This document shows positions 1-64,000 of a stretch of DNA of 64,000 nucleotides, piece after piece. The translations under genes and the position numbers were made by a program. The DNA comes from Caminibacter pacificus (GTDB lineage Bacteria; Campylobacterota; Campylobacteria; Campylobacterales; Nautiliaceae). Position 1 is the first letter of the stretch. Each line of letters begins with the position of its first letter. Location: positions 1-64,000 of the forward strand of contig NZ_RJVK01000006.1 of the NCBI RefSeq assembly GCF_003752135.1. Direction: 5' to 3'. The notes beneath the pieces were generated by a model that saw only the letters and a program-made list of their open reading frames with translations, was not told where the DNA came from and did not search any database.

Positions 1-119
1 CAATCAGTATTGATAATAAGTTTCCAACAACACCAAACACTTCCGTAGAAGATAGCGGGGGTGTAAATACAATCCAACCTATCGAAAAAGCACCGGTTGG
101 AACAATTTCAATTAAATAA
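1..119 (+). CDS. C-terminal end of an unknown protein (cut by window edge)
   Basis: The third reading frame is open from the window edge to a TAA at 117-119 and encodes 38 residues rich in N, T, P and G, ending in GTISIK. The stop lies 13 bases before the next start codon, so the two genes are probably co-transcribed. The visible part has no recognisable domain. Its low-complexity, polar character would suit the tail of a secreted or surface protein, but this is only a guess from composition and from its secreted neighbour. Confidence 0.5.
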   Translation, partial: ISIDNKFPTTPNTSVEDSGGVNTIQPIEKAPVGTISIK

Positions 120-132
120 CAAAGGAGGAGAG

Positions 133-1800
133 ATGAGAGTTAAAAAAACGATTTTAAGTATCGCAACGGCTGCGGTTGTTATGACGGGACTTGCACCTAT
201 GCAAGCACACGCAGGAGATGTATATTCAACGACCTTACAGGTCGTTAGACAGCAAAAAGTTGATAATTTGGTTAAAAGAATTGCGGACTTAAGCAAAAGA
301 GTGCAAGACTATATTTTACAAACGGCTGACACCACACCGACATTAAGTGAGGTTGATAGGTATTTTGGAATTTCCGATTCGGTGTGGAAGAATTATGAGG
401 GTGACCCTCTCAAAATGGAAGTAAAAAACAATAGTATCGTAATTAGTAATATTTTTTCATCATCTCAAGAGCCTCAAGAGGTGATTGATATGTTTTTACA
501 CGACCCGTTTATGCCGCCAACGGCAACTGCTACGTCAAATTCGGTAACAATTCCGCTTGACGCAACGACGGTTACTTTTATGAATAAAGTAAATAAGTTA
601 AAAACATATCCGGGTGTATATGTAGGTATCGGAACACCACCTTCAACTGCGACAAAATGGTATCAGCCTGACGGGCAGGGCGGATTAATTCTATATATCA
701 AGCAAGGTACGAGTTGGACGACAATCGGTTCAGCCGACCAAAATAGCGGTGCTATTGTGGTTGATAGCGTAGATGACCTAAAAAATATCCCGGCAAGTAT
801 CGGAACTAAGGCATACGTTAAAAACAGCGACGGAACACTTGACACTTACATCTATGACGGAAAAGAATGGAGCAAACTGAATACCACATCGGAAGCTGAT
901 GAGCCACTAAGCTCACCAACAAACCCTATCGCACTTGCTTGTAATTATGGTGACCCGAAAATGGATGACCTCGCCGTTGAGGCGATAAAAAAAAAGACGG
1001 GAAAAGCAGAGCTGTTAAATGCTTGGTTTAAATTTTCAAACGGAGTTGTTAAATACGTTAATTGGAGTACTTTAAAATTCGTATTGTTACCCGGCAGTAA
1101 AGTATGTTTAGACGGGAAATGCTATTCTCAAAGCTCTTCGGGTAATATTGGTATGAAAGTATATCCGGGAGCACTGCCGGGGGTGATAACAGATGCAAAA
1201 AGAGCTTATGGATTGCGAGTATATATTACATATGGTGGAACAGCTAAAATAATTACAAAGTTATATAATGGTTGGTATAAATATTATGGACAATATGATG
1301 TTTCTTATGAAATAAGAAAATTTTTACCAAAAGGTTATTATTACTTAGGAACATCATTATTTCCAACTCCTTCAGTATATATAAAAGATTACATTAATGG
1401 AAATAACGTTTTTACATTTACAACAACTAAAAAATACCCAGCTATAGTAATAAGTAGAACATTAACACAATATTGGTATGTATCAGTTTTTGATGGTGCT
1501 TTCGCAAGTGCTTTAAAAGCGCCAAAATTTTATGTTAATTTTTTTACCCCAAATGGATTATATATGTGCCATTTTCAATTGCAAGGAGCTAAAACAACAT
1601 TATACACTTCATACTTAGAAGGACCATCATACAAAGTTTATGGATACTCTATTACGAGACCTTATAATGATTATCAAACACATTTAGCCTACTACGGCAG
1701 ATACATCGGAAACGATTGTACGAAAAACATTTACTACAACGTTCCAAAAGCTCCGGCAGGACATTTCTATTACGGGGCAGGTATTGCATATCTTCCATAA
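133..1800 (+). CDS. Secreted adhesin-like protein (555 aa)
   Basis: The start is placed at 133 because AAAGGAGG lies just upstream; an earlier in-frame start at 97 has no ribosome site. Residues 1-27 form a Sec signal peptide with a cleavage site after AHA. Residues of roughly 150-270 contain short G/D/W-rich segments (YQPDGQGG, YIYDGKEW) of the kind seen in fibre and tip proteins. The C-terminal half is rich in Y, G and T and has scattered cysteines. About 1190-1690 is visibly more AT-rich than the flanks, suggesting a replaced or variable receptor-binding segment. No family is certain. It could be a pilus-tip adhesin partner of the pilus genes at the other end of the window, in the manner of PilV of IncI plasmids, but it lacks a prepilin-type leader. 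Confidence 0.55.
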   Translation: MRVKKTILSIATAAVVMTGLAPMQAHAGDVYSTTLQVVRQQKVDNLVKRIADLSKRVQDYILQTADTTPTLSEVDRYFGISDSVWKNYEGDPLKMEVKNNSIVISNIFSSSQEPQEVIDMFLHDPFMPPTATATSNSVTIPLDATTVTFMNKVNKLKTYPGVYVGIGTPPSTATKWYQPDGQGGLILYIKQGTSWTTIGSADQNSGAIVVDSVDDLKNIPASIGTKAYVKNSDGTLDTYIYDGKEWSKLNTTSEADEPLSSPTNPIALACNYGDPKMDDLAVEAIKKKTGKAELLNAWFKFSNGVVKYVNWSTLKFVLLPGSKVCLDGKCYSQSSSGNIGMKVYPGALPGVITDAKRAYGLRVYITYGGTAKIITKLYNGWYKYYGQYDVSYEIRKFLPKGYYYLGTSLFPTPSVYIKDYINGNNVFTFTTTKKYPAIVISRTLTQYWYVSVFDGAFASALKAPKFYVNFFTPNGLYMCHFQLQGAKTTLYTSYLEGPSYKVYGYSITRPYNDYQTHLAYYGRYIGNDCTKNIYYNVPKAPAGHFYYGAGIAYLP

Positions 1801-1905
1801 GATAACTTAACTAAAAACTCCTCTCTCCCCTTAATTTTCTCAAATTTTTTACAATTTTCCTACAAAATCCATTCTACAATTACGTTGCTTAGCACTATTT
1901 TTCTA

Positions 1906-1911
1906 TATAAT
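1906..1911 (+). promoter_or_regulatory. TATAAT -10 hexamer upstream of the HU-like gene
   Basis: A perfect TATAAT lies 31 bases before the HU start codon. A weak TTGCTT at 1885-1890 is only 15 bases upstream, so the -35 is doubtful. It probably drives the HU / DsbC-like / relaxase operon. Confidence 0.5.
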
Positions 1912-1942
1912 AGTTTCGTAAATTTCATAAAAAGGAGAGAGA

Positions 1943-2221
1943 ATGAAATATACGGAAATTATTAAAGCTATCGCTAAGAATACAAACAAGCCTGAAAAAG
2001 AAATTTCCCGAGTTTTAAAAGAGTTTAAAAACATAGTGATAAAAGAAGTCGCAGAAGGAAACGAAGTAAATATTCTTGGATTTGGAAAATTTTATCGAAT
2101 AAAAATGAATCCGAGAGAGTTAAAATTGGAGGGTAAAACTTACAAAGTACCTGCTCGTTTTGTGCCTAAATTTAAAGCAGGAGAAAAATTTAAGAAAGAA
2201 GTTAATAAAGGGAAGAAATGA
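1943..2221 (+). CDS. HU/IHF-family DNA-binding protein (92 aa)
   Basis: The length and layout are those of HU/IHF: an N-terminal helical dimerisation region, then the ILGFGKF signature and an arm region (residues about 55-75) followed by a conserved C-terminal helix with FKAGEKFK. The family bends and compacts DNA and assists relaxosomes, replication and site-specific recombination. The arm sequence departs from the usual RxGRNPxTG pattern, so DNA preference may differ. AAAGGAGAGAGA precedes the ATG. The stop overlaps the next gene start (ATGA), so it is translationally coupled to the DsbC-like and relaxase genes, which suggests a role in conjugative DNA processing. Confidence 0.85.
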   Translation: MKYTEIIKAIAKNTNKPEKEISRVLKEFKNIVIKEVAEGNEVNILGFGKFYRIKMNPRELKLEGKTYKVPARFVPKFKAGEKFKKEVNKGKK

Positions 2222-3078
2222 AAAAAAGTATAATCGTTCCTATTGCGGTTATTTTATTATCTTCCGTTTCAAATGCGATAGTAATCGCAAATCCGGCAAC
2301 GTCAATAGTTGTGTTAAATTCACTTAACAAGTCATATACGGATAAAAAAGATGTTATCTTAAAAGATAAAAAAGCTTTAGAGCTTTTAAAGCCTTTTAAG
2401 GAGCAATACAATAAGCTTTCCGCCATTTTGGAATTAGGTAAGGTTGAATTAATTGCAAAACCTACCGAATACGGATATATTAAATTTGAAATTATCCCAA
2501 AAGAACAAAACAATACGGCGGCTTTTGTGTTTTATGAAACAAAAGATAAAAGCCGTTTAATTTTTGGGGATATTGTCTTAAAAAACGGGAAAGTGTTAAG
2601 AGGAGGTATAGTCAAACTACCTCATCACTACACAAAACAGGAAATCCAAACTATTAAAAACGGCATATCTTTTACATACGGAGAAGGGAAAAAAGATATT
2701 TACATCGTAACAGACCCGGAATGTCCGTTTTGTAGAAAATTTGAAAAAGAGTTTGGCGACAAACTTGCTAAGAAGTATCGTATTCACGTAATTTTATATC
2801 CTCTTCCGTTTCATAAAGACGCAAAAGCTATGAGTTACTATATTTTAGCGGGTAAAACCGATACTGAAAAAGCTGAAAGATTTAAAAAAATACTCTCAGG
2901 CAGTGATGTTTGGAAAAACGTAAAATATAACCCGGGAGTAATAAAAAAAGAGGAAATAAAACTTGAAAAAGCCCAAAAGGCGGTTGAGGTGTTAAAAGCA
3001 CCCGGAACACCAAGTATGTATGATTCAAACTTCCAACCTATCCAAAACCCCAACGAGCTTTTAAAAGGCGGCAAATAA
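2218..3078 (+). CDS. Periplasmic DsbC/DsbG-like thiol-disulfide isomerase (286 aa)
   Basis: A signal peptide (residues 1-19, ending SNA) is followed by a helical linker, a beta-rich N-terminal region and a C-terminal thioredoxin fold. The fold carries the redox motif CPFC at residues 169-172 and a cis-proline loop GTP with P265, the arrangement of DsbC/DsbG. These enzymes isomerise disulfides in exported proteins. Conjugative plasmids often encode their own copy, for example TrbB of IncI1 and TrbB of F. The gene overlaps HU upstream by four bases, and its TAA shares a base with the relaxase start (TAATG). Likely clients are the cysteine-containing secreted proteins encoded here. Confidence 0.8.
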   Translation: MKKSIIVPIAVILLSSVSNAIVIANPATSIVVLNSLNKSYTDKKDVILKDKKALELLKPFKEQYNKLSAILELGKVELIAKPTEYGYIKFEIIPKEQNNTAAFVFYETKDKSRLIFGDIVLKNGKVLRGGIVKLPHHYTKQEIQTIKNGISFTYGEGKKDIYIVTDPECPFCRKFEKEFGDKLAKKYRIHVILYPLPFHKDAKAMSYYILAGKTDTEKAERFKKILSGSDVWKNVKYNPGVIKKEEIKLEKAQKAVEVLKAPGTPSMYDSNFQPIQNPNELLKGGK

Positions 3079-3899
3079 TGAAACGTTTAGCCGCCGTTAC
3101 CATTTTACCTACTTCAACCTTAGAATTAACGCATAACGCAAGGGACGGGGATAAAAAGGTTGATTCGTCCATTTTTCCAAAAGATGAGAACGTTGTTATA
3201 CCTGCCTCTTCTCAAGAGGCTAAAGAGAGATATAAAATATTAATAAAAGAGAGAAAAAAGCTCTATGAAGAAAAATTTAAAAGAAAATTACATCCAAAAA
3301 CAAAAAAACTGCTTAGTGCGGTTGTGGTGCTGGATAAACATCACACAATTGAAGACGTTAAAAAGGTTGCAAAATATTTTGAAGATAAATTAAACACAGA
3401 CGTCATTCAAATAGCCCTACACAGAGACGAGGGCTATATTGATGAAGACGGGAATAAAGTAATTAATCACCACGCCCATATAGTTTTTTTAGGCTTAGAT
3501 AAAGAAGCAAGGTCTGTCAGAAGGAAAATAGATAAGAAATTTTTATATCAACTACAAAAAGACGTATCGGAAATGCTTAATATGCCAAAACTTCAAAACA
3601 CTCCAAAGCTCGCTCCGCACGTTAATCTTAAAAAAATAAACTTCGAAAAAAAGATTTTAAAAGAAAATCATACATTAAAAGAAAAACTATACGAAATGGA
3701 ACAGATAAATAAGCAAAGAGAACAAGAATATACTCAGCTACAAGAAAAATATAAAAAAGCATTTCAAGAGCTTGAAAAGCTCAGGAAAGAAATTATTGTT
3801 TTACAAAATGAAATTAGACAGCTGCAACAAGAAAATCAGTTGTTAAAAAAAGCTTATAATAATCCTCTAAAAGAAAACTTAAAACTTCAAAACGATTAA
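3078..3899 (+). CDS. MobV/Pre-like relaxase with C-terminal coiled coil (273 aa)
   Basis: The metal-binding motif of HUH relaxases is visible: HRDE at residues 115-118, then HHAHIVF with H132 and H134 forming the HxH pair. This matches the HxDExTPHxH pattern of MobV/Pre mobilisation proteins. Residues of about 185-270 form a long charged coiled coil, as is usual at the end of this family. A relaxase nicks one strand at oriT and stays covalently bound to the 5' end during transfer. The protein is shorter than many MobV relaxases (about 400-500 aa). The nicking tyrosine or histidine cannot be assigned by eye. It is the last gene of the HU/DsbC-like operon. Confidence 0.75.
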   Translation: MKRLAAVTILPTSTLELTHNARDGDKKVDSSIFPKDENVVIPASSQEAKERYKILIKERKKLYEEKFKRKLHPKTKKLLSAVVVLDKHHTIEDVKKVAKYFEDKLNTDVIQIALHRDEGYIDEDGNKVINHHAHIVFLGLDKEARSVRRKIDKKFLYQLQKDVSEMLNMPKLQNTPKLAPHVNLKKINFEKKILKENHTLKEKLYEMEQINKQREQEYTQLQEKYKKAFQELEKLRKEIIVLQNEIRQLQQENQLLKKAYNNPLKENLKLQND

Positions 3900-3913
3900 C
3901 TTTTACCCATAAA

Positions 3914-3929
3914 GTTTTAAGGATAAAAC
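3914..3929 (+). other. Short hairpin after the relaxase gene
   Basis: GTTTTA and TAAAAC form a perfect 6-bp stem around AGGA directly downstream of the relaxase stop. It has no T-run, so it is a poor terminator. A location beside the relaxase would also suit an oriT, but no nic motif can be named. Confidence 0.25.
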
Positions 3930-3932
3930 CCC

Positions 3933-3961
3933 TTGACAAACATCTCCATTAAGTATATAAT
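3933..3961 (+). promoter_or_regulatory. Consensus sigma70 promoter TTGACA-17-TATAAT
   Basis: TTGACA at 3933-3938 and TATAAT at 3956-3961 are separated by exactly 17 bases. It faces a 28-codon hydrophobic reading frame. A nearly identical promoter lies on the other strand at 58526-58554. Confidence 0.85.
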
Positions 3962-4008
3962 AAGTAAAAAGTAAGCGCATTGAAAGTATCGAAAGGGGTA
4001 AAAAACAA

Positions 4009-4095
4009 ATGAAATTAAAAATTCTTAACTTTCTCTTACCTTTCTTACTTTTATATCTTCTTTACACTCTCTTTTTGTTTATTTTGTTTTTCTAA
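4009..4095 (+). CDS. 28-residue hydrophobic membrane peptide
   Basis: After a consensus promoter and a GGGG-containing ribosome site, an ATG opens 28 codons: three charged or polar residues (MKLK) followed by an almost unbroken run of L, F, Y and I, then TAA. It has the size and character of type I toxin peptides, such as the AapA, Ldr and Fst groups. No antisense RNA promoter was identified with confidence. It sits between the relaxase gene and the box-1 promoter. It could instead be chance coding in a leader, since T-rich DNA readily encodes F and L. Confidence 0.4.
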   Translation: MKLKILNFLLPFLLLYLLYTLFLFILFF

Positions 4096-4122
4096 AACTC
4101 AACCGCACTTTTTCCTCTAAAT

Positions 4123-4154
4123 TTCCTCCAAAATAGAAAAGTTGCCATTATAAT
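4123..4154 (+). promoter_or_regulatory. Box promoter 1 (methyltransferase/helicase N-half)
   Basis: TAGAAAAGTT at 4134-4143, five bases, then TATAAT at 4149-4154. The upstream CTCC position reads TTCC. The whole leader from 4129 to the start codon is identical to that of the gene at 29822. Confidence 0.85.
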
Positions 4155-4184
4155 TGTCTAAAAACTAAGGAGTATTGTAATGGC
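4129..4184 (+). repeat. 56-bp exact direct repeat, copy A (promoter, leader and start codon)
   Basis: Identical over 56 bases to 29771-29826. The repeat spans the promoter box, the -10, the ribosome site and ATGGC, and places the same control region in front of the two halves of a helicase. Confidence 0.95.
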
Positions 4185-7100
4185 AAAACTTATAATCGAC
4201 CCAAATGATTCGAAAGGTTTTAGATTTTATTTAAAAACAGAAGAGGGCGAAACTAAGCTTGATAAGATATTACAAATTGAAGACGGAAAATTAAAAACAA
4301 AAATTACAATGGACGGGGTTAGCGCAAATTTTATTACACCGGCTACGTTAGCGTTAGTATTACCGCGCGATATAGAAGAGGCTAAAAAAGTTTTAGAAGA
4401 ACATCCTGAAGGAGTATTATACCTATCCTCGATTACAAGTGAGAGTCAATATCACACAATCGACGAGATTGAAATTAAAGACTTTAAAGCAGATTTTTCA
4501 AATACAAAGGCTAAGACGGAATTAAAAGCGTATGAAACTCCCGAAAGATTTTTCGACTTTTTAGGCTCTCTTATTGAAGATGAAATAAAAAAAAGAATAT
4601 TTTTAGAGGATAATATAACTAAAATTGAAACCCTTATTCAAAAAGACAAAGATTTTATGGGAAAAATTACAACCAAATTGCAATTTGTTCCTATCGGACA
4701 AATTAAGGATGCTATTAAATACCTTTTAAATGAAAACGATTTGAATATGAGTAATTTTGCTGAGGATTATGTAAAAGTAGCGGAAGAAATAAAAAAAGAA
4801 GAAAAATTTTTTAACCTCATAGAGGATTTGAAGTTCTTTTTACAAAAACCCCTAAAAGAGCTACAAAGCGAAAATGTAATTCAGGAAATTAAAAAAGCAA
4901 AATTAACCCCTCTTAAAATTGAAAAAATCGGAATTTTTGACCCTCAAGCGGGGAGCGGAAAAATACTTGATATTTTTAAAAACAAAGGTATCAATTCAGC
5001 CCTTTTAGGAACCGAGTTGAGGGATATTCAAAATAACGACCCGGATTATAAGGTTATTACGGGTGTCAATTTTTCTATCCATAAAAACGTCATTAAAGAT
5101 GTGTTAGAAAGTAAAAAAAGTCATATTCCAAAAAATCTTATTTATTATCTAAACCCACCTTATACTAAAGACGATGAGGTGGCAAAAGATTCTATTCAAT
5201 CATTGCCTGATAACGCTTTCGTAATGGGATTATTTCCTACAAAAATGGCTAAATTTCTAAAAAATATCCTTAAAGGTATTATTTTTGAAATACCAAAAGA
5301 GCTTACAGGCTATAATGATTCAAATGCACCTGAAAATTTTTTGTTTATTTTTGGGGTAAAACCTTCAAATAATCAACTATTTAGCGGGGCTAAGTATTAC
5401 AAAGTCGATAGTTACGAAAGTATAAAAAAGATAATTGACGAATTTTTGCAAGACAACTATCTTGTAGATTCGAAGTTAGACGAAATTCTTACATATTACA
5501 GAGCCGAAAGAAACTTTGATTCGTTTAAAAATTTATTACAAAAAGCGATTCAAGATAATGAAGAGCTTTATAAAAATATAGAACGATTAAGGGAAAGTAT
5601 AAGCATTGATTTAATCAAAGAGTTTTTTTCACCTATAAATAGAGCTATTAAAGGCAAAGTATTTCAAGATTCAAGATTTTTTGTAAAAGATGATAAAGAT
5701 GAAAAAAAACTATCTTTTTTTGAAGTCGTGCAAGATTTAACACTTCTTAATTTTTATAAAAACGTTATGCCTGAAACGTTTAAGCTCATTCAGCTTGTCG
5801 CAGAGAAAATTAATTATAAACTTCCTCATATGGAAGACAATTTCCGTCACTATAAGCTTGGGGATAAGTATGAGGGAGAAAAAGACTTAGTGACAAATAA
5901 AAACTTAGGTATGATGAAACTTTATTATTACCCTGACGTAATTGATATTTCCGAGCAGTATTCTAAAGACCTCTTATTCAAAATCGTCAAAGAAATTGCC
6001 GAAGATAACAAAGTTAATGTAACTATTGACGAAGAAATCGAATTTAAAAAACTTCTTCAAAAAGCGGATAAGCTTGTTTTTAAGAACGAAAAAAGCATAT
6101 CCCTTGAAGAGGGAATTTCTTATAACAATGAGGTATATGTATTAACCGATAAGTTTGGATTTGACCTTGCAAAATTATCTTGTAACGTAAATGATTTTTT
6201 TAAAAAGTTACAGGAATACAATTTATTTAACTTTGACGACTTTGTAGATGAGGTTGAAATTTCAAACGAAAAACTTGAAAAAGTAATTAGTAGATTTGAA
6301 GAATATATGAAAAATGACGTAATTGATTCTATTTTAAGATTTAATTTTAAAATAGGAACGTTTGAGGGATTTGATGAAGAAGCGGAGTTTCAAGAAGTAA
6401 AAACGAAGTTTATAGATGAAATTATTGCGTTAAAAAACAAAAACGTAACTCAGTTACTTGAATTTGCGGATAAATATAAACTTATTGAGTTTTTCCAAGA
6501 AAGAATTGTTTTTCCTGACTTTAAAAGACAATTGAAAAAAGAAATGGATAAAACATTTCCTATTAATAACGAAGAAGTTAAAAAGAAAGTGTATAAATTT
6601 ATCGTTCAAAGTTACGAAAATAGAGAAATTACCTTCTTCGAGAACGAAAGGGGGGCTTTCTTTAATGAGTTAAAAAAAGCTCTTAAGCAAAAATATGAAT
6701 TCAAAGACGAAGATTATGAAGATTTTATTTTAGCCGTAACCGATGCCTTAACTGAGAGATATAAAGCAAAAAGAGCTATTTTTACGGGTTACGCAAAGCT
6801 TGCGTTAATTTTGAAAAATTATGCTAAACTCATAACCGCTAAGAATTTTGAAGAGAAGAAAAAAATATTTATGACCGATTTGTTTTTAAAAGCGTTTGGA
6901 TTAAAACCTCATCAGGCAAAAGAAGCGTTTAACTATTTGGAATTGTCTCCAAATAAAAAACTCGAAATGCTGTTTTGGGAGATGAGGGCAGGAAAAACAA
7001 GGGCAATGCTGGCAATAGGTTTTCTGCTTAGCTTATATAAAAACGAAAAATTCCAGCTTTTAATCGAAACGGCAAACACTTACGATATTTCGCAACAAAT

Positions 7101-7392
7101 TTTGGAAAGTTTTCCATTTTTATTCGTTGATGCGGGTATATATACTCCGTCAGGTGATTTGCCGTTAAACGATGTTTATGAATCGATTATGTATGAAGAA
7201 ATAATTCCGAATATCCCCGTATATACGCAAAAGTATCTTATCGGTAAAGGTGATACTGCGGACATTATTAAAAAGAACTTCTACAAAGATTTTATGGAAA
7301 TTAAGAAACTGATTGATTCCAACCCCGATGAATATGCTAAAATTTATGAAAAATCCGATTTTGCGGAGATTTTAAAAGTTTGTAGGAGGTAA
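4180..7392 (+). CDS. N6-adenine methyltransferase with the N-terminal part of an SF2 helicase (1070 aa)
   Basis: Two activities are visible. The methyltransferase core has motif I DPQAGSGK (from D254) and motif IV NPPY at 325-328, the order of gamma-class N6-adenine enzymes. Near the C-terminus, after 600 residues of mostly helical sequence, HQAKEAFNYL and WEMRAGKT (933-940) match the Q-like region and Walker A motif of SF2 helicases, followed by a motif Ia-like stretch. The protein then ends, 130 residues later, with no DEAH box and no C-terminal RecA domain. Those motifs occur in the protein at 29822-33184, which has the same promoter and leader. Phage and plasmid anti-restriction proteins such as P1 DarB carry methyltransferase and helicase in one chain, so this resembles a split version. 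GTAGGAGG at its end serves the next gene. Confidence 0.75.
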   Translation: MAKLIIDPNDSKGFRFYLKTEEGETKLDKILQIEDGKLKTKITMDGVSANFITPATLALVLPRDIEEAKKVLEEHPEGVLYLSSITSESQYHTIDEIEIKDFKADFSNTKAKTELKAYETPERFFDFLGSLIEDEIKKRIFLEDNITKIETLIQKDKDFMGKITTKLQFVPIGQIKDAIKYLLNENDLNMSNFAEDYVKVAEEIKKEEKFFNLIEDLKFFLQKPLKELQSENVIQEIKKAKLTPLKIEKIGIFDPQAGSGKILDIFKNKGINSALLGTELRDIQNNDPDYKVITGVNFSIHKNVIKDVLESKKSHIPKNLIYYLNPPYTKDDEVAKDSIQSLPDNAFVMGLFPTKMAKFLKNILKGIIFEIPKELTGYNDSNAPENFLFIFGVKPSNNQLFSGAKYYKVDSYESIKKIIDEFLQDNYLVDSKLDEILTYYRAERNFDSFKNLLQKAIQDNEELYKNIERLRESISIDLIKEFFSPINRAIKGKVFQDSRFFVKDDKDEKKLSFFEVVQDLTLLNFYKNVMPETFKLIQLVAEKINYKLPHMEDNFRHYKLGDKYEGEKDLVTNKNLGMMKLYYYPDVIDISEQYSKDLLFKIVKEIAEDNKVNVTIDEEIEFKKLLQKADKLVFKNEKSISLEEGISYNNEVYVLTDKFGFDLAKLSCNVNDFFKKLQEYNLFNFDDFVDEVEISNEKLEKVISRFEEYMKNDVIDSILRFNFKIGTFEGFDEEAEFQEVKTKFIDEIIALKNKNVTQLLEFADKYKLIEFFQERIVFPDFKRQLKKEMDKTFPINNEEVKKKVYKFIVQSYENREITFFENERGAFFNELKKALKQKYEFKDEDYEDFILAVTDALTERYKAKRAIFTGYAKLALILKNYAKLITAKNFEEKKKIFMTDLFLKAFGLKPHQAKEAFNYLELSPNKKLEMLFWEMRAGKTRAMLAIGFLLSLYKNEKFQLLIETANTYDISQQILESFPFLFVDAGIYTPSGDLPLNDVYESIMYEEIIPNIPVYTQKYLIGKGDTADIIKKNFYKDFMEIKKLIDSNPDEYAKIYEKSDFAEILKVCRR

Positions 7393-7396
7393 TAAA

Positions 7397-8755
7397 ATGA
7401 ATAAAGATAAATTACTCGAGATAATTAGAAACTGCGAAGAGATACCTGAGAACATAAATGAGCTTGGCATCTCTTTTGATGATACTGACGAGAGAGCCTA
7501 TGAAATATTTATCGCTAACGATGAGATTTTATCATCTGTTATAGACGGAGAGACATTTGAAAGTTTGTTTGCGGATGCGGTACATAATTCATTAGATGAA
7601 GTAATAACCCTTTTGGAGGAAAAATTCGGTTCTTATTTTTATTATACGAAAGAGGTAAATAAAGAGATTTTCAAGGCGTTAAGGGATGCGCCTCTTATAA
7701 AGATATATAGCGATAATATCTTTAATGAAGAAGAAATTAACAAAATGTTGAGTAAAGAATATGTAACTTTTGATAATGAAGAATACCTAAAAGATTATTT
7801 GTTTGAATACCCTTTTTATAATTTGTTTAACAGGAAGCTGTCATATATACTTGAAGACGCAATAAATGCCGCAAGAGTTGAACCGCTTGAACTTGCCATA
7901 GAAGATGAGGATACAAATGAGCTTTTAGCTATTGATTTTAGAAAATTTTTTCAAAAACTATACGATGGCTGGAGTGATTTTGTATATAAAAAGTATGGTT
8001 ATTTGCTTGAATATGAAAATCAAGCTGAACTAAACCTTAAAAATGTACCCGGTATTATTATAGATGTTTTAAAAAAATATAGGGATTTGAATGTATTGTT
8101 TTTTGATATCGACAAAGAAAGTATTGAAGTTAAAGATACTGACTATATTCGTTCCGATAAAACTATTGAATATCTTAGTAACGGAATGGTTGTTTATAAT
8201 CAAGAAGGATTATATTTCAAAGTCTTTAAAGATAAAAAAAGTTTTGAGAATTGGAGAGAAACGGGAGAAGAAAAGTATATATTGTCCGAGTTTAATGATG
8301 AAAAAGAGCTTGACGAATATCTTGGTATGTTTTCTTTAATTAAGATTAGCAGTATGGACGGACTAAGTCCTGAGCCTAACATATTTATACTCAATCCTAA
8401 AGATTTATTAACAAGGTTACAAAAATATAATAATGGTGCAAGAATTGAGTATCTAAATGAGTTTTTATACGAATTACAAAAATATAAACTGCCTGAATAT
8501 TTTAATTATAAACCCGATATTATTCTTGCGTATGAAGACGGAAATATAAAGGTAAAAAATAATTCGTTTTTAACAACTGAATTATTTTATTTAACGAATT
8601 TATATAAAGAATACAAAAACGGAAAAATTAATAAAAAATTCTTAGAAGAAACAATACGCTCTTTAAACGATAAAGAGGTAGAAAATTTTATTTTTCCTAA
8701 AATAAAAATTAAACACGAAAATCAAAATTCAAATAACTTAACAAACAATATGTAA
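7397..8755 (+). CDS. Unknown acidic protein with C-terminal FYLT module (452 aa)
   Basis: It starts four bases after the methyltransferase stop with an excellent AGGAGG, so it is in the same transcript. The sequence is acidic, with no membrane segment or known catalytic motif. Near the C-terminus, ELFYLTNLYKEYKNGKI begins the FYLT module shared with five other reading frames here, followed by a lysine-rich, then N-rich tail ending NNLTNNM. It may be a partner of the split methyltransferase/helicase; that rests only on operon position. Confidence 0.6.
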   Translation: MNKDKLLEIIRNCEEIPENINELGISFDDTDERAYEIFIANDEILSSVIDGETFESLFADAVHNSLDEVITLLEEKFGSYFYYTKEVNKEIFKALRDAPLIKIYSDNIFNEEEINKMLSKEYVTFDNEEYLKDYLFEYPFYNLFNRKLSYILEDAINAARVEPLELAIEDEDTNELLAIDFRKFFQKLYDGWSDFVYKKYGYLLEYENQAELNLKNVPGIIIDVLKKYRDLNVLFFDIDKESIEVKDTDYIRSDKTIEYLSNGMVVYNQEGLYFKVFKDKKSFENWRETGEEKYILSEFNDEKELDEYLGMFSLIKISSMDGLSPEPNIFILNPKDLLTRLQKYNNGARIEYLNEFLYELQKYKLPEYFNYKPDIILAYEDGNIKVKNNSFLTTELFYLTNLYKEYKNGKINKKFLEETIRSLNDKEVENFIFPKIKIKHENQNSNNLTNNM

Positions 8756-8760
8756 CACCC

Positions 8761-8786
8761 CCCGATAAATTCCCGGGATTTTTTTT
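8761..8786 (+). terminator. Probable intrinsic terminator
   Basis: CCCG at 8761-8764 pairs with CGGG at 8774-8777, and T residues follow at 8779-8786. The stem is short, so efficiency is uncertain. Confidence 0.5.
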
Positions 8787-8815
8787 CTTTACCCCCTTTA
8801 AAAAGCTATGAAAAA
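8761..8815 (+). repeat. 55-bp inverted repeat, copy A (terminator-like)
   Basis: These 55 bases are the exact reverse complement of 58956-59010. The segment contains CCCGATAAATTCCCGGG followed by eight T residues, a short stem with a T-run that can end transcription of the preceding operon, and then the start of the next gene's upstream region. Confidence 0.9.
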
Positions 8816-8851
8816 ATATTAAACTTATAAAAGAAAACATAAAGGTTGATA

Positions 8852-9565
8852 ATGATTTTAAAATTTCAAAATTTAGACGGCTCTTGGGAAAAAAGAAAAG
8901 TTGTTTTAGAAAAGAAAATAAAAGAAGAAACGGAAGATTTATATTTTCGTTATGCAATATTTTCTTTAATTATTATCTTTATTGCATTACCGGATAATCT
9001 TTTTAATTTTATTCCGTTCTTAGATAAAGTAGTGTTTGGTATTAAAGTTGTTTTATTTATTATTCTTTATAGAAAAATAGATAGCCTTTTATTTACGACT
9101 GAAAGGATAAAAATAAAAAACGAAGAAGAAAAAACTTTTTATCTTAACAAAGTTAGTTTTTTTACTTATTTTAGAAAGAAATACCCTTTAGTATATTTCT
9201 TTAATATGTTTTACATATTCGTAATGCTTACGAGCTTTAATTTTTATGGACTTATGTTGTTTTTATCTATTATAATTATTGGCGCTCTTTTTTATAAATT
9301 TAAGTTACCTATTAAATATCTAAGTTATTTTATTTTTACTATTTTTTCAGTTTATCTGATAGCGACTTTTTTGTTTGTGTTAAATACGGGATTAATTAAC
9401 GCACTCGAAATACTTATTAATATAAGTGTTACACTTATAACGTTTTCGTTATTCTTATACATTAACCTTTATATATTCTATGAATATCAGATGAGTAATG
9501 TTTATATGCTTAAGGATAAAGAAATCTTATATTATGTAAATGTAAAGGAGGAAGAAAATGAGTAA
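8852..9565 (+). CDS. Polytopic membrane protein of unknown function (237 aa)
   Basis: The start at 8852 fits AAAGG six bases upstream; the TTG two codons earlier is too close to it. Five or six hydrophobic helices are visible between residues of about 30 and 215, with charged K/E-rich loops and termini. No family recognised. The end overlaps the start of the next gene by eight bases, so the two membrane proteins are coupled. Confidence 0.55.
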   Translation: MILKFQNLDGSWEKRKVVLEKKIKEETEDLYFRYAIFSLIIIFIALPDNLFNFIPFLDKVVFGIKVVLFIILYRKIDSLLFTTERIKIKNEEEKTFYLNKVSFFTYFRKKYPLVYFFNMFYIFVMLTSFNFYGLMLFLSIIIIGALFYKFKLPIKYLSYFIFTIFSVYLIATFLFVLNTGLINALEILINISVTLITFSLFLYINLYIFYEYQMSNVYMLKDKEILYYVNVKEEENE

Positions 9566-10208
9566 AATTACAATTACACCTGAGCTTATAGAAAAAACTT
9601 TATCAGAATACGCAAAAATTAACAATCAGATTGTTAAAGAATTTGCAAATAACGATAAAGTTGTTATAAAAAAGCTTACTGAAGAACTTGACGTAAATAA
9701 ACAAAAAGAAAAATTCAGATTCTATTTACTTATTACTATTTTGTTAATCGTTCTTGATTATGTTCTTAATGCCGATTCATTTTTTATCTATGTCGCTATC
9801 ATCCCGGGATTAATTGCGTTATATAGACTTACAGCCATTAAAAATGCGAAAAGAGCATCGAAAAATGAGGCTTTATTAAAAGAAAAAATTAGAGAATTTT
9901 TTGAAAACTCTCAGGAATACGAAAGACTATTAGAATCAATTCAAGTATATGCTTCTATTCCGCCAAATAAAAAAGTTATTGAAAATTACGGGGTTATTTC
10001 TGCCGTTGATATTGAGGATTTAAAAGAAGAAGCGGCAAGAAAAGGAGCAAACGCAATTATAAACTTCTCAGACAATCGCCAAGTTGTCTCAAAAACAAGT
10101 TCCATAGGAAGTCACGTATATTCCACAGAGGTGACGAGAGGAGAAGTGCACGGCGAGGCGGTATTTTTAGTTGATGTAGATGTTAAAGAAGAAGGTAAAG
10201 ATGATTGA
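9558..10208 (+). CDS. Membrane protein with a YbjQ-like C-terminal domain (216 aa)
   Basis: A helical N-terminal region is followed by two membrane helices (about 52-90), a coiled segment and a small C-terminal domain. That domain contains ARKGANAIINFSDNR and a later GEVHGEAVFLVDV, a pattern resembling the YbjQ/UPF0145 heavy-metal-binding-like fold (GANAVV...GTAV). The assignment is from pattern only. AAAGGAGGAAG precedes the ATG. The stop overlaps the next gene start within ATGATTGA. Confidence 0.5.
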   Translation: MSKITITPELIEKTLSEYAKINNQIVKEFANNDKVVIKKLTEELDVNKQKEKFRFYLLITILLIVLDYVLNADSFFIYVAIIPGLIALYRLTAIKNAKRASKNEALLKEKIREFFENSQEYERLLESIQVYASIPPNKKVIENYGVISAVDIEDLKEEAARKGANAIINFSDNRQVVSKTSSIGSHVYSTEVTRGEVHGEAVFLVDVDVKEEGKDD

Positions 10209-10809
10209 GAATGCAATAAAAAGACTCCAAGAAGCTTATAAACAAGGGCTTATAATATATCCGAGAGTCGATAACGATTATCTGAGGGGCACCCCTTATG
10301 CTTTTTTTCCGCATCCGCCTCTAAGAGTGTTTGACGAGTTTAGCACGCCCTTAAAAGAAAAGGTTTATCCGCTTGATAAAGATACGTTATTGTTGTATCT
10401 GTGTAATAAAAGAATTATTAAAGCCTCAATTGCTCAGGCAATGTACAATTTTGCCGACAAAATATTTGACAATAACTTAGAAGTTAAGAAAGAGCTTGAA
10501 AACGATATAAAGCACAGAAACAAAGAATATCATAACTTCTTAAGCGAAAATTCATTAACACCAAGCAGTTTTTATGCTAAATACTTCTTTGCTCCAAGAC
10601 CTTTTTATACTTATAAAATAAAAAATAAAAAACTTAAAAAACCCGAGCCGGAAAAAGACTTTATGAAAACAAAAACAAAGATAATCGACTATGAGCTTGA
10701 ATTTAAAGAAAGAAAAAACTTTTTTGAGGCATTGGAGGATTTTCAGAATAGAAGACGCTTACAAAAGTATCTATTGCGTCCTTCATTAAAAATGCTAAAT
10801 GATTGTTAG
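10201..10809 (+). CDS. Stand-alone type IA topoisomerase tyrosine-domain-like protein (202 aa)
   Basis: The start at 10201 is preferred over upstream in-frame codons because GAAGG lies just before it. Residues 5-24 read like the active-site helix and loop of type IA topoisomerases (RLQEAYKQGLIIYPRVDN; Y20 equals the DNA-linking tyrosine of TYPRTDS). A PHPPLR segment and a TLLLYLCNKR segment follow, matching the HPPIRPT and LYxLIxKR positions of complete enzymes. TOPRIM and the other domains are absent. A separate TOPRIM-only protein is encoded at 35140-35757. It could be an inactive regulator, a decoy, or half of a split enzyme. Confidence 0.55.
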   Translation: MIENAIKRLQEAYKQGLIIYPRVDNDYLRGTPYAFFPHPPLRVFDEFSTPLKEKVYPLDKDTLLLYLCNKRIIKASIAQAMYNFADKIFDNNLEVKKELENDIKHRNKEYHNFLSENSLTPSSFYAKYFFAPRPFYTYKIKNKKLKKPEPEKDFMKTKTKIIDYELEFKERKNFFEALEDFQNRRRLQKYLLRPSLKMLNDC

Positions 10810-10814
10810 TAAGT

Positions 10815-10908
10815 GAGTCGGGCAAGCGTTTGAGTGTGTAAATAAGAAAACACACAAGAGTGCGACAAGAGGGAACGCAATGCGGTGAAGGGGGCAAGTA
10901 GCCGCAAT
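10815..10908 (+). other. GC-rich structured island, candidate ncRNA or element remnant
   Basis: This stretch is much richer in G and C than its surroundings. GTGTGT at 10834-10839 pairs with ACACAC at 10850-10855, and TGCGG at 10881-10885 with CCGCA at 10902-10906. It lies directly after the topoisomerase-fragment gene and has no reading frame with a ribosome site. The rest of the gap to 11042 is AT-rich with nothing recognisable. Confidence 0.35.
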
Positions 10909-11042
10909 ATATTAAAAATTTTATGTTCTTCGATAAGTTAATAATTTTCTGTGTAAATTTATCCCAGTGTTATTTTATGTTGTGTCAGGTTTAAAATAAA
11001 TACAAATTTTTCCATTTTACTTCTGTTTTGCTTCTTTTTTGC

Positions 11043-11071
11043 TTGACATAGTTATTAAAATTGTTTATAAT
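11043..11071 (+). promoter_or_regulatory. Consensus promoter TTGACA-17-TATAAT
   Basis: TTGACA at 11043-11048 and TATAAT at 11066-11071 with a 17-base spacer. It should start a transcript near 11078 that carries a long, structured leader before the KH-domain gene. Confidence 0.9.
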
Positions 11072-11103
11072 ACTCTTATTAAAACTCTTGATAAGGATGA
11101 GAG

Positions 11104-11127
11104 ATGGCTGAAAATACAATAAAATAG
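11104..11127 (+). CDS. Seven-codon leader peptide
   Basis: ATG at 11104, preceded by AAGGATGAGAG, opens MAENTIK and a TAG stop. It sits between a consensus promoter and a 15-bp hairpin, the layout of a translated leader that controls a downstream gene. No codon is repeated in a way that names an amino-acid signal. Confidence 0.4.
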   Translation: MAENTIK

Positions 11128-11138
11128 AGTAGAGTGGG

Positions 11139-11172
11139 CTTAATTAAGGACTTTGAAAAGTCTTTAATTAAG
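11139..11172 (+). promoter_or_regulatory. 15-bp stem-loop in the leader of the KH-domain gene
   Basis: CTTAATTAAGGACTT at 11139-11153 pairs with AAGTCTTTAATTAAG at 11158-11172 through a TGAA loop, with one G-U pair. No T-run follows, so it is not a simple terminator. It ends 12 bases before the AAGGGG ribosome site and is a likely control element, perhaps bound by the RNA-binding protein encoded next. Confidence 0.6.
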
Positions 11173-11193
11173 CTGATTAAAAGGGGATAGAAT

Positions 11194-12516
11194 ATGTATC
11201 TTTTAAGAAAAGAAAAAAAAATAGATAATAAATTATTAGAGATTGTTTCAGAGTTTAAAAAAATAGAAAAAGAAAAAATAACAGATGTTAGGGTAGTTTC
11301 TACAAACTATTACCCTATTTCAAAAGAAAAAATTGAAAATGTTAATGTAAAAGAAATAATTGTTGAGTGGGTAGATAACACAAAAATGATAATGATCGGT
11401 GAATATAACAATTTCTACGGGATTAAATTTGTATTATCCCTAATTGAAAAAGAGGGGGATAATCTTTTAGAAAAAGACGGCGACTTTTATCTTTTAAGCA
11501 AAAAAAACAAAGAAAAATTAAAAGAATATGCCCTTAAAAAAATAAGAAAAGGACTTACTGATGAAGTAAAAAATAAAATTGCAAAAAACATTGCGGATTA
11601 TCCTGTTTCTTTTACAATTAACCTTAATACTTTTGAGTATATTATTAAATATCATCCGGTAGATAACTATTGCGGAGATGAGTGGAGGGGAGGGGATTGT
11701 TTAAGAAGTGTAGTAGATGATAAAGTTGTTAAAGAGGATAAAGGGCTATTAAAAATAGAAGATTTTTATCCTTTATTTACCCTCGAAGAAATTATGCAAT
11801 TTTTAACTCCTTTAGGGAGAAAAAGGGCTTTAAGTATTAAGCCTGAAGAATTAAAAAAAGATAAAAAATTATATAAATATGCACTCTCTTTAATAAAAAA
11901 AAGCGCACAGGAGGATTATAAAAAATATATACAATATTTACTTAGAAAAAAAGAAGAAAAAAACACAATAAAAGCCTTTGAAGCTTATAGAGCTTTAAGA
12001 AAAGAAGGTATTAAAATTGAGAAAAATGAAAAATTTGAAAAGTGTTTAAAAGCCAAAAGTTTTTTAATACAAAATGGAGGAAACTATTTTGTTACAGATG
12101 ATTTATTTTCTAATAGCTACGGAGAAATTTTAGAATGTTTTGAAGATGATGTTTTTCTCTTAAAGGATGCACTTAAAAGAATTGATAACAAATTAAAAAA
12201 TACAATTATCGAAAATATTTTAAAAGAACTTAATCTTAAAAAAAATCAAAATTATTTTGTATGCGATAATAAATGGAGAGAACTTGAAGTATTAAAGGAA
12301 TTAAATATTCTAAATATTAAACAATATGAAGCACAACTAAGTAAAAAATTTGATTTAAGATTTTACATTGTCATAAATGATATTAATAATCCTGAATTTG
12401 TAAATAAAACTAATTACGCAACGGGAACATTGATAGGAAAGGGTGGCAGCAGAATAAAAGAGATTGCAAAAGAAATAGGAGTAAAATTTATTAAGTTAGT
12501 AAAGGAGGTAAAATGA
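11194..12516 (+). CDS. KH-domain protein of unknown role (440 aa)
   Basis: The C-terminal 40 residues form a KH RNA-binding motif: TGTLIGKGGSRIKEIAKEIG with the GxxG loop at G415-G418. The rest is lysine-rich and helical, with no recognised enzyme motif; a CGDEWRGGDC segment near residue 168 has two cysteines. KH domains bind short single-stranded RNA or DNA. The gene follows a consensus promoter, a tiny leader peptide and a strong hairpin, so feedback on its own mRNA is plausible. It overlaps the next gene by four bases (ATGA), so the two proteins are made together. Confidence 0.65.
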   Translation: MYLLRKEKKIDNKLLEIVSEFKKIEKEKITDVRVVSTNYYPISKEKIENVNVKEIIVEWVDNTKMIMIGEYNNFYGIKFVLSLIEKEGDNLLEKDGDFYLLSKKNKEKLKEYALKKIRKGLTDEVKNKIAKNIADYPVSFTINLNTFEYIIKYHPVDNYCGDEWRGGDCLRSVVDDKVVKEDKGLLKIEDFYPLFTLEEIMQFLTPLGRKRALSIKPEELKKDKKLYKYALSLIKKSAQEDYKKYIQYLLRKKEEKNTIKAFEAYRALRKEGIKIEKNEKFEKCLKAKSFLIQNGGNYFVTDDLFSNSYGEILECFEDDVFLLKDALKRIDNKLKNTIIENILKELNLKKNQNYFVCDNKWRELEVLKELNILNIKQYEAQLSKKFDLRFYIVINDINNPEFVNKTNYATGTLIGKGGSRIKEIAKEIGVKFIKLVKEVK

Positions 12517-12992
12517 GTGAATATAGTGTAATTCTAAACCTTACGCAACATAATGCAACAGAAGAACAAAAAAAAGCGGGGGTAATTGATTTACCTTCTG
12601 CTTATCAAGAGAAATTAAAAGCTCTTTTAACTTTTAATGAACTTCCACAATGTGAGGAAGTTCAAAAAAGAGCAAGAGAAATATATGATTTGGTTATCGA
12701 ATTTTGCCTTGATGAAAACTCTCCTGTGAGAGATGAGGTAAAAAGTATGATAACAGGAGAAATAAAAGAAGATAAATTGTATTTAGATGAGAATGAATTT
12801 AAAAAACTCAATATTGCTTTTATGATAGGCGGTGCCTTGTGGCTAATGAAGCCTTTAGTAGAAGAGCTTGAAAATATTGGAACTCCTTTATTTGCCTTTA
12901 CCAAAAGAGTTGTAGAAGAGGTTAAGAAAGAAGACGGCAGTATTGAGAAAAAAGCTATTTTTAAACACGAGGGATTTGTCACTGCTTGTTAA
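12513..12992 (+). CDS. Conserved mobile-element protein with NLTQH and IGGA motifs (159 aa)
   Basis: The N-terminus NLTQHNATEEQKKAGV and the central MIGGALWLMKPL, then FAFTKR and KHEGFV, resemble a small family that I associate with phages and plasmids. I cannot state its function. It has no membrane segment. Coupling to the KH-domain gene suggests a joint role, possibly acting on nucleic acid. Confidence 0.55.
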   Translation: MSEYSVILNLTQHNATEEQKKAGVIDLPSAYQEKLKALLTFNELPQCEEVQKRAREIYDLVIEFCLDENSPVRDEVKSMITGEIKEDKLYLDENEFKKLNIAFMIGGALWLMKPLVEELENIGTPLFAFTKRVVEEVKKEDGSIEKKAIFKHEGFVTAC

Positions 12993-13045
12993 AATGCTTT
13001 TCAGTAAAACTTTTTTAACAAAAAAAAAGAAAAAGGAGCTAAAAA

Positions 13046-13288
13046 ATGATTTTTTCGCTTAACAAAGTAACAAAAACGATTTCTCACCACAAAGAGACTT
13101 GCCGTGAGGTTGTCTCTTTTTTAAGAAAACACGGACTCTCTTTAACCGAGTTTAAAGAAAAAAGAGACGGGGTTGAGGTTGGAAAAAATCAACTTTGGAT
13201 AGAAGAAACCCACTTCTCAAAACGCCTTGCCGACTTTTTCTTTAACGGCAAGGATTATGGTAAGCTTTATTGCTCTAAATGCTTTTAA
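13046..13288 (+). CDS. Small protein of unknown function (80 aa)
   Basis: AAAAAGGAGC precedes the ATG. The protein is basic, rich in H, F and K, with a C-terminal CSKC pair. Codon use has more C and G than its neighbours, and a GC-rich hairpin region follows directly, so gene and island may have arrived together. No family recognised. Confidence 0.5.
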   Translation: MIFSLNKVTKTISHHKETCREVVSFLRKHGLSLTEFKEKRDGVEVGKNQLWIEETHFSKRLADFFFNGKDYGKLYCSKCF

Positions 13289-13296
13289 ATTAAATA

Positions 13297-13395
13297 AAGC
13301 GGCGCGGAGCTTGGAGTAAGTTGCGTCTTGGGCAGATAAGTTGCGTAGCGACTTCGCGCCGCCCCGGGCGACTTGTGCGCCCGGTCATCAGGGCG
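13297..13395 (+). ncRNA. GC-rich multi-hairpin element, candidate structured RNA
   Basis: In DNA of otherwise very low GC this 100-base stretch is strongly GC-rich and highly paired. GCGGCGCG at 13299-13306 pairs with CGCGCCGC at 13355-13362 and the stem extends inward three more pairs. CCGGGCG at 13364-13370 pairs perfectly with CGCCCGG at 13378-13384. AAGTTGCGT occurs twice within the first stem. No clear promoter precedes it, so it may be the 3' end of the KH-domain transcript. It is not a tRNA. Confidence 0.45.
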
Positions 13396-13433
13396 AGAGA
13401 TAAAAACTTCTTGACTTTCCCTTTTTAATTTTT

Positions 13434-13465
13434 CTCCTCTAAAATAGAAAAGTTATCCCTATAAT
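13434..13465 (+). promoter_or_regulatory. Box promoter 2 (DndC-like gene)
   Basis: CTCC at 13434-13437, seven bases, TAGAAAAGTT at 13445-13454, five bases, TATAAT at 13460-13465. Transcription would begin about ten bases before the start codon, giving a very short leader. Confidence 0.85.
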
Positions 13466-13480
13466 TTTTAAAAAAAGGAA

Positions 13481-15280
13481 ATGCGTTTGACTGATTATAG
13501 GGATATAATACAAAATATCAAAAACGTAGTAGCTGATTTTTTGCAAAAAGATTATGCTATTTCTGTTGCTTTTAGTGGTGGCAAGGATAGCACTTTAACA
13601 CTTATTTTGTTTTTTGAGGCTATAAAAGAATTTCCGCTTCAGTTTTTAGAGAATAAGAAAATAAGCATTAATTTCTCCGATACCTTAATGGAGTTGCCGC
13701 AATATGAGATATATGTCATAGAAACCCTTAAAAAAATTGAAGAATATATACAAAAGCAGGGCTGGAATATAAAACTCAATAAAATCAAACCTGAACGAAA
13801 ACACAAGTTTTTTAACTTAATACTCGGAAAAGGGCAAACGCTCCCGAGACGAGACTTCCGATGGTGCACGGATAGATTAAAGATATTGCCTCAGGAGAAA
13901 CTTGAGGATATGGAAGAGAAAAAATTAACGATTATAGGAGCAAGGAAAGAGGAGTCAAATGATAGAAAAAAAAGACTTGAGAAGAATAGTTCGGAAGAAA
14001 ATAAATATATAAAGAAAGTTAATGACAATAAATATCTTTTTGCTCCTATTGAAGATTTAAAACTTGAAGACGTTTGGGAGGGAATTTTTCTTTTTTCTCA
14101 AAATTCTTTCCAAACAGACCCACAGGAATGGATTAATTTTACAGACATCTATAATCTTTACAAATCCGCCACAAGCAATAAAGATTTGTATCCTGATGCG
14201 CGCTTTGGTTGTTGGTTGTGCCCTTTGGTAAAAAAAGACCAAACCTTAATGAATTTAGTTGAAAAATATCCTCAATATCAACCTCTATTGGAATTTAGAG
14301 ATTTTATTATGAGTTATCAAACGATATGGAGTAAAAGTCCTCATTTGCCCCCTCTTAGGGACATATATAATCATCGTAATTTTAAGGTAAATTTATACAA
14401 AATAAAAAATCATCGTCAAGGTATGATTTCTCCCGGAGGTTATTCTCTTGAAACAAGAATTATGTTTTACGAAAAATTATTGACCACTTTAAAAGAAGTA
14501 AAAAATTTAGATAAAAAATTTCCTCTTAAAGTTTATTTGGATGAAGAAGATATTAAATATATTCAAGAGATTTGGTTTTTTGAGGGAGACTATAATTTAA
14601 CTGCTTATAAAAAAGCTAAGGAAATTTTAGAAATTGATATTAACTATACAAATCTCTCAAAAGAGGTTCGCTTTTATAAACAATTTTTGTATTTATATAC
14701 TCATTATTACTGCCCTTATAAGGCAGATGAAGCAAGTTTTTCTGATATAAGAGATGAAATTCTTATTATGAAAGAATTTGTAAAGATTAATAAAATAGAT
14801 ATTAAAGAAATAGATTTAATGGATAAAGTTTATTTTGGAGATTTAATCCATTCATATGCTACCGCAAGAAAGTTTATATTTGAAGAGTTAAGAGAAAAAG
14901 GTGTGTATTTTAGTGATTCGTCATTTGAGTATAAAATTGCTGAAGAATGGTTTAGGGATGAAATAAGTTTTTGGGTTTTTGAATACCTACACCGCAAGGG
15001 ATATGTAAAATTTGTAGAAGACAAAATAAGACCTGATTCTCTCGAGAGATTTTATAATGCTCTTGAATTTATGAAGGTTGCTGACTCTGTAGAGGCGGTT
15101 GAAGAGAATCCTTTTTTAACAATTGAGGAAAAAATTGAGTTTATGGAACTTAACAGAGAGGGAATTAATAACTACAAAATATATCTTGAGAAGATAGAAA
15201 AATACTTTGACGAATTATATGCCGAGAAAAATGAGGAGCAAGAATATCCAAAAATTTCTCAACTTTCTCTTTTTAGCTGA
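13481..15280 (+). CDS. DndC-like PAPS-reductase-family sulfurtransferase with C-terminal clamp motif (599 aa)
   Basis: The ATP-pyrophosphatase loop SGGKDST is at residues 32-38. DndC-type signatures follow: SDTLMELP, LGKGQTLPRRDFRWCTDRLK (C129), GARKEES and RFGCWLC (C244, C247), whose cysteines would hold an iron-sulfur cluster. In dnd systems DndC activates sulfur for DNA phosphorothioation. DndB, DndD, DndE and a cysteine desulfurase are not seen nearby, so this is an orphan or uses host partners. The last residues are SQLSLFS: QLSLF fits the beta-clamp-binding consensus QL[SD]LF, unexpected in this family. The ribosome site almost touches the ATG, so TTG at 13487 may be the true start. BREX and related PAPS-reductase-like proteins are alternatives. 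Confidence 0.75.
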   Translation: MRLTDYRDIIQNIKNVVADFLQKDYAISVAFSGGKDSTLTLILFFEAIKEFPLQFLENKKISINFSDTLMELPQYEIYVIETLKKIEEYIQKQGWNIKLNKIKPERKHKFFNLILGKGQTLPRRDFRWCTDRLKILPQEKLEDMEEKKLTIIGARKEESNDRKKRLEKNSSEENKYIKKVNDNKYLFAPIEDLKLEDVWEGIFLFSQNSFQTDPQEWINFTDIYNLYKSATSNKDLYPDARFGCWLCPLVKKDQTLMNLVEKYPQYQPLLEFRDFIMSYQTIWSKSPHLPPLRDIYNHRNFKVNLYKIKNHRQGMISPGGYSLETRIMFYEKLLTTLKEVKNLDKKFPLKVYLDEEDIKYIQEIWFFEGDYNLTAYKKAKEILEIDINYTNLSKEVRFYKQFLYLYTHYYCPYKADEASFSDIRDEILIMKEFVKINKIDIKEIDLMDKVYFGDLIHSYATARKFIFEELREKGVYFSDSSFEYKIAEEWFRDEISFWVFEYLHRKGYVKFVEDKIRPDSLERFYNALEFMKVADSVEAVEENPFLTIEEKIEFMELNREGINNYKIYLEKIEKYFDELYAEKNEEQEYPKISQLSLFS

Positions 15281-15289
15281 CCTATGAAA

Positions 15290-15310
15290 TAGAAAAGTTA
15301 TTCCTATAAT
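15290..15310 (+). promoter_or_regulatory. Box promoter 3
   Basis: TAGAAAAGTT at 15290-15299, five bases, TATAAT at 15305-15310. It starts nine bases after the DndC-like stop, so the next gene can be expressed independently. The upstream CTCC is missing. Confidence 0.8.
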
Positions 15311-15332
15311 TTTTAAAAAAAGGAGCGACAAA

Positions 15333-16286
15333 ATGCCTTATCTACCAAAAGAAAAAATTGCTGAAATAAGAAAAGAACTTAAAAAAACCTTTCCGTTTAT
15401 AAAATTCTCTGTTAAACAAAAGCCAAAATCTTCCGGTGTTGATATAGTTATAAAAAGTAGTAAAAAAATAAACTTTGGCGATATGCTCGTTGGTGAGTTT
15501 TATCCAAAAAAAAGTATCAATCATTATTATATTATGCCTCGTTATTTTAATTCGTTTCCTAAGCAGGCTCTTATTTTGGAACAAATAAAAGAAATTGTTG
15601 CAAGAATAGGGGGATTAAAAACGGAATACGAAGATGTTGATTATGGAAGTGTTCCTACATTTTATTTAGCAATCTCCATAGGCTCTCTTAAAGAGCCGTA
15701 TATTTTTGAAGACGGATACCCTCTTAAAGTAGAACAGCTTATTCCACTTGAAAATATCCCGGTAGGTGAGAAAGTTTCGGAAGATGAAATAAGGCTTAAT
15801 AATCCAAATGCAATGAGGGTTAATTTCTTAAACGATTTAAACGCTTTTCTTACCGCAAATGGAATTAAATTTGGTGACCTTCAAATCAGTTTCTATACCG
15901 ACCCTGAACATAAAAGATTGATTTTTAAAGTGGATAATTATACTCACGCAAGGGAAAAACTCTTTGAGTTTTTAAATGATTTTCATTACAGATTAAAAAA
16001 CCCTACCGGAAATCAGGAATATATAGAACTTGATGATACTTATCTCGTTGCAGAATATAACTTAAAACAAGAAAAGAAAAAAATTGAGGAGGATATAAAC
16101 TATTTTTATTTAACTAAAGCATTTGGTTTTCTTAGAAAAGGAGAAATGATTGATTTAGAAGTTAAAAGACTTATAAACGATGTATTTTGGGATAATCAAA
16201 AACTAAGAGACGACCTCATCGAAAAAGTTGAAAGTTATCAAAAAAACAAACTTGAAAACTCAAACGGAATTTCACTTTCTCTCTAA
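15333..16286 (+). CDS. Unknown protein with C-terminal FYLT-like segment (317 aa)
   Basis: AAAAGGAGCG precedes the ATG. The protein is a mix of strands and helices with no membrane segment. Near residue 253, INYFYLTKAFGFLRKGEM is a divergent version of the FYLT module, and the protein ends GISLSL, resembling the S/P-[ST]-[LI] endings of its neighbours. It has its own box promoter. Function unknown. Confidence 0.55.
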   Translation: MPYLPKEKIAEIRKELKKTFPFIKFSVKQKPKSSGVDIVIKSSKKINFGDMLVGEFYPKKSINHYYIMPRYFNSFPKQALILEQIKEIVARIGGLKTEYEDVDYGSVPTFYLAISIGSLKEPYIFEDGYPLKVEQLIPLENIPVGEKVSEDEIRLNNPNAMRVNFLNDLNAFLTANGIKFGDLQISFYTDPEHKRLIFKVDNYTHAREKLFEFLNDFHYRLKNPTGNQEYIELDDTYLVAEYNLKQEKKKIEEDINYFYLTKAFGFLRKGEMIDLEVKRLINDVFWDNQKLRDDLIEKVESYQKNKLENSNGISLSL

Positions 16287-16299
16287 ACTCCCCCTTTTT

Positions 16300-16331
16300 C
16301 TCCTTTGCAATAGAAAAGTTTGTTTTATAAT
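16300..16331 (+). promoter_or_regulatory. Box promoter 4
   Basis: CTCC at 16300-16303, seven bases, TAGAAAAGTT at 16311-16320, five bases, TATAAT at 16326-16331. It serves the repeat protein and the FYLT gene behind it. Confidence 0.85.
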
Positions 16332-16359
16332 TGTCGCAGTAACTAAATAGGAGTAAAAA

Positions 16360-16752
16360 ATGTTATGTACTTATAACGGATTGGAAGTAATTCCAAACAT
16401 TAATTTAAAATTTGTAAAAAATTTTGCAAATCAAAAAGAGCTTGAAAGATATGCAAATAGCAATTGTGTTGAAATTAGAAAAGCCGTTGCAAGCAGCTAC
16501 AACGTTCCTGTGACTTTACTTGCAAAACTTGCAAAAGACCCTGACGTTGAGGTAAAAAAATCGGTAGCAATCAATCCGAATACACCAAGTTATATACTCG
16601 CAAAACTTGCAAAAGACCCTGATAGCGAAGTTAGAGAGTTAGTTTTGTATAATTTAAATACGCCAGAGTTTGTTATAAAACATCTTACAAACGACCCTGA
16701 TAAAAAAGTTAGGGAGGAGGCTAAAAGTATGCTTAGAATTTTAAATAGCTAA
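16360..16752 (+). CDS. Leucine-rich-variant (LRV/HEAT-like) repeat protein (130 aa)
   Basis: At least three tandem repeats of about 24 residues are visible from residue 40 on, with the pattern VRxxVAxNxNTPxxxLxKLAKDPDxE. This is typical of LRV or HEAT-like alpha solenoids that act as protein- or nucleic-acid-binding scaffolds. There is no signal peptide, so it is cytoplasmic. It shares a transcript with the FYLT protein behind it. Confidence 0.75.
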   Translation: MLCTYNGLEVIPNINLKFVKNFANQKELERYANSNCVEIRKAVASSYNVPVTLLAKLAKDPDVEVKKSVAINPNTPSYILAKLAKDPDSEVRELVLYNLNTPEFVIKHLTNDPDKKVREEAKSMLRILNS

Positions 16753-16773
16753 ATAGAAGTGAAAGGAGTAAAA

Positions 16774-17658
16774 ATGAAAGAAAAAATAACCTTTGGTGAG
16801 CTTTTAAATTATTATAATTCAGATAATAACTATGTCGTTTTAGATAAAATGGAAACTAAAAAAGCAGTATATCTACCAAATTGTGTTTATTTTGATAAAG
16901 AAGATTTAGAGAAATTTAAAGAAAAGTTTGATATTGATGTAAAGAAATTATATTTTGATGAAAAAAATCTTTTTTCCGTAATTGAAAAAATTGAGGAACA
17001 AAATGAAGAAAAAGCCGAAGAGATTAAAGATTTTTTAAGAGAATTACCTTATTTGCCTCAGTATAAGCCGGGCTATTATTGCGAAGATATAATCGCTCAA
17101 GAGGATTTGGAAGGACTTGGCGATGTTATTGTTTTAGATTTAAGTAACGGGATTTTAAATGCACCGGAAGATTTTAATGATGTAATGGAAAATTATTATT
17201 TTTGGTGGGACGGAAAAAATTGGAATTCTTCAGAAATAGGTTATATGGATGAGGTTTATGCGGAAGAAATAGATAGCAGAAAAGATAACAATCTTATTTA
17301 TACTTATTATAAGGCTTTTAATAATCTAAGGTTTAGAGTAATTGACACTCCTTACATTGAAAGTTTGCCTGAGATTGATACGGAATGGGGTGATTGGGAA
17401 AAAATTGAAGAGAAACTTGGTAATATTAATCGTTATATTCGAAAACTATCTCTTAAAACAGAACTTATTAATAACGATAAAGGATTTTTTTATCTCACCG
17501 AAACATATCAAGACTATAAAAAAGGGATTTTATCGTTTGACGATTTAGAAATGATTATACAAAAATCCGATATAAAAGATAATATAAAAAAATCACTTAT
17601 TGACACTTTAAACCCAAATAGTGTAGATAACTCTCCTTCAAATTCTCCGACTATCTAA
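16774..17658 (+). CDS. Unknown acidic protein with C-terminal FYLT module (294 aa)
   Basis: The start at 16774 is chosen because AAAGGAG lies seven bases upstream; a GTG 15 bases earlier would include that site in the gene. The body is acidic (many D and E) with no known motif. Near residue 237, KGFFYLTETYQDYKKGIL forms the FYLT module, followed by a linker of N, S and P ending SNSPTI. The DNA coding for the module is almost identical to that in the gene at 21989. Confidence 0.6.
   Translation: MKEKITFGELLNYYNSDNNYVVLDKMETKKAVYLPNCVYFDKEDLEKFKEKFDIDVKKLYFDEKNLFSVIEKIEEQNEEKAEEIKDFLRELPYLPQYKPGYYCEDIIAQEDLEGLGDVIVLDLSNGILNAPEDFNDVMENYYFWWDGKNWNSSEIGYMDEVYAEEIDSRKDNNLIYTYYKAFNNLRFRVIDTPYIESLPEIDTEWGDWEKIEEKLGNINRYIRKLSLKTELINNDKGFFYLTETYQDYKKGILSFDDLEMIIQKSDIKDNIKKSLIDTLNPNSVDNSPSNSPTI
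17476..17520 (+). repeat. 45-bp near-identical repeat within FYLT coding DNA, copy A
   Basis: It matches 22418-22462 at 44 of 45 positions, while the two genes are otherwise unrelated at DNA level. Confidence 0.9.
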
Positions 17659-17682
17659 ATTTTTCTCTTTTTTTTATTTTTT

Positions 17683-17714
17683 CTCCTTTTAAGTAGAAAA
17701 GTTGTCTTTATAAT
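17683..17714 (+). promoter_or_regulatory. Box promoter 5 (921-residue protein)
   Basis: CTCC at 17683-17686, seven bases, TAGAAAAGTT at 17694-17703, five bases, TATAAT at 17709-17714. Confidence 0.85.
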
Positions 17715-17743
17715 TGTAGAAAATCAAAAAAAGGAGTCAAAAA

Positions 17744-20509
17744 ATGAGTGAAGTAACAGAAAGAAAACCATTTGGTAGAGTAATTTTATCTTATTCAAAC
17801 AAAGATAAAACTCGTATCGGTAATCCGAATTATATCGGTAGAGAGCTGTTTAACCCGGCTGAGGCAGTTTTTACACAGAAAATTGAAGATACAATTCCGG
17901 AACTTAGAGAACTTATTAATAAAGCAGAAGAGCCTATCGGGGGAGAAGTGTTAAAAGTTCTTGACACAATCTCTATTAATGATATGGCTTTTTTCACCAT
18001 TGGTGAGAATGGCTATATTTCAGTAATCGACAAAAGAATCAATAAACCGGTAAAGACATACGAAGTTGAGCTTGACAAAAACGGCAGAATTACTACAACT
18101 ATTAAACAAGAAGTTGATGCAAACCTACAAATTATTCAACCAAAAATCGAAAAAGAGAAAGTTGAAGAGTTTGCCATAAATACCGCAAACGTTTTTGCAG
18201 ACTTAAGAAAACACGTTGATACTCACGCATTTGTAGCGGAGTTAAAAAAACATAATCTTATTGGAGAAAACGGAGCGGTTGAGCTTGATACGCTTGCAAA
18301 AGCCTTTCAATTTATTCAAGCGGTTATTAAAGCCGCAGAAAGTAACCCTGACGAGTTTATTGCGGCATTTAACGAGAAGTTTCAAACAAACGTTAAAACT
18401 CTTGCAGAGATTAAAGAGAAGTTTAATTACTTCGTATTAACGGGGCTAAAACTAAATGATGTCCTAAAAGTTGCATTTACGCTTGAAAAAATGAAAGGTA
18501 AAACTCAGGAAGAAATTGACAATATTCTTAAAGATTATAGCGAACAAGACAGATTTTTTCTAAAATCTCTTGCGGAAGCATTGCAAGAACTTATGGACTT
18601 GAGTGTCAGAAAAGCGAACTATATCAAAGTTGCTTACAACGCAAATGGGCAAATTGTTTTATTTGACAATAAGACACTTAATAGTATTGGAAACGGAGAG
18701 ATTCATAGTGACCTTGGATTTGCGGAACTGACAAAAGAGGTAAGAGAAGCATTCGCTACAATCGAGAAATATCATAGAAAAGCACAAGATGAAGATTGTC
18801 CTACTCTTGAGGAAGCTCAAGAGGCTGAAAATATTTTAAGGGCAGCTATTGAAGAGCTAACAAAAGAGGATAACTCACTTTACGTTGAAAAAGTTGTGTT
18901 GCCTACAATTAGAGAGGCAGACGTTGTAAGTCTTGGAGGTGATGACCATAATGCTCTAAAAGCGTTTCAAGTGCTCTTTGATTTTTATATGAAAAAAACT
19001 TTTAAACAATTTATAGAGAATAAAAAAGATGCGCTATATAGTGATGAAGTACTTCTTACAAAACCCGGGGACGACGGGAAAAGACGCCTTAGATACAACT
19101 CATATGCGACACTTGAAAAATACGGAATTGATATTCCTGAGGAATTAAAAGATAAAAAAATAGATAGTTATGTAATTGTCGCTAAATTGCCAACCATTCC
19201 GTCATATAGTAACGACTTTTATCTTAAAACAAAAAGTGCGATAATCGGTAATGTCTATATGGCAGGCGATAAAATTGTTGATATTAAGTCCGGAACAGCT
19301 TACTCACAATACCTTAAAACATACGCAAAACTTGGAAATGTGCTTTTGGGTATCGCAAATCTTGAAGACCCGAAAAAAGCAAAAGACTATGCTATTGAGT
19401 TAAATAACATTATCAAGTTTCAGGTAAGAACACGCGACGGAATTAAGCCGCTTGAGAATGTTTCAAGTGAATACAAGAAGTTTATCAAAGCTATTGAGAA
19501 ACCTATCTTAAGAACGCTACAAAAAGCATTAAATGACGGGAATATCGAAGAGGCTAAAAAGATTATAGAAAATGCTGGAAATGCGCCAGCTAAAACACCT
19601 GTAAAGGTACTAAGTGAGTTTTTAAAAGCATACGAAACATACGCAAAAACAAATAGCATTTATACTAACAATACTATCGCTTTTGCATTAAAGAGTAAAA
19701 ATGTAGTGAATGCGTTAAAAAGCGGTAAAGATTTTGAAGAACTAAAAGAGAGCTTAACTAAAAACGAAAGAAAACTTTTTGGTACGTTTAAGTCAAGATT
19801 TTTTGTTTTAAAAGATGCAATTATTACTACACTTGAAAATGACAAACTAAAAATTGCAGAAATGGACGGAATTGATGAAGAGAAAAAACAATATCTCGAT
19901 ATTGAGTCTGTTGCTAAAAATATGAGTTTCATTCTCAATGGTAATGTTAAAGGAAAACTTTATTACACAAAAACAGAAAACAATCAATTGATTATCAATC
20001 CGTATTTAAGTGCAAACGGGTTTATAACCGGGGTTGATAATCCTGTTGAAGCGAAAACAGAATTCGGCATTACAAATTATACGCTTAACAAAGAAGTTTA
20101 TAACACTATAATGCAAAGACTCGATGAATTTACAAACAATAATATGTTTATCTTGCAAAAGAAAAACGAAGAAACAAAAAAACTTATCGAACAAAACAAA
20201 GCGGCGTATGCGAATACGCAAGGAATTTTCGGAGACAAAGCTCTTGGAAATAAAGTAAAAGTTCAGTTAGGAGACATTGCGCCTACTGAGGTTAATATAA
20301 ATGTTTCGGAAAAACCTCAAAATGATATTCCTGCTGAGGTTGAAGAGTTGCCAACTCAATATGAGGTAACTGATGCCGATATTGACATTGAACTTGATAA
20401 CGACGATAACATACCTCAACCGGGTGAAGACGAAGATATTGACATTTTGCAAGTAGCAATAAACGAAAAAGAAAATACGCAAGCTCCAAACCCGATAAAT
20501 AGTCTTTAA
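17744..20509 (+). CDS. Large soluble protein of unknown function (921 aa)
   Basis: AAAGGAGTC precedes the ATG. No membrane segment, P-loop or other enzyme motif is visible; the body is mostly amphipathic helix. Its codon use is slightly more GC-rich and regular than its neighbours, which suggests high expression. The last 80 residues are a flexible acidic tail (DADIDIELDNDDN) with P and Q, ending PINSL. A long helical body with an acidic end would suit a DNA mimic or a scaffold. It is the largest single-gene unit under a box promoter. No homologue can be named. Confidence 0.55.
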   Translation: MSEVTERKPFGRVILSYSNKDKTRIGNPNYIGRELFNPAEAVFTQKIEDTIPELRELINKAEEPIGGEVLKVLDTISINDMAFFTIGENGYISVIDKRINKPVKTYEVELDKNGRITTTIKQEVDANLQIIQPKIEKEKVEEFAINTANVFADLRKHVDTHAFVAELKKHNLIGENGAVELDTLAKAFQFIQAVIKAAESNPDEFIAAFNEKFQTNVKTLAEIKEKFNYFVLTGLKLNDVLKVAFTLEKMKGKTQEEIDNILKDYSEQDRFFLKSLAEALQELMDLSVRKANYIKVAYNANGQIVLFDNKTLNSIGNGEIHSDLGFAELTKEVREAFATIEKYHRKAQDEDCPTLEEAQEAENILRAAIEELTKEDNSLYVEKVVLPTIREADVVSLGGDDHNALKAFQVLFDFYMKKTFKQFIENKKDALYSDEVLLTKPGDDGKRRLRYNSYATLEKYGIDIPEELKDKKIDSYVIVAKLPTIPSYSNDFYLKTKSAIIGNVYMAGDKIVDIKSGTAYSQYLKTYAKLGNVLLGIANLEDPKKAKDYAIELNNIIKFQVRTRDGIKPLENVSSEYKKFIKAIEKPILRTLQKALNDGNIEEAKKIIENAGNAPAKTPVKVLSEFLKAYETYAKTNSIYTNNTIAFALKSKNVVNALKSGKDFEELKESLTKNERKLFGTFKSRFFVLKDAIITTLENDKLKIAEMDGIDEEKKQYLDIESVAKNMSFILNGNVKGKLYYTKTENNQLIINPYLSANGFITGVDNPVEAKTEFGITNYTLNKEVYNTIMQRLDEFTNNNMFILQKKNEETKKLIEQNKAAYANTQGIFGDKALGNKVKVQLGDIAPTEVNINVSEKPQNDIPAEVEELPTQYEVTDADIDIELDNDDNIPQPGEDEDIDILQVAINEKENTQAPNPINSL

Positions 20510-20513
20510 TTTC

Positions 20514-20547
20514 TTCAACTCCTCGATATTTATCGGGGAGTGTTGAA
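20514..20547 (+). terminator. Strong hairpin after the 921-residue gene
   Basis: TTCAACTCCTCGATA and TATCGGGGAGTGTTGAA form an imperfect long stem around TT directly after the stop. There is no long T-run, so termination may rely on the stem alone. Its right arm overlaps the next promoter. Confidence 0.55.
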
Positions 20548-20571
20548 ATTGCTATAAAAAATTTCTATAAT
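20543..20571 (+). promoter_or_regulatory. Promoter TTGAAA-17-TATAAT
   Basis: TTGAAA at 20543-20548 and TATAAT at 20566-20571. It is followed by a purine-rich leader (GCGGAAA, then runs of A and G ending AAAGGACG), which recurs before the gene at 38263 and without a gene at 48565-48605. Confidence 0.7.
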
Positions 20572-20627
20572 AATATTTAGCGGAAAACAAACGGAAAAAC
20601 GAAAAAAAGAAAAGAAAAAGGACGGCT

Positions 20628-21098
20628 ATGACTTTGTTGTTTAAGAAAGATTCAGTTTATCTTCCTGAACTTTTACAAATAGTTAGACAAACACCAAAAA
20701 GCCTTAAGTTACAAGGCACGACACAGGTAATAGAACAGCTACTAAGAGCAGGGTATAAACACTTGCTCTCAATCAAACAAATTGATGAATTAGCGCAATA
20801 CAAAGATTTCATAACAAATCTTGAAAATACAATTTATTATGATGATATCAAAGATATTATGATACCCCGTCCGGTTTTGAATGAATATTTTAATAAGGAC
20901 TATTTAGTCCCTAAAAAATTGCCTGATGTGGCAATTAACAGACATTTTTTAATCGAGGAATTAATAGAGCCCTTGAGAAATAAGGGGGTGGTGAATTATC
21001 TTGGTATTAAACCCAGCAGAGATGATATAAAATTTTATGATGATATTGTTAAGGTCAAAAGAAAAGGTAAAATTTTACATTTTGGTGTTTGGTATTAG
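20628..21098 (+). CDS. Small protein of unknown function (156 aa)
   Basis: AAAAAGGACGG precedes the ATG. The protein is soluble, basic and mostly helical, with an IMIPRP segment near residue 83 and no recognised domain. It heads a four-gene unit with a YdjM-like hydrolase, a secreted coiled-coil protein and a FYLT protein. Confidence 0.5.
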   Translation: MTLLFKKDSVYLPELLQIVRQTPKSLKLQGTTQVIEQLLRAGYKHLLSIKQIDELAQYKDFITNLENTIYYDDIKDIMIPRPVLNEYFNKDYLVPKKLPDVAINRHFLIEELIEPLRNKGVVNYLGIKPSRDDIKFYDDIVKVKRKGKILHFGVWY

Positions 21099-21116
21099 TA
21101 TTAGAGGAGGGGAGAG

Positions 21117-21653
21117 ATGACTTTTAGAGGACATATTATACTTGCTACAAGTGTATCTTTACCTTTTATAAATGCAATTTTTCCTTATCCTTCAGCTCAG
21201 TTTTATTATGCTATTGCAGGAGTGATTTTAGGTGCGCTTCTGCCTGATATAGACGAACCGGGTAGTTATATAGGTAGAAAAATCCCCATTATTTCTTTTC
21301 TGATAAGTTTTTTTGTTAAACATCGAGGTTTTACTCATACGATATTTTTTGCTCTTATACCTATCTTATTTGCCTTTTTAGTGCCGTATTGTTATTTTTG
21401 TTACAATAGTTTTTATAATTTTAATATTTTTTATTTGCAGATATTTTTATTTTTTATTGGTGTAGGGTGTATTTTGCACGATATAGGGGATATGCTTACG
21501 AAAAGCTGTGTAAAGTTCTTTTACCCTATCTCAAACAAAACTATTTGTATAGCTCCCAAAAGTTTAAGGTTTAGAACGGGGAGCATTGAAGAAAACATCG
21601 TAGTACTTATTCTTTTTGTATTGCTTACAACCGAAATATCTTTAATTGTTTAA
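21117..21653 (+). CDS. YdjM-like membrane-bound metal-dependent hydrolase (178 aa)
   Basis: Four or five membrane helices carry the family motifs: MTFRGHI at the start, GALLPDIDEPGSYIGRK near residue 40, VKHRGFTHT near 68 and LHDIGDMLT near 120. The histidines and aspartates of these motifs are thought to hold a metal. The family (YdjM/DUF457) sits in the inner membrane and is of poorly defined function; some members are LexA-regulated. All hallmark residues are present. Confidence 0.85.
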   Translation: MTFRGHIILATSVSLPFINAIFPYPSAQFYYAIAGVILGALLPDIDEPGSYIGRKIPIISFLISFFVKHRGFTHTIFFALIPILFAFLVPYCYFCYNSFYNFNIFYLQIFLFFIGVGCILHDIGDMLTKSCVKFFYPISNKTICIAPKSLRFRTGSIEENIVVLILFVLLTTEISLIV

Positions 21654-21663
21654 AGGACTATAT

Positions 21664-21987
21664 ATGAAAAAAATCATTATAATAGCTATGTTTTTTTCTT
21701 TTTCGTTTTCTTACATTTGCCCTATACATAACTTTGAGTCAAATTCATTCTCACAAAAAGCCACAACCTCATCGGTTATACAAAATCATAATCAAAAGAT
21801 ACGCAATAGCTTGCAAAATCTTATAAAAAAAGAAAAAGAATTACAAAAAAGACTTAAGAAAAAGCTTGAACTTTCAAAAAAGCTTGAGGTTTTATATAAA
21901 AATATCCTTTTGGAGAAAAAAAAGCAAGTATTTATTTTGGATAAAATACAAAAACAGAGTGCTTATGAAATTTTAAAGGAGAAGTAA
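21664..21987 (+). CDS. Small exported coiled-coil protein (107 aa)
   Basis: The start at 21664 fits AAAGGA upstream; an earlier in-frame codon at 21646 lies inside the previous gene. Residues 1-17 form a signal peptide, two cysteine- or histidine-bearing positions follow (ICPIHNF), and residues 45-105 are a K/E/L-rich coiled coil. It has the same layout as the secreted protein at 46464, so both may serve the conjugation envelope complex. Confidence 0.5.
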   Translation: MKKIIIIAMFFSFSFSYICPIHNFESNSFSQKATTSSVIQNHNQKIRNSLQNLIKKEKELQKRLKKKLELSKKLEVLYKNILLEKKKQVFILDKIQKQSAYEILKEK

Positions 21988-21988
21988 A

Positions 21989-22594
21989 ATGTATATTGAT
22001 ATATTTAAAGTAAAAAATTACAAAAAAGTCGAAGTTATGGAGGGAATTTACGCCTCAGCCGGGAGTTTTATGCTTGAGATGAGAAATTGTTTAAAAAGAG
22101 AGTTCCCGGAAGTGTATTTTGATAATGATGAAACATTGCCGGCAAAAAATATCGGTTGTTTCATTTTCGGACAGCCTGATAAATGGAAGTCTGTCCTTGC
22201 AATAAGATATGAAAATGATGATAATAGTAAAGAAACAGCCGATATCATTGTCAGACTTGATAAATATAGATGTCCCGACTCTTTTAAAATAGGGACAATT
22301 ATAGCGGTTAAAATGACTCTCGAAAAACTTAAAGAAGAGGGGATTATTGAAGATTTTGAAAAAGCAGAGGGATATTATATTGCTTTCTTAGAAAAAGAAA
22401 GAGAAAAAATAGAACAGGATAAAGGATTTTTTTATCTCACCGAAACATATCGAGACTATAAAGAAGAAATTTTGACTAAAGATAAATTAAAATATATAGT
22501 TTCTCAGGTGTTTGATAATTTTGATATCGAGAAATTTTTAACAAAAGAGCAATATACAATATTAAAAAAACCAACCCGTTCAACTATAAAATAA
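21989..22594 (+). CDS. Unknown protein with C-terminal FYLT module (201 aa)
   Basis: It starts one base after the previous stop, with AAAGGAGAAG as ribosome site. An N-terminal alpha/beta region of about 130 residues has no known family. KGFFYLTETYRDYKEEIL begins near residue 143, and the protein ends PTRSTIK. The FYLT coding DNA matches that of the gene at 16774. Beyond the stop, another frame stays open for about 45 codons, which hints that this 3' end was altered by a frameshift. Confidence 0.55.
   Translation: MYIDIFKVKNYKKVEVMEGIYASAGSFMLEMRNCLKREFPEVYFDNDETLPAKNIGCFIFGQPDKWKSVLAIRYENDDNSKETADIIVRLDKYRCPDSFKIGTIIAVKMTLEKLKEEGIIEDFEKAEGYYIAFLEKEREKIEQDKGFFYLTETYRDYKEEILTKDKLKYIVSQVFDNFDIEKFLTKEQYTILKKPTRSTIK
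22418..22462 (+). repeat. 45-bp near-identical repeat within FYLT coding DNA, copy B
   Basis: Matches 17476-17520 at 44 of 45 positions, pointing to recent gene conversion or module exchange. Confidence 0.9.
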
Positions 22595-22727
22595 AAAAAT
22601 TAATAGTAGAGCTTATTAAAAACAAGAAGGAATTCAAAAAGTGCGATTGTTTTCCAGCCCAATTTTTATTATATAGAATAGAGAAGATTGAAAAAAAATT
22701 TAAAGAAAAAGGAGGAAAAGAAGAGGG

Positions 22728-22762
22728 CTTTTAGCAAATTCAACATATTTTCTTGCTAAAAG
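22728..22762. other. 10-bp inverted repeat in an intergenic gap
   Basis: CTTTTAGCAA and TTGCTAAAAG are separated by 15 bases. There is no T-run on either side. It lies at the border between the box-regulated genes and the integrase-bearing segment, so it could be an operator or a border element. Confidence 0.4.
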
Positions 22763-22891
22763 AATATATAAAGCAATAGAGCCCACAATCAATAATTAAT
22801 ATAAAATCCATTTAGAAAATGTTACCTTTTCTACGAGGTTATAAGGTTGTTTTAAGTTTAGGGCGTTATAATAATAAAAAAAGGAGCTATA

Positions 22892-23296
22892 ATGGAAACG
22901 GTATTTACATTTAATGATTTAAAAGAAATGACAGAAACTTTTTGGGAATTACAAAAAGATTTAAAAGCTATAAGAGAAAAATACCCAACTTGGAAAATCT
23001 CAAACAGAACTAAATTGTATAAAAAATATAGAAATTTTGAAGTTCAAGGAGAAAAAATTGTAGATTATGTTAGCGGAAATCATTTATATTTATATAACGT
23101 TAAATTTAAAGGACTTGATAATTATTCTTTTCGTTTGGTAGATAATAAATTAATTTTAAATCAGCCGTGTTGTAGTTATGAAGGTAATTTTGTAGTAACA
23201 ATACAAAATTGCAGTGAAGTTAAAAATAGTCAATTAAAAACTCTTATTGATATTGAAGAGCTTGGTGTTACTGAGTTTGTTTTGAAATGGTTTTGA
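22892..23296 (+). CDS. Protein of unknown function (134 aa)
   Basis: AAAGGAGC precedes the ATG and a TTATAAT -10 lies about 25 bases upstream. A helical N-terminus is followed by a beta-rich region with three cysteines (PCCSY, QNCSE). No family recognised. It is the first gene of the segment that lacks box promoters and carries an integrase. Confidence 0.45.
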   Translation: METVFTFNDLKEMTETFWELQKDLKAIREKYPTWKISNRTKLYKKYRNFEVQGEKIVDYVSGNHLYLYNVKFKGLDNYSFRLVDNKLILNQPCCSYEGNFVVTIQNCSEVKNSQLKTLIDIEELGVTEFVLKWF

Positions 23297-23377
23297 TTTT
23301 TATAAAAATTCAATATAGTAAAATAATTACTGATAATATTGACATAATAAAGAAAATAAAAAAATTAAGGAAAAAGA

Positions 23378-23749
23378 ATGAACAGCTTTAACGAGATAAT
23401 TTTACAAACATATAATGTTTTAATTCCGTTTTTTGTTAAAGATTTTGCATTATATTTTGGTTTATCTCTTTATATGTTTTTTTTCGTATTTTTTATTAAA
23501 AGTAAAAGAATCAAACTTGATAGCAAAATAGTTACCCTATTTGGAATTATAGGACTTTTTTACTTTTTATATTTATGGTTTCCTTTAAGTCTTCATATCC
23601 CGGAAATATTAAACCCGTTTAAAGCAAGTTTTTATGGATTATTGGGAGGAACAATAGGAGAATGGTTGGAAAATATTATAAAAAATAAAAAAAACAGCTG
23701 GAGTGATAATAAATTTGAGTATCCGTCTAATATTTTTAAGGAACAATAA
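23378..23749 (+). CDS. Small membrane protein (123 aa)
   Basis: Three hydrophobic helices (about 17-40, 48-70, 85-100) and a polar C-terminus. No family recognised. It is followed three bases later by the next gene, so the cluster up to 24734 reads as one operon. Confidence 0.45.
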   Translation: MNSFNEIILQTYNVLIPFFVKDFALYFGLSLYMFFFVFFIKSKRIKLDSKIVTLFGIIGLFYFLYLWFPLSLHIPEILNPFKASFYGLLGGTIGEWLENIIKNKKNSWSDNKFEYPSNIFKEQ

Positions 23750-23752
23750 AAA

Positions 23753-24169
23753 ATGAAATGGAAAAAAACCTGTAAAGCCTGTATTTATTACGCATATAAA
23801 AAGCAAGGCAGAAGATTTTTTAACGTATGCACTCTTTTTAATAAGAGATTGTTAAGTGAAACAGAGGATATTTGCGAAAATTTTAAGCAGGAAAGAATAA
23901 AAATAAATAAACAAGAAGCTGAAACATTAAGAAGAATAGTCGCTTTTGCAAAAGCATACGGGACTATTTATACCACGATGTTGACTGATATTAATATGGC
24001 AGAAGTTGTTAAGGAAGCGGAACAGATAAAAAATGATAAAGAGGCGGAAAAAAAAGTTAAAAAATATATGAAAAAACTTACAAAAATAGGTTTTTTAACA
24101 AGACCTAAAAGAGCAAGAACATTAATGGATTATTACGCAGTTTGGTATGAATTAATAAGGAGTAAATAA
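23753..24169 (+). CDS. Small protein with an N-terminal four-cysteine site (138 aa)
   Basis: Cysteines at 7, 10, 26 and 41 suggest a zinc-binding or iron-sulfur knuckle; the rest is basic and helical. A DNA- or RNA-binding role is possible but not shown. Its stop shares a base with the next start (TAATG). Confidence 0.45.
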   Translation: MKWKKTCKACIYYAYKKQGRRFFNVCTLFNKRLLSETEDICENFKQERIKINKQEAETLRRIVAFAKAYGTIYTTMLTDINMAEVVKEAEQIKNDKEAEKKVKKYMKKLTKIGFLTRPKRARTLMDYYAVWYELIRSK

Positions 24170-24396
24170 TGTATATTGCTTATGATATAAGAAAAATACC
24201 CGTTATCATAGATGAATTTCATCAATATGGTATTGAAGAACACGAGCTTTATATTAAAACTCCATATTTAACAGAATATGAAATAAAAAAAATAAAAGAA
24301 AAACTAAATAAAAACGAAACTTTTATAACTTTTGACGGAAAAGGTGATGAAAAAATAAAAAATGAACTTATAAATTTTATAAATACAAGAAGATAA
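24169..24396 (+). CDS. Small protein of unknown function (75 aa)
   Basis: It is translationally coupled to the previous gene. The protein is alpha/beta, with no membrane segment or motif. Confidence 0.4.
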   Translation: MYIAYDIRKIPVIIDEFHQYGIEEHELYIKTPYLTEYEIKKIKEKLNKNETFITFDGKGDEKIKNELINFINTRR

Positions 24397-24398
24397 CA

Positions 24399-24734
24399 AT
24401 GAAAATAATAGTATTATTTTTAATAAATAGCTTTTTATTGTTTATTACAGGGAAAATAATTTATATTTTGTTTTTTTCAGACAAATTGGAATATGAAGAA
24501 TCGAGAGAAAAACAAAAATTTAAAGATATGTTATATTTCTTGCTTTTTGTTTTCTTAACGGAAATAATATTTTACTATGAAAGTATTAAAAACCCTAAAA
24601 TAGCATTTCTTGAAAGAATACTTTTAACTTTTATAGATGAAATCATTTTGTTTTTTGGATTTTTAAGTTTATTGTTAATTTTTTATATTTTGTTTAATTT
24701 AATAAATATTATGTTTGAAATAATGAAAAAATAA
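24399..24734 (+). CDS. Small membrane protein (111 aa)
   Basis: Three strongly hydrophobic segments are visible at residues of about 3-25, 44-62 and 80-108. No family recognised. It lies two bases after the previous stop. Confidence 0.4.
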   Translation: MKIIVLFLINSFLLFITGKIIYILFFSDKLEYEESREKQKFKDMLYFLLFVFLTEIIFYYESIKNPKIAFLERILLTFIDEIILFFGFLSLLLIFYILFNLINIMFEIMKK

Positions 24735-24753
24735 ATAAAAAAAAGGACGATAA

Positions 24754-25878
24754 ATGCCACGCTTTAATCTTAACGCTAAAGACAATATACACGATACCCT
24801 ATTCTTTTGGCTACAACAATATACCAAATTTAAAGCAATGATTCTATCGCTTAAAAACGCAAACGAAGAACAAATAAAGACGCTTATTAAACAAATAGAA
24901 TACGCTAAAAACTTTAAAGAACTTCACGAAATTATGAAAAAATCAAAACATATATCTTCAGCATACGAATATTTTATTAAAAATTACAAATTTACGCAGT
25001 GGCTTATAGAAAACAATGCAATCGAAAAAATGGAAGATATAGATACTTTCTTGGTAATTGAGTTTTTAACGCAAATAACGGCAAACAAAAGCAAATCAAC
25101 GATGGAAAATTACAAAAACGCAGTTATAAATTTTTTAAAGTTTATTGAAGACAATCTATCATTAAGAGATAGCAATTTTTCCTTTAAATTAAAAGTATCG
25201 AAATGGCAAAGCAATTTGTATCGCTTAAAAGACAAAAAGCCCGACTATTTGTGCGAAGAAGAGATAGACAGATTGCTTGAAACGATAGAACAATACGAAT
25301 TTAAAACGGGAAATACTAAAAAACCAAGCGAATATCTAAAAGCGTTATATAGACTTACTATTCAGTTTGCCTTATTCGGAGGATTAAGAATAAGCGAGAT
25401 TGCAAATTTAAAGCTAAAAGACATATATATTAATAAAAAAGATGATATTATGGAAGTATTTATCGAAGAGAGCAAAAACCAAAAAAGCCGTGTAGTATCC
25501 ATCCCCTATTCCAAAGGAAAATATACGATTAAAAAAGCATACGAGGAATATTTGGAGAAAAGAAAAGATTTTCTAAATAGTTTGGAAGAGCCGTGCGAAC
25601 TTGCAAAAGAATATTTAATAATTACGAATAAGTGTAAAAAAATATCATCGCAAACAATGGAAAATATTTTAAAAAAATTATTTTTAAAAGCGGGAATATT
25701 AACAACCAAAAAAGGTATGCACTTATTAAGGCATACACACGCAAGTCTGTTTTATAAGAAAATGCAGGATGTTTTGCTTTTAAAGGAACGATTAGGACAC
25801 GATAATATAAGAACTACGATGAGATATACGCATTTGGATGAAGAAAAAATGAAAAAGTCGGCTGATGCGATGAGATAG
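24754..25878 (+). CDS. Tyrosine recombinase / integrase (374 aa)
   Basis: An N-terminal SAM-like core-binding domain (about 60-150) is followed by the catalytic domain with R212 in GGLRISE, HLLRH (H323, R326), GH (H349) and the nucleophile Y358 in RYTH. These are the residues needed for strand exchange. Integrases of this type excise and insert elements or resolve multimers. It lies at the end of a small-gene cluster and beside two repressor modules, as expected for a mobile segment. AAAAAGGACG precedes the ATG. Confidence 0.9.
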   Translation: MPRFNLNAKDNIHDTLFFWLQQYTKFKAMILSLKNANEEQIKTLIKQIEYAKNFKELHEIMKKSKHISSAYEYFIKNYKFTQWLIENNAIEKMEDIDTFLVIEFLTQITANKSKSTMENYKNAVINFLKFIEDNLSLRDSNFSFKLKVSKWQSNLYRLKDKKPDYLCEEEIDRLLETIEQYEFKTGNTKKPSEYLKALYRLTIQFALFGGLRISEIANLKLKDIYINKKDDIMEVFIEESKNQKSRVVSIPYSKGKYTIKKAYEEYLEKRKDFLNSLEEPCELAKEYLIITNKCKKISSQTMENILKKLFLKAGILTTKKGMHLLRHTHASLFYKKMQDVLLLKERLGHDNIRTTMRYTHLDEEKMKKSADAMR

Positions 25879-25883
25879 TATTG

Positions 25884-26288
25884 TTATCGAGAAGTCTTTA
25901 ACAATTTCTTCCCTTCTTTTGAAATAAAAGTCTGTTTTTTTCTTTCTTTTTTAATTTTTTCAAACCATTCGATTGTTTTTTTAGCGATATTTTCAATATC
26001 GTTTATAATCTTTTCGATTTCTTCTTGAGAATATTCGGTTTTTAAATAAAGTCCGCCCGTTTCGTCTTTTTCTTTTGGAACAGACAATCTTTCTTTTAAT
26101 GCTTTTAAAATTGATTCAAGCTCTTTTAAAGTATCAAAATAAACGTAATTAATGTAATCTTTGTTTTTCAATCCCGCCATATACGCTACTTGGGGAGAAA
26201 TTCTGTTATCTCCCCAGCATTCAAACAAATATCTTTTTGCTTCTGAATTGGTAGAATTTACAACCACCGAAATTTTATACTCTAACAT
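25884..26288 (-). CDS. Small protein of unknown function, repressor-module operon (134 aa)
   Basis: The start at 26288 is set by GAGGAGG five bases upstream; an in-frame start at 26315 lies within the preceding gene without a ribosome site. The N-terminus is alpha/beta and residues 85-134 form a charged helix. It is co-transcribed with the 105-residue gene before it from an operator-bearing promoter. An accessory, immunity or toxin-antitoxin role is possible. Confidence 0.45.
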   Translation of the reverse strand: MLEYKISVVVNSTNSEAKRYLFECWGDNRISPQVAYMAGLKNKDYINYVYFDTLKELESILKALKERLSVPKEKDETGGLYLKTEYSQEEIEKIINDIENIAKKTIEWFEKIKKERKKQTFISKEGKKLLKTSR

Positions 26289-26289
26289 T

Positions 26290-26607
26290 TTAAGCCTCCT
26301 CAAGTTCATCGCCAAATTCTTTTAAAAGACTTTCTTCTTCATGCCATTTTTCAAGAAGCCTTATAGCTTCTTCTTTAGAAATAAAATATTTTTTCTCACC
26401 CCCCGCCGATGTTCTGGTTGCAATCTGTTCGGCATATTTCGAATTTGCTCCACCTTCACCAACAAGGAGATAATTACCTTTTGCTGTTTTATACAATTCC
26501 TCCCTTACATAATTAAAATCACTTGGGTTTGCAAATTGATAAACACCTAATAGCGTAGCTTTTTCTAAATCAACTTTTTTCCCTTTTACTACAATCCAAT
26601 TTGCCAT
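26290..26607 (-). CDS. Small conserved-looking protein with GEGG motif (105 aa)
   Basis: WIVVKGKKVDLEKATLLG, then LYKTAKGNYLLVGEGGANSKYA and a final EEAIRLLEKW, match a small phage/plasmid protein pattern I have seen without an assigned function. It is first gene of a two-gene operon driven by a near-consensus promoter whose spacer is a perfect palindrome. Confidence 0.5.
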   Translation of the reverse strand: MANWIVVKGKKVDLEKATLLGVYQFANPSDFNYVREELYKTAKGNYLLVGEGGANSKYAEQIATRTSAGGEKKYFISKEEAIRLLEKWHEEESLLKEFGDELEEA

Positions 26608-26639
26608 TTTTTGCTCCTTTTCATTGTTTTGTTACTTAA

Positions 26640-26668
26640 ATTATAACGAATATTATTCGTTATGTCAA
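26640..26668 (-). promoter_or_regulatory. Promoter TTGACA-17-TATAAT with embedded palindromic operator
   Basis: On the minus strand, TTGACA is the complement of 26663-26668 and TATAAT that of 26640-26645. The palindrome ATAACGAATA-T-TATTCGTTAT at 26643-26663 fills the spacer and touches both hexamers, so a bound repressor would block polymerase. A related pair, TTCGTTA at 26706-26712 and TAACGAA at 26724-26730, faces the divergent regulator. Confidence 0.85.
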
Positions 26669-26753
26669 GGGTGTTTGAAGATTTTTTCTAAAAATTTGTA
26701 AATTATTCGTTAATTTGTTAAAATAACGAAAATTGTCCTTTAAGGAGGAAAAA

Positions 26754-27224
26754 ATGTTTGCCCAAACGATAAAAGAACTTGCGGAATATTTTAAATTACC
26801 CGTAAGAACATTACAAAAGTGGCAAAAAGAATACGAAGAAACTAATTGGAGAAGGCATTTACTTAAAAAACTTGACGATTATAAATTTTTAGAAGAAGAA
26901 ACAAAAAAAGAATTAAGAGAAATTTTTGACAAAAACGAAATTAAAGCTCTTATCGCCTGTGTTAATTCCACGATACCAAGTAATGATTTTTGGGCTTTAA
27001 AAAAATTGTGGGGTTATCATATAGAAGAATGTGAAAAATACGAACCTATGAACATAACTCAATTTCTACCTGAAAATGCGGATTTAGAAATCTTTGTAAA
27101 AAAATTAAAAGATAAAATAAATAGTTTAAGCATATTTCAAAAATACATATTATTTAACGAGGTTTTTGGTTTTTGGAAACAAAAAGAAAAAGATTTGGAG
27201 GAATATATAAAAAATTATAGATAA
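26754..27224 (+). CDS. Helix-turn-helix regulator, divergent to its target operon (156 aa)
   Basis: The start at 26754 follows TTTAAGGAGG; an upstream in-frame codon includes that site. Residues of about 4-28 (TIKELAEYFKLPVRTLQKWQKEY) form a helix-turn-helix of the MerR/excisionase or transposase type. The remainder is helical. Its gene is divergent from the two genes at 25884-26607, with palindromes at both promoters, so it is probably their repressor and controls itself. Confidence 0.65.
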   Translation: MFAQTIKELAEYFKLPVRTLQKWQKEYEETNWRRHLLKKLDDYKFLEEETKKELREIFDKNEIKALIACVNSTIPSNDFWALKKLWGYHIEECEKYEPMNITQFLPENADLEIFVKKLKDKINSLSIFQKYILFNEVFGFWKQKEKDLEEYIKNYR

Positions 27225-27231
27225 AAATTAT

Positions 27232-27810
27232 TTACCATCTCCAATGTTCAACATTTTTTAAATATGTTCCAAATTTTTTGGAACATACAAATTTTTTAAT
27301 TTTTTCTTTAATTTCGTCTATTGAAGTCGTAAAGAAAATATTAAAATTGACATCATTAAAGATTTGATTTAATATCCCAGCTTTGTTTAAAAATGTAGAG
27401 CTTATATAAGCTCCGTGTCCGGGATAAATATTAACATTAACGTTATCGACAATTTGGTTGATAATGCTTTCTTTGACATTTAATTCAGTTAATTCATTAC
27501 GAATTATGCTTATTAACTCGTTTGAGAGATTAAATTGTAAATCGTATTCAACAGCTTGGTTGAAATTAATGTTTTCAATGTTGTTTGACACAACCTCAAA
27601 ATCTTCAATTTTTAAATCAAATTTTTCCATCAAAAAAGTTAAATACTTAGATAAAAAACCGATATTTACTTTATCTTTTTTTTCTCTATTTTTATAATAT
27701 CCCCCATAATGTATTAAATATTTACTGAAATTTTCTAAAAATTTGTTATATCTTAAAACTTTCTCACATTCAGAATATTTATTTTTTATTTGTTTTGCTT
27801 CTTTTAACAT
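27232..27810 (-). CDS. Protein of unknown function, second repressor module (192 aa)
   Basis: The protein is helical with many N, I and K residues and a YPGHGAYIS segment near residue 130. No family recognised. It lies 11 bases after the 82-residue gene and is co-transcribed with it. Confidence 0.45.
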   Translation of the reverse strand: MLKEAKQIKNKYSECEKVLRYNKFLENFSKYLIHYGGYYKNREKKDKVNIGFLSKYLTFLMEKFDLKIEDFEVVSNNIENINFNQAVEYDLQFNLSNELISIIRNELTELNVKESIINQIVDNVNVNIYPGHGAYISSTFLNKAGILNQIFNDVNFNIFFTTSIDEIKEKIKKFVCSKKFGTYLKNVEHWRW

Positions 27811-27821
27811 TTTAATCCTCC

Positions 27822-28070
27822 TTAAATTCTTTCTATCTTTATAAGGGCGTATTGCCCTTTTATAACTCCAAAAATATACGGCTCTTTTTTTACAAATACT
27901 ACCTCGCTTTTTTGTTTTCTTAATCTCTCAAAATCCTTTTTAGTTATGGGAATCTGTTTTGAAAGCCCGTAAATTTTATGTATTTCCCATAATTCCAAAC
28001 CTTTTGTTATATTTATAGGCTTTTGCGGGAAAAACACATAGTTCCCGCTTTCTAACTTAATTTTTTTCAT
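27822..28070 (-). CDS. Small protein of unknown function (82 aa)
   Basis: It is a beta-rich small protein (YVFFPQKP, VVFVKKEPYIFGVI). It is the first gene after a consensus promoter that resembles the operator-bearing promoter of the first module. Confidence 0.45.
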   Translation of the reverse strand: MKKIKLESGNYVFFPQKPINITKGLELWEIHKIYGLSKQIPITKKDFERLRKQKSEVVFVKKEPYIFGVIKGQYALIKIERI

Positions 28071-28089
28071 TTTAGTTCCTTTTTAAGAA

Positions 28090-28118
28090 ATTATAACGTA
28101 TATTATTCGCCAAGTCAA
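28090..28118 (-). promoter_or_regulatory. Promoter TTGACT-17-TATAAT with partial operator
   Basis: On the minus strand TTGACT is the complement of 28113-28118 and TATAAT that of 28090-28095. The spacer shares AATAATA and flanking CG bases with the palindrome at 26643-26663, but one arm has diverged. Confidence 0.75.
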
Positions 28119-28193
28119 TAAATTTATGAAAATATTACTTGATTTTTTATCAGAAATATATCATAATATGAAAAATTTACAAAAGGAGCAAAA

Positions 28194-28502
28194 ATGAAAA
28201 TATCTTTAAAAAAAACCGCCGATTTTGTCGGCATTACTGAAAGAACTCTTTATATTTGGAAAACACCAAAAAATATAAATGGCGTTAAATATCATTCTTC
28301 GTTTGGAAAACATAATCTGTATTTGGGGGCAAGAATTGCCTCCTATCTGTTTTTAAACGAAAAAGACGAACAGGAAAATAATTTTGAAGCATTAAAAAAC
28401 GCTTTGGAAGAGTTAAAAAACTGCATAAAGGAAGAAAAAATAAAACCGCTTGAAGAATTCATAAACGCGGTTGAGGTTTTTAAAAATGAATTAAAAAATT
28501 AA
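28194..28502 (+). CDS. Helix-turn-helix regulator of the second module (102 aa)
   Basis: The N-terminus SLKKTADFVGITERTLYIWKT is a helix-turn-helix. Residues 60-100 form an acidic helix for dimerisation. It is divergent from the operon at 27232-28070, the same layout as the first module, but the two regulators are not close relatives outside this motif. Confidence 0.65.
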   Translation: MKISLKKTADFVGITERTLYIWKTPKNINGVKYHSSFGKHNLYLGARIASYLFLNEKDEQENNFEALKNALEELKNCIKEEKIKPLEEFINAVEVFKNELKN

Positions 28503-28594
28503 AAATTTTTGCTACAATAATATCGACTCCTCTCCCCTCTTTTCGTTATAAATAACCCTGAAAGAAAATTTAATAATACTCTTAAAGGTTATAA

Positions 28595-28948
28595 ATGAGT
28601 CTTAATAAAATTAACCGATTTGATATAAATACGGAAATATATTTACTCAATAAAGAAAAGGATATTTACTCTTATTTATATAGACTTCAAAAAGTGTCTT
28701 CTTACTTTTATGTAAAAAAAGTGGAAATAAAAAAACTATACGGCTATAAAGACAAACACAAAAGTCAAAATTTTAACTTCTTAAAAAACACTTTTTCTAA
28801 GATAGACCATTCTTATGCCGAAAGAGTTATTAAAAGATTGGAATGCGAACAGATAAAAAGCCCGAAAAAGTTTTTAAATATTGAGGGGAGAGATATTTTA
28901 CAAAAAACCCTTGCAATGTATAAAATTTGTAAAAGATTTTTCAAATAG
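28595..28948 (+). CDS. Small basic protein of unknown function (117 aa)
   Basis: TTAAAGG precedes the ATG. The protein is lysine- and tyrosine-rich and helical, which suggests nucleic-acid binding. Its stop coincides with the start of the next box promoter. Confidence 0.45.
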   Translation: MSLNKINRFDINTEIYLLNKEKDIYSYLYRLQKVSSYFYVKKVEIKKLYGYKDKHKSQNFNFLKNTFSKIDHSYAERVIKRLECEQIKSPKKFLNIEGRDILQKTLAMYKICKRFFK

Positions 28949-28966
28949 AAAAGTTAAGATTATAAT
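28946..28966 (+). promoter_or_regulatory. Box promoter 6 (FYLT gene)
   Basis: TAGAAAAGTT at 28946-28955, five bases, TATAAT at 28961-28966. The TAG is also the stop codon of the preceding gene. No upstream CTCC. Confidence 0.8.
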
Positions 28967-28996
28967 AAATGCAAATCTTACCAAAGGAGTAAAAAT

Positions 28997-29404
28997 ATGG
29001 AAAAAGAGAAAGAACTAAATAACATCCTTGATGAACTTGAATGGGGAGGAGAAACTATTGCACTTGATGTCATAACTTTAGCTGAAAATTTAGTTGCAAG
29101 AGCGAAAGAGCGAGGAATTAATGAAAAATATGTAATTTCTTATCTAAAACAAAATCCCGGCTCAATATCTCTCTCAAATGATGAAAAAGAGATATTATTT
29201 GATTATCTTAAACTAAGAGAAAACGAGCAAATAAAAGAAGACCCGGCGTTTTTTTACTTAACTGATTTTTATAAAAAATATAAGGATGATAAAATTATCT
29301 TACTTTCTGCCGTTTCGGCACTTGGAAAAGATTTTGAATATATTGTGAATGAAATCAGAAACAGAGATAAAAAACAAAGTCTTTCTACTATGCCGACACT
29401 TTAA
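28997..29404 (+). CDS. Small FYLT-module protein (135 aa)
   Basis: CAAAGGAG precedes the ATG. A helical N-terminal 75 residues is followed by PAFFYLTDFYKKYKDDKI and a helical end with the tail STMPTL. Here the module makes up a large part of a small protein, which supports its being an independent unit. The degenerate copy behind it has a very similar end. Confidence 0.6.
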   Translation: MEKEKELNNILDELEWGGETIALDVITLAENLVARAKERGINEKYVISYLKQNPGSISLSNDEKEILFDYLKLRENEQIKEDPAFFYLTDFYKKYKDDKIILLSAVSALGKDFEYIVNEIRNRDKKQSLSTMPTL

Positions 29405-29414
29405 TAAATAATAA

Positions 29415-29753
29415 GAGCAATTACAAAAAGCATATAACTTTTGGATAGACAACAAGATTGAAGTTGAATTTGGAAAAACATTTAAACTCTTTACTTTGTT
29501 TGATTTTTTTCTGAAGAAAAATAACTATAACCATAATGAGATTTTATCTGATTTTGCAAATTTAAAAAAAGATAGGCAAATTAAGCAAGAATCAGAAATG
29601 TTTTATCTAACAGAATTTTATCAGAAATATAGAAAAGATAAGAACATTTTATTGACTGCTTTATATGCTCTTGGGGATAAATTTGAAAAAATCGCGAATC
29701 AAATAAAAGAAAATTTACAAGAAAAAAACAACTTTAACGCACCTTCTCTTTAA
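29415..29753 (+). pseudogene. 5'-truncated FYLT-module gene
   Basis: The frame is open from a stop at 29412-29414 to the TAA at 29751-29753, but it has no ATG or ribosome site before the module; the first usable codon is a TTG at 29496. The coding-like sequence before that TTG (EQLQKAYNFWIDNKIEVEFG) suggests a lost N-terminus. EMFYLTEFYQKYRKDKNIL and the tail NAPSL parallel the preceding gene, so it may be a decayed duplicate. Translation from the TTG cannot be excluded. Confidence 0.55.
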
Positions 29754-29764
29754 TCTCTCTTTTT

Positions 29765-29796
29765 CTCCTTCAAAATAGAAAAGTTGCCATTATAAT
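29765..29796 (+). promoter_or_regulatory. Box promoter 7 (helicase C-half)
   Basis: CTCC at 29765-29768, seven bases, TAGAAAAGTT at 29776-29785, five bases, TATAAT at 29791-29796. Confidence 0.85.
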
Positions 29797-29826
29797 TGTC
29801 TAAAAACTAAGGAGTATTGTAATGGC
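29771..29826 (+). repeat. 56-bp exact direct repeat, copy B
   Basis: Identical to 4129-4184, including the ribosome site and the first codon plus two bases. Confidence 0.95.
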
Positions 29827-32800
29827 TTGCCCTAAAAATTATTTAATAACTACTATTGCGTTTTTAGAAAAAATGGTAGAAAAAGGATATTTACCAAACG
29901 ACCCTGAAACTAAAAAAAGAATTGCTATTGAAATAGCAAAAGACTATGAAAATTACTTAGAGGAATTTGAAAAATATCAGAGAAAAAATAACTCAAATAA
30001 AGAGACAGGGATTGACCTCATCTCAAAAAGCCTGCTTTATTCTGTGAATTTTAATGAAGAAGCAAAACCTGAACAAATAGTTTTATCTACAAAAAGCAGT
30101 ATCTTGAATAAATACGATATTCAAATAAACGTAAAATCTCTATTTAAAGAAGACGAAACCGAAAATATCATTATTCCTGATTTTAATTATACTTTTTACA
30201 CGGGCGAGGATAAAATTGTCTTACCTAAACACAAAGCTCTAAACTATTTTATTTCATATTTTGCGATAACAGACCCTTACGTAATTACCACCCTTAAAGA
30301 TTTTCTTAACGAACAAGGAAAAATTTATAAAGAAGAAATTGTTACAATTGATGATAACGTAGAAACGTTTATCGAGATTAATCCTCAGTCTTTACTAAGT
30401 TTTTTGCAAAATAATAACGTTATTGATGAGGATAAAATTGACGTATTTGAACTAAACAAAGAAATTACCGCCTTTTATTTAGCAGATTTGGAAAGAGCTT
30501 TAAAATCAAATAGAAGAAACGAAAATCTTAGTATCTTAAGTGACGCTTTAACTTCTAATCATATTTTTTCTGAAAGCAAATTTCCACTTAAAATAAGACT
30601 TATCCCTCTTGATGAGAAAATAGTTCTCCCTGAGATTAATTACAAAAGTAAAGGTGAAGAAGTAAAAGAAAAATATATCGTATCCTTTGATAAAATAACC
30701 CCAAATAAAGAGCTTCCTCATTTGGAAGATGTGAAATCAATACAACCTCAAAAAGTGACTTTCTCGGTACATCTCACTAAAAAATTATTCCAACTTGAGG
30801 CGGATGAGTTTAATGATGAGGTGAGTCCTCTGATATTAAACAATACGGCAATGAATAAAAAATATTTTTACCCGGAAACTATCCTTAATGAGTTCAAAAA
30901 CGTTATAGTGGATGAATCGGATAAAAATCTCTCAGGACTTCTTGCAAATATTTTTAGAAAAATCGGACAGGGAGACGGCAAAAATATCGTAATCGCAACG
31001 GGGTCACCTATTGCCGGATACGGCAAAGACCTCGTTTATCTTATGGGGTATTCGGGTGAGCTTACAATTGATATGATTCAAGAAAACGTTGCAAACTTTA
31101 ATAAACTTGTAGGGGTGTATGAAATAAACCTTAATCAATTAAAAAAAATACTTCCTTATCTTTCTTATAAGGAAGTTGATGATATTTTTGAAAATGCTTA
31201 TCAGCATTTTGTTAGCAGTAAAGCTAAAGATAAAGTTTTTAACTCTTTTAAGTTCTTTAACGAAATTGCTACGGAGATTTTAAGGGCTCTTACAAATTTA
31301 GGTGAAAGTAATAAAGTTGAAATGGATACAAGAAAGATATTTTCTATTGATAAAGAAGAGTTTGCAAAAGATTTAGATAAAGTATTTTCTTTAATTTATA
31401 AAGAAAAAATATCCGATAATTCATTCCAAAATAAATTTTTCAAACTATCCTCAATTAACAATAACGGAATTTTTAAATTAATTCCGTCTATCTTAAACCC
31501 AAAAACTATGACGGCTCTTGTAAAAATGTTCCCTTATTCCTCTTCTATTATGTCAAGAGAGACGTTAAAAGGTAGAAAAGAGATAATGAACTTCTTAGAT
31601 TTAGATAATTTTCAATTTACTTATCAATCTCCGGACAGCATAAAACCTGAAAAAGCATTTGAATATAACGATATGAGCGTTAGATTTTTTTATGAATCAG
31701 CTCGATATTACTCTGCTGTTAATTATATTAACCAAATTTATTTCTATACACTTACAAATTTTTCTTCTTTTATAAAGATGTTAAAAACACAAACTAAAGA
31801 GCTGAAAAAAGTGTTTGATGCACTTGGATTTGAATATAGCGTTAATGATATTAAAACACTTCTTAGTAAAAGTTCTACTTCCGGTAAAGATACTATGTAT
31901 AACTTATACAAAACTTTTATAGACGATAACGGAAGTATGGAAAATGTTGAAAAATTAATTCCGCAAGACGTTAAAGACGATAAAATGATTGTTTTTAATT
32001 CTATTTTAAAAATATTCGATATTTATATGAATAAGTTGAATGAAATTACCAAAAGCGGAGGTTTCTCAATTAATCTTGGTAACGATGAAGTAAGTTTTAA
32101 AGTAAAAGAAACCGACTATATTGAAGAATTTAAAAACATTCTTGGAGAAACTTTATCTACTAAAAATATTCTTTTTGATGAGGGCTATCCATATATAGAC
32201 GAACACAAAGTTATATTTACTTATCCTCTTGACCTTGCAATAAAAAGAGAATGGAAAGAACTCCTAAGACAAAACGAAGACGGAAAATACATTCCGTATA
32301 ACTTTAGAATTACAAATAAAGCGGAAGAAGACTTATTTGATGTACTTGGCTCTAAAGGTATTTATAAGAACATCGAAGACGTCTTAAAAAGAGACAAAGA
32401 AAAAGGATTTGTTATCAGTTCTGCAAGAACAGGAGGAGCAGTGTTTAACTTACTTGATACTCTTACGGCTCTTATAAGAGCAAAACAATTTAATTCTTTC
32501 CCTATGGATAAAAAAGTTAATATTATTTTTAATGTCCCGAGCAGTGAGGAGTTAAACGTAAAAGATATCCTTTCGCGCATCAGAGAAGAGTTGATAAAAC
32601 CATATAATATTGAGATTATACCGGTTTCAAGAACTTCACTTGATTCACAACTGCGCTCGTCTATAAACAAAAAATACTATACGATAGTTGTGTCAAACTA
32701 TGAGAGCGTTTCAAGAGGACTTGATTTATCTGCTCTTAGTCACATTATAGCCACCGGAAGGATGACTAAAGGTAAAGAGTTTATTCAATTTTTGTCAAGA

Positions 32801-33184
32801 CTCTTTAGCGTTGATAATGACAAAGCAGATATTTTTATGTTCCATTCGGGATACGATGTAACTTTAGCGCCTAAAAACAAAGACTCTGTTGCAATTTTTA
32901 CTGAGTTTTTTAATAACGATATTCTTGATAATAAGGAAAATATAAATGAACTACTTATTAAGTTGCTTGAAGCAGAAGAAATTGTTTTTACGAATACCTC
33001 AACAAATGAAACGATGAAAAAAAGTTACGATAAAATAATGACATATAAATTCTTTATGAGTGGAGAGCGTACAGGTGCTTTTAAAAACGAAGCACAAAAT
33101 TCGCTTTTCGAAGCAAAAACAAAAAAAAGTAAAGAAACCACTCAAGAACAAGAACTTACATCACATATCTCTCAAGAAATATAA
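29822..33184 (+). CDS. C-terminal half of a split SF2 helicase (1120 aa)
   Basis: After about 350 residues without a known motif, VIVDESD at 361-367 is a DEAH-like motif II and IATGSP at 391-396 is motif III. Further on, SSARTGG lies in the motif IV region, NYESVSRGLDLS is motif V and GRMTKGKEFIQFLSR at 979-993 is motif VI. Walker A is missing. It is found at the end of the methyltransferase protein at 4180-7392, which has the same promoter and leader. Together they would make a full SF2 ATPase, perhaps of the strawberry-notch/DarB type. The end is K/E/Q-rich and flexible. Alternatively, an inactive helicase-like protein with its own role. Confidence 0.65.
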   Translation: MACPKNYLITTIAFLEKMVEKGYLPNDPETKKRIAIEIAKDYENYLEEFEKYQRKNNSNKETGIDLISKSLLYSVNFNEEAKPEQIVLSTKSSILNKYDIQINVKSLFKEDETENIIIPDFNYTFYTGEDKIVLPKHKALNYFISYFAITDPYVITTLKDFLNEQGKIYKEEIVTIDDNVETFIEINPQSLLSFLQNNNVIDEDKIDVFELNKEITAFYLADLERALKSNRRNENLSILSDALTSNHIFSESKFPLKIRLIPLDEKIVLPEINYKSKGEEVKEKYIVSFDKITPNKELPHLEDVKSIQPQKVTFSVHLTKKLFQLEADEFNDEVSPLILNNTAMNKKYFYPETILNEFKNVIVDESDKNLSGLLANIFRKIGQGDGKNIVIATGSPIAGYGKDLVYLMGYSGELTIDMIQENVANFNKLVGVYEINLNQLKKILPYLSYKEVDDIFENAYQHFVSSKAKDKVFNSFKFFNEIATEILRALTNLGESNKVEMDTRKIFSIDKEEFAKDLDKVFSLIYKEKISDNSFQNKFFKLSSINNNGIFKLIPSILNPKTMTALVKMFPYSSSIMSRETLKGRKEIMNFLDLDNFQFTYQSPDSIKPEKAFEYNDMSVRFFYESARYYSAVNYINQIYFYTLTNFSSFIKMLKTQTKELKKVFDALGFEYSVNDIKTLLSKSSTSGKDTMYNLYKTFIDDNGSMENVEKLIPQDVKDDKMIVFNSILKIFDIYMNKLNEITKSGGFSINLGNDEVSFKVKETDYIEEFKNILGETLSTKNILFDEGYPYIDEHKVIFTYPLDLAIKREWKELLRQNEDGKYIPYNFRITNKAEEDLFDVLGSKGIYKNIEDVLKRDKEKGFVISSARTGGAVFNLLDTLTALIRAKQFNSFPMDKKVNIIFNVPSSEELNVKDILSRIREELIKPYNIEIIPVSRTSLDSQLRSSINKKYYTIVVSNYESVSRGLDLSALSHIIATGRMTKGKEFIQFLSRLFSVDNDKADIFMFHSGYDVTLAPKNKDSVAIFTEFFNNDILDNKENINELLIKLLEAEEIVFTNTSTNETMKKSYDKIMTYKFFMSGERTGAFKNEAQNSLFEAKTKKSKETTQEQELTSHISQEI

Positions 33185-33230
33185 AAAAATCCTCTTTTTT
33201 TTATATTTTTCTTTCTTTTTCTTAAAAATA

Positions 33231-33251
33231 GAGAAAAGTTTGTTTTATAAT
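33231..33251 (+). promoter_or_regulatory. Box promoter 8
   Basis: GAGAAAAGTT (nine of ten box positions) at 33231-33240, five bases, TATAAT at 33246-33251. No CTCC; T-rich upstream. Confidence 0.75.
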
Positions 33252-33292
33252 TTAGTTAGAGAAATAACTTATAGGAAAGGAAAGGATAGGAA

Positions 33293-33985
33293 ATGGAAAA
33301 AGAAAATATTTTCCCCGATAGTAACATCGGCAAAAAGTTAAAAATTGATATAGATGTTGATGTTAATCATAACGATGATAATAATGAGGAAAAAAAACAA
33401 ATTAATATGTCAGCACTTTTTCAAAAAATTGAAGAAGAAAAACAAAAAACCGGTCAGCTTATTAAAGTTACCGGTTTTCTTGATGAATTAACCGAAGACG
33501 ATGAAGAGATTAACAAAGACGTAAAAAAAGGAAAGGAAATTCTGCTTCAAGCAGAAAAAGAGCTTGAGGAAGCCACTAAAATATATCAAGACGCTCAAAA
33601 AAAATCTATTGAAAAAAAGTCCTTAGAAAAAACCGAAGAAGAGCAAAACGAGAAACAAGAATTCGAAGACGAAATTATCGAAGGTGTAGAAAGTTTTGTA
33701 GATACGAAAAACGACGATGTGAAAGAAAAAGAAGAAGAACAAAATCAAGAAAAAATCCAAGAGCTAAGTAAAGAAATCGAAGAACTTTTAGAGAGAATCG
33801 AAGATAAATTGCAAAGGATTGATGAAATGCTTAGCGAAGCAATTGAGATTATTCAAAGGGCTCAGAAAAAAATAGCCCAAAAATACGGAATTGAGGAAAA
33901 TAACGATATCCAAATCGAACAATCTATAAAAAAAGAAATCAAACAAACAAACGATAACGATAACAATAATAGTCCGTCTTTATAA
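33293..33985 (+). CDS. Acidic coiled-coil protein with SPSL tail (230 aa)
   Basis: The N-terminus is D/N-rich and disordered, then two E/K-rich coiled coils (about 60-125 and 145-205) and an N/D-rich end closing in NNSPSL. There is no membrane segment or enzyme motif. The strong negative charge would suit a DNA mimic, a chaperone or a scaffold. The tail matches those of the FYLT proteins although the FYLT module itself is absent. AAAGGAAAGG precedes the ATG. Confidence 0.55.
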   Translation: MEKENIFPDSNIGKKLKIDIDVDVNHNDDNNEEKKQINMSALFQKIEEEKQKTGQLIKVTGFLDELTEDDEEINKDVKKGKEILLQAEKELEEATKIYQDAQKKSIEKKSLEKTEEEQNEKQEFEDEIIEGVESFVDTKNDDVKEKEEEQNQEKIQELSKEIEELLERIEDKLQRIDEMLSEAIEIIQRAQKKIAQKYGIEENNDIQIEQSIKKEIKQTNDNDNNNSPSL

Positions 33986-34102
33986 GAACTTTTATTTTTC
34001 TTTAAATTTTCATTATTTTTCCTTTATTTTTTCTTTATTTTTCGTCCCCCTTTTTTCTCCTTTGTGTTTTTTTGTTAAATTTTTGTCTTTTTTATGTCAT
34101 TT

Positions 34103-34134
34103 CTCCGTAAAAGTAGAAAATTTGTTAATACAAT
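34103..34134 (+). promoter_or_regulatory. Box promoter 9 (EAL gene)
   Basis: CTCC at 34103-34106, seven bases, TAGAAAATTT at 34114-34123, five bases, TACAAT at 34129-34134. It is the most divergent copy but keeps both spacings. Confidence 0.7.
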
Positions 34135-34176
34135 AGTGCAAAATGGGATAAAAAAACCGAAAAAAAAGGACTTTTT

Positions 34177-34911
34177 ATGAATTTGGGGACGAAAAATAGA
34201 GAAATGCAAAAAGTTTTTAGACTTATACCCTACAAACAAAAAATATTCCAAAAAGACGGAAAACCCTTTGGTGTTGAAATACTTGCAAGAGGAATTAATA
34301 AAAACGGAAAAGTTATAAGCCCGCTTTTTATATTCAAACATCTCAGAACTCAAAATAACTCTAAGTATATAAGACTTATTAAAGCTTTTTACGGAAAAGT
34401 TTTTTATTTTGTTATTCCTCAAATAAATACAAATGTATTTATTAATTTGAATTTGGGAGATTTGCATAACGTTAATTTCATAAAATTTTTTGAAAAAGCT
34501 TTAAGAGTATTAAAAAACAAAGGTTTAACAAACCGAATTTATATCGAAATAACGGAGGATTTTATTGATGAGGAGGGAATTAAAAGAATTCAAGCCTTAA
34601 AAGAAAAATACAAATTTAAAATTGCGCTTGACGATTTTGGAACGGGTATGAGTAATATCGATACAATTATGAATTTGAAGCCAGATATAATCAAACTTGA
34701 TAGGTCGTTTGTAAAGATGAAAGACAACTCTTTTTTTGTGAGTTTGCTTGATGCTATTTGTACGCTTGATTGCCCTTTTGTTGTTGAGGGTATAGAAGAG
34801 TTTGAAGATTATAAATTTTTCAAAGAAAAGAAAGTTAATTTTTATCAGGGTTTTTTACTTTCAAAACCCTCCCCTTTTCTTTATAAAAAGAAAAAAAGAA
34901 GATTAAAATAA
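34177..34911 (+). CDS. EAL-domain cyclic-di-GMP phosphodiesterase (244 aa)
   Basis: The length is that of an isolated EAL domain. The signature is EIL at 34-36, followed by INLNLGD, IEITEDF, LDDFGTG (D152, D153), IKLDRSF, VVEGIEE and YQGFLLSKP. These include the metal- and substrate-binding E, N, E, DD, K, E and Q positions of active phosphodiesterases. Such enzymes cut c-di-GMP to pGpG and favour motility over attachment. No sensor domain is attached. Being under a box promoter, it may lower c-di-GMP in the host at the time the accessory set is expressed. Confidence 0.85.
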   Translation: MNLGTKNREMQKVFRLIPYKQKIFQKDGKPFGVEILARGINKNGKVISPLFIFKHLRTQNNSKYIRLIKAFYGKVFYFVIPQINTNVFINLNLGDLHNVNFIKFFEKALRVLKNKGLTNRIYIEITEDFIDEEGIKRIQALKEKYKFKIALDDFGTGMSNIDTIMNLKPDIIKLDRSFVKMKDNSFFVSLLDAICTLDCPFVVEGIEEFEDYKFFKEKKVNFYQGFLLSKPSPFLYKKKKRRLK

Positions 34912-35139
34912 AAATCGCTCTTCACTCTCTTTTTTCTTAATTATGACGGGATATCCGTCTTTGTCAAAAGTTTCAATTTCATACCCTTTTTTTATAAGGG
35001 AGATTTTCTTTTTTAAGCTTCTTCGTTTTAGGGCTTTTGAAATAATTACGTAACTTACGTAGCTTAACGCAAAAAGAAAAAAAAGCGTAGAAATACTTAT
35101 TATGCTCATAAACCCGCTCATTAATACTACATCGTTCAT
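34903..35139 (-). CDS. Small membrane protein (78 aa)
   Basis: One or two N-terminal hydrophobic helices (residues 5-35) and a basic C-terminal tail. AAAAGGAGAAAAA precedes the ATG. It follows the TOPRIM gene directly and is the last gene of the SSB operon. No family recognised. Confidence 0.45.
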   Translation of the reverse strand: MNDVVLMSGFMSIISISTLFFLFALSYVSYVIISKALKRRSLKKKISLIKKGYEIETFDKDGYPVIIKKKESEERFLF

Positions 35140-35757
35140 TTATTTTTCTCCTTTTAAAAATTTTGTAATGTAAGTAATTGTATTCGTTCCGTTTGGATTA
35201 AGATTTTCAACCGAGTCTGGTTTTTTGTTTAGCAAAATATCTATTGTTTCATTTTTTCTAAAACCAAACCCGGTTTTTTTAATAAGTTTATTTTCTTTAT
35301 GTATTATCTCAAGATACTTTTCCAAATGACACTTATCAATAAATTCGCTAAAGATAAAATTGTCATATTGATAACCGAGCTCACAAAACGGAACTCTTAT
35401 TATTTTTTCTTTGTCAAAGCCGCTTGCAATGAGTTTGTAAAACAATATCGAAGACATAAGCTCACCCATTTCATCAAGGTCATATCCGATAAAAATGTAT
35501 GAGCTCTCATACTTTTTAGTTATAAAATAAACTATATCATCATAATATATATTTTTTAGTTTTATAGAGATGTCTTGATTGTTTAATTTTATCGGCGTTG
35601 ATATTTTCATTTCGCAAGTTTCAATTATATTCTTCGTTTCCCCTACCGGTTGGGGATAAAATGTAAAAGATAAAAAATCCGAATTTGTGATTCTTCTAAG
35701 TTCTTCATCATAATGAGTTCCTATCGAACTCTCTGATACGAAAAGATTTTTTTTCAT
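35140..35757 (-). CDS. TOPRIM-only topoisomerase-like protein (205 aa)
   Basis: IFIGYDLDEMGELMSS has the exact DxDxxGE spacing of the type IA topoisomerase TOPRIM site (D93, D95, E99), and the N-terminal LFVSES fits the first strand and its acidic residue. No active-site tyrosine domain follows; the protein ends 100 residues later. A protein with only the tyrosine region is encoded at 10201-10809, so the pair could be a split enzyme. It is in an operon with SSB. AAAGGAAG precedes the ATG inside the upstream gene. A TOPRIM nuclease or primase-like protein is the alternative. Confidence 0.55.
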   Translation of the reverse strand: MKKNLFVSESSIGTHYDEELRRITNSDFLSFTFYPQPVGETKNIIETCEMKISTPIKLNNQDISIKLKNIYYDDIVYFITKKYESSYIFIGYDLDEMGELMSSILFYKLIASGFDKEKIIRVPFCELGYQYDNFIFSEFIDKCHLEKYLEIIHKENKLIKKTGFGFRKNETIDILLNKKPDSVENLNPNGTNTITYITKFLKGEK

Positions 35758-36145
35758 TTTCTTCCTTTATGTTTTCAATTACGAAAAAAAATAACAATAT
35801 AAATAACGTATATATTGTAGAAGTAATAAAAAAAGCAAACAAACTCTTAAAATAAAGAGTTTTTAAAATATTTGATTCTATTATCCCTATAAAAATTTTA
35901 TAGTATAATAACGGAGCAAGGAAAATGGAGAAAGAGAAAACGCAGTCGTCTAAGCTTAAGGCGACTGCAAACGGAATTATTAGTATCGTCATCAGTATTA
36001 ATGAAAAACCTACCGCGGTAAAGATTGCGGTATATATTGGTAAAAATTTTAAAATCTTAAAAGAAATTCCTATATAATATAGGAATAAAATACCTACGAT
36101 TCCGCTTAGTAATATTTTTGCGATGTCTTTTATCTTACTACACAT
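35708..36145 (-). CDS. Four-helix membrane protein (145 aa)
   Basis: Four hydrophobic helices between residues of about 8 and 125, with a charged C-terminal tail that overlaps the start of the TOPRIM gene by 50 bases. No family recognised. The overlap suggests coupled translation. Confidence 0.45.
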   Translation of the reverse strand: MCSKIKDIAKILLSGIVGILFLYYIGISFKILKFLPIYTAIFTAVGFSLILMTILIIPFAVALSLDDCVFSFSIFLAPLLYYKIFIGIIESNILKTLYFKSLFAFFITSTIYTLFILLFFFVIENIKEENEKKSFRIREFDRNSL

Positions 36146-36157
36146 TTTTAATCTCCG

Positions 36158-36640
36158 TTAAAATGGAAATTCATCTTCGTCAATGTCGATATTTGGCAAT
36201 TTTGTTTGTCCGGTTGTTTGTTCGGACTGCGGTTGGTCTTGTTGCATTTGAGGTTGATGAGATTGAGTTATAGGCTGTGTTGATGTTTGGGGCTGAGAAT
36301 TTTGATTTTCTTGTTTTGTACTTAAAAACTGCACTTTTTCGGCGACAATTGAATGTTTGTTTCTTTTTTGTCCGGTACTATCCACCCAACTTTCAAGTAT
36401 AAGTCTTCCCTCAATTAATACTTTATTACCCTTTTTGAGATACTGATTGGCAATTTCGGCACTTCTACCAAAAAGCGTAATATCAATAAACATAACTTCT
36501 TGTTTCTCTTCACCTGTTAAGTTGTCTTTATATTTTCTGTTCGTTGCAAGTCCGAATTTTGTTATTGCCGTACCGCTTGGAGTATATTTTAACTCCGGGT
36601 CTCTTGTTAAGTTTCCTATAAGAATTACCTTGTTAAACAT
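36158..36640 (-). CDS. ssb: Single-stranded DNA-binding protein SSB (160 aa)
   Basis: An OB-fold domain (residues 1-108) with the SSB signatures [18 protein letters not shown] and FIDITLFGR is followed by a Q/P-rich linker and the acidic tip DEDEFPF that docks replication and repair proteins. A plasmid-borne SSB coats the incoming single strand after conjugation and can damp the SOS response. It overlaps the upstream 41-codon gene by one base. Confidence 0.95.
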
Positions 36641-36765
36641 TATTTCTCCTTTAATTTTTTGTTTCTATAAGGTTTTATAATTAATTCGTTTTTTTTAGTT
36701 TTTGGATTATATCTGTAATATGTAGAAATAAGACGTTTAGCTTCTTTAGGGGACATTCTTATCAT
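36640..36765 (-). CDS. Small basic protein linking two operon genes (41 aa)
   Basis: ATG at 36765 overlaps the stop of the upstream gene (ATGA), and its TAA shares a base with the ssb start (TAATG). The 41 residues begin [12 protein letters not shown] and are strongly basic. AAAGGAG for ssb lies within its last codons. The perfect coupling on both sides argues that it is translated. Function unknown; nucleic-acid binding is possible. Confidence 0.5.
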
Positions 36766-37148
36766 TGTAGTTCCCCTACGACTTTTTTAAATTCTTCCTC
36801 AACCACTTTTTTGAATAGCGCTTTGTAAAAGTCATTTGCATTCTTTTTTCCAACGTCCGCAAGCCCCTTTAGCATTTTGAGCTTCTTGATTGTTTCTTTG
36901 TCTTCCACTTCGTTAAGGGTAAATGAAATTCTTACGTTGTTTCCCTGAGCTATTTCTTTTAACTCTCTTTTTTTTACTTTATTTACAAAGTTCTTGATAT
37001 TTTCAGGATTATTTATATCAAGCTCTTGAATATCCTCCGCAGTTACGAATTGCGGGTTTATTTCAGGAATTTTCCCGTCTTTTATTAGTTTGTTTATATA
37101 CGCACGAATTTCCTCTTTTGTGCTTGGCAATATTTCTTTGATATTCAT
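36762..37148 (-). CDS. Protein of unknown function in the SSB operon (128 aa)
   Basis: A charged helical protein with an N-terminal STKEEIRAYINKLI segment and K/E-rich C-terminus. It has no recognised domain. TAAAAGGAG precedes the ATG. Its position upstream of ssb suggests plasmid replication or maintenance. Confidence 0.5.
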   Translation of the reverse strand: MNIKEILPSTKEEIRAYINKLIKDGKIPEINPQFVTAEDIQELDINNPENIKNFVNKVKKRELKEIAQGNNVRISFTLNEVEDKETIKKLKMLKGLADVGKKNANDFYKALFKKVVEEEFKKVVGELQ

Positions 37149-37163
37149 TTTTACTCCTTTTAA

Positions 37164-37748
37164 TTAAAATTGATATGGAATTTTAAAAACTTTTTCCTCA
37201 TCGGTTCCGTTTATACTTAACTTAAGTATAACTTCTTTTTCTTTTATTTCCGATAAAATCCTCAACTTTTTTTCTGCAAGATATGCTAAAGTGGCAAAAA
37301 TGATTATTTCAGAAAAAATATCTGAATCAACGTCTAAAGTAATTTTATTTTCTAAAACAAGAGAAAAGAGTTGTGATGTTCTTTCGTCGTCGATAATTAC
37401 GTTTTTGTTAAGAATATCGTTAATGTAATTTTTCTTTATAAAAGTTATGAAAAATAACTTAATAAGCTCCGGATTGCCTTTTATTTCAATACTTAATTTC
37501 TCAGGGTTATCAACATAGTATAGATTTGCTTCAGCAAAACTTCCGTCTTTGTACTCTTCCTTTAATTTTAATATATTTTCATCTTTTTGCTTTTCTAAGA
37601 AGTAAAGTTCTTGATATAAAAGAAAACTTAAATTTAATAACGTTCTGTTTCTATTTGATGTTTCAATGCCTAAGCCTATATCTATCTCTTTATTTTTTCT
37701 ATCTATGTTTATTTGAAGTAATTTGACTTTATTGTTTCTTTTTTCCAT
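37164..37748 (-). CDS. Protein of unknown function, first gene of the SSB operon (194 aa)
   Basis: A mixed alpha/beta protein without membrane segments. It is the promoter-proximal gene after a region of long palindromes, so it could be the DNA-binding regulator or initiator, but no helix-turn-helix is evident. No family recognised. Confidence 0.45.
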   Translation of the reverse strand: MEKRNNKVKLLQINIDRKNKEIDIGLGIETSNRNRTLLNLSFLLYQELYFLEKQKDENILKLKEEYKDGSFAEANLYYVDNPEKLSIEIKGNPELIKLFFITFIKKNYINDILNKNVIIDDERTSQLFSLVLENKITLDVDSDIFSEIIIFATLAYLAEKKLRILSEIKEKEVILKLSINGTDEEKVFKIPYQF

Positions 37749-37815
37749 ATTTACCCCTTAAACTTTTATTTATATGATTATAAATAATAATCGTCATATA
37801 TTCAAGATAGATTAT

Positions 37816-37919
37816 AAAAATTAAAGATAAGTTTTTATAATATAAAAAACATTTTTTATGTTTTAGGGGTAAAACTACCTATAAAAAATTAAAGATAAGT
37901 AATACTTATCTTTAATTTT
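37816..37919. promoter_or_regulatory. Palindromic operator region between divergent operons
   Basis: AAAATTAAAGATAAGTA at 37885-37901 is mirrored by TACTTATCTTTAATTTT at 37903-37919 around a central A, a 17-bp arm palindrome. A further copy of the half-site occurs near 37816-37831, enclosed by TTATAAAAA and TTTTTATAA. Repeated half-sites between the divergent genes at 37748 and 38021 suggest a regulator or initiator binding region. Confidence 0.7.
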
Positions 37920-38020
37920 GTATGATTTTTTGATATTATTTGTCTGTTAGAGTATTTTTTAGACGTTTCAAAAGTTACCTAAAGCTTAATTTTTAACAAA
38001 ACCGAACTAAAAGGAGAAAA

Positions 38021-38218
38021 ATGAACGAAATTGTAGAAAAAGCAATTAAGTCACCTATTTTTCAAGAATTAATCGCTGTTGCCGATAATGTAGAGTATAA
38101 AGGCAATAAGGTGATTTTTAAACGATTAAGAGAAAAACCGAAAATAACACCGATTAAGAATCGATTACCTGTTAAATATGTAGTTTATCACAAAAACGAC
38201 TTAATGCTTATCTTTTAA
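38021..38218 (+). CDS. Small protein of unknown function (65 aa)
   Basis: AAAAGGAG precedes the ATG. It is a basic, beta-rich protein. It is divergent from the SSB operon across the palindromes and might be their cognate DNA-binding protein, though no motif shows this. Confidence 0.45.
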   Translation: MNEIVEKAIKSPIFQELIAVADNVEYKGNKVIFKRLREKPKITPIKNRLPVKYVVYHKNDLMLIF

Positions 38219-38262
38219 CCGATTTTTTGCGGAAAGAAAACAAAAAAGAAAAAGGACGCAAA

Positions 38263-38883
38263 ATGAAAAAACAAACAAAAAAAGAACTTGCGCTGCTGTT
38301 TGCAGCGTATGTATTTATTAACAGAGGTTTGGAAATAGCCGAGGTTAAAGAAGAGGATGTTAAAATTATGGACGAATATTCGCTTAAAGTAATAAATATC
38401 TTCCAAAAACTTAAAAAACTCTCCCCTACTTTTCATAATAGAGAGTTAGTATTCTATTATTACAAACGCTTATATTTACTTGAAGACAAACCGGTAAATA
38501 TAGCTCCGTTGGTTTTAGGGCTATTTCTATTAAGAACATATCTCGAGTTAAGAGAAGAAACTAAATATATAAATGTAGCAAGCAAAAAAGAAGTTGAAAG
38601 AATTATCAGGGAAGTCTCAAAAGATTATGAGATAAAACCTGAAGACGTCAGACTTGCCTATGAGTTTGCTACGGCTTTTCTCCCTGAGAAAGCCGGTTTA
38701 ATTGAATTTAAAAAAATTACTAAAAGACTTTTTGGGATTGAGTTTATTAAAAACCTGAATTTTACTATCGAGATGATTGAAAAATACAAAAAGGGTCTTA
38801 AAATTACCCAAGAGGCTATTCTAAAAGCTAAAAAAGCTACCGAAGAATTTTTTAACCCTATGTCTTGTATTAATATTTTCTAA
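38263..38883 (+). CDS. Helical protein of unknown function (206 aa)
   Basis: The start at 38263 follows AAAAAGGACG; an upstream in-frame start at 38227 lies in the purine-rich leader. The protein is fully helical and basic, with no membrane segment and no recognised family. The leader (TTTTTTGCGGAAA, then A/G runs) is a relative of those at 20578 and 48565. Confidence 0.45.
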   Translation: MKKQTKKELALLFAAYVFINRGLEIAEVKEEDVKIMDEYSLKVINIFQKLKKLSPTFHNRELVFYYYKRLYLLEDKPVNIAPLVLGLFLLRTYLELREETKYINVASKKEVERIIREVSKDYEIKPEDVRLAYEFATAFLPEKAGLIEFKKITKRLFGIEFIKNLNFTIEMIEKYKKGLKITQEAILKAKKATEEFFNPMSCINIF

Positions 38884-38935
38884 AGAGAATTTTTATTTTC
38901 CAGCCGTTATTAATTGCTCCTCTTTGGAGCTTTTT

Positions 38936-38992
38936 ATGAGTGATAAAATCGACGAAAAAACGTTTATAGAAATTAATTATTCTACTTGTTAA
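38936..38992 (+). CDS. Possible 18-residue peptide
   Basis: An ATG nine bases after GGAGC opens 18 codons (MSDKIDEKTF...). GCTCC and GGAGC form a small hairpin that would hide the ribosome site. It may be chance. Confidence 0.2.
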   Translation: MSDKIDEKTFIEINYSTC

Positions 38993-39005
38993 AAAAGGAG
39001 GGAAA

Positions 39006-39239
39006 ATGACAATATTTGGATATGATATTGATGTGGTTATGAAAGCCTCTTTATTACTTGGGTGGGTCATTGTATCCACCTTGTTTTTAATTTATGCAAA
39101 TCATAACTATTTAAACAATCTTTATTGGTATAAAAAGGGATATCATTATTATAAAAATAAAGTAAAAATATGGGCGGGATTAAACTTTTTTGCATTATTA
39201 TGTGTAATATCTTCAATAGTTTTAATTGCAATTAGTTAA
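39006..39239 (+). CDS. Small two-helix membrane protein (77 aa)
   Basis: Hydrophobic helices at about 10-30 and 52-75 flank a basic, tyrosine-rich loop. AAAAAAGGAGGG precedes the ATG. It lies 13 bases before the recombinase gene and is probably co-transcribed with it. Confidence 0.45.
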   Translation: MTIFGYDIDVVMKASLLLGWVIVSTLFLIYANHNYLNNLYWYKKGYHYYKNKVKIWAGLNFFALLCVISSIVLIAIS

Positions 39240-39252
39240 GTAAAGGATAATA

Positions 39253-40173
39253 ATGCTTGAACAGCAAATCGATTCTTTTATCAAAGAGTGTCATATTAAA
39301 GGGCTCTCTCATAACACCATTAAAAGATATGAGAGAGTTTTGCACAATTTTAATGAATTTTTATATGAATATGCCGGAGAAAGAGATATTAAAGATATTA
39401 CCATAAACGACTTAGAGCCGTTTTTAGTTAAGGAGTATATATTTAAACTCCAAAAAAAAGGCATTTCAAATTCTTCTGTAAAAAACGAGTATGATATTAT
39501 CAAGTTATTTATTAGACATATTGTCGAAAATTACGATATTAATTTTGATTTTTCTAAACTTAAAATAAATATTAAAAATCCCCATAAAATCAAACCTCAC
39601 CTTACTAAGAACGAATATGAAAAAGTCTTAAATGCCTTAAAGGAAAAACTAAGAAAGACTAAAAGCCTTAACGTTTTTTCTACGTTTTTAACTATTTATA
39701 TACTCGCCTTAACGGGTATGAGAGCCGAAGAGCTTATAAAAATGAAAAAAAATAACATCTCTATTGATGACGAATGGTTCTTAAAATTAAAGATTAAAGG
39801 AAAAGGGGGCAAAGAAAGAGAAAATTTTATATTATTAGAAAATATAGAAGAATTTTTAGAAAAATATGAGAGATTGAAAAAAAAAGAAAATATATTCGAA
39901 AATGAATATTTTATAGTAAATAAAAAAAACAAACCTTTAAAATATAATAATCTCTACGTAACAAATAATAAGTTTCTGTTGAAATTAGGAATTGATAAAA
40001 ATAAAAAAGGACTACATTTATACCGCCGGACTTTCGGAATGTTAAAACTTCAAGAGGGGCACGATATCGCCGCAATAAGTGAATGGCTCGGTCACCACAA
40101 TATAGGAGTGACTCACAAATATTATGCGAGAGCGAATGAAATAGGAAAAAAACGACTTATCTTAAAAAATTAA
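39253..40173 (+). CDS. Xer-like tyrosine recombinase (306 aa)
   Basis: The catalytic set is complete: R157 in TGMRAEE, the GKGGKER lysine loop, HLYRR (H255, R258), GHH (H281) and the tyrosine Y290 in THKYYA. Length and single-domain layout resemble XerH of Campylobacterota. Plasmid-encoded enzymes of this kind usually resolve dimers at a site close to the gene, but no dif-like site was identified. The 3' end overlaps the convergent gene by 17 bases. Confidence 0.85.
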   Translation: MLEQQIDSFIKECHIKGLSHNTIKRYERVLHNFNEFLYEYAGERDIKDITINDLEPFLVKEYIFKLQKKGISNSSVKNEYDIIKLFIRHIVENYDINFDFSKLKINIKNPHKIKPHLTKNEYEKVLNALKEKLRKTKSLNVFSTFLTIYILALTGMRAEELIKMKKNNISIDDEWFLKLKIKGKGGKERENFILLENIEEFLEKYERLKKKENIFENEYFIVNKKNKPLKYNNLYVTNNKFLLKLGIDKNKKGLHLYRRTFGMLKLQEGHDIAAISEWLGHHNIGVTHKYYARANEIGKKRLILKN

Positions 40174-40981
40174 TATCGACAATATCTTCTAAAAAAACTT
40201 GTTTATCTATTTTTAGTTTTTCAAAAAACTCTCTTCTCTTTTCGTCTTCTTTAAAAATGCTCTTATATACTTCAAATACCGCATTTATTATATTGTCTTC
40301 TTTTAGAAGAGTTTTTTGAATTTGATGAGTGTTTATAAAAACTTGAGGTATATCTTTAAGTATTTGCTCGTTAAAGTTTTGTTGTATTGTGATTATTTCA
40401 TCTCTCTTTTTTTTCTTTTTCAAGTTTTCAAAATAATCACTCTCTTCAAGTTCTTCAAGAAGCTCATTTATAAAGCTTTTAGCCGATTTTCTGAGCTCTT
40501 TTTCCGATTTGTATGTAAAGAATTCATCAAGTACTTTTTCGATATCGTCTTCTTCTATCTTGTTAAAGTTAATTTCAAAAAAATTTCTAAAATGTTTCAA
40601 TTCCTTTTTAACATCTTCCGGGAGTTTTTCGAATTGCTCTTTTGGGGTTAGTTCTTTTTCTTTTTCCGTTTCCTCAGGGGTGTTTTCTTTATTTTTTACA
40701 ATTTCCTTATTTTCCGCTTCAATTTTTTTGTTGTTTTCTTTTTTTACTTCCTTATTCTCCTTAGGATTGTCTTCTTGTTGAGATGTTTGTTTAGTTTTTT
40801 CTTTATTGTCTTCTTTAATGTTTTGTTGAGGTTGAGGTTGAGGTTTAGGCTTTTCTTTCGTTTTTTCTTCTTTTTTAATTGCTTTTGCTATATCTTGAAT
40901 GGAAAAGGTAACTTTTTCTTTTAATTTTTTATCTTCTTGTATCTCTTGCCCTTTTGTTTTGTCTAAGGTTTTAATCGCCAT
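40157..40981 (-). CDS. Disordered K/E/P/Q-rich protein with helical C-terminus (274 aa)
   Basis: Residues 35-110 are low-complexity K, E, P, Q and N (KPKPQPQPQQ); residues 110-270 are helical. It is the last gene of the conjugation operon. A long flexible arm before a folded domain would suit a tether at the transfer machinery. No family recognised. Confidence 0.5.
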   Translation of the reverse strand: MAIKTLDKTKGQEIQEDKKLKEKVTFSIQDIAKAIKKEEKTKEKPKPQPQPQQNIKEDNKEKTKQTSQQEDNPKENKEVKKENNKKIEAENKEIVKNKENTPEETEKEKELTPKEQFEKLPEDVKKELKHFRNFFEINFNKIEEDDIEKVLDEFFTYKSEKELRKSAKSFINELLEELEESDYFENLKKKKKRDEIITIQQNFNEQILKDIPQVFINTHQIQKTLLKEDNIINAVFEVYKSIFKEDEKRREFFEKLKIDKQVFLEDIVDINFLR

Positions 40982-41243
40982 TTTTGTTTCCTTTTAGAAA
41001 ATTCATAATTTTTTTTACTAAAAAGATGTTTTTCTTATCAGTATATATATAAGAAAAGTTTCTATATAGAATTAAAAAAAGCCAAGAGCTTATTAGCATT
41101 GCAAAAGGAAAGAATAAAACTTTAAACGATAAATAAGCGATTATTAAAAAAATAACTCCCTCTTTTGTTAAAAAGAAATATCCTATAGAGAGTTTTTTCT
41201 TATATTGTGTTTTATATAAAAACTCTCTAAATTTATCTTGCAT
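40971..41243 (-). CDS. Small membrane protein, possible VirB3-like subunit (90 aa)
   Basis: Two adjacent hydrophobic helices (about 27-60) with basic ends, the size and topology of VirB3. Sequence similarity is not evident. It lies next to the VirB8-like gene, which supports a role in the inner-membrane complex. Confidence 0.4.
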   Translation of the reverse strand: MQDKFREFLYKTQYKKKLSIGYFFLTKEGVIFLIIAYLSFKVLFFPFAMLISSWLFLILYRNFSYIYTDKKNIFLVKKIMNFLKGNKNGD

Positions 41244-41246
41244 ATT

Positions 41247-41969
41247 TTACCTTTTAGTGATAATAGGGATATTGATTTCCGTAAATTTAAGCCCAAAAGG
41301 ATTATCTATATTTCCGTATCTAACGACGTTAAAAAACCCTTTGGCTTTTACGTTAAAGCTAACTTTTTTACTTCTCCATTTATTCAGAGTTGTAAGCTCT
41401 TTATAATAGGCATTTACTATCGCATAATAAGTTATATTAATGGTAAAATTACCTTTTTTATCGACGTTGTAAAGGTTGATTTTATAATCATATACTCTAA
41501 CATATTCAGGGTATTCGTCCTCGTTTATCAATTCAAAAATGTTTTTAGCATAATTCTGAATAATTTTTTTGTTTATAAGATAAGGCAAAAATGTCTTAAA
41601 CGGCGTATATTTTTTAATCATATCTTCATAAGAAGTATAATTTACCTTAAACCCCTTAGAAACCGAAACTAAATCTTGAATTAAATGCTCTTGAATAAGA
41701 TTTTTAACGTATAAAGCAACTCTTTTATCCGAATAAAATACCGGTTGTTTTTTAAGAGCTACAATATTGCCCGTACTCGAGATAAATATAACTTTTCCCA
41801 AATCCTTTTTAACATAACTTAACGTTTCTTGATTTTTATCCAGCAAATCCCCTATTTTTGAATTAAGGTATAAGAAAGTAACGACAATCATTATAGTAGT
41901 TATCCACGCGTTTGTCGTAAAAAATTTGATTACTTTTTTGTTAAAGTTTTCCATATTACTAAGTTTCAT
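41247..41969 (-). CDS. VirB8/DotI-like inner-membrane protein (240 aa)
   Basis: A short cytoplasmic N-terminus, one membrane helix (about 20-37) and a periplasmic domain of about 200 residues with the alternating helix/strand pattern of the NTF2-like fold; the C-terminal strands end NPFGLKFTEI. This is the topology of VirB8, DotI and TraM (IncI), which link the inner-membrane complex of type IV systems. The call is from topology and context. AAAGGAGAAA precedes the ATG. Confidence 0.5.
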   Translation of the reverse strand: MKLSNMENFNKKVIKFFTTNAWITTIMIVVTFLYLNSKIGDLLDKNQETLSYVKKDLGKVIFISSTGNIVALKKQPVFYSDKRVALYVKNLIQEHLIQDLVSVSKGFKVNYTSYEDMIKKYTPFKTFLPYLINKKIIQNYAKNIFELINEDEYPEYVRVYDYKINLYNVDKKGNFTINITYYAIVNAYYKELTTLNKWRSKKVSFNVKAKGFFNVVRYGNIDNPFGLKFTEINIPIITKR

Positions 41970-41983
41970 TTTTCTCCTTTTTT

Positions 41984-44101
41984 TTAGAAAATGAATTTTA
42001 TTTTTCCGTTTTCAAGTTCCACTTTAGTTTTAACTCTTTTTTGTTTTTGTTTATAAAAAACGTCGATTTTGACGGATTTCCCCTCAAGCAATTTCTTGAA
42101 ATTTGAGGGTGTGAGTTTGTAAGAGATTTTTTCTGTATCTACCTTATAAGGAATATAAAAATCACAGCTACCTTGATTTTCCCAGCCGTTTTCGGTTTTT
42201 ACGATTTTTCTATTCTCGCATATAAAAGCGTTTTTTCCGGCTAAAACATTGCCTTTACATTTAGGACATTTACCTATATTCCTTGAGTCTTGAGCAAGCT
42301 TTGAGAGTTCTTCTGCGTTTTTGTCTATTGAATTTTTAATAAGCTCAAATGTTTTTTTAATAATTTCGTTTCTCTTAATAAAAGCTTCCTGTAAAGTGAT
42401 TTTTTTATCAGTTAAAGCTTGTAATATCTCCTCTTCAAACTGATTAATAATATATACCGCTTCTTGGGGGATAAGTTTGATAAATTCAATCGCAAACTTA
42501 GTCGCAAAAAGTTTATTTTTACTTATTTCTACAAATGGTCTTTCTTTGTCCGTAACTTTGTTAAAAAGTGACTTATAAGTCGATTCGGCACCTATGTTTT
42601 TTTTCTTCATAACATCTAAGATTGAGCGTGTGGTATATAAACTCGGCGGTTTGGTATAGTCTTTAATAATAATTGTTTCTTCAGGTACTATTATGCTGTT
42701 TTCAAGGTTTTGAGGGTTTTGGATTTTACTTTTTCTTTTCTCTTCTCCGTAAATTTCCTTATATCCCAACGAAATGTCGCTTATTTCTTTTAGTTCTACC
42801 TCAACACCCTCAACTTCTCCTTTAATGGTAATTGTTTTAGTTATGGGATTTGGCATAAATATACTAAGTAGTCTTTTTGCCGCTAAATCAAACACAATTT
42901 TTTCATCTTTTGAGAGTTTGCTTATATCAATTCCCGCTCTTGCAACCGTGCAGGGAGTGTGATTGATTTTTAACTTTTCAGCCATCTCCTCGGGGTACCA
43001 TAACCCTTTTTTCTTCAAGTCAGGGTCGATTTCCACTCCGTAGAGTTTAGCGTAATAGCTCGCTATCTTTTGTTGTTCGGCAAAGTTATTTTCGGGCATC
43101 ATATTTTTACTATCCGTTCTCGGGTATGTGAGGATATTATTAAGATACATTTGCTCAAGCAGTCCTTTTTTTTCATCAAGCAGTGAAAACGGGTCTTTTT
43201 TTAATATTTTTGATGCGTCTTTTGCAAGGTCACTCCCGTCATACCACTTAAGCGGAGGCTCTTCTTTTTGTTTTATCTCAACTTTTTTAATTTTTATAGG
43301 TTTTTCATCTATTTTTTGCGCTATTTCATAAACTTTGTTTTGGTCGTATTTTACCTCATCAGGTAGTTTTACCACAAACTCACCCAAATCGGTTTTTAAC
43401 TTTATATTAAAAAACGTTTTTTTATCGTGCTGGAGATATTCTATAGTTCTTTTAACAATTAAATCGACTAAACGGGTTTGAGCTGTCCCAAACGATACTT
43501 TTTTATCCATTTTACCGATAAGATACCTTGAAGCGTTTATCCCTACCCCGTAGTTTAAATCACCTTTTAAAAGTGCCCTATTAGCCATTAGATGATATTC
43601 ACTTAGTCTTTTTTTATCGTGCAGATTGTCTAACGCCCATTCAAGCTCTTTTTTAAGAGCCTCTTTAGATAAGTTGTCCGTTCTGACAAAACCGCCGAGT
43701 TTATTTATCGTCTTTGTATATAAAAGTATCTCTTTACTGATACTTTTACCCTCATCGTCAGGGTCGGTTGCGTCAAGGATAATATCACACCCGAACAATA
43801 GATTTTTTAAGTCTCTATAAATTGAAAGTTTGTCCGGGTCCGGTTTTCTTGGGTAAAAATTATCTTCCGGAGGCAGGAAAGGGAGATAGTCTATATGATT
43901 TTTATATGCTCCCTCAAACTTCTTATCAAACTCTTTTAAGTCGGGTATTCCGAAAATATGCCCCGCAAGGGCAAAAATAGTTATTTCATACTCTCCGTAT
44001 TTTCCGACTATCGCTCTTCCTAAATTTTTAGGAGAGCCTATTATTTCGCTAAATATCGCTTTTTGTGAGGGTTTTTCGCACAATAGTAGTATTTTTTTCA
44101 T
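41984..44101 (-). CDS. Type IA DNA topoisomerase, topoisomerase III type (705 aa)
   Basis: The start at 44101 is preferred over a GTG two codons earlier because GGGTGGG precedes it. The TOPRIM domain shows LLLCEKPSQ and ATDPDDEGK. The active-site motif TYPRTDS lies near residue 325. A single C-terminal zinc-ribbon-like unit (CPKCKG...CEN...CDFY) follows. In the TOPRIM motif the usual REGE is DEGK, an unusual change in a metal-site residue. Conjugative plasmids often carry such an enzyme for decatenation or transfer. It is inside the conjugation operon. Confidence 0.9.
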   Translation of the reverse strand: MKKILLLCEKPSQKAIFSEIIGSPKNLGRAIVGKYGEYEITIFALAGHIFGIPDLKEFDKKFEGAYKNHIDYLPFLPPEDNFYPRKPDPDKLSIYRDLKNLLFGCDIILDATDPDDEGKSISKEILLYTKTINKLGGFVRTDNLSKEALKKELEWALDNLHDKKRLSEYHLMANRALLKGDLNYGVGINASRYLIGKMDKKVSFGTAQTRLVDLIVKRTIEYLQHDKKTFFNIKLKTDLGEFVVKLPDEVKYDQNKVYEIAQKIDEKPIKIKKVEIKQKEEPPLKWYDGSDLAKDASKILKKDPFSLLDEKKGLLEQMYLNNILTYPRTDSKNMMPENNFAEQQKIASYYAKLYGVEIDPDLKKKGLWYPEEMAEKLKINHTPCTVARAGIDISKLSKDEKIVFDLAAKRLLSIFMPNPITKTITIKGEVEGVEVELKEISDISLGYKEIYGEEKRKSKIQNPQNLENSIIVPEETIIIKDYTKPPSLYTTRSILDVMKKKNIGAESTYKSLFNKVTDKERPFVEISKNKLFATKFAIEFIKLIPQEAVYIINQFEEEILQALTDKKITLQEAFIKRNEIIKKTFELIKNSIDKNAEELSKLAQDSRNIGKCPKCKGNVLAGKNAFICENRKIVKTENGWENQGSCDFYIPYKVDTEKISYKLTPSNFKKLLEGKSVKIDVFYKQKQKRVKTKVELENGKIKFIF

Positions 44102-44109
44102 ACCCACCC

Positions 44110-44784
44110 TTAGAAATAATCTTTTCCGAGTTTAAAGTTATGTTGTTTTAAGAATCTTAAGGCGTCTTTTTGTGAGTCGAAAAGTACTTTAAGGCGCTTT
44201 GTTTTAGGGTCTATCGAATAGACTAAATTTGCTTCATTTAATACTTTTCTATAAAAGGCGGTATTTGGGAATTCGTAAAATACAATTTTTTTCTCATCGT
44301 CAGGCAGTTTAGGGAGCTTCGGGACTGCTTCAAGCTCATTATTTACTATTGCGTTCGTTACCGGAGAATCCTCAACGTATTTAGGCGGGTTTGGCATAGG
44401 CGCGTTTGCCTCATAGCCGTTTGGCAGAGTTGGGATAAATACAATATCTTGAGGACTTAAAGGTTTCTCAATTTGACAACCTTTTACCACTATTCTAACA
44501 TTTCCGTTATCATCCGTAACCTGATAAACCTCCGGATAAGTAATTTTTTGTTTGTAGATAAGATACTTACCAGCCTCATACGCTTTTATTTTAGCCATAT
44601 ACTCTTTGATTTTGCGTTCTGCGTACAATAATGCATCTCTATAACCTTTTTGATATCCGTCTTTGTAACCGACTTTATAACCTTGAGTATAAAAGAATTT
44701 TTCAGCTTCCGCACTTAGAGGCTTATCGCTTTTTGCATATAAAAAAGCACTCATTACGGCTGAAATTAATAGTAATTTTTTCAT
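44110..44784 (-). CDS. Exported protein with GYxxGY repeats (224 aa)
   Basis: The start at 44784 is set by AAGGAG upstream. A signal peptide ends near FLYA. A short region repeats GYKVGYKDGYQKGYRDAL near residue 40, then a proline-rich middle and a compact C-terminal alpha/beta domain (DAL RFLKQ). Probably a periplasmic component of the transfer apparatus; no family recognised. Confidence 0.5.
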   Translation of the reverse strand: MKKLLLISAVMSAFLYAKSDKPLSAEAEKFFYTQGYKVGYKDGYQKGYRDALLYAERKIKEYMAKIKAYEAGKYLIYKQKITYPEVYQVTDDNGNVRIVVKGCQIEKPLSPQDIVFIPTLPNGYEANAPMPNPPKYVEDSPVTNAIVNNELEAVPKLPKLPDDEKKIVFYEFPNTAFYRKVLNEANLVYSIDPKTKRLKVLFDSQKDALRFLKQHNFKLGKDYF

Positions 44785-44793
44785 AATCACTCC

Positions 44794-45507
44794 TTATTTT
44801 TGTTGTTGTAATATGGTAATTGCGTCGTTAAATATTTCTCTTAGCTTAGTCATATATTCAAATTGACTGAGTGTTATAGGTAAGTTTGTTATATTCATTG
44901 CGTTTGATGTCTTCACAATTGTGTAAAGGGAGCCCATAGAAGCTTCTATTAAAGTAAATAAAATAACGATAAAAAGTGTTGAATAAAATGCTCTTGTAAA
45001 AAAACAATCAAAATTTATATTAGATGTTGAATTATCAAGCGATGTTCTACATTTAACGTAGGACACTGAAAATACAAAGATAACTAACCCTACAGATATA
45101 ACTTCGAAAATTATAAATAATAAATATTCAATCAGAATAATTGTCGTTAATGTTATAGCTTCGTTTTTAACGGTAGGGTCTGTAAAATTTGAAATTATCT
45201 CATTAAACAGCTCAGGCGTCCATTTTGTTGTAAAAAAATAATAAATTCCTTTTGCAATATAAGGGGATTGTGTCGCGATAATAATTAAAATAATAAACGC
45301 ACTTGTTAAGGTAATAATAGAGAGCGAATAAATCACACTTCTTGCTAAAACACCCTCAAGTTTCATTTGTTCGTTATTAGCGTCCGTTCCTTGCTTGTAT
45401 TGATAATAAAAATATCCGCTTATGGCAAGTACCGGAAAAATTACTAACACCAAACTCAATCCGCCATATAAGGCGATTGAAGTTAAATCGTCTATCGAAA
45501 AGTTCAT
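44794..45507 (-). CDS. Polytopic inner-membrane protein of the conjugation operon (237 aa)
   Basis: Four or five hydrophobic helices (about 15-32, 55-78, 115-148, 170-192) and a polar C-terminus. The layout would suit an inner-membrane transfer protein, but no sequence signature is visible. Confidence 0.45.
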   Translation of the reverse strand: MNFSIDDLTSIALYGGLSLVLVIFPVLAISGYFYYQYKQGTDANNEQMKLEGVLARSVIYSLSIITLTSAFIILIIIATQSPYIAKGIYYFFTTKWTPELFNEIISNFTDPTVKNEAITLTTIILIEYLLFIIFEVISVGLVIFVFSVSYVKCRTSLDNSTSNINFDCFFTRAFYSTLFIVILFTLIEASMGSLYTIVKTSNAMNITNLPITLSQFEYMTKLREIFNDAITILQQQK

Positions 45508-45521
45508 TTTTTACCTGCTCC

Positions 45522-46451
45522 CTACCTTGTTGTGATATTTTTAATATCGTTTGCACTTTGCGGTTGAGGTTTTTTGCTTATTGTTACGATAACAACTCCT
45601 TTATCGTTTTTAACTATGTTTAAAAGATAAAATCTTCCGATTTTGTCACCTTTTTTATAAATTCTTTTACCAAGCCAAAGTTCTCCGTCTTTTACGGCTC
45701 CGTAATGAGCGATAATACCCGCTACTTGTTCGAATGTTTTGTTGTTTAAATCTGAAAAATCAACCCTACCGAGTGTTCTTTTTATTTTTCTTTCGGTCAG
45801 GCAGGTTTCGCCCTTTGAGATATTAAGTTTTGCGTCACAATTATTAGGATTGTTTTTGCAAAATTCTCTAAGAGCCTCAGGTGTTAAGACTCTATTAACT
45901 AAATAAAACTTACCTCTTGCTACAACCTTTTTAATTTCGGTTTTAGTTGTATCGCTTTTAATAATTCTTTGTCTTACGGGACAATTTGTGATTTTTTCCT
46001 CAATCAAAAACACCTTATCAGGCATTTTGTTTTGGAAATATCTTTGAAGTACGCCGCTATAAGTGACCGTGTAATTTGTTACTTCTTTAATTAGCGGGTG
46101 CAAATTGGAATGATTTGCGATAATTTGTGCGTTTAAAAACGCATCAGGACGTCTTTCATTTACCGCAAAAATCAAAAGCCCGGATTTTGTTTCAATCGGA
46201 TTGAAAGCAAGTTTAAGCCCTAAAGCTTTATACTTTACGATATCAGGAAGTGTTAAATTTTTAGTATTAATATAAACCATATAGCCGTTAAGTGTGATTT
46301 TTTGATTAATTGCGTATTTACTTTCGTTTTTTAGTACGCTTAGAGTATCGTAAATTCCGTCTTCATAAGCTTTTTTTAGAATTGGAGCATTTACCGCTCC
46401 AAACAATGTAGAAGTTGCGATAATAAGTGAAACAGATAATTTTTTAAGCAT
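45522..46451 (-). CDS. Exported protein with a GspC/PilP-like C-terminal domain (309 aa)
   Basis: A signal peptide (1-18, FGA) is followed by an alpha/beta region with five cysteines, clients for the DsbC-like isomerase. The last 70 residues (GELWLGKRIYKKGDKIGRFYLLNIVKNDKG) have the beta-strand rhythm of the HR domain of GspC/PilP. That could dock a secretin or outer-membrane channel. The assignment is tentative. Confidence 0.45.
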   Translation of the reverse strand: MLKKLSVSLIIATSTLFGAVNAPILKKAYEDGIYDTLSVLKNESKYAINQKITLNGYMVYINTKNLTLPDIVKYKALGLKLAFNPIETKSGLLIFAVNERRPDAFLNAQIIANHSNLHPLIKEVTNYTVTYSGVLQRYFQNKMPDKVFLIEEKITNCPVRQRIIKSDTTKTEIKKVVARGKFYLVNRVLTPEALREFCKNNPNNCDAKLNISKGETCLTERKIKRTLGRVDFSDLNNKTFEQVAGIIAHYGAVKDGELWLGKRIYKKGDKIGRFYLLNIVKNDKGVVIVTISKKPQPQSANDIKNITTR

Positions 46452-46463
46452 TTTATCTCCTTT

Positions 46464-46814
46464 TTAATTTTTTGTATTTTTTATTGCTTTTAGGTTTTTT
46501 ATTTTTTTAAGTAAAAAATTAATTTTTCTATCTTCTAAGTTTATTTTTTGGGTTAAAATATTTAGCTTAGTAATCTCTTTTCTATATTCGTCTTCAAGTT
46601 TTTTGTTTTGCTCCCTAAGAGAGATTAATTCATTCCATAATATCCCCGTTTGCTTGTCCTGAAGTAGAAATTCAGTATATACTTGTTTCATATTAGGGAC
46701 ATAAGTTTGAAATATTTCTGTACATAAGCCGCATCCCTCAACGCAGGCACAATGACAACCCGCATATAAATTAACTACCACTGCCGCAGTTATAATAGTT
46801 AAGGCTTTTTTCAT
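46464..46814 (-). CDS. Small exported cysteine-rich coiled-coil protein (116 aa)
   Basis: A signal peptide is followed at once by clustered cysteines at 20, 22, 24, 28 and 31, then a coiled coil (about 55-112). The C20 context (YAGC) resembles a lipobox only weakly. The architecture mirrors the protein at 21664. The cysteine cluster may be a disulfide or metal site. Confidence 0.5.
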   Translation of the reverse strand: MKKALTIITAAVVVNLYAGCHCACVEGCGLCTEIFQTYVPNMKQVYTEFLLQDKQTGILWNELISLREQNKKLEDEYRKEITKLNILTQKINLEDRKINFLLKKIKNLKAIKNTKN

Positions 46815-46822
46815 CTTAACCC

Positions 46823-47224
46823 TTATATTTCATATTTTTGTTTTAGATAGTTTATAAAGTCGGGATAATTTCTTAATATCTCTTCAGACATAAACGTTTC
46901 TTTCATAAATTTATAAATTTTTTTGCTATCACTCCAGCCAAAATAATTTTTCACTTCTTTTTTTATAACTTCATCAACCTCTTGGTATGAAGACAATTTT
47001 TCCTTTTCTTTTATAGAATCGTAGAGTTCATATATTATGTCAATTGCCTGATATCTTATTCTTAGCAGTTCTTCGACAACCTCTTTTTTTATAAAAAAAT
47101 GAACGTAATCAATCGCTTTATTACTATAAACAAACCATTTTGGGTGCTTCTTAATCCACTTATAAATTGTTTTTTCCGAAATAGAAAGTAAATCCGCAGC
47201 CTGTTTTATTGTATAGACATTCAT
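46823..47224 (-). CDS. MerR/excisionase-like helix-turn-helix protein (133 aa)
   Basis: Residues 1-25 (TIKQAADLLSISEKTIYKWIKKHP) form an excisionase-type helix-turn-helix. The C-terminal part is helical. It lies within the conjugation operon, so it probably regulates that operon or binds plasmid DNA at transfer. Confidence 0.65.
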   Translation of the reverse strand: MNVYTIKQAADLLSISEKTIYKWIKKHPKWFVYSNKAIDYVHFFIKKEVVEELLRIRYQAIDIIYELYDSIKEKEKLSSYQEVDEVIKKEVKNYFGWSDSKKIYKFMKETFMSEEILRNYPDFINYLKQKYEI

Positions 47225-47235
47225 ACACCCACCTT

Positions 47236-47493
47236 TTATTTGTAATAGATAAATTGATTTGTTCTATTATTTTGCTGAGGTCTATGCCCTATTGCCGCCT
47301 CTACGTCTTTTATAAACCTATCAGTTTGTAAAAACTGATTTTTTAAAAATCTGTTAAACCAAATTTGGTCTTCATATACAAAAGGTTGATAATTTTTATC
47401 GAAATAGATAATTTTCTGAGGCGGTTTTTTCGTGGCACAACCGCTAAGAAATAGACTGCCTAAAAACATTAAAAAAATTACTTTCAATTTCAT
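47236..47493 (-). CDS. Small outer-membrane lipoprotein, VirB7-like (85 aa)
   Basis: The signal sequence ends in the lipobox LSGC with the acylated cysteine at residue 19, followed by ATKKPP. The size fits VirB7-type lipoproteins that anchor the type IV core complex in the outer membrane. GAAAGGAG precedes the ATG, inside the last 50 bases of the upstream gene. Confidence 0.65.
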   Translation of the reverse strand: MKLKVIFLMFLGSLFLSGCATKKPPQKIIYFDKNYQPFVYEDQIWFNRFLKNQFLQTDRFIKDVEAAIGHRPQQNNRTNQFIYYK

Positions 47494-48427
47494 TTTTTCT
47501 CCTTTCTTGATTTTGCACGCTTATAAGTGTCTCGTATTTTGCTTTGATTTTGTTAGGATTATCGGTTACTGCTATGATTTTTATAATGTCTTTATATAAA
47601 CCAAACTCTTTTGCGGCTTTGAATGTGTCAATTTCCTCGCTAAAAAGTTCAAGTTCCTTAGGGGCTTTTTTAGTAGTTGCTTCGTATCTTTTAGTTACAT
47701 TAACGTATGTAGAAATATCTTTTAAAATGGATATATTTTGTTCAAGTATGTTTTTATTTTTATCTTTTATATTTTTTATTTCTTCTTTTAATTCGCTTAT
47801 TATTTCCCATTTTTTCAAATCGTCTTTTTCTTTTTCAAGTTCTTTATATAAAGAGCCTATGATGTCGTTTTTACTTATAAAATCGTTTATCACTTTATCG
47901 GCGCTGATACGTCTTATACTTATCTGTTCTTTAATTTCAAATTTATAGCCGTCATCTTTTAATTTCAACGGCAATGAGGAATTATATTTCTTTAAAAAAT
48001 CTATCTTTTCCTCTACGGGTAATTTTTTAAATTCCGTAACTTTAATTTTTAAGTTAAAGTCACTTTTAATTCTTTTAAATTCCTCTTCGATTAATTTATC
48101 TATATCCGTTTTTGATAGAGGGTTTTTTACAAATAAATGAGGGTATTTTTCTTTTTCTATATTTAAAGTTTTAATTTTCCCCGTGTCCGGAAATTTTGAA
48201 GTTTGATATAACAAAAAAATATCGTTTGAATTTACAATAACGTAGTTATTTACTTTAACGGCAATATCTGTAGGAGGAATAGTGAATTCTTCTAAGGATT
48301 CTAACTGCTCCGATAAAATAATAAATTTATCTTCGTATTTTCCTTTTAGCTCTTTTTCCTCTTTTTTAATTTTACTTTCTATTTTTGATAAGGCAAAATA
48401 ATCTTTTTCGATTTCTTTAATATCCAT
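47444..48427 (-). CDS. Coiled-coil protein of unknown function (327 aa)
   Basis: E/K-rich coiled coils (about 1-45 and 190-240) flank a mixed domain. No membrane segment or motif. It is the first gene of the conjugation operon that runs to 40157. Its upstream region is shared with the gene at 52941. Confidence 0.45.
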   Translation of the reverse strand: MDIKEIEKDYFALSKIESKIKKEEKELKGKYEDKFIILSEQLESLEEFTIPPTDIAVKVNNYVIVNSNDIFLLYQTSKFPDTGKIKTLNIEKEKYPHLFVKNPLSKTDIDKLIEEEFKRIKSDFNLKIKVTEFKKLPVEEKIDFLKKYNSSLPLKLKDDGYKFEIKEQISIRRISADKVINDFISKNDIIGSLYKELEKEKDDLKKWEIISELKEEIKNIKDKNKNILEQNISILKDISTYVNVTKRYEATTKKAPKELELFSEEIDTFKAAKEFGLYKDIIKIIAVTDNPNKIKAKYETLISVQNQERRKNEIESNFFNVFRQSIS

Positions 48428-48456
48428 AAAAAACCCTTAAAAGCAATTTTGTTTAA

Positions 48457-48525
48457 ATTATACGAATTTTTCCCCGAGTTCAACGAGGTGGTAAAGAAAA
48501 ATTTTGAAAAATTTTTAAAATTTTT
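48457..48525 (-). promoter_or_regulatory. Shared conjugation-operon promoter region, copy A
   Basis: On the minus strand, TATAAT is the complement of 48457-48462, with TTGAAC 15 bases upstream. The stretch 48466-48525 matches 56335-56394 at most positions, including ACCACCTC before TTGAAC. Confidence 0.65.
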
Positions 48526-48564
48526 TGCGGGTCGGACGCCCACTATTTAAGTGAGCGCCCTTTT

Positions 48565-48606
48565 TTGCGGAAATTTTGCGGAAAACAAAAAAGAAAAAGG
48601 ACGACT
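48565..48606 (+). other. Orphan purine-rich leader without a gene
   Basis: GCGGAAA and A/G runs ending AAAAAGGACG repeat the leaders in front of the genes at 20628 and 38263, but only a few codons follow before a stop. It is a probable remnant of a lost gene. Confidence 0.45.
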
Positions 48607-48639
48607 ATTACTCAATAGCCGCAAATTATTATATCAAAT

Positions 48640-50868
48640 TTAGACATTTTCCCACTCCTCCTCAAAACCTTTATAAGTGGTAATTCTTAAAGGCGAAGGA
48701 TTCTCACCGACATAATAACTTTGTATAATAATAGGATTATCCCCATTTAATAGAAGTGATAAACCTTTTGAGAAGCTGCTTAGTTTTTTAACCGGAAATG
48801 CCGGTTTTTTTTCTATTTTAAGCGAAGTCGTGTCGGCTTTAATGCTTTTTTCTTTACCCATTTCTCTTATAATCTCTTTCTCCTCAAGCACCTCAACCTC
48901 ATCTATATATTTTTCGACATATTCAAAAATTTCCTCATCTTGTACTTGCAAAACAAGTTTTTTCATATTTCCTAAAATTCTTTTCATTTCTCTATCGTCG
49001 TTTTCAGGTAAAAACGACGCTTTATCCTGTGTTGAATACACCATACTGATTTTTAACGAACGAGCTTGAGCGTTTTGCGTTGCCATACCTGCTGTTGCGT
49101 AACTTCCCCATTCGTCTAAAATAACCATATAAAGAGGAAGAGGTTTAAGTTTGTTTTGGTATATTTTAAGCTGGAGCGGTAAGGCTTCTTGATTTTCCCC
49201 ACCAAGTCCCAAAGATGTTGCAAGTTTGATTAAAATAACATACATTTTCGCTATCATAATAAGTTGGTCTTCCGCCATATTTAAAACCGGGAACATTACG
49301 TACAAAACTTTATTGTTTCTGATAATGTCGGCTAAATCAACGTCCGGGTATAAGTCGTTAAAGATATGTTTATACATATTGAAAAGCTGGAATACCCTAT
49401 CCCATTGTTGCTGAGCGTATTGATGTTGTCTCATATCGTCAGGTTTTAGTTTTTCGAGGTTTTCATTACTTTCCGTTACCCCTAAAGCAATAAATAATTT
49501 ATTCATATCAAGTTCCGTTTCGCTTTTTGCAAACGAAACAGCTTTATTTAAAGCTTCAGTGTCGTTTTTTAGTGTATTGTAAGCTTCCCGTATATCTTTA
49601 ATGTTTGCAAAATTCGGATAAATATATAAAAATCTTTTATTTTTTTCATATTTTAAATATGCCTTAATCGCTTTCGCGACTGATTGAGTATATTGTTTCC
49701 AAGTTGAATAAACACCTGAAATATACGAATCCATTTGGGTTGTTAAATCTACAATTGTAGCCATATAATCAATATCAACCCCGAGTATATTTTCGATTTT
49801 TTTTCTTTTGTCAGGATTTCTTGTCATAAATTCCACTAAAACATCGGCATCTTCAATATCTTTAAGTTTTGCAATTTTTTCTTTTCTCGCTTTTTTAAGA
49901 TATTTACCAAGCTCGTCGTCTTCTTGAGCTTTTTGTTTAATAAGCTCATTTAACTCAGTTGTCATTGCATATAGCATAACATACACAAATGTAAATTCTA
50001 TATCTTCCATATAGTTTGTAATGTCGGAAAATGTAAAAGGCTCTTTGTGGTATTTTTGTCTGATTTTTAAAAATCCGATAGGATAAGCCGCCGCAACTTT
50101 ACCTCTGTTTTTAAAATAATCTTGATTTCCGTCTCCTCCACCCGGAAGTAAGCTGTTTAAAAACTCTTTTAGTTGTATGAGTTTAAGAGACAGCGCAGGA
50201 GAGAATGTGTTAGTAGGCGGTCTGTTTTCGGGATTGATATAGTTATTAACAAAAAACTGAGTTTCGTATCCGTGTTTTTTACAAATTGTATAAAGTTGCT
50301 GTTCTATTGCTTGGTCTGCTTTCCCGTCAATGAATAAAAATCCGCCGCCTGAGGCGAGAATATCGCCCACAAAAGATAAAATCGTTTCCGTTTTACCCGC
50401 ACCCGTTGTCCCGATAAAAGCAAGGTGGGTTGTAAGTGTTCCTATATCAAAACCTACCTGTAAGTGAGGTTGTTTTTTAGCCCACTTCCCCTTTTTAATT
50501 AATTCGGTTAATTTTTTTTCTCCTCCATTTACGATTGAGAGATGCTCCTGTAAATCCTCTTGATATATGCGATAACCAAATATCGTATATAGTTTTTCGG
50601 ATACCACCGGAGCAAACATTCTGTCATAAAACGCCTTTTTTACTTTATTTGACAAAAAAGGCTCGTAAAAGTCCTGATAATATCTAAAAAGAGTATAAGC
50701 AGTCGATAAAGTACCTAAAGTTGGGAGAAAGAAAGTAAGAGCCGAGCTGAATAATAATCTTATTTTTAAAGACTCTTCTTTATCTTTTATATGTTTTCTT
50801 GCCTCTTTAAGCCCCATAATTAAATGAGGAGTGTTTCCTCTTGCTTCATCTCTTACAACTCTTCTCAT
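48640..50868 (-). CDS. Type IV coupling protein, VirD4/TrbC/DotL-like ATPase (742 aa)
   Basis: Two N-terminal membrane helices (about 38-62) are followed by a RecA-type ATPase with Walker A GTTGAGKT at 153-160 and Walker B VILDEWGSY near residue 580. The insert between and the FIDGKADQ segment fit the TrbC(IncI)/DotL branch of coupling proteins. It brings the relaxase-DNA complex to the secretion channel. The gene follows a DotM-position membrane protein. TAAAGGGAAAAG precedes the ATG. Confidence 0.85.
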   Translation of the reverse strand: MRRVVRDEARGNTPHLIMGLKEARKHIKDKEESLKIRLLFSSALTFFLPTLGTLSTAYTLFRYYQDFYEPFLSNKVKKAFYDRMFAPVVSEKLYTIFGYRIYQEDLQEHLSIVNGGEKKLTELIKKGKWAKKQPHLQVGFDIGTLTTHLAFIGTTGAGKTETILSFVGDILASGGGFLFIDGKADQAIEQQLYTICKKHGYETQFFVNNYINPENRPPTNTFSPALSLKLIQLKEFLNSLLPGGGDGNQDYFKNRGKVAAAYPIGFLKIRQKYHKEPFTFSDITNYMEDIEFTFVYVMLYAMTTELNELIKQKAQEDDELGKYLKKARKEKIAKLKDIEDADVLVEFMTRNPDKRKKIENILGVDIDYMATIVDLTTQMDSYISGVYSTWKQYTQSVAKAIKAYLKYEKNKRFLYIYPNFANIKDIREAYNTLKNDTEALNKAVSFAKSETELDMNKLFIALGVTESNENLEKLKPDDMRQHQYAQQQWDRVFQLFNMYKHIFNDLYPDVDLADIIRNNKVLYVMFPVLNMAEDQLIMIAKMYVILIKLATSLGLGGENQEALPLQLKIYQNKLKPLPLYMVILDEWGSYATAGMATQNAQARSLKISMVYSTQDKASFLPENDDREMKRILGNMKKLVLQVQDEEIFEYVEKYIDEVEVLEEKEIIREMGKEKSIKADTTSLKIEKKPAFPVKKLSSFSKGLSLLLNGDNPIIIQSYYVGENPSPLRITTYKGFEEEWENV

Positions 50869-50877
50869 CTTTTCCCT

Positions 50878-51579
50878 TTAGTTCAATTCTCTTATTAAAA
50901 CCAATATTGTAAGTTTTCCTATCTGTTGTAATGTAAAGTTTTGATTGTAAAGCTGTAACAAATCGTTTTTTGTTATTTCTTGAATAGCAAATACGTTTTT
51001 TACGGAATTTATAACTATTTGTTCCAAATTTTGTTGAAGACTTAGGTCGTTTTTACTTGATTCATCAGTTTGTGAGGCTATATTGCCAAGTTGTGATACT
51101 TTTTTTAATTCTTTTATTGTGTCGTAATAACTTTGAATATTTTTATATGCTTTTATTATAGAATCTATTGCGTCTATTACTCTTCTTATAGCATTTTTAT
51201 CAACTAAAGCTATATAGTAATTGCTTATAAGTTTTTGAGCGTTATCTAAAAAATATTTCAAATCCGCTTTTAAAGGGGCTTTTAAATCTTCCAAACTAAC
51301 GTTTGCTATGTTAATATCTCCTATTTCGTCAATTATGTTATTACTAAGCTGTTGAATATTGTTTTCAAGTTGTTTTATCGTAGGTTGCATATCCCGGTAA
51401 GTCTTATTGACTCTTTGAGACAAATCCGCAAGTTTTACGCTATCGTATCCGTACTCTTTTATAATAGATTGATACTCTTTATCGTATTTTTCAAATTGTA
51501 TTTTAAAATTATTCAATGAGGTTATTGTAGTATTTGCAAATAAAAAAACTCCGAAAATCAATAATACTATTTTTTTCAT
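50878..51579 (-). CDS. Exported coiled-coil protein (233 aa)
   Basis: A signal peptide (1-16, LFANT) is followed by long amphipathic helices throughout. No cysteine. It overlaps the previous gene by four bases (ATGA). It is likely a periplasmic transfer component; no family recognised. Confidence 0.5.
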   Translation of the reverse strand: MKKIVLLIFGVFLFANTTITSLNNFKIQFEKYDKEYQSIIKEYGYDSVKLADLSQRVNKTYRDMQPTIKQLENNIQQLSNNIIDEIGDINIANVSLEDLKAPLKADLKYFLDNAQKLISNYYIALVDKNAIRRVIDAIDSIIKAYKNIQSYYDTIKELKKVSQLGNIASQTDESSKNDLSLQQNLEQIVINSVKNVFAIQEITKNDLLQLYNQNFTLQQIGKLTILVLIRELN

Positions 51580-52931
51580 TTTTTACTTTTACCCTTTTCC
51601 TCAATAGTACTTTGAATAATATCCGCCTCATTGATAGTCTTATCAGGTGTAAGTAAATATTCTATTAAGCTTAAATCGTATCTAACTGCCGATTTTTGGA
51701 AAAAGGCGTAATATGTAAAAAGAAAAGCGCTTGCGGGTTTATCGTCTTCAAATATTTCTGACTCTCCTGAGTTTGCTTTTGTGATATTAATCACAAGGTT
51801 TCTGTCTATTGTAGATATTATTCTTCTTAGAGTATAATCCTCAACCCTAACCGAATACCAGCCTGCCGGTAAATTAAGCCACAATTTCATAAGCTGTCTA
51901 AAATAGACAAATCTAAAATATAAAGAATATCTTTCAAGTCTTTCAGGTGTGATATATCCTCCGTATTTTTTTCTTATACGGGTATTTCTTTCAAGTTGGG
52001 TTTTAACATACTTCATATAAACAATTGTTACGTTTGAGACAATTTCTTTTATCTGTTTAGCCGAAAAATATAGTCTTCCCCTTTTATAATCATAAACGTC
52101 GGGGGTTTTTGAAAAATCAAAAAAAATTTTTTCCGTTTTTTTTCTGATTACGGGGGTTTGCAAATATTTATAAACCAATTCGGTAGGTTTTTGTTTTTTG
52201 GTAACGGACAATTTGGCTTTTGATGAGGTTGCTTCGTGAGCAAGGACTTTTTCGTACTGCTTGAAAGTCCCCTCAATAATGTCAAATAGGTCTTTATACT
52301 TTTTAAATTGCTCGTCTTTTTTTAATTGTTCGAATTTTTCTTGAATTTTCGAATAATCCTCTCCTTTTTCTTTTAACTTTTCTATTTTTTTTAAAAGCTC
52401 TTTCATCTCTTTTGTAAGTTCATATCTAAACATAGATATAATCTTATCTGTTCCGCCATCGTTATCTATATCAAAAAATGTCTCTATTTTACTATCTTTA
52501 ATAAAGACCTTATGATTTCCCCGTCTTGGTAGTTCGTCGCTTTTTTTCGGAGCCTGAAAAGCCCAATCTTTAAAAAAACCGAGCCTTGAATATTTATGAG
52601 ACTGAAAAGGAATTAATAACGGAGCTTTTAAAAAAAACGGAATAGGCAAAGGTCTTATGTACTCTCCTATAGCAAACTTATCACTCCAACCAAACAAATA
52701 ACCTTTTGTAAATAGTATGAGATAAACAGCAAAAGCAAAAAAGGCGGGGTATTTAAGAAAAACCACATTTAGAGGAAGAAAGATAAAATTAAAAAAGTCC
52801 TCATTTGCTCCGGTAAAGATAACATATAAAAAGAAAATAGCGATTAAAAACGCAAAAAAGTTAATCCATTTTTGAAACGATAAATCCCTATTACGTAACT
52901 TGACTTCTTCTTGGTATTCTTTATATCCCAT
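51576..52931 (-). CDS. Membrane protein in the position of TrbA/DotM (451 aa)
   Basis: Two membrane helices (about 25-45 and 56-75) at the N-terminus are followed by a large, basic cytoplasmic domain. In type IVB systems the DotM/IcmP (TrbA) partner of the coupling ATPase has exactly this layout and sits near its gene. Sequence motifs do not confirm it. GTAAAGGGTATA precedes the ATG. Confidence 0.45.
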   Translation of the reverse strand: MGYKEYQEEVKLRNRDLSFQKWINFFAFLIAIFFLYVIFTGANEDFFNFIFLPLNVVFLKYPAFFAFAVYLILFTKGYLFGWSDKFAIGEYIRPLPIPFFLKAPLLIPFQSHKYSRLGFFKDWAFQAPKKSDELPRRGNHKVFIKDSKIETFFDIDNDGGTDKIISMFRYELTKEMKELLKKIEKLKEKGEDYSKIQEKFEQLKKDEQFKKYKDLFDIIEGTFKQYEKVLAHEATSSKAKLSVTKKQKPTELVYKYLQTPVIRKKTEKIFFDFSKTPDVYDYKRGRLYFSAKQIKEIVSNVTIVYMKYVKTQLERNTRIRKKYGGYITPERLERYSLYFRFVYFRQLMKLWLNLPAGWYSVRVEDYTLRRIISTIDRNLVINITKANSGESEIFEDDKPASAFLFTYYAFFQKSAVRYDLSLIEYLLTPDKTINEADIIQSTIEEKGKSKK

Positions 52932-52940
52932 TTATACCCT

Positions 52941-55900
52941 TTACATTCCTCTTGTAAAAGAGTTGGTATTTTCGTTTTTGTATCTGTATTGTTCCACTTG
53001 TGTTTCTTTTAAAATCTCATATTTAACTTTTGCGTTGTCATAAATTTGTGCTATTGAATCGACAAAACTCTTAGGAATATTCGTAATTCCTTTGTCTTTA
53101 ATTAAAGAAACGTACTCGGATAGTTCGTTTAAGTTCATATCTTCTTCGGCTTTTGTTACGTTTTTTAATATTTCGGCATTTAGTCCTTTTGCAAAAGTAA
53201 TTGATTTCATATTGTTTGAGCTGTTTTGTACTCTTATGAAAAAGTCGCCGTCGTTTTTAATTTGTTCGAAAATTTCCTCATTGTTTTTAAGAATTTCTTC
53301 GTTTGCAATTAAGAAGTTGTTTAGGTATTTATAATTTTTACCTTTAACTTCGCTATATTTAACAGCGTCGATATATTTTCTTAGTTTCTCTTTCATAAAA
53401 TTGTCTTGAATCTTGTAATTCGCTTCATTAAAAATCTCAACTAAAGATTTCGAAGAGTCGAGATTTTTAGCTAAAAGCGGGTCGTATTCTCTAACTTCTT
53501 TGATTAAAGAGTCTTTTAAAAACTCCTCATCGGTGAATATTTTTAGTTTAAGAGCTTGCAAATTTTCGATGAGCTGTTTTTTGTCTCTTTCAAGAAGAGT
53601 ATTATCAAGCCCTCTTTTTAGGTTATCAAGCATTTTTTGATTAACCTCTTTTAAAATAGCTTTATTTACTTTAAATAAAGCCAACGCCTCTTTATAATCC
53701 ATTTTATCTAAATCTTTTGAGGCGATATCCATTATACCAAGAACCTTTTTGCCGCTTTCAATCGCCTTTAGCTCTTTTTCAAGCTCTTTGTATTTTTTAA
53801 CAATTTCTCTAATTATGTCATTATCTTGAGTGTTTAGTTCTTTGTTTTCAAGATTTCTATATCTTTCTTTTGCTTCATTAAGAAGTTTTCTTTTCTCCTG
53901 CGCGGTTGTTGCATAGTTTGCCGAATTAAGCAGATTATAAATTCTTGCAAGTTCTTGCATTTCGTATTTAATATTTTCGACTTTCTCCTCAGTCTGTTTG
54001 ATAAACATATCAACAGCTTCTTTTTTGAGAGTTTCGTTTGCGATATCTTCAAACTTCATATATACTTTTGCGTTAAGTGAAGTTTGTTGCCTATCAATAG
54101 CTCCTTTAACATCGTGTAGAATTTTTTTAAGCTGTAACTCTTCGACAAATTTATCTTCGGAGCCTTTTTCGATAAGCGTATAATCAACTCCTAAAATATC
54201 GGCATTAACAACCGATTCTCTTGCAATTCTGTCTTTTGTATCTTTACCCTCATATACAAATGAAGCAAGGTCGTTTGATTTGATAAAAACTTCATAGATT
54301 TGTTTTCTCATATCTTCCGAGAATTGTCTTTTTACAACCGAGCTTATAATCATCATAGCTACAAACGGGTTAAGCGCCCCAAGTGAATTTACTTGAAATA
54401 CTTGATTTTCATACTCTTCGGCTTCTTTTAATAGGTTGTCCGAGAGTCTCTCAAAGCAGTCTCTCATCATTGAGGCTGGTGTTTCGAGGCTGTTTGTCGG
54501 ATTTTGAGCTTTTTCGGAGCAGATTTTATATTCGCTTAATGCTTTACTCATACCGAATAATTTATATAACCCAGCCTTCTTAGCGATTTGTTCTTTTAGG
54601 TTTGCGTCTTCGGCTAAAAAGTTATTCATTAATACTCTTTGCCTAACTTCTGTCTTAGTAAAGTTCGGATATCTTTCGGATAGGTTGAATTGTTCGTTTT
54701 GTTCGTTGATATGTTTTACAATATCTTTAAAGGCTTTTTTATCTTGAGGGTTTAGTAAGAGTCTGTTTTTTTCAAAAATTTTTAAGTCAAGGAGGTTTTT
54801 TAGTTCTTTTTGAGAAATATCTCTTTTTTCCGCAAGGGAAAAGGCGTTATATACGTTCATAAAATCAATTATATCCTCTTCTACGAGTTTTTCTTTTTTT
54901 AAGTCGATTATAGACTTAAAGATATCTTTAATGGTATCTTCATCAAATATTTGATGATACATATATGTTTTATTTTTCGAGTCTATTTGTTTTAATAAAG
55001 CTAAGGAGATTGCTTCTTTTAGGATATTTTGAGCCGCGGTTTCTCTGCTTGAGATGAAAGACCAAGCAAACGGGTTTGCTTCAAGTTCCGGATTTGGAGA
55101 GGTAAATTCTTTTTTTAGTATGTCTTTTGCTTTAAAAAGTTCCGTTCTGATTGCCGAGAACATATCTTCAGGGTTTATATCAAGGTCGTTTTCTTTTACA
55201 TACTCCTCTATTGCCGATAGAATTCTTTTTTTTATCTTTTTGAGTCCTTGTCTGTCTATGTGTTTTGATTTTTCGATTTCGGGTACGAATGCAAGTATTG
55301 ATTCATTTAGTTCCAAGTCGGCTTTGTTTATGATTTTATCAAGCATTTTTAGAGCGTGCTCTTCCGCAAATGCCTTTTCTTTTTTAAAGACTTCGTATCT
55401 TTTAAGTCTTTCAAGAGAGTCTAATGCGAAAGAAATAGGTAAATCAAAAAAGCTCTCTTTTACACCCCCTTTTTTTATAGAATTTATACTGCTTGCAAGT
55501 TTTAGAGCTTTTTCATCGAAATTTTGTGGGTTTGTTCTCATTTGATATAAGATTTGATTAATAGAATATGTGCTGTCTTTGAAAAGATTAACAAATTCAT
55601 TTATATCGTCAATGGCGTCTTTTGTGATTGCTGAAGTACCGAATATATCTTCAAGTTCTTTTTGGTATAGTTCGTTAAACTTTCTATTTGGAATATCGTA
55701 TTTTTTTCCGAATGTTTTATTATAGTCTTTTTCGATTTGCTGGGCTTTTGAATATAGCCTTAATAGAAAATCGGTATAAACGGCATTGTCGCTGTTTTCG
55801 ATGAAGTTTTGTAGGAATTCTTCTAATTTTTGAGGATTTTGTTCTACTGATGATATAAAGTTTTCAATTTCTTCTTTGCTTTTAAACGTTCCTGATAGAT

Positions 55901-56285
55901 AAGCAAGTGCATTTGCAAGAAGAGTGTTTTTAATTGTGTCTTTTTTTTGAGAAAATTGTGTTAAAAGTCTTGACTTTATTTCGTCATTTGTTAAAATTTT
56001 TCCATCGGAGTTATCAAGCGGGAAGTAAATATCACAATCTACCCCGCTACCTCCAAAATCTGACGGGAAATATTTTTGGAGCTTTTTAGGAAGCTCCTTT
56101 CCTCTTATTAAACGATTCATATCAAGTTGGTGTTCTCTTTTTATTGCAAAAAGAATTTCATCTTCCAACTTTTTAGCCTCTTCTTTGTTTTTAGGCGTAA
56201 TGTTGCTATATACCGCTACGGTTGATTCCGGTAGTTGTTGTTTTTCTACTTTATTTATTTCTTGTGCTTTAAAATAACTTGCCAT
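52941..56285 (-). CDS. Very large helical protein of unknown function (1114 aa)
   Basis: There is no membrane segment, signal peptide or P-loop; almost the whole chain is charged amphipathic helix. A GGSGVDCD segment near residue 78 stands out as glycine-rich. It heads the operon that encodes the coupling ATPase, which suggests an adaptor, substrate receptor or transferred effector. The tail is N/T/S-rich (NENTNSFTRGM). AAGGGGGATATT precedes the ATG. Confidence 0.5.
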   Translation of the reverse strand: MASYFKAQEINKVEKQQLPESTVAVYSNITPKNKEEAKKLEDEILFAIKREHQLDMNRLIRGKELPKKLQKYFPSDFGGSGVDCDIYFPLDNSDGKILTNDEIKSRLLTQFSQKKDTIKNTLLANALAYLSGTFKSKEEIENFISSVEQNPQKLEEFLQNFIENSDNAVYTDFLLRLYSKAQQIEKDYNKTFGKKYDIPNRKFNELYQKELEDIFGTSAITKDAIDDINEFVNLFKDSTYSINQILYQMRTNPQNFDEKALKLASSINSIKKGGVKESFFDLPISFALDSLERLKRYEVFKKEKAFAEEHALKMLDKIINKADLELNESILAFVPEIEKSKHIDRQGLKKIKKRILSAIEEYVKENDLDINPEDMFSAIRTELFKAKDILKKEFTSPNPELEANPFAWSFISSRETAAQNILKEAISLALLKQIDSKNKTYMYHQIFDEDTIKDIFKSIIDLKKEKLVEEDIIDFMNVYNAFSLAEKRDISQKELKNLLDLKIFEKNRLLLNPQDKKAFKDIVKHINEQNEQFNLSERYPNFTKTEVRQRVLMNNFLAEDANLKEQIAKKAGLYKLFGMSKALSEYKICSEKAQNPTNSLETPASMMRDCFERLSDNLLKEAEEYENQVFQVNSLGALNPFVAMMIISSVVKRQFSEDMRKQIYEVFIKSNDLASFVYEGKDTKDRIARESVVNADILGVDYTLIEKGSEDKFVEELQLKKILHDVKGAIDRQQTSLNAKVYMKFEDIANETLKKEAVDMFIKQTEEKVENIKYEMQELARIYNLLNSANYATTAQEKRKLLNEAKERYRNLENKELNTQDNDIIREIVKKYKELEKELKAIESGKKVLGIMDIASKDLDKMDYKEALALFKVNKAILKEVNQKMLDNLKRGLDNTLLERDKKQLIENLQALKLKIFTDEEFLKDSLIKEVREYDPLLAKNLDSSKSLVEIFNEANYKIQDNFMKEKLRKYIDAVKYSEVKGKNYKYLNNFLIANEEILKNNEEIFEQIKNDGDFFIRVQNSSNNMKSITFAKGLNAEILKNVTKAEEDMNLNELSEYVSLIKDKGITNIPKSFVDSIAQIYDNAKVKYEILKETQVEQYRYKNENTNSFTRGM

Positions 56286-56325
56286 AATATCCCCCTTATA
56301 TGAAATATTTGTCTTTCTGAGGGAT

Positions 56326-56394
56326 ATTTTACAAATTTTTTCCCAAGTTCAATGAGGTGGTAAAGGAAAATTTTGAAAAATTTTAGAAGTTTTT
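56326..56394 (-). promoter_or_regulatory. Shared conjugation-operon promoter region, copy B
   Basis: On the minus strand TAAAAT is the complement of 56326-56331, with TTGAAC 15 bases upstream, in the same sequence context as copy A at 48457-48525. Confidence 0.6.
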
Positions 56395-56415
56395 AAGGAG
56401 AAAGGGAGGAGAAAA

Positions 56416-56952
56416 TTATCTAACTCTGTTAAATAGAGAAAAATCGCCGTTTTTATCTCTCATTGCGTGGAGAGGGTCTCTGATTTTTTTAACTTCATAC
56501 TCCACTTTGTCGAGTTTTTTGTTAAGTTCGGTGATGCTGTCTAAAATGAGCCTGTGTCCTCTTGCTGATGATTCTACTATTGATTTTGCCGCATCAGTTG
56601 AAGTGTCACCTACAATAGTTCCAATTGTATTCTCAAACCAATTTCTAAACACTTCGAATTTTTCTTCACTTGTAATTTTTTTCGGTAGCTCATCAAGAGC
56701 TTTTTTAACTTCGGCGTCGAGTTTTTTGTTTTGTTCTTTGATGAATTTACCAAGCAGCATTACCATTTCTTCGGCTAACTCTTTTACGAACTCTTTTGTT
56801 TTTTGTTGTTGTTCTTTTACCTCTTCAAGTTCGCTTTTGAGTTGTTTGTTTTCCTCTGCAAGTTCATCGAGCTTTTGGAGGATTTTTTGGTTAATTTTAA
56901 AAATTTCCTTGTTTTGTTTGTCGAGGATTTCTAAAGTTTCTTCATTACACAT
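56416..56952 (-). CDS. Coiled-coil protein of unknown function (178 aa)
   Basis: Residues 1-75 form a long E/K/Q-rich coiled coil. The rest includes a GTIVGDTSTDAAKS segment and a second helix. It is divergent from the zeta-like kinase across a repeat array, so it might bind that array. It is not a recognisable epsilon antitoxin. AAGGAG precedes the ATG. Confidence 0.45.
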   Translation of the reverse strand: MCNEETLEILDKQNKEIFKINQKILQKLDELAEENKQLKSELEEVKEQQQKTKEFVKELAEEMVMLLGKFIKEQNKKLDAEVKKALDELPKKITSEEKFEVFRNWFENTIGTIVGDTSTDAAKSIVESSARGHRLILDSITELNKKLDKVEYEVKKIRDPLHAMRDKNGDFSLFNRVR

Positions 56953-57057
56953 TTTTAACTCCTTAATAGTTAAAGATTATAAAAAAATTATAAACAATAC
57001 TTTTCTAAAACAGATTATAAATCAAAAATAAAGCAAAAGTCAATAGTTTTTATAAAA

Positions 57058-57160
57058 AAATTATATTTTTTTATAAGAAAATTATATTTTTTTATAATTC
57101 AGTAATAAAAATTATAATAAAAAATTATATTTTTTTATACATTAATTATATTTTCTTATA
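57058..57160. repeat. Four AT-rich iterons with 21-bp phasing
   Basis: AAATTATATTTTTTTATA occurs exactly at 57058-57075, 57079-57096 and 57122-57139, and with two changes at 57143-57160. The starts are 21, 43 and 21 bases apart, close to two or four helical turns. Such arrays serve as partition sites, replication iterons or operators. They lie between divergent genes. Confidence 0.75.
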
Positions 57161-57178
57161 TTTTTATTTTCTAAATTT

Positions 57179-57210
57179 CTCCGCCGGAATAGAAAAGTTG
57201 TAAATACAAT
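57179..57210 (+). promoter_or_regulatory. Box promoter 10 (zeta-like kinase)
   Basis: CTCC at 57179-57182, seven bases, TAGAAAAGTT at 57190-57199, five bases, TACAAT at 57205-57210. It is 23 kb from the other copies and directly downstream of the iterons. Confidence 0.8.
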
Positions 57211-57231
57211 TAAAAAAACAAAGGAAAAATT

Positions 57232-58041
57232 ATGGATACTAATAAACTTTTTCAAGACATAGTGGAATTTTTTGTCGAATACAATACCACCAAAAACAAA
57301 ATAGCCCTTTTTAAAGGTGGATTACCGGGAGCAGGAAAAAGCACTTCATTGCATTTTAAAGAGTTCTCCCACCTCAACCCCGTCATAATCGACGTTGATG
57401 AAATAAGAAAACTTCTTCCTAACTATACCGGGAAAAAAGAGGATTCCGCACAGACACAAAAAACCGCCGGATTACTTGCTTCAATGCTTAGAAACTACTG
57501 CATTGAAAACGGATACGACTATATGCTTGATAGTACCCTCTCAACCCCTCAAAACGTTGCCGTTGAGCTTAGTAAAGCTAAAAAAGCGGGATATAAAATA
57601 TACGTTAAGTATTTATACGTTTCACTAAACGAATCACTTACGGGAGTACTGCTAAGATATTACCAAGCTCTACTAAAAGGAGAAACACCAAGATTTGTAG
57701 ATTACGAATATATAAAACAAAGATACAAATCACTCCCGGAAGCAATGGCGGAATGCATTAACTACGCAGATAACGTTCAAGTGTTAAATAGACGTGGAGA
57801 AGTAATAATCGACATTAACAATTTAGTTCATACTGATAATACTGAATTCAAACAAAATATCTTCGTAGGTAAAGTAAATGAGTTAATTTTAAGATACGAA
57901 GAAAATCCTCAATGGGACAAAGTTTTTGAACTTGCCGAAAAAGCTGGGGATTTGGTAACGGCTCTTGAATGGGCTAAAAGAAAAAAAGAAGACTTTGGAG
58001 TTTTAAACTCACACTCTCAAAAAAATTTACTAAAAATCTGA
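57232..58041 (+). CDS. Zeta-toxin-like P-loop kinase (269 aa)
   Basis: Walker A GGLPGAGKST at 29-38, IDVDEIRKLLPNY near 53-65 and DSTLSTP near 98 match the zeta toxin/PezT family, which phosphorylates UDP-sugars or related substrates. A C-terminal extension (about 205-269, EKAGDLVTALEWAKRKKEDFG) is not part of the usual core. No epsilon antitoxin gene is adjacent. It could therefore be a non-toxic kinase of the same fold, or be paired with a distant inhibitor. AAAGGAAAAA precedes the ATG. Confidence 0.7.
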   Translation: MDTNKLFQDIVEFFVEYNTTKNKIALFKGGLPGAGKSTSLHFKEFSHLNPVIIDVDEIRKLLPNYTGKKEDSAQTQKTAGLLASMLRNYCIENGYDYMLDSTLSTPQNVAVELSKAKKAGYKIYVKYLYVSLNESLTGVLLRYYQALLKGETPRFVDYEYIKQRYKSLPEAMAECINYADNVQVLNRRGEVIIDINNLVHTDNTEFKQNIFVGKVNELILRYEENPQWDKVFELAEKAGDLVTALEWAKRKKEDFGVLNSHSQKNLLKI

Positions 58042-58048
58042 AATTTTC

Positions 58049-58078
58049 TTGACTTGTTTTTTATTTCTGTGATATAAT
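58049..58078 (+). promoter_or_regulatory. Promoter TTGACT-18-TATAAT
   Basis: TTGACT at 58049-58054 and TATAAT at 58073-58078. It has no protein gene in front of it, only a strong hairpin and a T-run. Confidence 0.75.
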
Positions 58079-58084
58079 TAAGCT

Positions 58085-58206
58085 CCAAAAGTACAAAACT
58101 TCCTTGAAGAAAATGCATTACACCGACGGGGGATTGTCCCTCTTATCTGCAAGAAAAAACTTTCTTTCTTGGAGATAAGAGGGTAACCCCTCTCCCAATT
58201 TTTTTA
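58085..58206 (+). ncRNA. Candidate small structured RNA of about 120 nt
   Basis: From its own promoter to a T7 run, the transcript would contain CCCTCTTATCT (58138-58148) paired with AGATAAGAGGG (58173-58183), an inner stem CAAGAAA/TTTCTTG (58150-58156 with 58165-58171) and an outer GGGG/CCCC clamp (58129-58132 with 58187-58190). The final stem plus T-run would act as terminator. It lies between the zeta-like gene and a convergent small gene, so an antisense or antitoxin role is possible. Confidence 0.6.
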
Positions 58207-58214
58207 CCCCTTTC

Positions 58215-58511
58215 TTAAAATTCTTGATAATCCATATCAATAAATATTTTATCTTTGCCGTTTGCTTTTCTTATAGGCATATAAAGGTATTTTCCATACC
58301 ACATAGGTTTTTGAGAGAGGTTTTTAAGGGCAAATTTTACTCTCGTAAATGCTTGTTTTAAATTTATAGGCTGTCTTTCTATTACATATAAAAAAATATC
58401 GTGCGTGATGTCTTCTATAAGAATAGTCATATCTTTATAATCTAAAAATCTTTTTAAATGTGTAACTACGAAATCTACAGCACTTGCCCTACAATAAACA
58501 TATAACTGCAT
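58215..58511 (-). CDS. Small protein of unknown function (98 aa)
   Basis: A compact alpha/beta protein beginning MQLYVYCRASAVDF, no motif recognised. The start codon lies only about eight bases after the predicted transcription start, with no ribosome site, so the mRNA may be nearly leaderless. Its promoter is a near copy of the one at 3933. Confidence 0.5.
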   Translation of the reverse strand: MQLYVYCRASAVDFVVTHLKRFLDYKDMTILIEDITHDIFLYVIERQPINLKQAFTRVKFALKNLSQKPMWYGKYLYMPIRKANGKDKIFIDMDYQEF

Positions 58512-58525
58512 TTTTTCATTTGCTT

Positions 58526-58554
58526 ATTATATACTTAATGGGGATATTTGTCAA
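58526..58554 (-). promoter_or_regulatory. Consensus promoter TTGACA-17-TATAAT (duplicate of 3933)
   Basis: On the minus strand TTGACA is the complement of 58549-58554 and TATAAT that of 58526-58531. About 35 bases, including the spacer, differ from the promoter at 3931-3965 at only a few positions. Confidence 0.85.
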
Positions 58555-58661
58555 GGGTTTTAGATAGAGAAGTCAGGGAGAAAAAGGGGCTCCACCATTA
58601 ACATAATAAAATTTCTCTACATTCTACATACTTATATGTAGAAAAATGTATAATTAAAAAA

Positions 58662-58916
58662 TCATAATAAGCTTTTTATTTCTTCGATTTTATTTCTAAA
58701 AATTTTAGGAAGTTCATAGAAGTTTTGAGTTTTGACACCCTTAAATGAAATATCTTTTGTAGTGGAATGGATTTGATGTTTTAAATCATTGAATTTACTA
58801 ATTATTTGAGGATTTTTAGTATTTTTAACTTTCTGAGAAAGATAAAACAACTCAGCTTTGAGCTTATAAAGTTCTTCTAAAACATTTTCATCTTTTGCTA
58901 TCTTGATTGATGACAT
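58662..58916 (-). CDS. Small helical protein of unknown function (84 aa)
   Basis: AAAAGGAAC precedes the ATG. Helical, charged, no motif. Its upstream region is the 55-bp repeat shared with the gene at 8852. A TTCTACAT/ATGTAGAA inverted repeat follows the stop. Confidence 0.45.
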   Translation of the reverse strand: MSSIKIAKDENVLEELYKLKAELFYLSQKVKNTKNPQIISKFNDLKHQIHSTTKDISFKGVKTQNFYELPKIFRNKIEEIKSLL

Positions 58917-58955
58917 TTATGTTCCTTTTAAAGTTTTATATAAAAATAATACAAA

Positions 58956-59010
58956 TTTTTCATAGCTTTTTAAAGGGGGTAAAGAAAAAAAATCCCGGGA
59001 ATTTATCGGG
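58956..59010 (-). repeat. 55-bp inverted repeat, copy B
   Basis: Exact reverse complement of 8761-8815. On the minus strand it again joins a CCCGGG/T-run terminator to the upstream region of a gene. Confidence 0.9.
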
Positions 59011-59040
59011 AAATTAACCGGGAATTTATCGGGAAATTAA
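58995..59040 (-). repeat. Two tandem 23-bp units
   Basis: CCGGGAATTTATCGGG plus AAATTAA occurs twice in a row (58995-59017 and 59018-59040), overlapping the end of the gene at 59037. It extends the terminator part of the 55-bp repeat. Confidence 0.8.
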
Positions 59041-59318
59041 AAGAGAGTTATCATTTTAAATATTGCTGTATAATTTATAGCGCTTAAAATAAGCATTATA
59101 AAAATCTCATATGCCTTATATGTATAAGTAGAATTATTTATAAATTTCTTAGATACGAAATATAATGTAATTACTACCTCTAATATAAAAAACGGATTTG
59201 CAATATATAAAAATACTTTCGTATTAAAAACCAAAACGGAAAATATTCCAATTATTAAAAACGTAATAGCAGTAAATGTTAAAGCGATGTAGGTAAGCTC
59301 TTCGAAACTAATTTTCAT
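59037..59318 (-). CDS. Small membrane protein (93 aa)
   Basis: The start at 59318 follows AAAAGGACG; the longer open frame upstream is T-rich leader without a ribosome site. Three hydrophobic helices are visible. No family recognised. Confidence 0.45.
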   Translation of the reverse strand: MKISFEELTYIALTFTAITFLIIGIFSVLVFNTKVFLYIANPFFILEVVITLYFVSKKFINNSTYTYKAYEIFIMLILSAINYTAIFKMITLF

Positions 59319-59537
59319 TTTACGTCCTTTTTTTGTTGTTATTTTAATAATATTTTTTCTACCTAATCGAAAAAATAGACAAATTTCTAAAAAAACGAAA
59401 AAAAGAAAAGAAAAAGGAGAAAAAGGCGAGGTGGGATATCGATGAAAAAAAAAATGCACTGATGACACAAATGACACAGAGGTGCGCTAATAAAAAAAGG
59501 TGCATAATGTCAATAAAAACAGACATAATGAATTTAT

Positions 59538-59577
59538 CGGAGCGGAGTTCAACTCCTCTCTCCTCTTTCCGCTCCAA
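59538..59577. other. Hairpin between pilus operon and small membrane gene
   Basis: GGAGCGGA and TCCGCTCC form a perfect 8-bp stem around a pyrimidine-rich loop. A T-run follows on the + strand only. The surrounding 59319-59582 has purine-rich leader-like DNA and short frames without support. Confidence 0.45.
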
Positions 59578-59582
59578 GAAAA

Positions 59583-60299
59583 TTATAATTTTTTTTCATT
59601 GCTTTTTAAAGAGGGGGGTGAGGTTTTTTTTATTTTTTTTATATTTTTTGCAATCATTTTCCAGCTTTCTAAAATAACATATTTACTTGCCTCTTCAGTT
59701 TTGCCCTTTTCAAGTGCTTCGCTTGCAAGTTCTGCATAGTTTTTATCGCTATTTGCGAATTGAATCATTGTGTATCCGTTTAGATACACCCCTTCAATTG
59801 CTTCCTCGTCAAATTCCGGAATATATATAATTTCCGGATTGAGCTCATATTTGTTAAGAGTCTCAAAAATTTTTTTAAAATGGTGTTTTTCTCCCCTATT
59901 TAACACTAATTTTAATTTACTTTCGAGATTATTGTCTTTTATAAAACTAAAAACTTCTTCACTTTTAAGTTGATGTTTAATCTTTTTATCTATTACTACA
60001 CAAACATAATCAAAATAATTAAAAAAAGATTCAATATCATATTTTTGTAACTGCTCTTTAAACCATATATAGTATTCTTTTGATATTTCGACTAAAACGT
60101 TTTTATGCCTTTTAGAGAAAATAAGAAACTCAAGTAGAGTTAAGAAGTCATTTTTTATATACTCAGCATTAAAAGGCTTATATGTATCAAAAGAAGAAGT
60201 AACATTTAATATCTTAAATTCATCTTCTCCCGATAATAAGAACTCTTTTGCAAAAAAAGTCTTACCGCTTTCTTCCGGATAAAAGATTAATATTTTCAT
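59583..60299 (-). CDS. ParA/MinD-like P-loop protein, degenerate (238 aa)
   Basis: The N-terminus ILIFYPEESGKTFFAKE resembles a Walker A motif lacking the first glycine, at the position seen in ParA/MinD and StbB-like plasmid proteins. A strand CVVIDKKI and a second VLNRGEKHHF segment fit the fold. It overlaps the TerB-like gene by four bases and ends the pilus operon. Partition or positioning of the transfer machinery is a guess; ATP binding is uncertain. Confidence 0.45.
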   Translation of the reverse strand: MKILIFYPEESGKTFFAKEFLLSGEDEFKILNVTSSFDTYKPFNAEYIKNDFLTLLEFLIFSKRHKNVLVEISKEYYIWFKEQLQKYDIESFFNYFDYVCVVIDKKIKHQLKSEEVFSFIKDNNLESKLKLVLNRGEKHHFKKIFETLNKYELNPEIIYIPEFDEEAIEGVYLNGYTMIQFANSDKNYAELASEALEKGKTEEASKYVILESWKMIAKNIKKIKKTSPPSLKSNEKKL

Positions 60300-60724
60300 T
60301 TTTTAAACTCTTTTTCAAGTTCTTTTTCCTCTTCCGTAAGGATATGGTCTGCTTTTATAATCTCTTGTAAATAGTATTGAAAAATTTCCTCTTTACGTTT
60401 TGGAGAATTGATAATATATAATCTATCCGCAATAAATTCTTGAGAGTCTTTTTTATAAATTTCAAGTCTTTTTACATATCTTTTATGGATATAATTTTTA
60501 AGCAAATTTAGTTCTTCAAGGTTTAATATTTTTTCTTTATTATCAAAATGATTTTGTAAAAAATCTTCTATAATTATCTGAGTTTCCGAAACCTCAACGT
60601 TTTTTATCTTTTTATCGGCATATGTCGCCACCGCTAAGAGTTTAACGAAAAAATCAAGCCTTTCATCCTGTTTTAGTTCTTTTATAGGTAATTCCTTAAA
60701 ATATTCAATAACTCTCTTAAGCAT
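60296..60724 (-). CDS. TerB-like helical protein (142 aa)
   Basis: Two acidic repeats, ATYADKKIKNVEV and IIKADHILTEEEKE, match the TerB/DjlA-type helical fold with its metal-binding acidic loops. It lies between the secretion ATPase and the P-loop gene and is probably an accessory factor of that system. Confidence 0.5.
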   Translation of the reverse strand: MLKRVIEYFKELPIKELKQDERLDFFVKLLAVATYADKKIKNVEVSETQIIIEDFLQNHFDNKEKILNLEELNLLKNYIHKRYVKRLEIYKKDSQEFIADRLYIINSPKRKEEIFQYYLQEIIKADHILTEEEKELEKEFKK

Positions 60725-60733
60725 ATTTTCTCC

Positions 60734-62371
60734 TTATAAAATAATCTTTTTTTCTTTTAATTTAGTTTTAACTTCTTCCTCACTAAGATATTTCATCATC
60801 CCCTCTTCTATAAGATAATTAAAATTAAATAGCTTTTGAAAATCAGGAGCTCCGTTATCTCTAATGATTTTATAAGTTTCTAAATTGTTAAAATAGGCAA
60901 TTTCATATATAGGAACAACCTTTCTTTTTGACTTTCCTGTATGATTACATTCTTCGCACCCCTCTCCTCCGCAGTATTCGCAAACTTGAGGTATAAGCGA
61001 TTGAACTATAATGCCTTTAAGGGCATTAAGAATTTTTAAAGCTCCTCCTCCGCTTGCTTCTTTATTATCGGCGTTAAATAATCTTAACAATACGTCCCTT
61101 GCCGTTGATGCGTGAATTGTGGTATATGTAACGTGTCCTCTAAGCCCCATTTCGACAAAGTCTGATATTTCTTTGTCTCTAATTTCCGAAAACAATACAA
61201 TATCAGGGTCGTGTCTTAACATCAATCTCATCGCTTTTTCTCTTGTAAGTTTATGTTTTTCATCTGCATTTTCCGTTATGCTGAGGTCATATTGAGGATA
61301 AGGCATCTCAATTTCGATAGGATTTTCAATACTTAAAATTCTCTTTTTCTGTTTATACAAATCATTTAATATAGCGGTTAGTAGGGTTGTTTTACCCGAG
61401 TTTGTCGCACCCGCTACGATAATAAGTCCTTTTGGATGTGAGGTAATTTGTTCTATAAGCTCAATAGCTTCAGGAAGATACCCAAGTCCTTTTAAACCGA
61501 GTGAGGCAATTTCTTCTCTTGTTTTCAATCTTCTTATAGAAACCGAATCAACTAAATGAGGAGGGCAAGCCGCAAGCCCCATATTAACCCTAAAAGTCCT
61601 TTTAATGATTCTACCTCTTTTATCACTAACATCGGTTTTAATAAGTCCCGTTGTTTCGGGCTCCCTTTCCATCAGCTCCTTATTCATCATAAGCTTTGCC
61701 TGCATTAAAGCAGACTCTATTATTTCGGTTTTTATATTTCTTTGTAATACCTCAACTCCAGCCTCTTTACCGGCTGAAAGTCTTGCCGTAATTTGATATC
61801 TGTTAATATCCTGAGCTTCAATGTGTAAGTCCGATATCCCCTCTTTCTCCATTAAGTTTAAAATATCTTTAAACTCAAAAACTTCCAGCCCTCCGCTTGT
61901 TTCGGTAATATTGTGAGAAAAATAGTAATTATAAAGTGAAGACGATATAAAAACAAAATCCTCAAATTCCTCCTTAAAAGAGACAATTTTAGGAAAAAAA
62001 AGGGCTATATATTTCTTTCCTGTCTCTTTATCTCTTAATATCATATATTCATCATCCGTTTTGATATCGACAATTTCATATTCTTCATTTAAAAAATCAA
62101 TATCCTCAAGATACTTCTTATCTTTAAATTTTCTTCTAATAAACTCTTTGTGTAAAGGTTCATATCTTGAGAGGATATTTTTTAGTACCTGAATGTCGAA
62201 ATTATTTTCAAGAGAAATAAGCTCTCCAAGAGCTTGTCCTATAACGGAATTTTGCTCCGAGAGCTCTTTTGCTATTTCTTCTATCTCAGATAAAAACAAT
62301 TTATCGTTTTGTGTAGATTGTGTATTATTATCTACTTTCTTAAAAGATAAGCGAAAATTTGGCAATTTCAT
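60734..62371 (-). CDS. PilB/GspE-family secretion ATPase (545 aa)
   Basis: An N-terminal domain of about 170 residues precedes the ATPase core: Walker A GATNSGKTT at 321-329, the Asp box, Walker B DIVLFSEIRD at 390-399 and the His box GLRGHVTYTTIHA at 409-421. A cysteine cluster near the end (CEYCGGEGCEEC) binds zinc in this family. It powers pilus extension or secretion, equivalent to PilQ of IncI thin pili. It overlaps the PilO-like gene by four bases. Confidence 0.9.
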   Translation of the reverse strand: MKLPNFRLSFKKVDNNTQSTQNDKLFLSEIEEIAKELSEQNSVIGQALGELISLENNFDIQVLKNILSRYEPLHKEFIRRKFKDKKYLEDIDFLNEEYEIVDIKTDDEYMILRDKETGKKYIALFFPKIVSFKEEFEDFVFISSSLYNYYFSHNITETSGGLEVFEFKDILNLMEKEGISDLHIEAQDINRYQITARLSAGKEAGVEVLQRNIKTEIIESALMQAKLMMNKELMEREPETTGLIKTDVSDKRGRIIKRTFRVNMGLAACPPHLVDSVSIRRLKTREEIASLGLKGLGYLPEAIELIEQITSHPKGLIIVAGATNSGKTTLLTAILNDLYKQKKRILSIENPIEIEMPYPQYDLSITENADEKHKLTREKAMRLMLRHDPDIVLFSEIRDKEISDFVEMGLRGHVTYTTIHASTARDVLLRLFNADNKEASGGGALKILNALKGIIVQSLIPQVCEYCGGEGCEECNHTGKSKRKVVPIYEIAYFNNLETYKIIRDNGAPDFQKLFNFNYLIEEGMMKYLSEEEVKTKLKEKKIIL

Positions 62372-62901
62372 TTTTCTTCCTTATAAATGGAAATATAAAA
62401 AACGTTGTCTTTTACGATAATATTTTTTATTCCGTATTTGCTAATATTGAGTTTTTTAAATAAAAAAGGTAACACCGCTTTAATAATATATGCATCTTTT
62501 TTATTTTGAGTATCGTATTTCAGAATAATTACATTGAGGTACTTATTTGAATAATAAACATTATTAAAATCGGGTAGATAACTGATAATTCCCTGATTTT
62601 TCATAACTTTTAAGAGTCCGTTTATTAACTGCTCTATCTTAAATATTTCCGGGTTTCTAAACTTTCCTCTTTGCATTCTGTCATAAACGGGTTTTATTTT
62701 GTCATACTCTTTTTTTAGATAATCATATTCTCTTTTTTGTTGCGAAAGTTTTTGTTTATAATAATTAATATCAATTCCCGGGCTTTCTTTTAAGTTTAGA
62801 TAATAATTTGTTACCCCCACAAATAACGATATTACAAAAAACAACAAAATTATTTTTATCTTATGTAGATAATAGTTTTTTTCCAAAAAACTCATTTTCA
62901 T
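62368..62901 (-). CDS. PilO-like pilus assembly protein (177 aa)
   Basis: A short cytoplasmic end, one membrane helix (about 15-33), a coiled coil (40-80) and a C-terminal alpha/beta domain are the layout of PilO/GspM. Sequence similarity is weak but the neighbours fit. It overlaps both neighbours by four bases. Confidence 0.6.
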   Translation of the reverse strand: MKMSFLEKNYYLHKIKIILLFFVISLFVGVTNYYLNLKESPGIDINYYKQKLSQQKREYDYLKKEYDKIKPVYDRMQRGKFRNPEIFKIEQLINGLLKVMKNQGIISYLPDFNNVYYSNKYLNVIILKYDTQNKKDAYIIKAVLPFLFKKLNISKYGIKNIIVKDNVFYISIYKEEK

Positions 62902-63638
62902 TGTTGTCCTTTATAGATTTCCAAATTTCCATTTAAAGCATTTTTCATCTGTATTAATTCTTTTTTTAATTTTTTACTTTTGTTTGATGTCTTCCTGATT
63001 TGTAAATTAAATTTATAAGCCTCCTGTTTAATTTTAGACTCTTTTTGGAAATTTGTACTCTCCGCTATTTGTGTGGAAAAATAAAAAGCTAAAAGAATGA
63101 GTATTACCCCAATGATTAAAGGAAGTTTTTTTTTCAATTTAGACTCAAAAACCGGAACTTTTTTAAAAAAGTTCTGTGTTTCTTCAGATGAAATTGCAAC
63201 ATCGTGAGGTATAAGTTTTACAATCTCATCTTTAACATTTATGTTAAAAATAATTGTTTTAGTATTTGGAAGCACCATTTTTAGCATATCTAAGAAATTT
63301 TTTATCTTTTTAATCTCCAAATTTAAGCTCTCAATAGGAAAGGTAAATTTGGCGAAATAATCTTTTTCTAAAATCTCGGTATTACCTATAAAAAAATTCA
63401 TATTATTGTCTTTTTCTTCTACTATTATAAAAATAGTACTATTAAAATATCTTTTTATTGCTTCAGCAAGGTCATAAGCATTTATTAAAAGTTTATTTTC
63501 GATAAAAAGGTCTTTTGGAAAAAGGTAGATAAAATTTTTATCTTTTTTAACAAAATACTCAAGTTTATATTCGTCGTGATTCAACTCATATGTTTCAGTT
63601 TTTATTTTCTCAGGTATAACCAAATATTCCACAATCAT
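62898..63638 (-). CDS. PilN/GspL-like pilus assembly protein (246 aa)
   Basis: A cytoplasmic domain of about 170 residues, one membrane helix (about 175-193) and a coiled-coil periplasmic end. This is the GspL/PilN topology, with a cytoplasmic domain that would touch the ATPase. It is positioned between the GspF-like and PilO-like genes. Confidence 0.6.
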   Translation of the reverse strand: MIVEYLVIPEKIKTETYELNHDEYKLEYFVKKDKNFIYLFPKDLFIENKLLINAYDLAEAIKRYFNSTIFIIVEEKDNNMNFFIGNTEILEKDYFAKFTFPIESLNLEIKKIKNFLDMLKMVLPNTKTIIFNINVKDEIVKLIPHDVAISSEETQNFFKKVPVFESKLKKKLPLIIGVILILLAFYFSTQIAESTNFQKESKIKQEAYKFNLQIRKTSNKSKKLKKELIQMKNALNGNLEIYKGQQ

Positions 63639-63653
63639 TCTATTCCTTTACCT

Positions 63654-64000
63654 CTACATTTGCGATTGCAATTGTGTTGCAATATTTTGCATTTCAATAG
63701 TAAGCATAATAAGCCCTACTAAGAAATATACTATTACGATATAAGCAAGATAATAACTGACCGGATTCCATATCTTCATCATCATTTTATTTCCGTCTTC
63801 CGCTCTTTGTTTTGCATATTTAATCATCTTATCAATATTTTCCCAAAAAATTTTCCCTTCTTCTGTATATTTAATAAAATTAACACTCTCTTTTGGAAAA
63901 CCGAAACGGAAAAACTCTTTCCAAATAGGTTTTGAGTCAATAAGAGCGGTTTTAAGTTTCTTAAACAAAGGACGCCAACCCGGATTGACGTTTGATTTTT
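63654..64000 (-). CDS. GspF/PilC-like inner-membrane protein, C-terminal part (cut by window edge)
   Basis: The frame is open to the window edge, so the start is outside. The visible 115 residues contain a helical cytoplasmic part (FRFGFPKESVNFIKYTEEGK) and a C-terminal membrane helix (about 35-15 residues from the end) closing IATQLQSQM, as in GspF/PilC/PilR, the polytopic platform for the secretion ATPase. The gene context supports this. Confidence 0.55.
   Translation of the reverse strand, partial: KSNVNPGWRPLFKKLKTALIDSKPIWKEFFRFGFPKESVNFIKYTEEGKIFWENIDKMIKYAKQRAEDGNKMMMKIWNPVSYYLAYIVIVYFLVGLIMLTIEMQNIATQLQSQM

What the first reader, a model, noticed from the sequence alone, without database searches (positions are those of the whole stretch)
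4180..33184. SF2 helicase motifs divided between two genes 22 kb apart under an identical leader
The protein at 4180-7392 has an N6-adenine methyltransferase core and ends just after helicase motifs I and Ia. The protein at 29822-33184 lacks Walker A but has motif II (VIVDESD), motif III (IATGSP), motif V and motif VI (GRMTKGKEFIQFLSR). Their promoters and leaders are identical for 56 bases through the start codon. P1 DarB and similar anti-restriction proteins carry methyltransferase and helicase in one chain. A trans-assembled version would be new to me.
Basis: partly seen in the sequence, partly recalled or inferred. Interest (0 to 1): 0.86.

Follow-up and report, generated by a model that had tools for sequence, protein, structure and literature searches.

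The report
Methylase-helicase gene cut in two
On a plasmid of a deep-sea bacterium, one giant DNA-methylating, DNA-motor protein has been cut cleanly in two inside its motor domain, with the halves encoded 22,000 bases apart behind copies of the same start signal, so the motor can probably work only if the two proteins fit together.

Summary
The window lies on a 92-kb circular plasmid of Caminibacter pacificus (NZ_CP040940.1). P0001 (4180-7392) carries N6-MTase motifs (YETP, DPQAGSG, NPPY) and Walker A (WEMRAGKT). P0002 (29822-33184) carries motifs II, III, V and VI. The 56-nt identity (51 nt upstream plus ATGGC) is exact.

The decisive evidence is an unsplit homologue, a single 2370-aa ORF in Campylobacteraceae MAG BB28. 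It aligns with P0001 and then P0002 in order. In separate local alignments P0001 runs to homologue residue 1190 and P0002 starts at 1196. The pair is therefore a nearly loss-free fission of one gene, inside the first RecA domain between motifs I and II. No other member was found in any collection searched.

The leader is partly explained by a plasmid-specific promoter class (TAGAAAAGTT-N5-TATAAT; 7 of 7 exact genomic matches lie on this plasmid), but the P0001/P0002 identity far exceeds the rest of that class. The same class drives a DndC homologue and an LPD29 protein, consistent with an anti-restriction programme.

Assembly in trans is inferred, not shown. Resemblance to P1 DarB is architectural; profile similarity is weak and the LPD36 motif is absent. 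Split-intein and trans-splicing readings do not fit. Decay of a broken gene remains the main rival.

The parts
4129..4184 (+). 56-nt leader, copy 1: promoter box TAGAAAAGTT-N5-TATAAT (4134-4154), 5' UTR, RBS, ATGGC
4180..7392 (+). N-terminal half (P0001, 1070 aa): adenine-MTase motifs plus the first part of RecA1 (LKPHQ Q-motif-like, Walker A, putative Ia)
6976..6999 (+). Walker A WEMRAGKT in P0001 (residues 933-940)
7381..7396 (+). end of P0001: last codons and stop overlap the RBS of the next gene; point of fission
7397..8755 (+). 452-aa gene 4 nt downstream of P0001, not homologous to the unsplit protein; carries the FYLT module
29771..29826 (+). 56-nt leader, copy 2, identical to copy 1
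29822..33184 (+). C-terminal half (P0002, 1120 aa): rest of RecA1 (motifs II, III) and RecA2 (motifs V, VI)
30902..30922 (+). motif II VIVDESD in P0002 (approximate coordinates)
13445..13465 (+). same promoter class, upstream of the DndC homologue (13481-15280)
15290..15310 (+). same promoter class, upstream of the LPD29 gene (15333-16286)
16311..16331 (+). same promoter class, upstream of 16360-16752
17694..17714 (+). same promoter class, upstream of the 921-aa gene 17744-20509
28946..28966 (+). same promoter class, upstream of 28997-29404
33231..33251 (+). same promoter class (1 mismatch), upstream of 33293-33985

Best explanation
P0001 and P0002 are the two halves of what was once a single adenine methyltransferase-SF2 (SNF2-like) translocase of about 2,200-2,400 aa, encoded by a conjugative-type plasmid. 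The gene was cut between motifs I/Ia and II of RecA1, within a long insertion; nothing detectable was lost. The downstream half acquired a copy of the upstream half's promoter, RBS and start codon, which should give matched synthesis of both. Shown: the fission, the retained motifs, the duplicated leader, the plasmid-specific promoter class. Inferred: the two polypeptides associate, complete the RecA1 nucleotide site (Walker A from P0001, motif II from P0002, motif VI from P0002) and act as one ATP-driven DNA methyltransferase. Inferred from context: it protects plasmid DNA from host restriction during or just after transfer, together with co-regulated DndC-like and LPD29 proteins.
For: An unsplit 2370-aa homologue in MAG BB28 aligns with P0001 then P0002 over their lengths. 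Separate local alignments place P0001 900-1067 at homologue 1000-1190 (z 19.6) and P0002 5-100 at 1196-1297 (z 10). One tblastn piece spans homologue 1187-2338 from P0002's first codon. Catalytic motifs are intact in both halves. Both ORFs are open, with codon-position G+C like other plasmid genes. Leaders are identical for 56 nt, and the promoter class is plasmid-specific (7/7 exact, 12/13 with up to one mismatch). The AlphaFold model of the P0002 RecA2 region (pLDDT about 70-80 over its core, pTM 0.61) finds mostly SF2 and SNF2 motors in the PDB, although top E-values are only about 1e-3 with low TM. A DndC homologue (E 1e-57) and LPD29 (E 7e-7) share the promoter class. Coupling-protein and T4SS ATPase genes are present.
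Against: Nothing shows that the halves meet. Only one split and one unsplit member are known, so persistence of the split through evolution cannot be tested. AlphaFold of the unsplit RecA1 region failed (pLDDT 33). Motif VI lacks the last Arg in both members, so ATPase activity is not certain. No family library recognises P0001 or P0002. Anti-restriction is inferred from context only.
Confidence: 0.6

Rival explanations
1. Decay: a rearrangement broke the gene recently and both halves are still-open but non-functional remnants.
For: A single known case; the leader copies are identical, so the break may be too recent for decay to show; motif conservation could predate the break; no assembly evidence.
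Against: No stop or frameshift in 2,190 codons. Each half has a promoter, RBS and start codon. The promoter copy sits precisely in frame on the second half, which random breakage does not supply. The junction loses at most about five residues.
Confidence: 0.22
2. Subfunctionalised halves: P0001 acts as a stand-alone methyltransferase and P0002 has its own DNA-binding or structural role, with no shared motor.
For: The MTase motifs lie wholly in P0001; the RecA2 region of P0002 is predicted to fold alone; leaders would be co-regulated anyway through the promoter class.
Against: Each half retains motifs that make sense only in a complete RecA1/RecA2 site: Walker A in P0001; DESD, SRGLDLS and the motif VI region in P0002. 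No replacement Walker A was seen in P0002.
Confidence: 0.13
3. The halves are joined after expression by a split intein or by RNA trans-splicing.
For: Split genes with distant halves are known to use such joining (general knowledge).
Against: Homology to the unsplit protein runs to within a few residues of both new ends, leaving no room for intein fragments. The next gene starts 4 nt after P0001's stop. Rfam finds no intron or other RNA family at its gathering cut-offs in the window.
Confidence: 0.02
4. The identical 56-nt leaders are recombination sites: recombination between them would excise a 25.6-kb segment, so the arrangement is switchable.
For: Direct repeats with a tyrosine recombinase gene between them (24754-25878).
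Against: Two assemblies agree on the unrecombined form. The repeat coincides with promoter, UTR and start codon. Recombination would delete P0001, not restore a fused gene.
Confidence: 0.03

Closest known systems
Unsplit homologue in Campylobacteraceae bacterium BB28 (JADGEE010000044.1, 2370 aa)
   Same: Full-length homology to P0001 followed by P0002, same motifs, same order
   Different: One polypeptide; about 26-36% identity; neighbours mostly unrelated to this plasmid
Phage P1 DarB and DarB-like polyvalent proteins (MTase-SNF2 dyad; PMC5512222)
   Same: Order MTase (TP motif, NPPY) then SF2/SNF2-type motor; mobile-element context; hhalign puts MTase motifs, Q-motif/Walker A and motif III opposite the matching DarB segments
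   Different: Similarity too weak for membership; no LPD36 GXG[GAS] motif; motor split between two genes; about 585 residues between motifs I and II in the unsplit homologue versus about 195 in DarB
M.AquI and M.EcoHK31I, naturally two-polypeptide DNA methyltransferases (PMC3404938)
   Same: Enzyme fold divided between two polypeptides; M.AquI's recombinant subunits are cited as together forming an active enzyme
   Different: C5-methyltransferases, split in the methylase rather than in a helicase motor
Split proteins of Nanoarchaeota, including reverse gyrase (PMC3655853)
   Same: One ancestral gene encoded as two non-adjacent genes in a thermophile
   Different: Cellular genes of reduced archaeal genomes, not a plasmid-borne methyltransferase motor; no report of copied leaders was read

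Membership tests
DarB-type MTase-SF2 dyad of polyvalent proteins (PMC5512222) | Gamma-class adenine MTase with N-terminal TP motif and NPP(Y/F) | tested here: met
   YETP (118), DPQAGSG (254), NPPY (325) in P0001; equivalents in the unsplit homologue. Motif level only; no Pfam hit.
DarB-type MTase-SF2 dyad of polyvalent proteins (PMC5512222) | SNF2-related SF2 module fused C-terminal to the MTase in one chain | tested here: not met
   In the window the module is divided between two genes; the fusion is present in the unsplit homologue.
DarB-type MTase-SF2 dyad of polyvalent proteins (PMC5512222) | LPD36 domain with GXG[GAS] motif before the MTase | tested here: not met
   No such motif before YETP in P0001 or the homologue by inspection; no Pfam or PHROG hit. 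A diverged domain cannot be excluded.
DarB-type MTase-SF2 dyad of polyvalent proteins (PMC5512222) | Sequence-profile homology to DarB | tested here: inconclusive
   hhalign: MTase 41% probability, E 2.7e-4; helicase segments 3-5% probability but opposite the right motifs.
DarB-type MTase-SF2 dyad of polyvalent proteins (PMC5512222) | Protects incoming DNA against type I restriction | not testable with these tools
   Needs an experiment.
SWI2/SNF2-like SF2 motors | Motifs I, II, III, V, VI on two RecA domains | tested here: met
   All present across the two proteins; RecA2 model resembles SF2 and SNF2 motors. Last Arg of motif VI is Ser.
SWI2/SNF2-like SF2 motors | Both RecA domains form one nucleotide site | tested here: inconclusive
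   AlphaFold of the unsplit RecA1 region failed (pLDDT 33); no complex prediction was possible.
Split-intein genes | Intein N and C fragments at the two new ends | tested here: not met
   Homology to the unsplit protein continues to within a few residues of both ends.
Trans-spliced genes | Split intron halves flanking the break | tested here: not met
   No Rfam match; the next gene starts 4 nt after P0001's stop.

The most novel reading that the evidence does not exclude
A natural SF2/SNF2 DNA motor whose first RecA domain is built from two separately encoded polypeptides (Walker A on one, motif II on the other), synthesised in equal amounts from duplicated leaders within a plasmid-specific anti-restriction regulon.
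Probability: 0.45. Interest if true: 0.75.

Novelty: new variant of a known kind. Interest (0 to 1): 0.58.

Why it matters
SF2 motors are generally taken to need an unbroken RecA1 domain. A natural break between Walker A and Walker B, with no loss of sequence and with a copied promoter-RBS-start cassette, would show that the core can assemble in trans. It would give a native split point for engineering conditional translocases and a clear example of how a gene fission is fixed, by copying the leader onto the orphaned half. It also points to a co-regulated set of DNA-protection genes on plasmids of deep-sea Campylobacterota, a group little studied for anti-defence.

Tried and rejected
AlphaFold of the unsplit RecA1 region (771 aa, 3-row alignment, MAFFT misplacing some ends) gave pLDDT 33 and is unusable. 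Considered and rejected: a third fragment in the neighbouring genes 7397 or 33293 (no homology); introns; sequencing or assembly error (two assemblies agree). The view that the leader identity is only the shared promoter class was rejected: other members share runs of at most 22 nt. That the split is ancestral and BB28 a fusion is unlikely, because the break lies inside one fold, but two members cannot polarise it formally.

Full report
Where it is. The window is part of contig C6 (92,405 nt, with a 70-nt end overlap, so circular) of a Caminibacter pacificus genome. The same plasmid is in PLSDB as NZ_CP040940.1 (92,229 bp, strain TB6), with both genes at 100% identity and the same 25,642-nt start-to-start distance. 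It encodes a TraD/TrbC-type coupling protein, a T2SS/T4SS ATPase and a topoisomerase, an SSB and a replication protein. MOB-suite calls it non-mobilizable.

The observation. P0001 (4180-7392) and P0002 (29822-33184) are uninterrupted ORFs of 1070 and 1120 aa. P0001 holds YETP, DPQAGSG and NPPY, a Q-motif-like LKPHQ and Walker A WEMRAGKT. P0002 holds VIVDESD, IATGSP, SRGLDLS and QFLSRLFS. Leaders are identical for 51 nt upstream plus ATGGC.

The key result. A single 2370-aa ORF in Campylobacteraceae MAG BB28 (JADGEE010000044.1) is homologous to P0001 and then to P0002. In independent local alignments P0001 residues 900-1067 match homologue 1000-1190 (z 19.6), and P0002 residues 5-100 match 1196-1297 (z 10). 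The last 60-90 residues of P0001 taken alone are not significantly similar, so the P0001 side of the junction rests on the longer segment. tblastn with the homologue gives one piece covering its residues 1187-2338 from P0002's start. The pair is thus a clean fission. The cut lies between Walker A (homologue 1038) and motif II (1622), inside RecA1 and within a long insertion. That position, inside one fold, makes fission of a fused ancestor more likely than fusion of two ancestral genes. P0001's last codons and stop overlap the RBS of the next gene; that gene is not a third fragment.

The leader. Box TAGAAAAGTT-N5-TATAAT has seven exact matches in the whole genome, all on this plasmid, and 12 of 13 sites with at most one mismatch are there (binomial p 3e-15; the box was derived from these sites, so the p value is optimistic). 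Each lies shortly upstream of a gene. So co-regulation is shared by about a dozen genes. The P0001/P0002 pair stands out because identity continues through UTR, RBS and start codon; the next longest shared run is 22 nt. A recent copying of the leader, or continued gene conversion, explains this. How the 22 kb came between the halves is unresolved.

Family. Pfam, PHROGs, NCBIfam and PADLOC do not recognise P0001 or P0002, whereas the DarB control is readily recognised. The unsplit homologue has a sub-threshold Helicase_C match (E 0.0037). hhalign against a DarB-family profile gives MTase 41% probability (E 2.7e-4) and low-probability matches for Q-motif/Walker A and motif III, each opposite the corresponding DarB segment. 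AlphaFold of the P0002 RecA2 region gives a core at pLDDT 70-80, and Foldseek returns mostly SF2 and SNF2 motors with weak E-values and low TM-scores. The published dyad has LPD36 with a GXG[GAS] motif and a single chain; neither is met. It works like a DarB-type dyad as far as architecture shows; membership is not claimed.

Function. The same promoter class drives a DndC homologue (13481-15280; E 1e-57) and an LPD29 protein (15333-16286), alongside unknown proteins. Plasmids are reported to carry anti-defence genes and methyltransferases in leading regions (PMC11541004), and MTase-helicase dyads are read as counter-restriction (PMC5512222). The most likely role is protection of plasmid DNA from restriction. 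No oriT was located, so a leading-region position is not shown.

Assembly. Naturally two-polypeptide methyltransferases exist, such as M.AquI (PMC3404938), and split genes are known in Nanoarchaeota (PMC3655853). Here assembly is inferred from retention of all motifs across the two halves and from matched leaders. It is not demonstrated: AlphaFold of the unsplit RecA1 region failed, no complex could be modelled, and with one split and one unsplit member purifying selection on the split state cannot be tested. Post-translational or RNA joining is unlikely because homology runs to both new ends and no intron was found.

Verdict. Observation confirmed, division of the motor strongly supported, trans-assembly plausible (about 0.6), DarB membership not established.

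Noticed in passing
window 4134, 13445, 15290, 16311, 17694, 28946, 29776, 33231, 57190 (+), 56987 (-); C6 85726 (-), 87133 (+): Plasmid-specific promoter class TAGAAAAGTT-N5-TATAAT without an obvious -35; the box position resembles the '-22 region' annotated for P1 late promoters, suggesting a plasmid-encoded activator.
   Followed up: partly
C-termini of 15333-16286, 16759-17658, 17744-20509, 28997-29404, 29496-29753, 33293-33985: Six plasmid proteins end in [ST][LI], often after an N/P-rich tail (PSL, PTL, SPTI, NSL, SLSL); all six are in promoter-box transcripts (6/13 versus 0/87, p 1.4e-6; pattern chosen after looking). Possibly a secretion or docking signal.
   Followed up: partly
7397-8755, 16759-17658, 21989-22594, 28997-29404, 29496-29753: A roughly 45-aa module (FFYLTxxYxxYK) near the C-terminus of five plasmid proteins, including the genes directly after P0001 and directly before P0002.
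   Followed up: partly
13481-15280: Lone DndC homologue (E 1e-57) in the same promoter class; no other Dnd protein was looked for systematically.
   Followed up: partly
3926-3968 and 58519-58561: 43-nt inverted repeat (91%) containing a perfect sigma-70 promoter TTGACA-17-TATAAT.
   Followed up: no
8761-8843 and 58928-59010: 83-nt inverted repeat, 86% complementary, 50 kb apart.
   Followed up: no
57232-58041: Zeta-toxin-like kinase gene behind a promoter of the same class with one mismatch.
   Followed up: no
P0002 989-996 and unsplit homologue 2238-2247: Motif VI reads QxLSRxFS: the last Arg of QxxGRxxR is Ser in both members, so ATP hydrolysis chemistry may differ.
   Followed up: no
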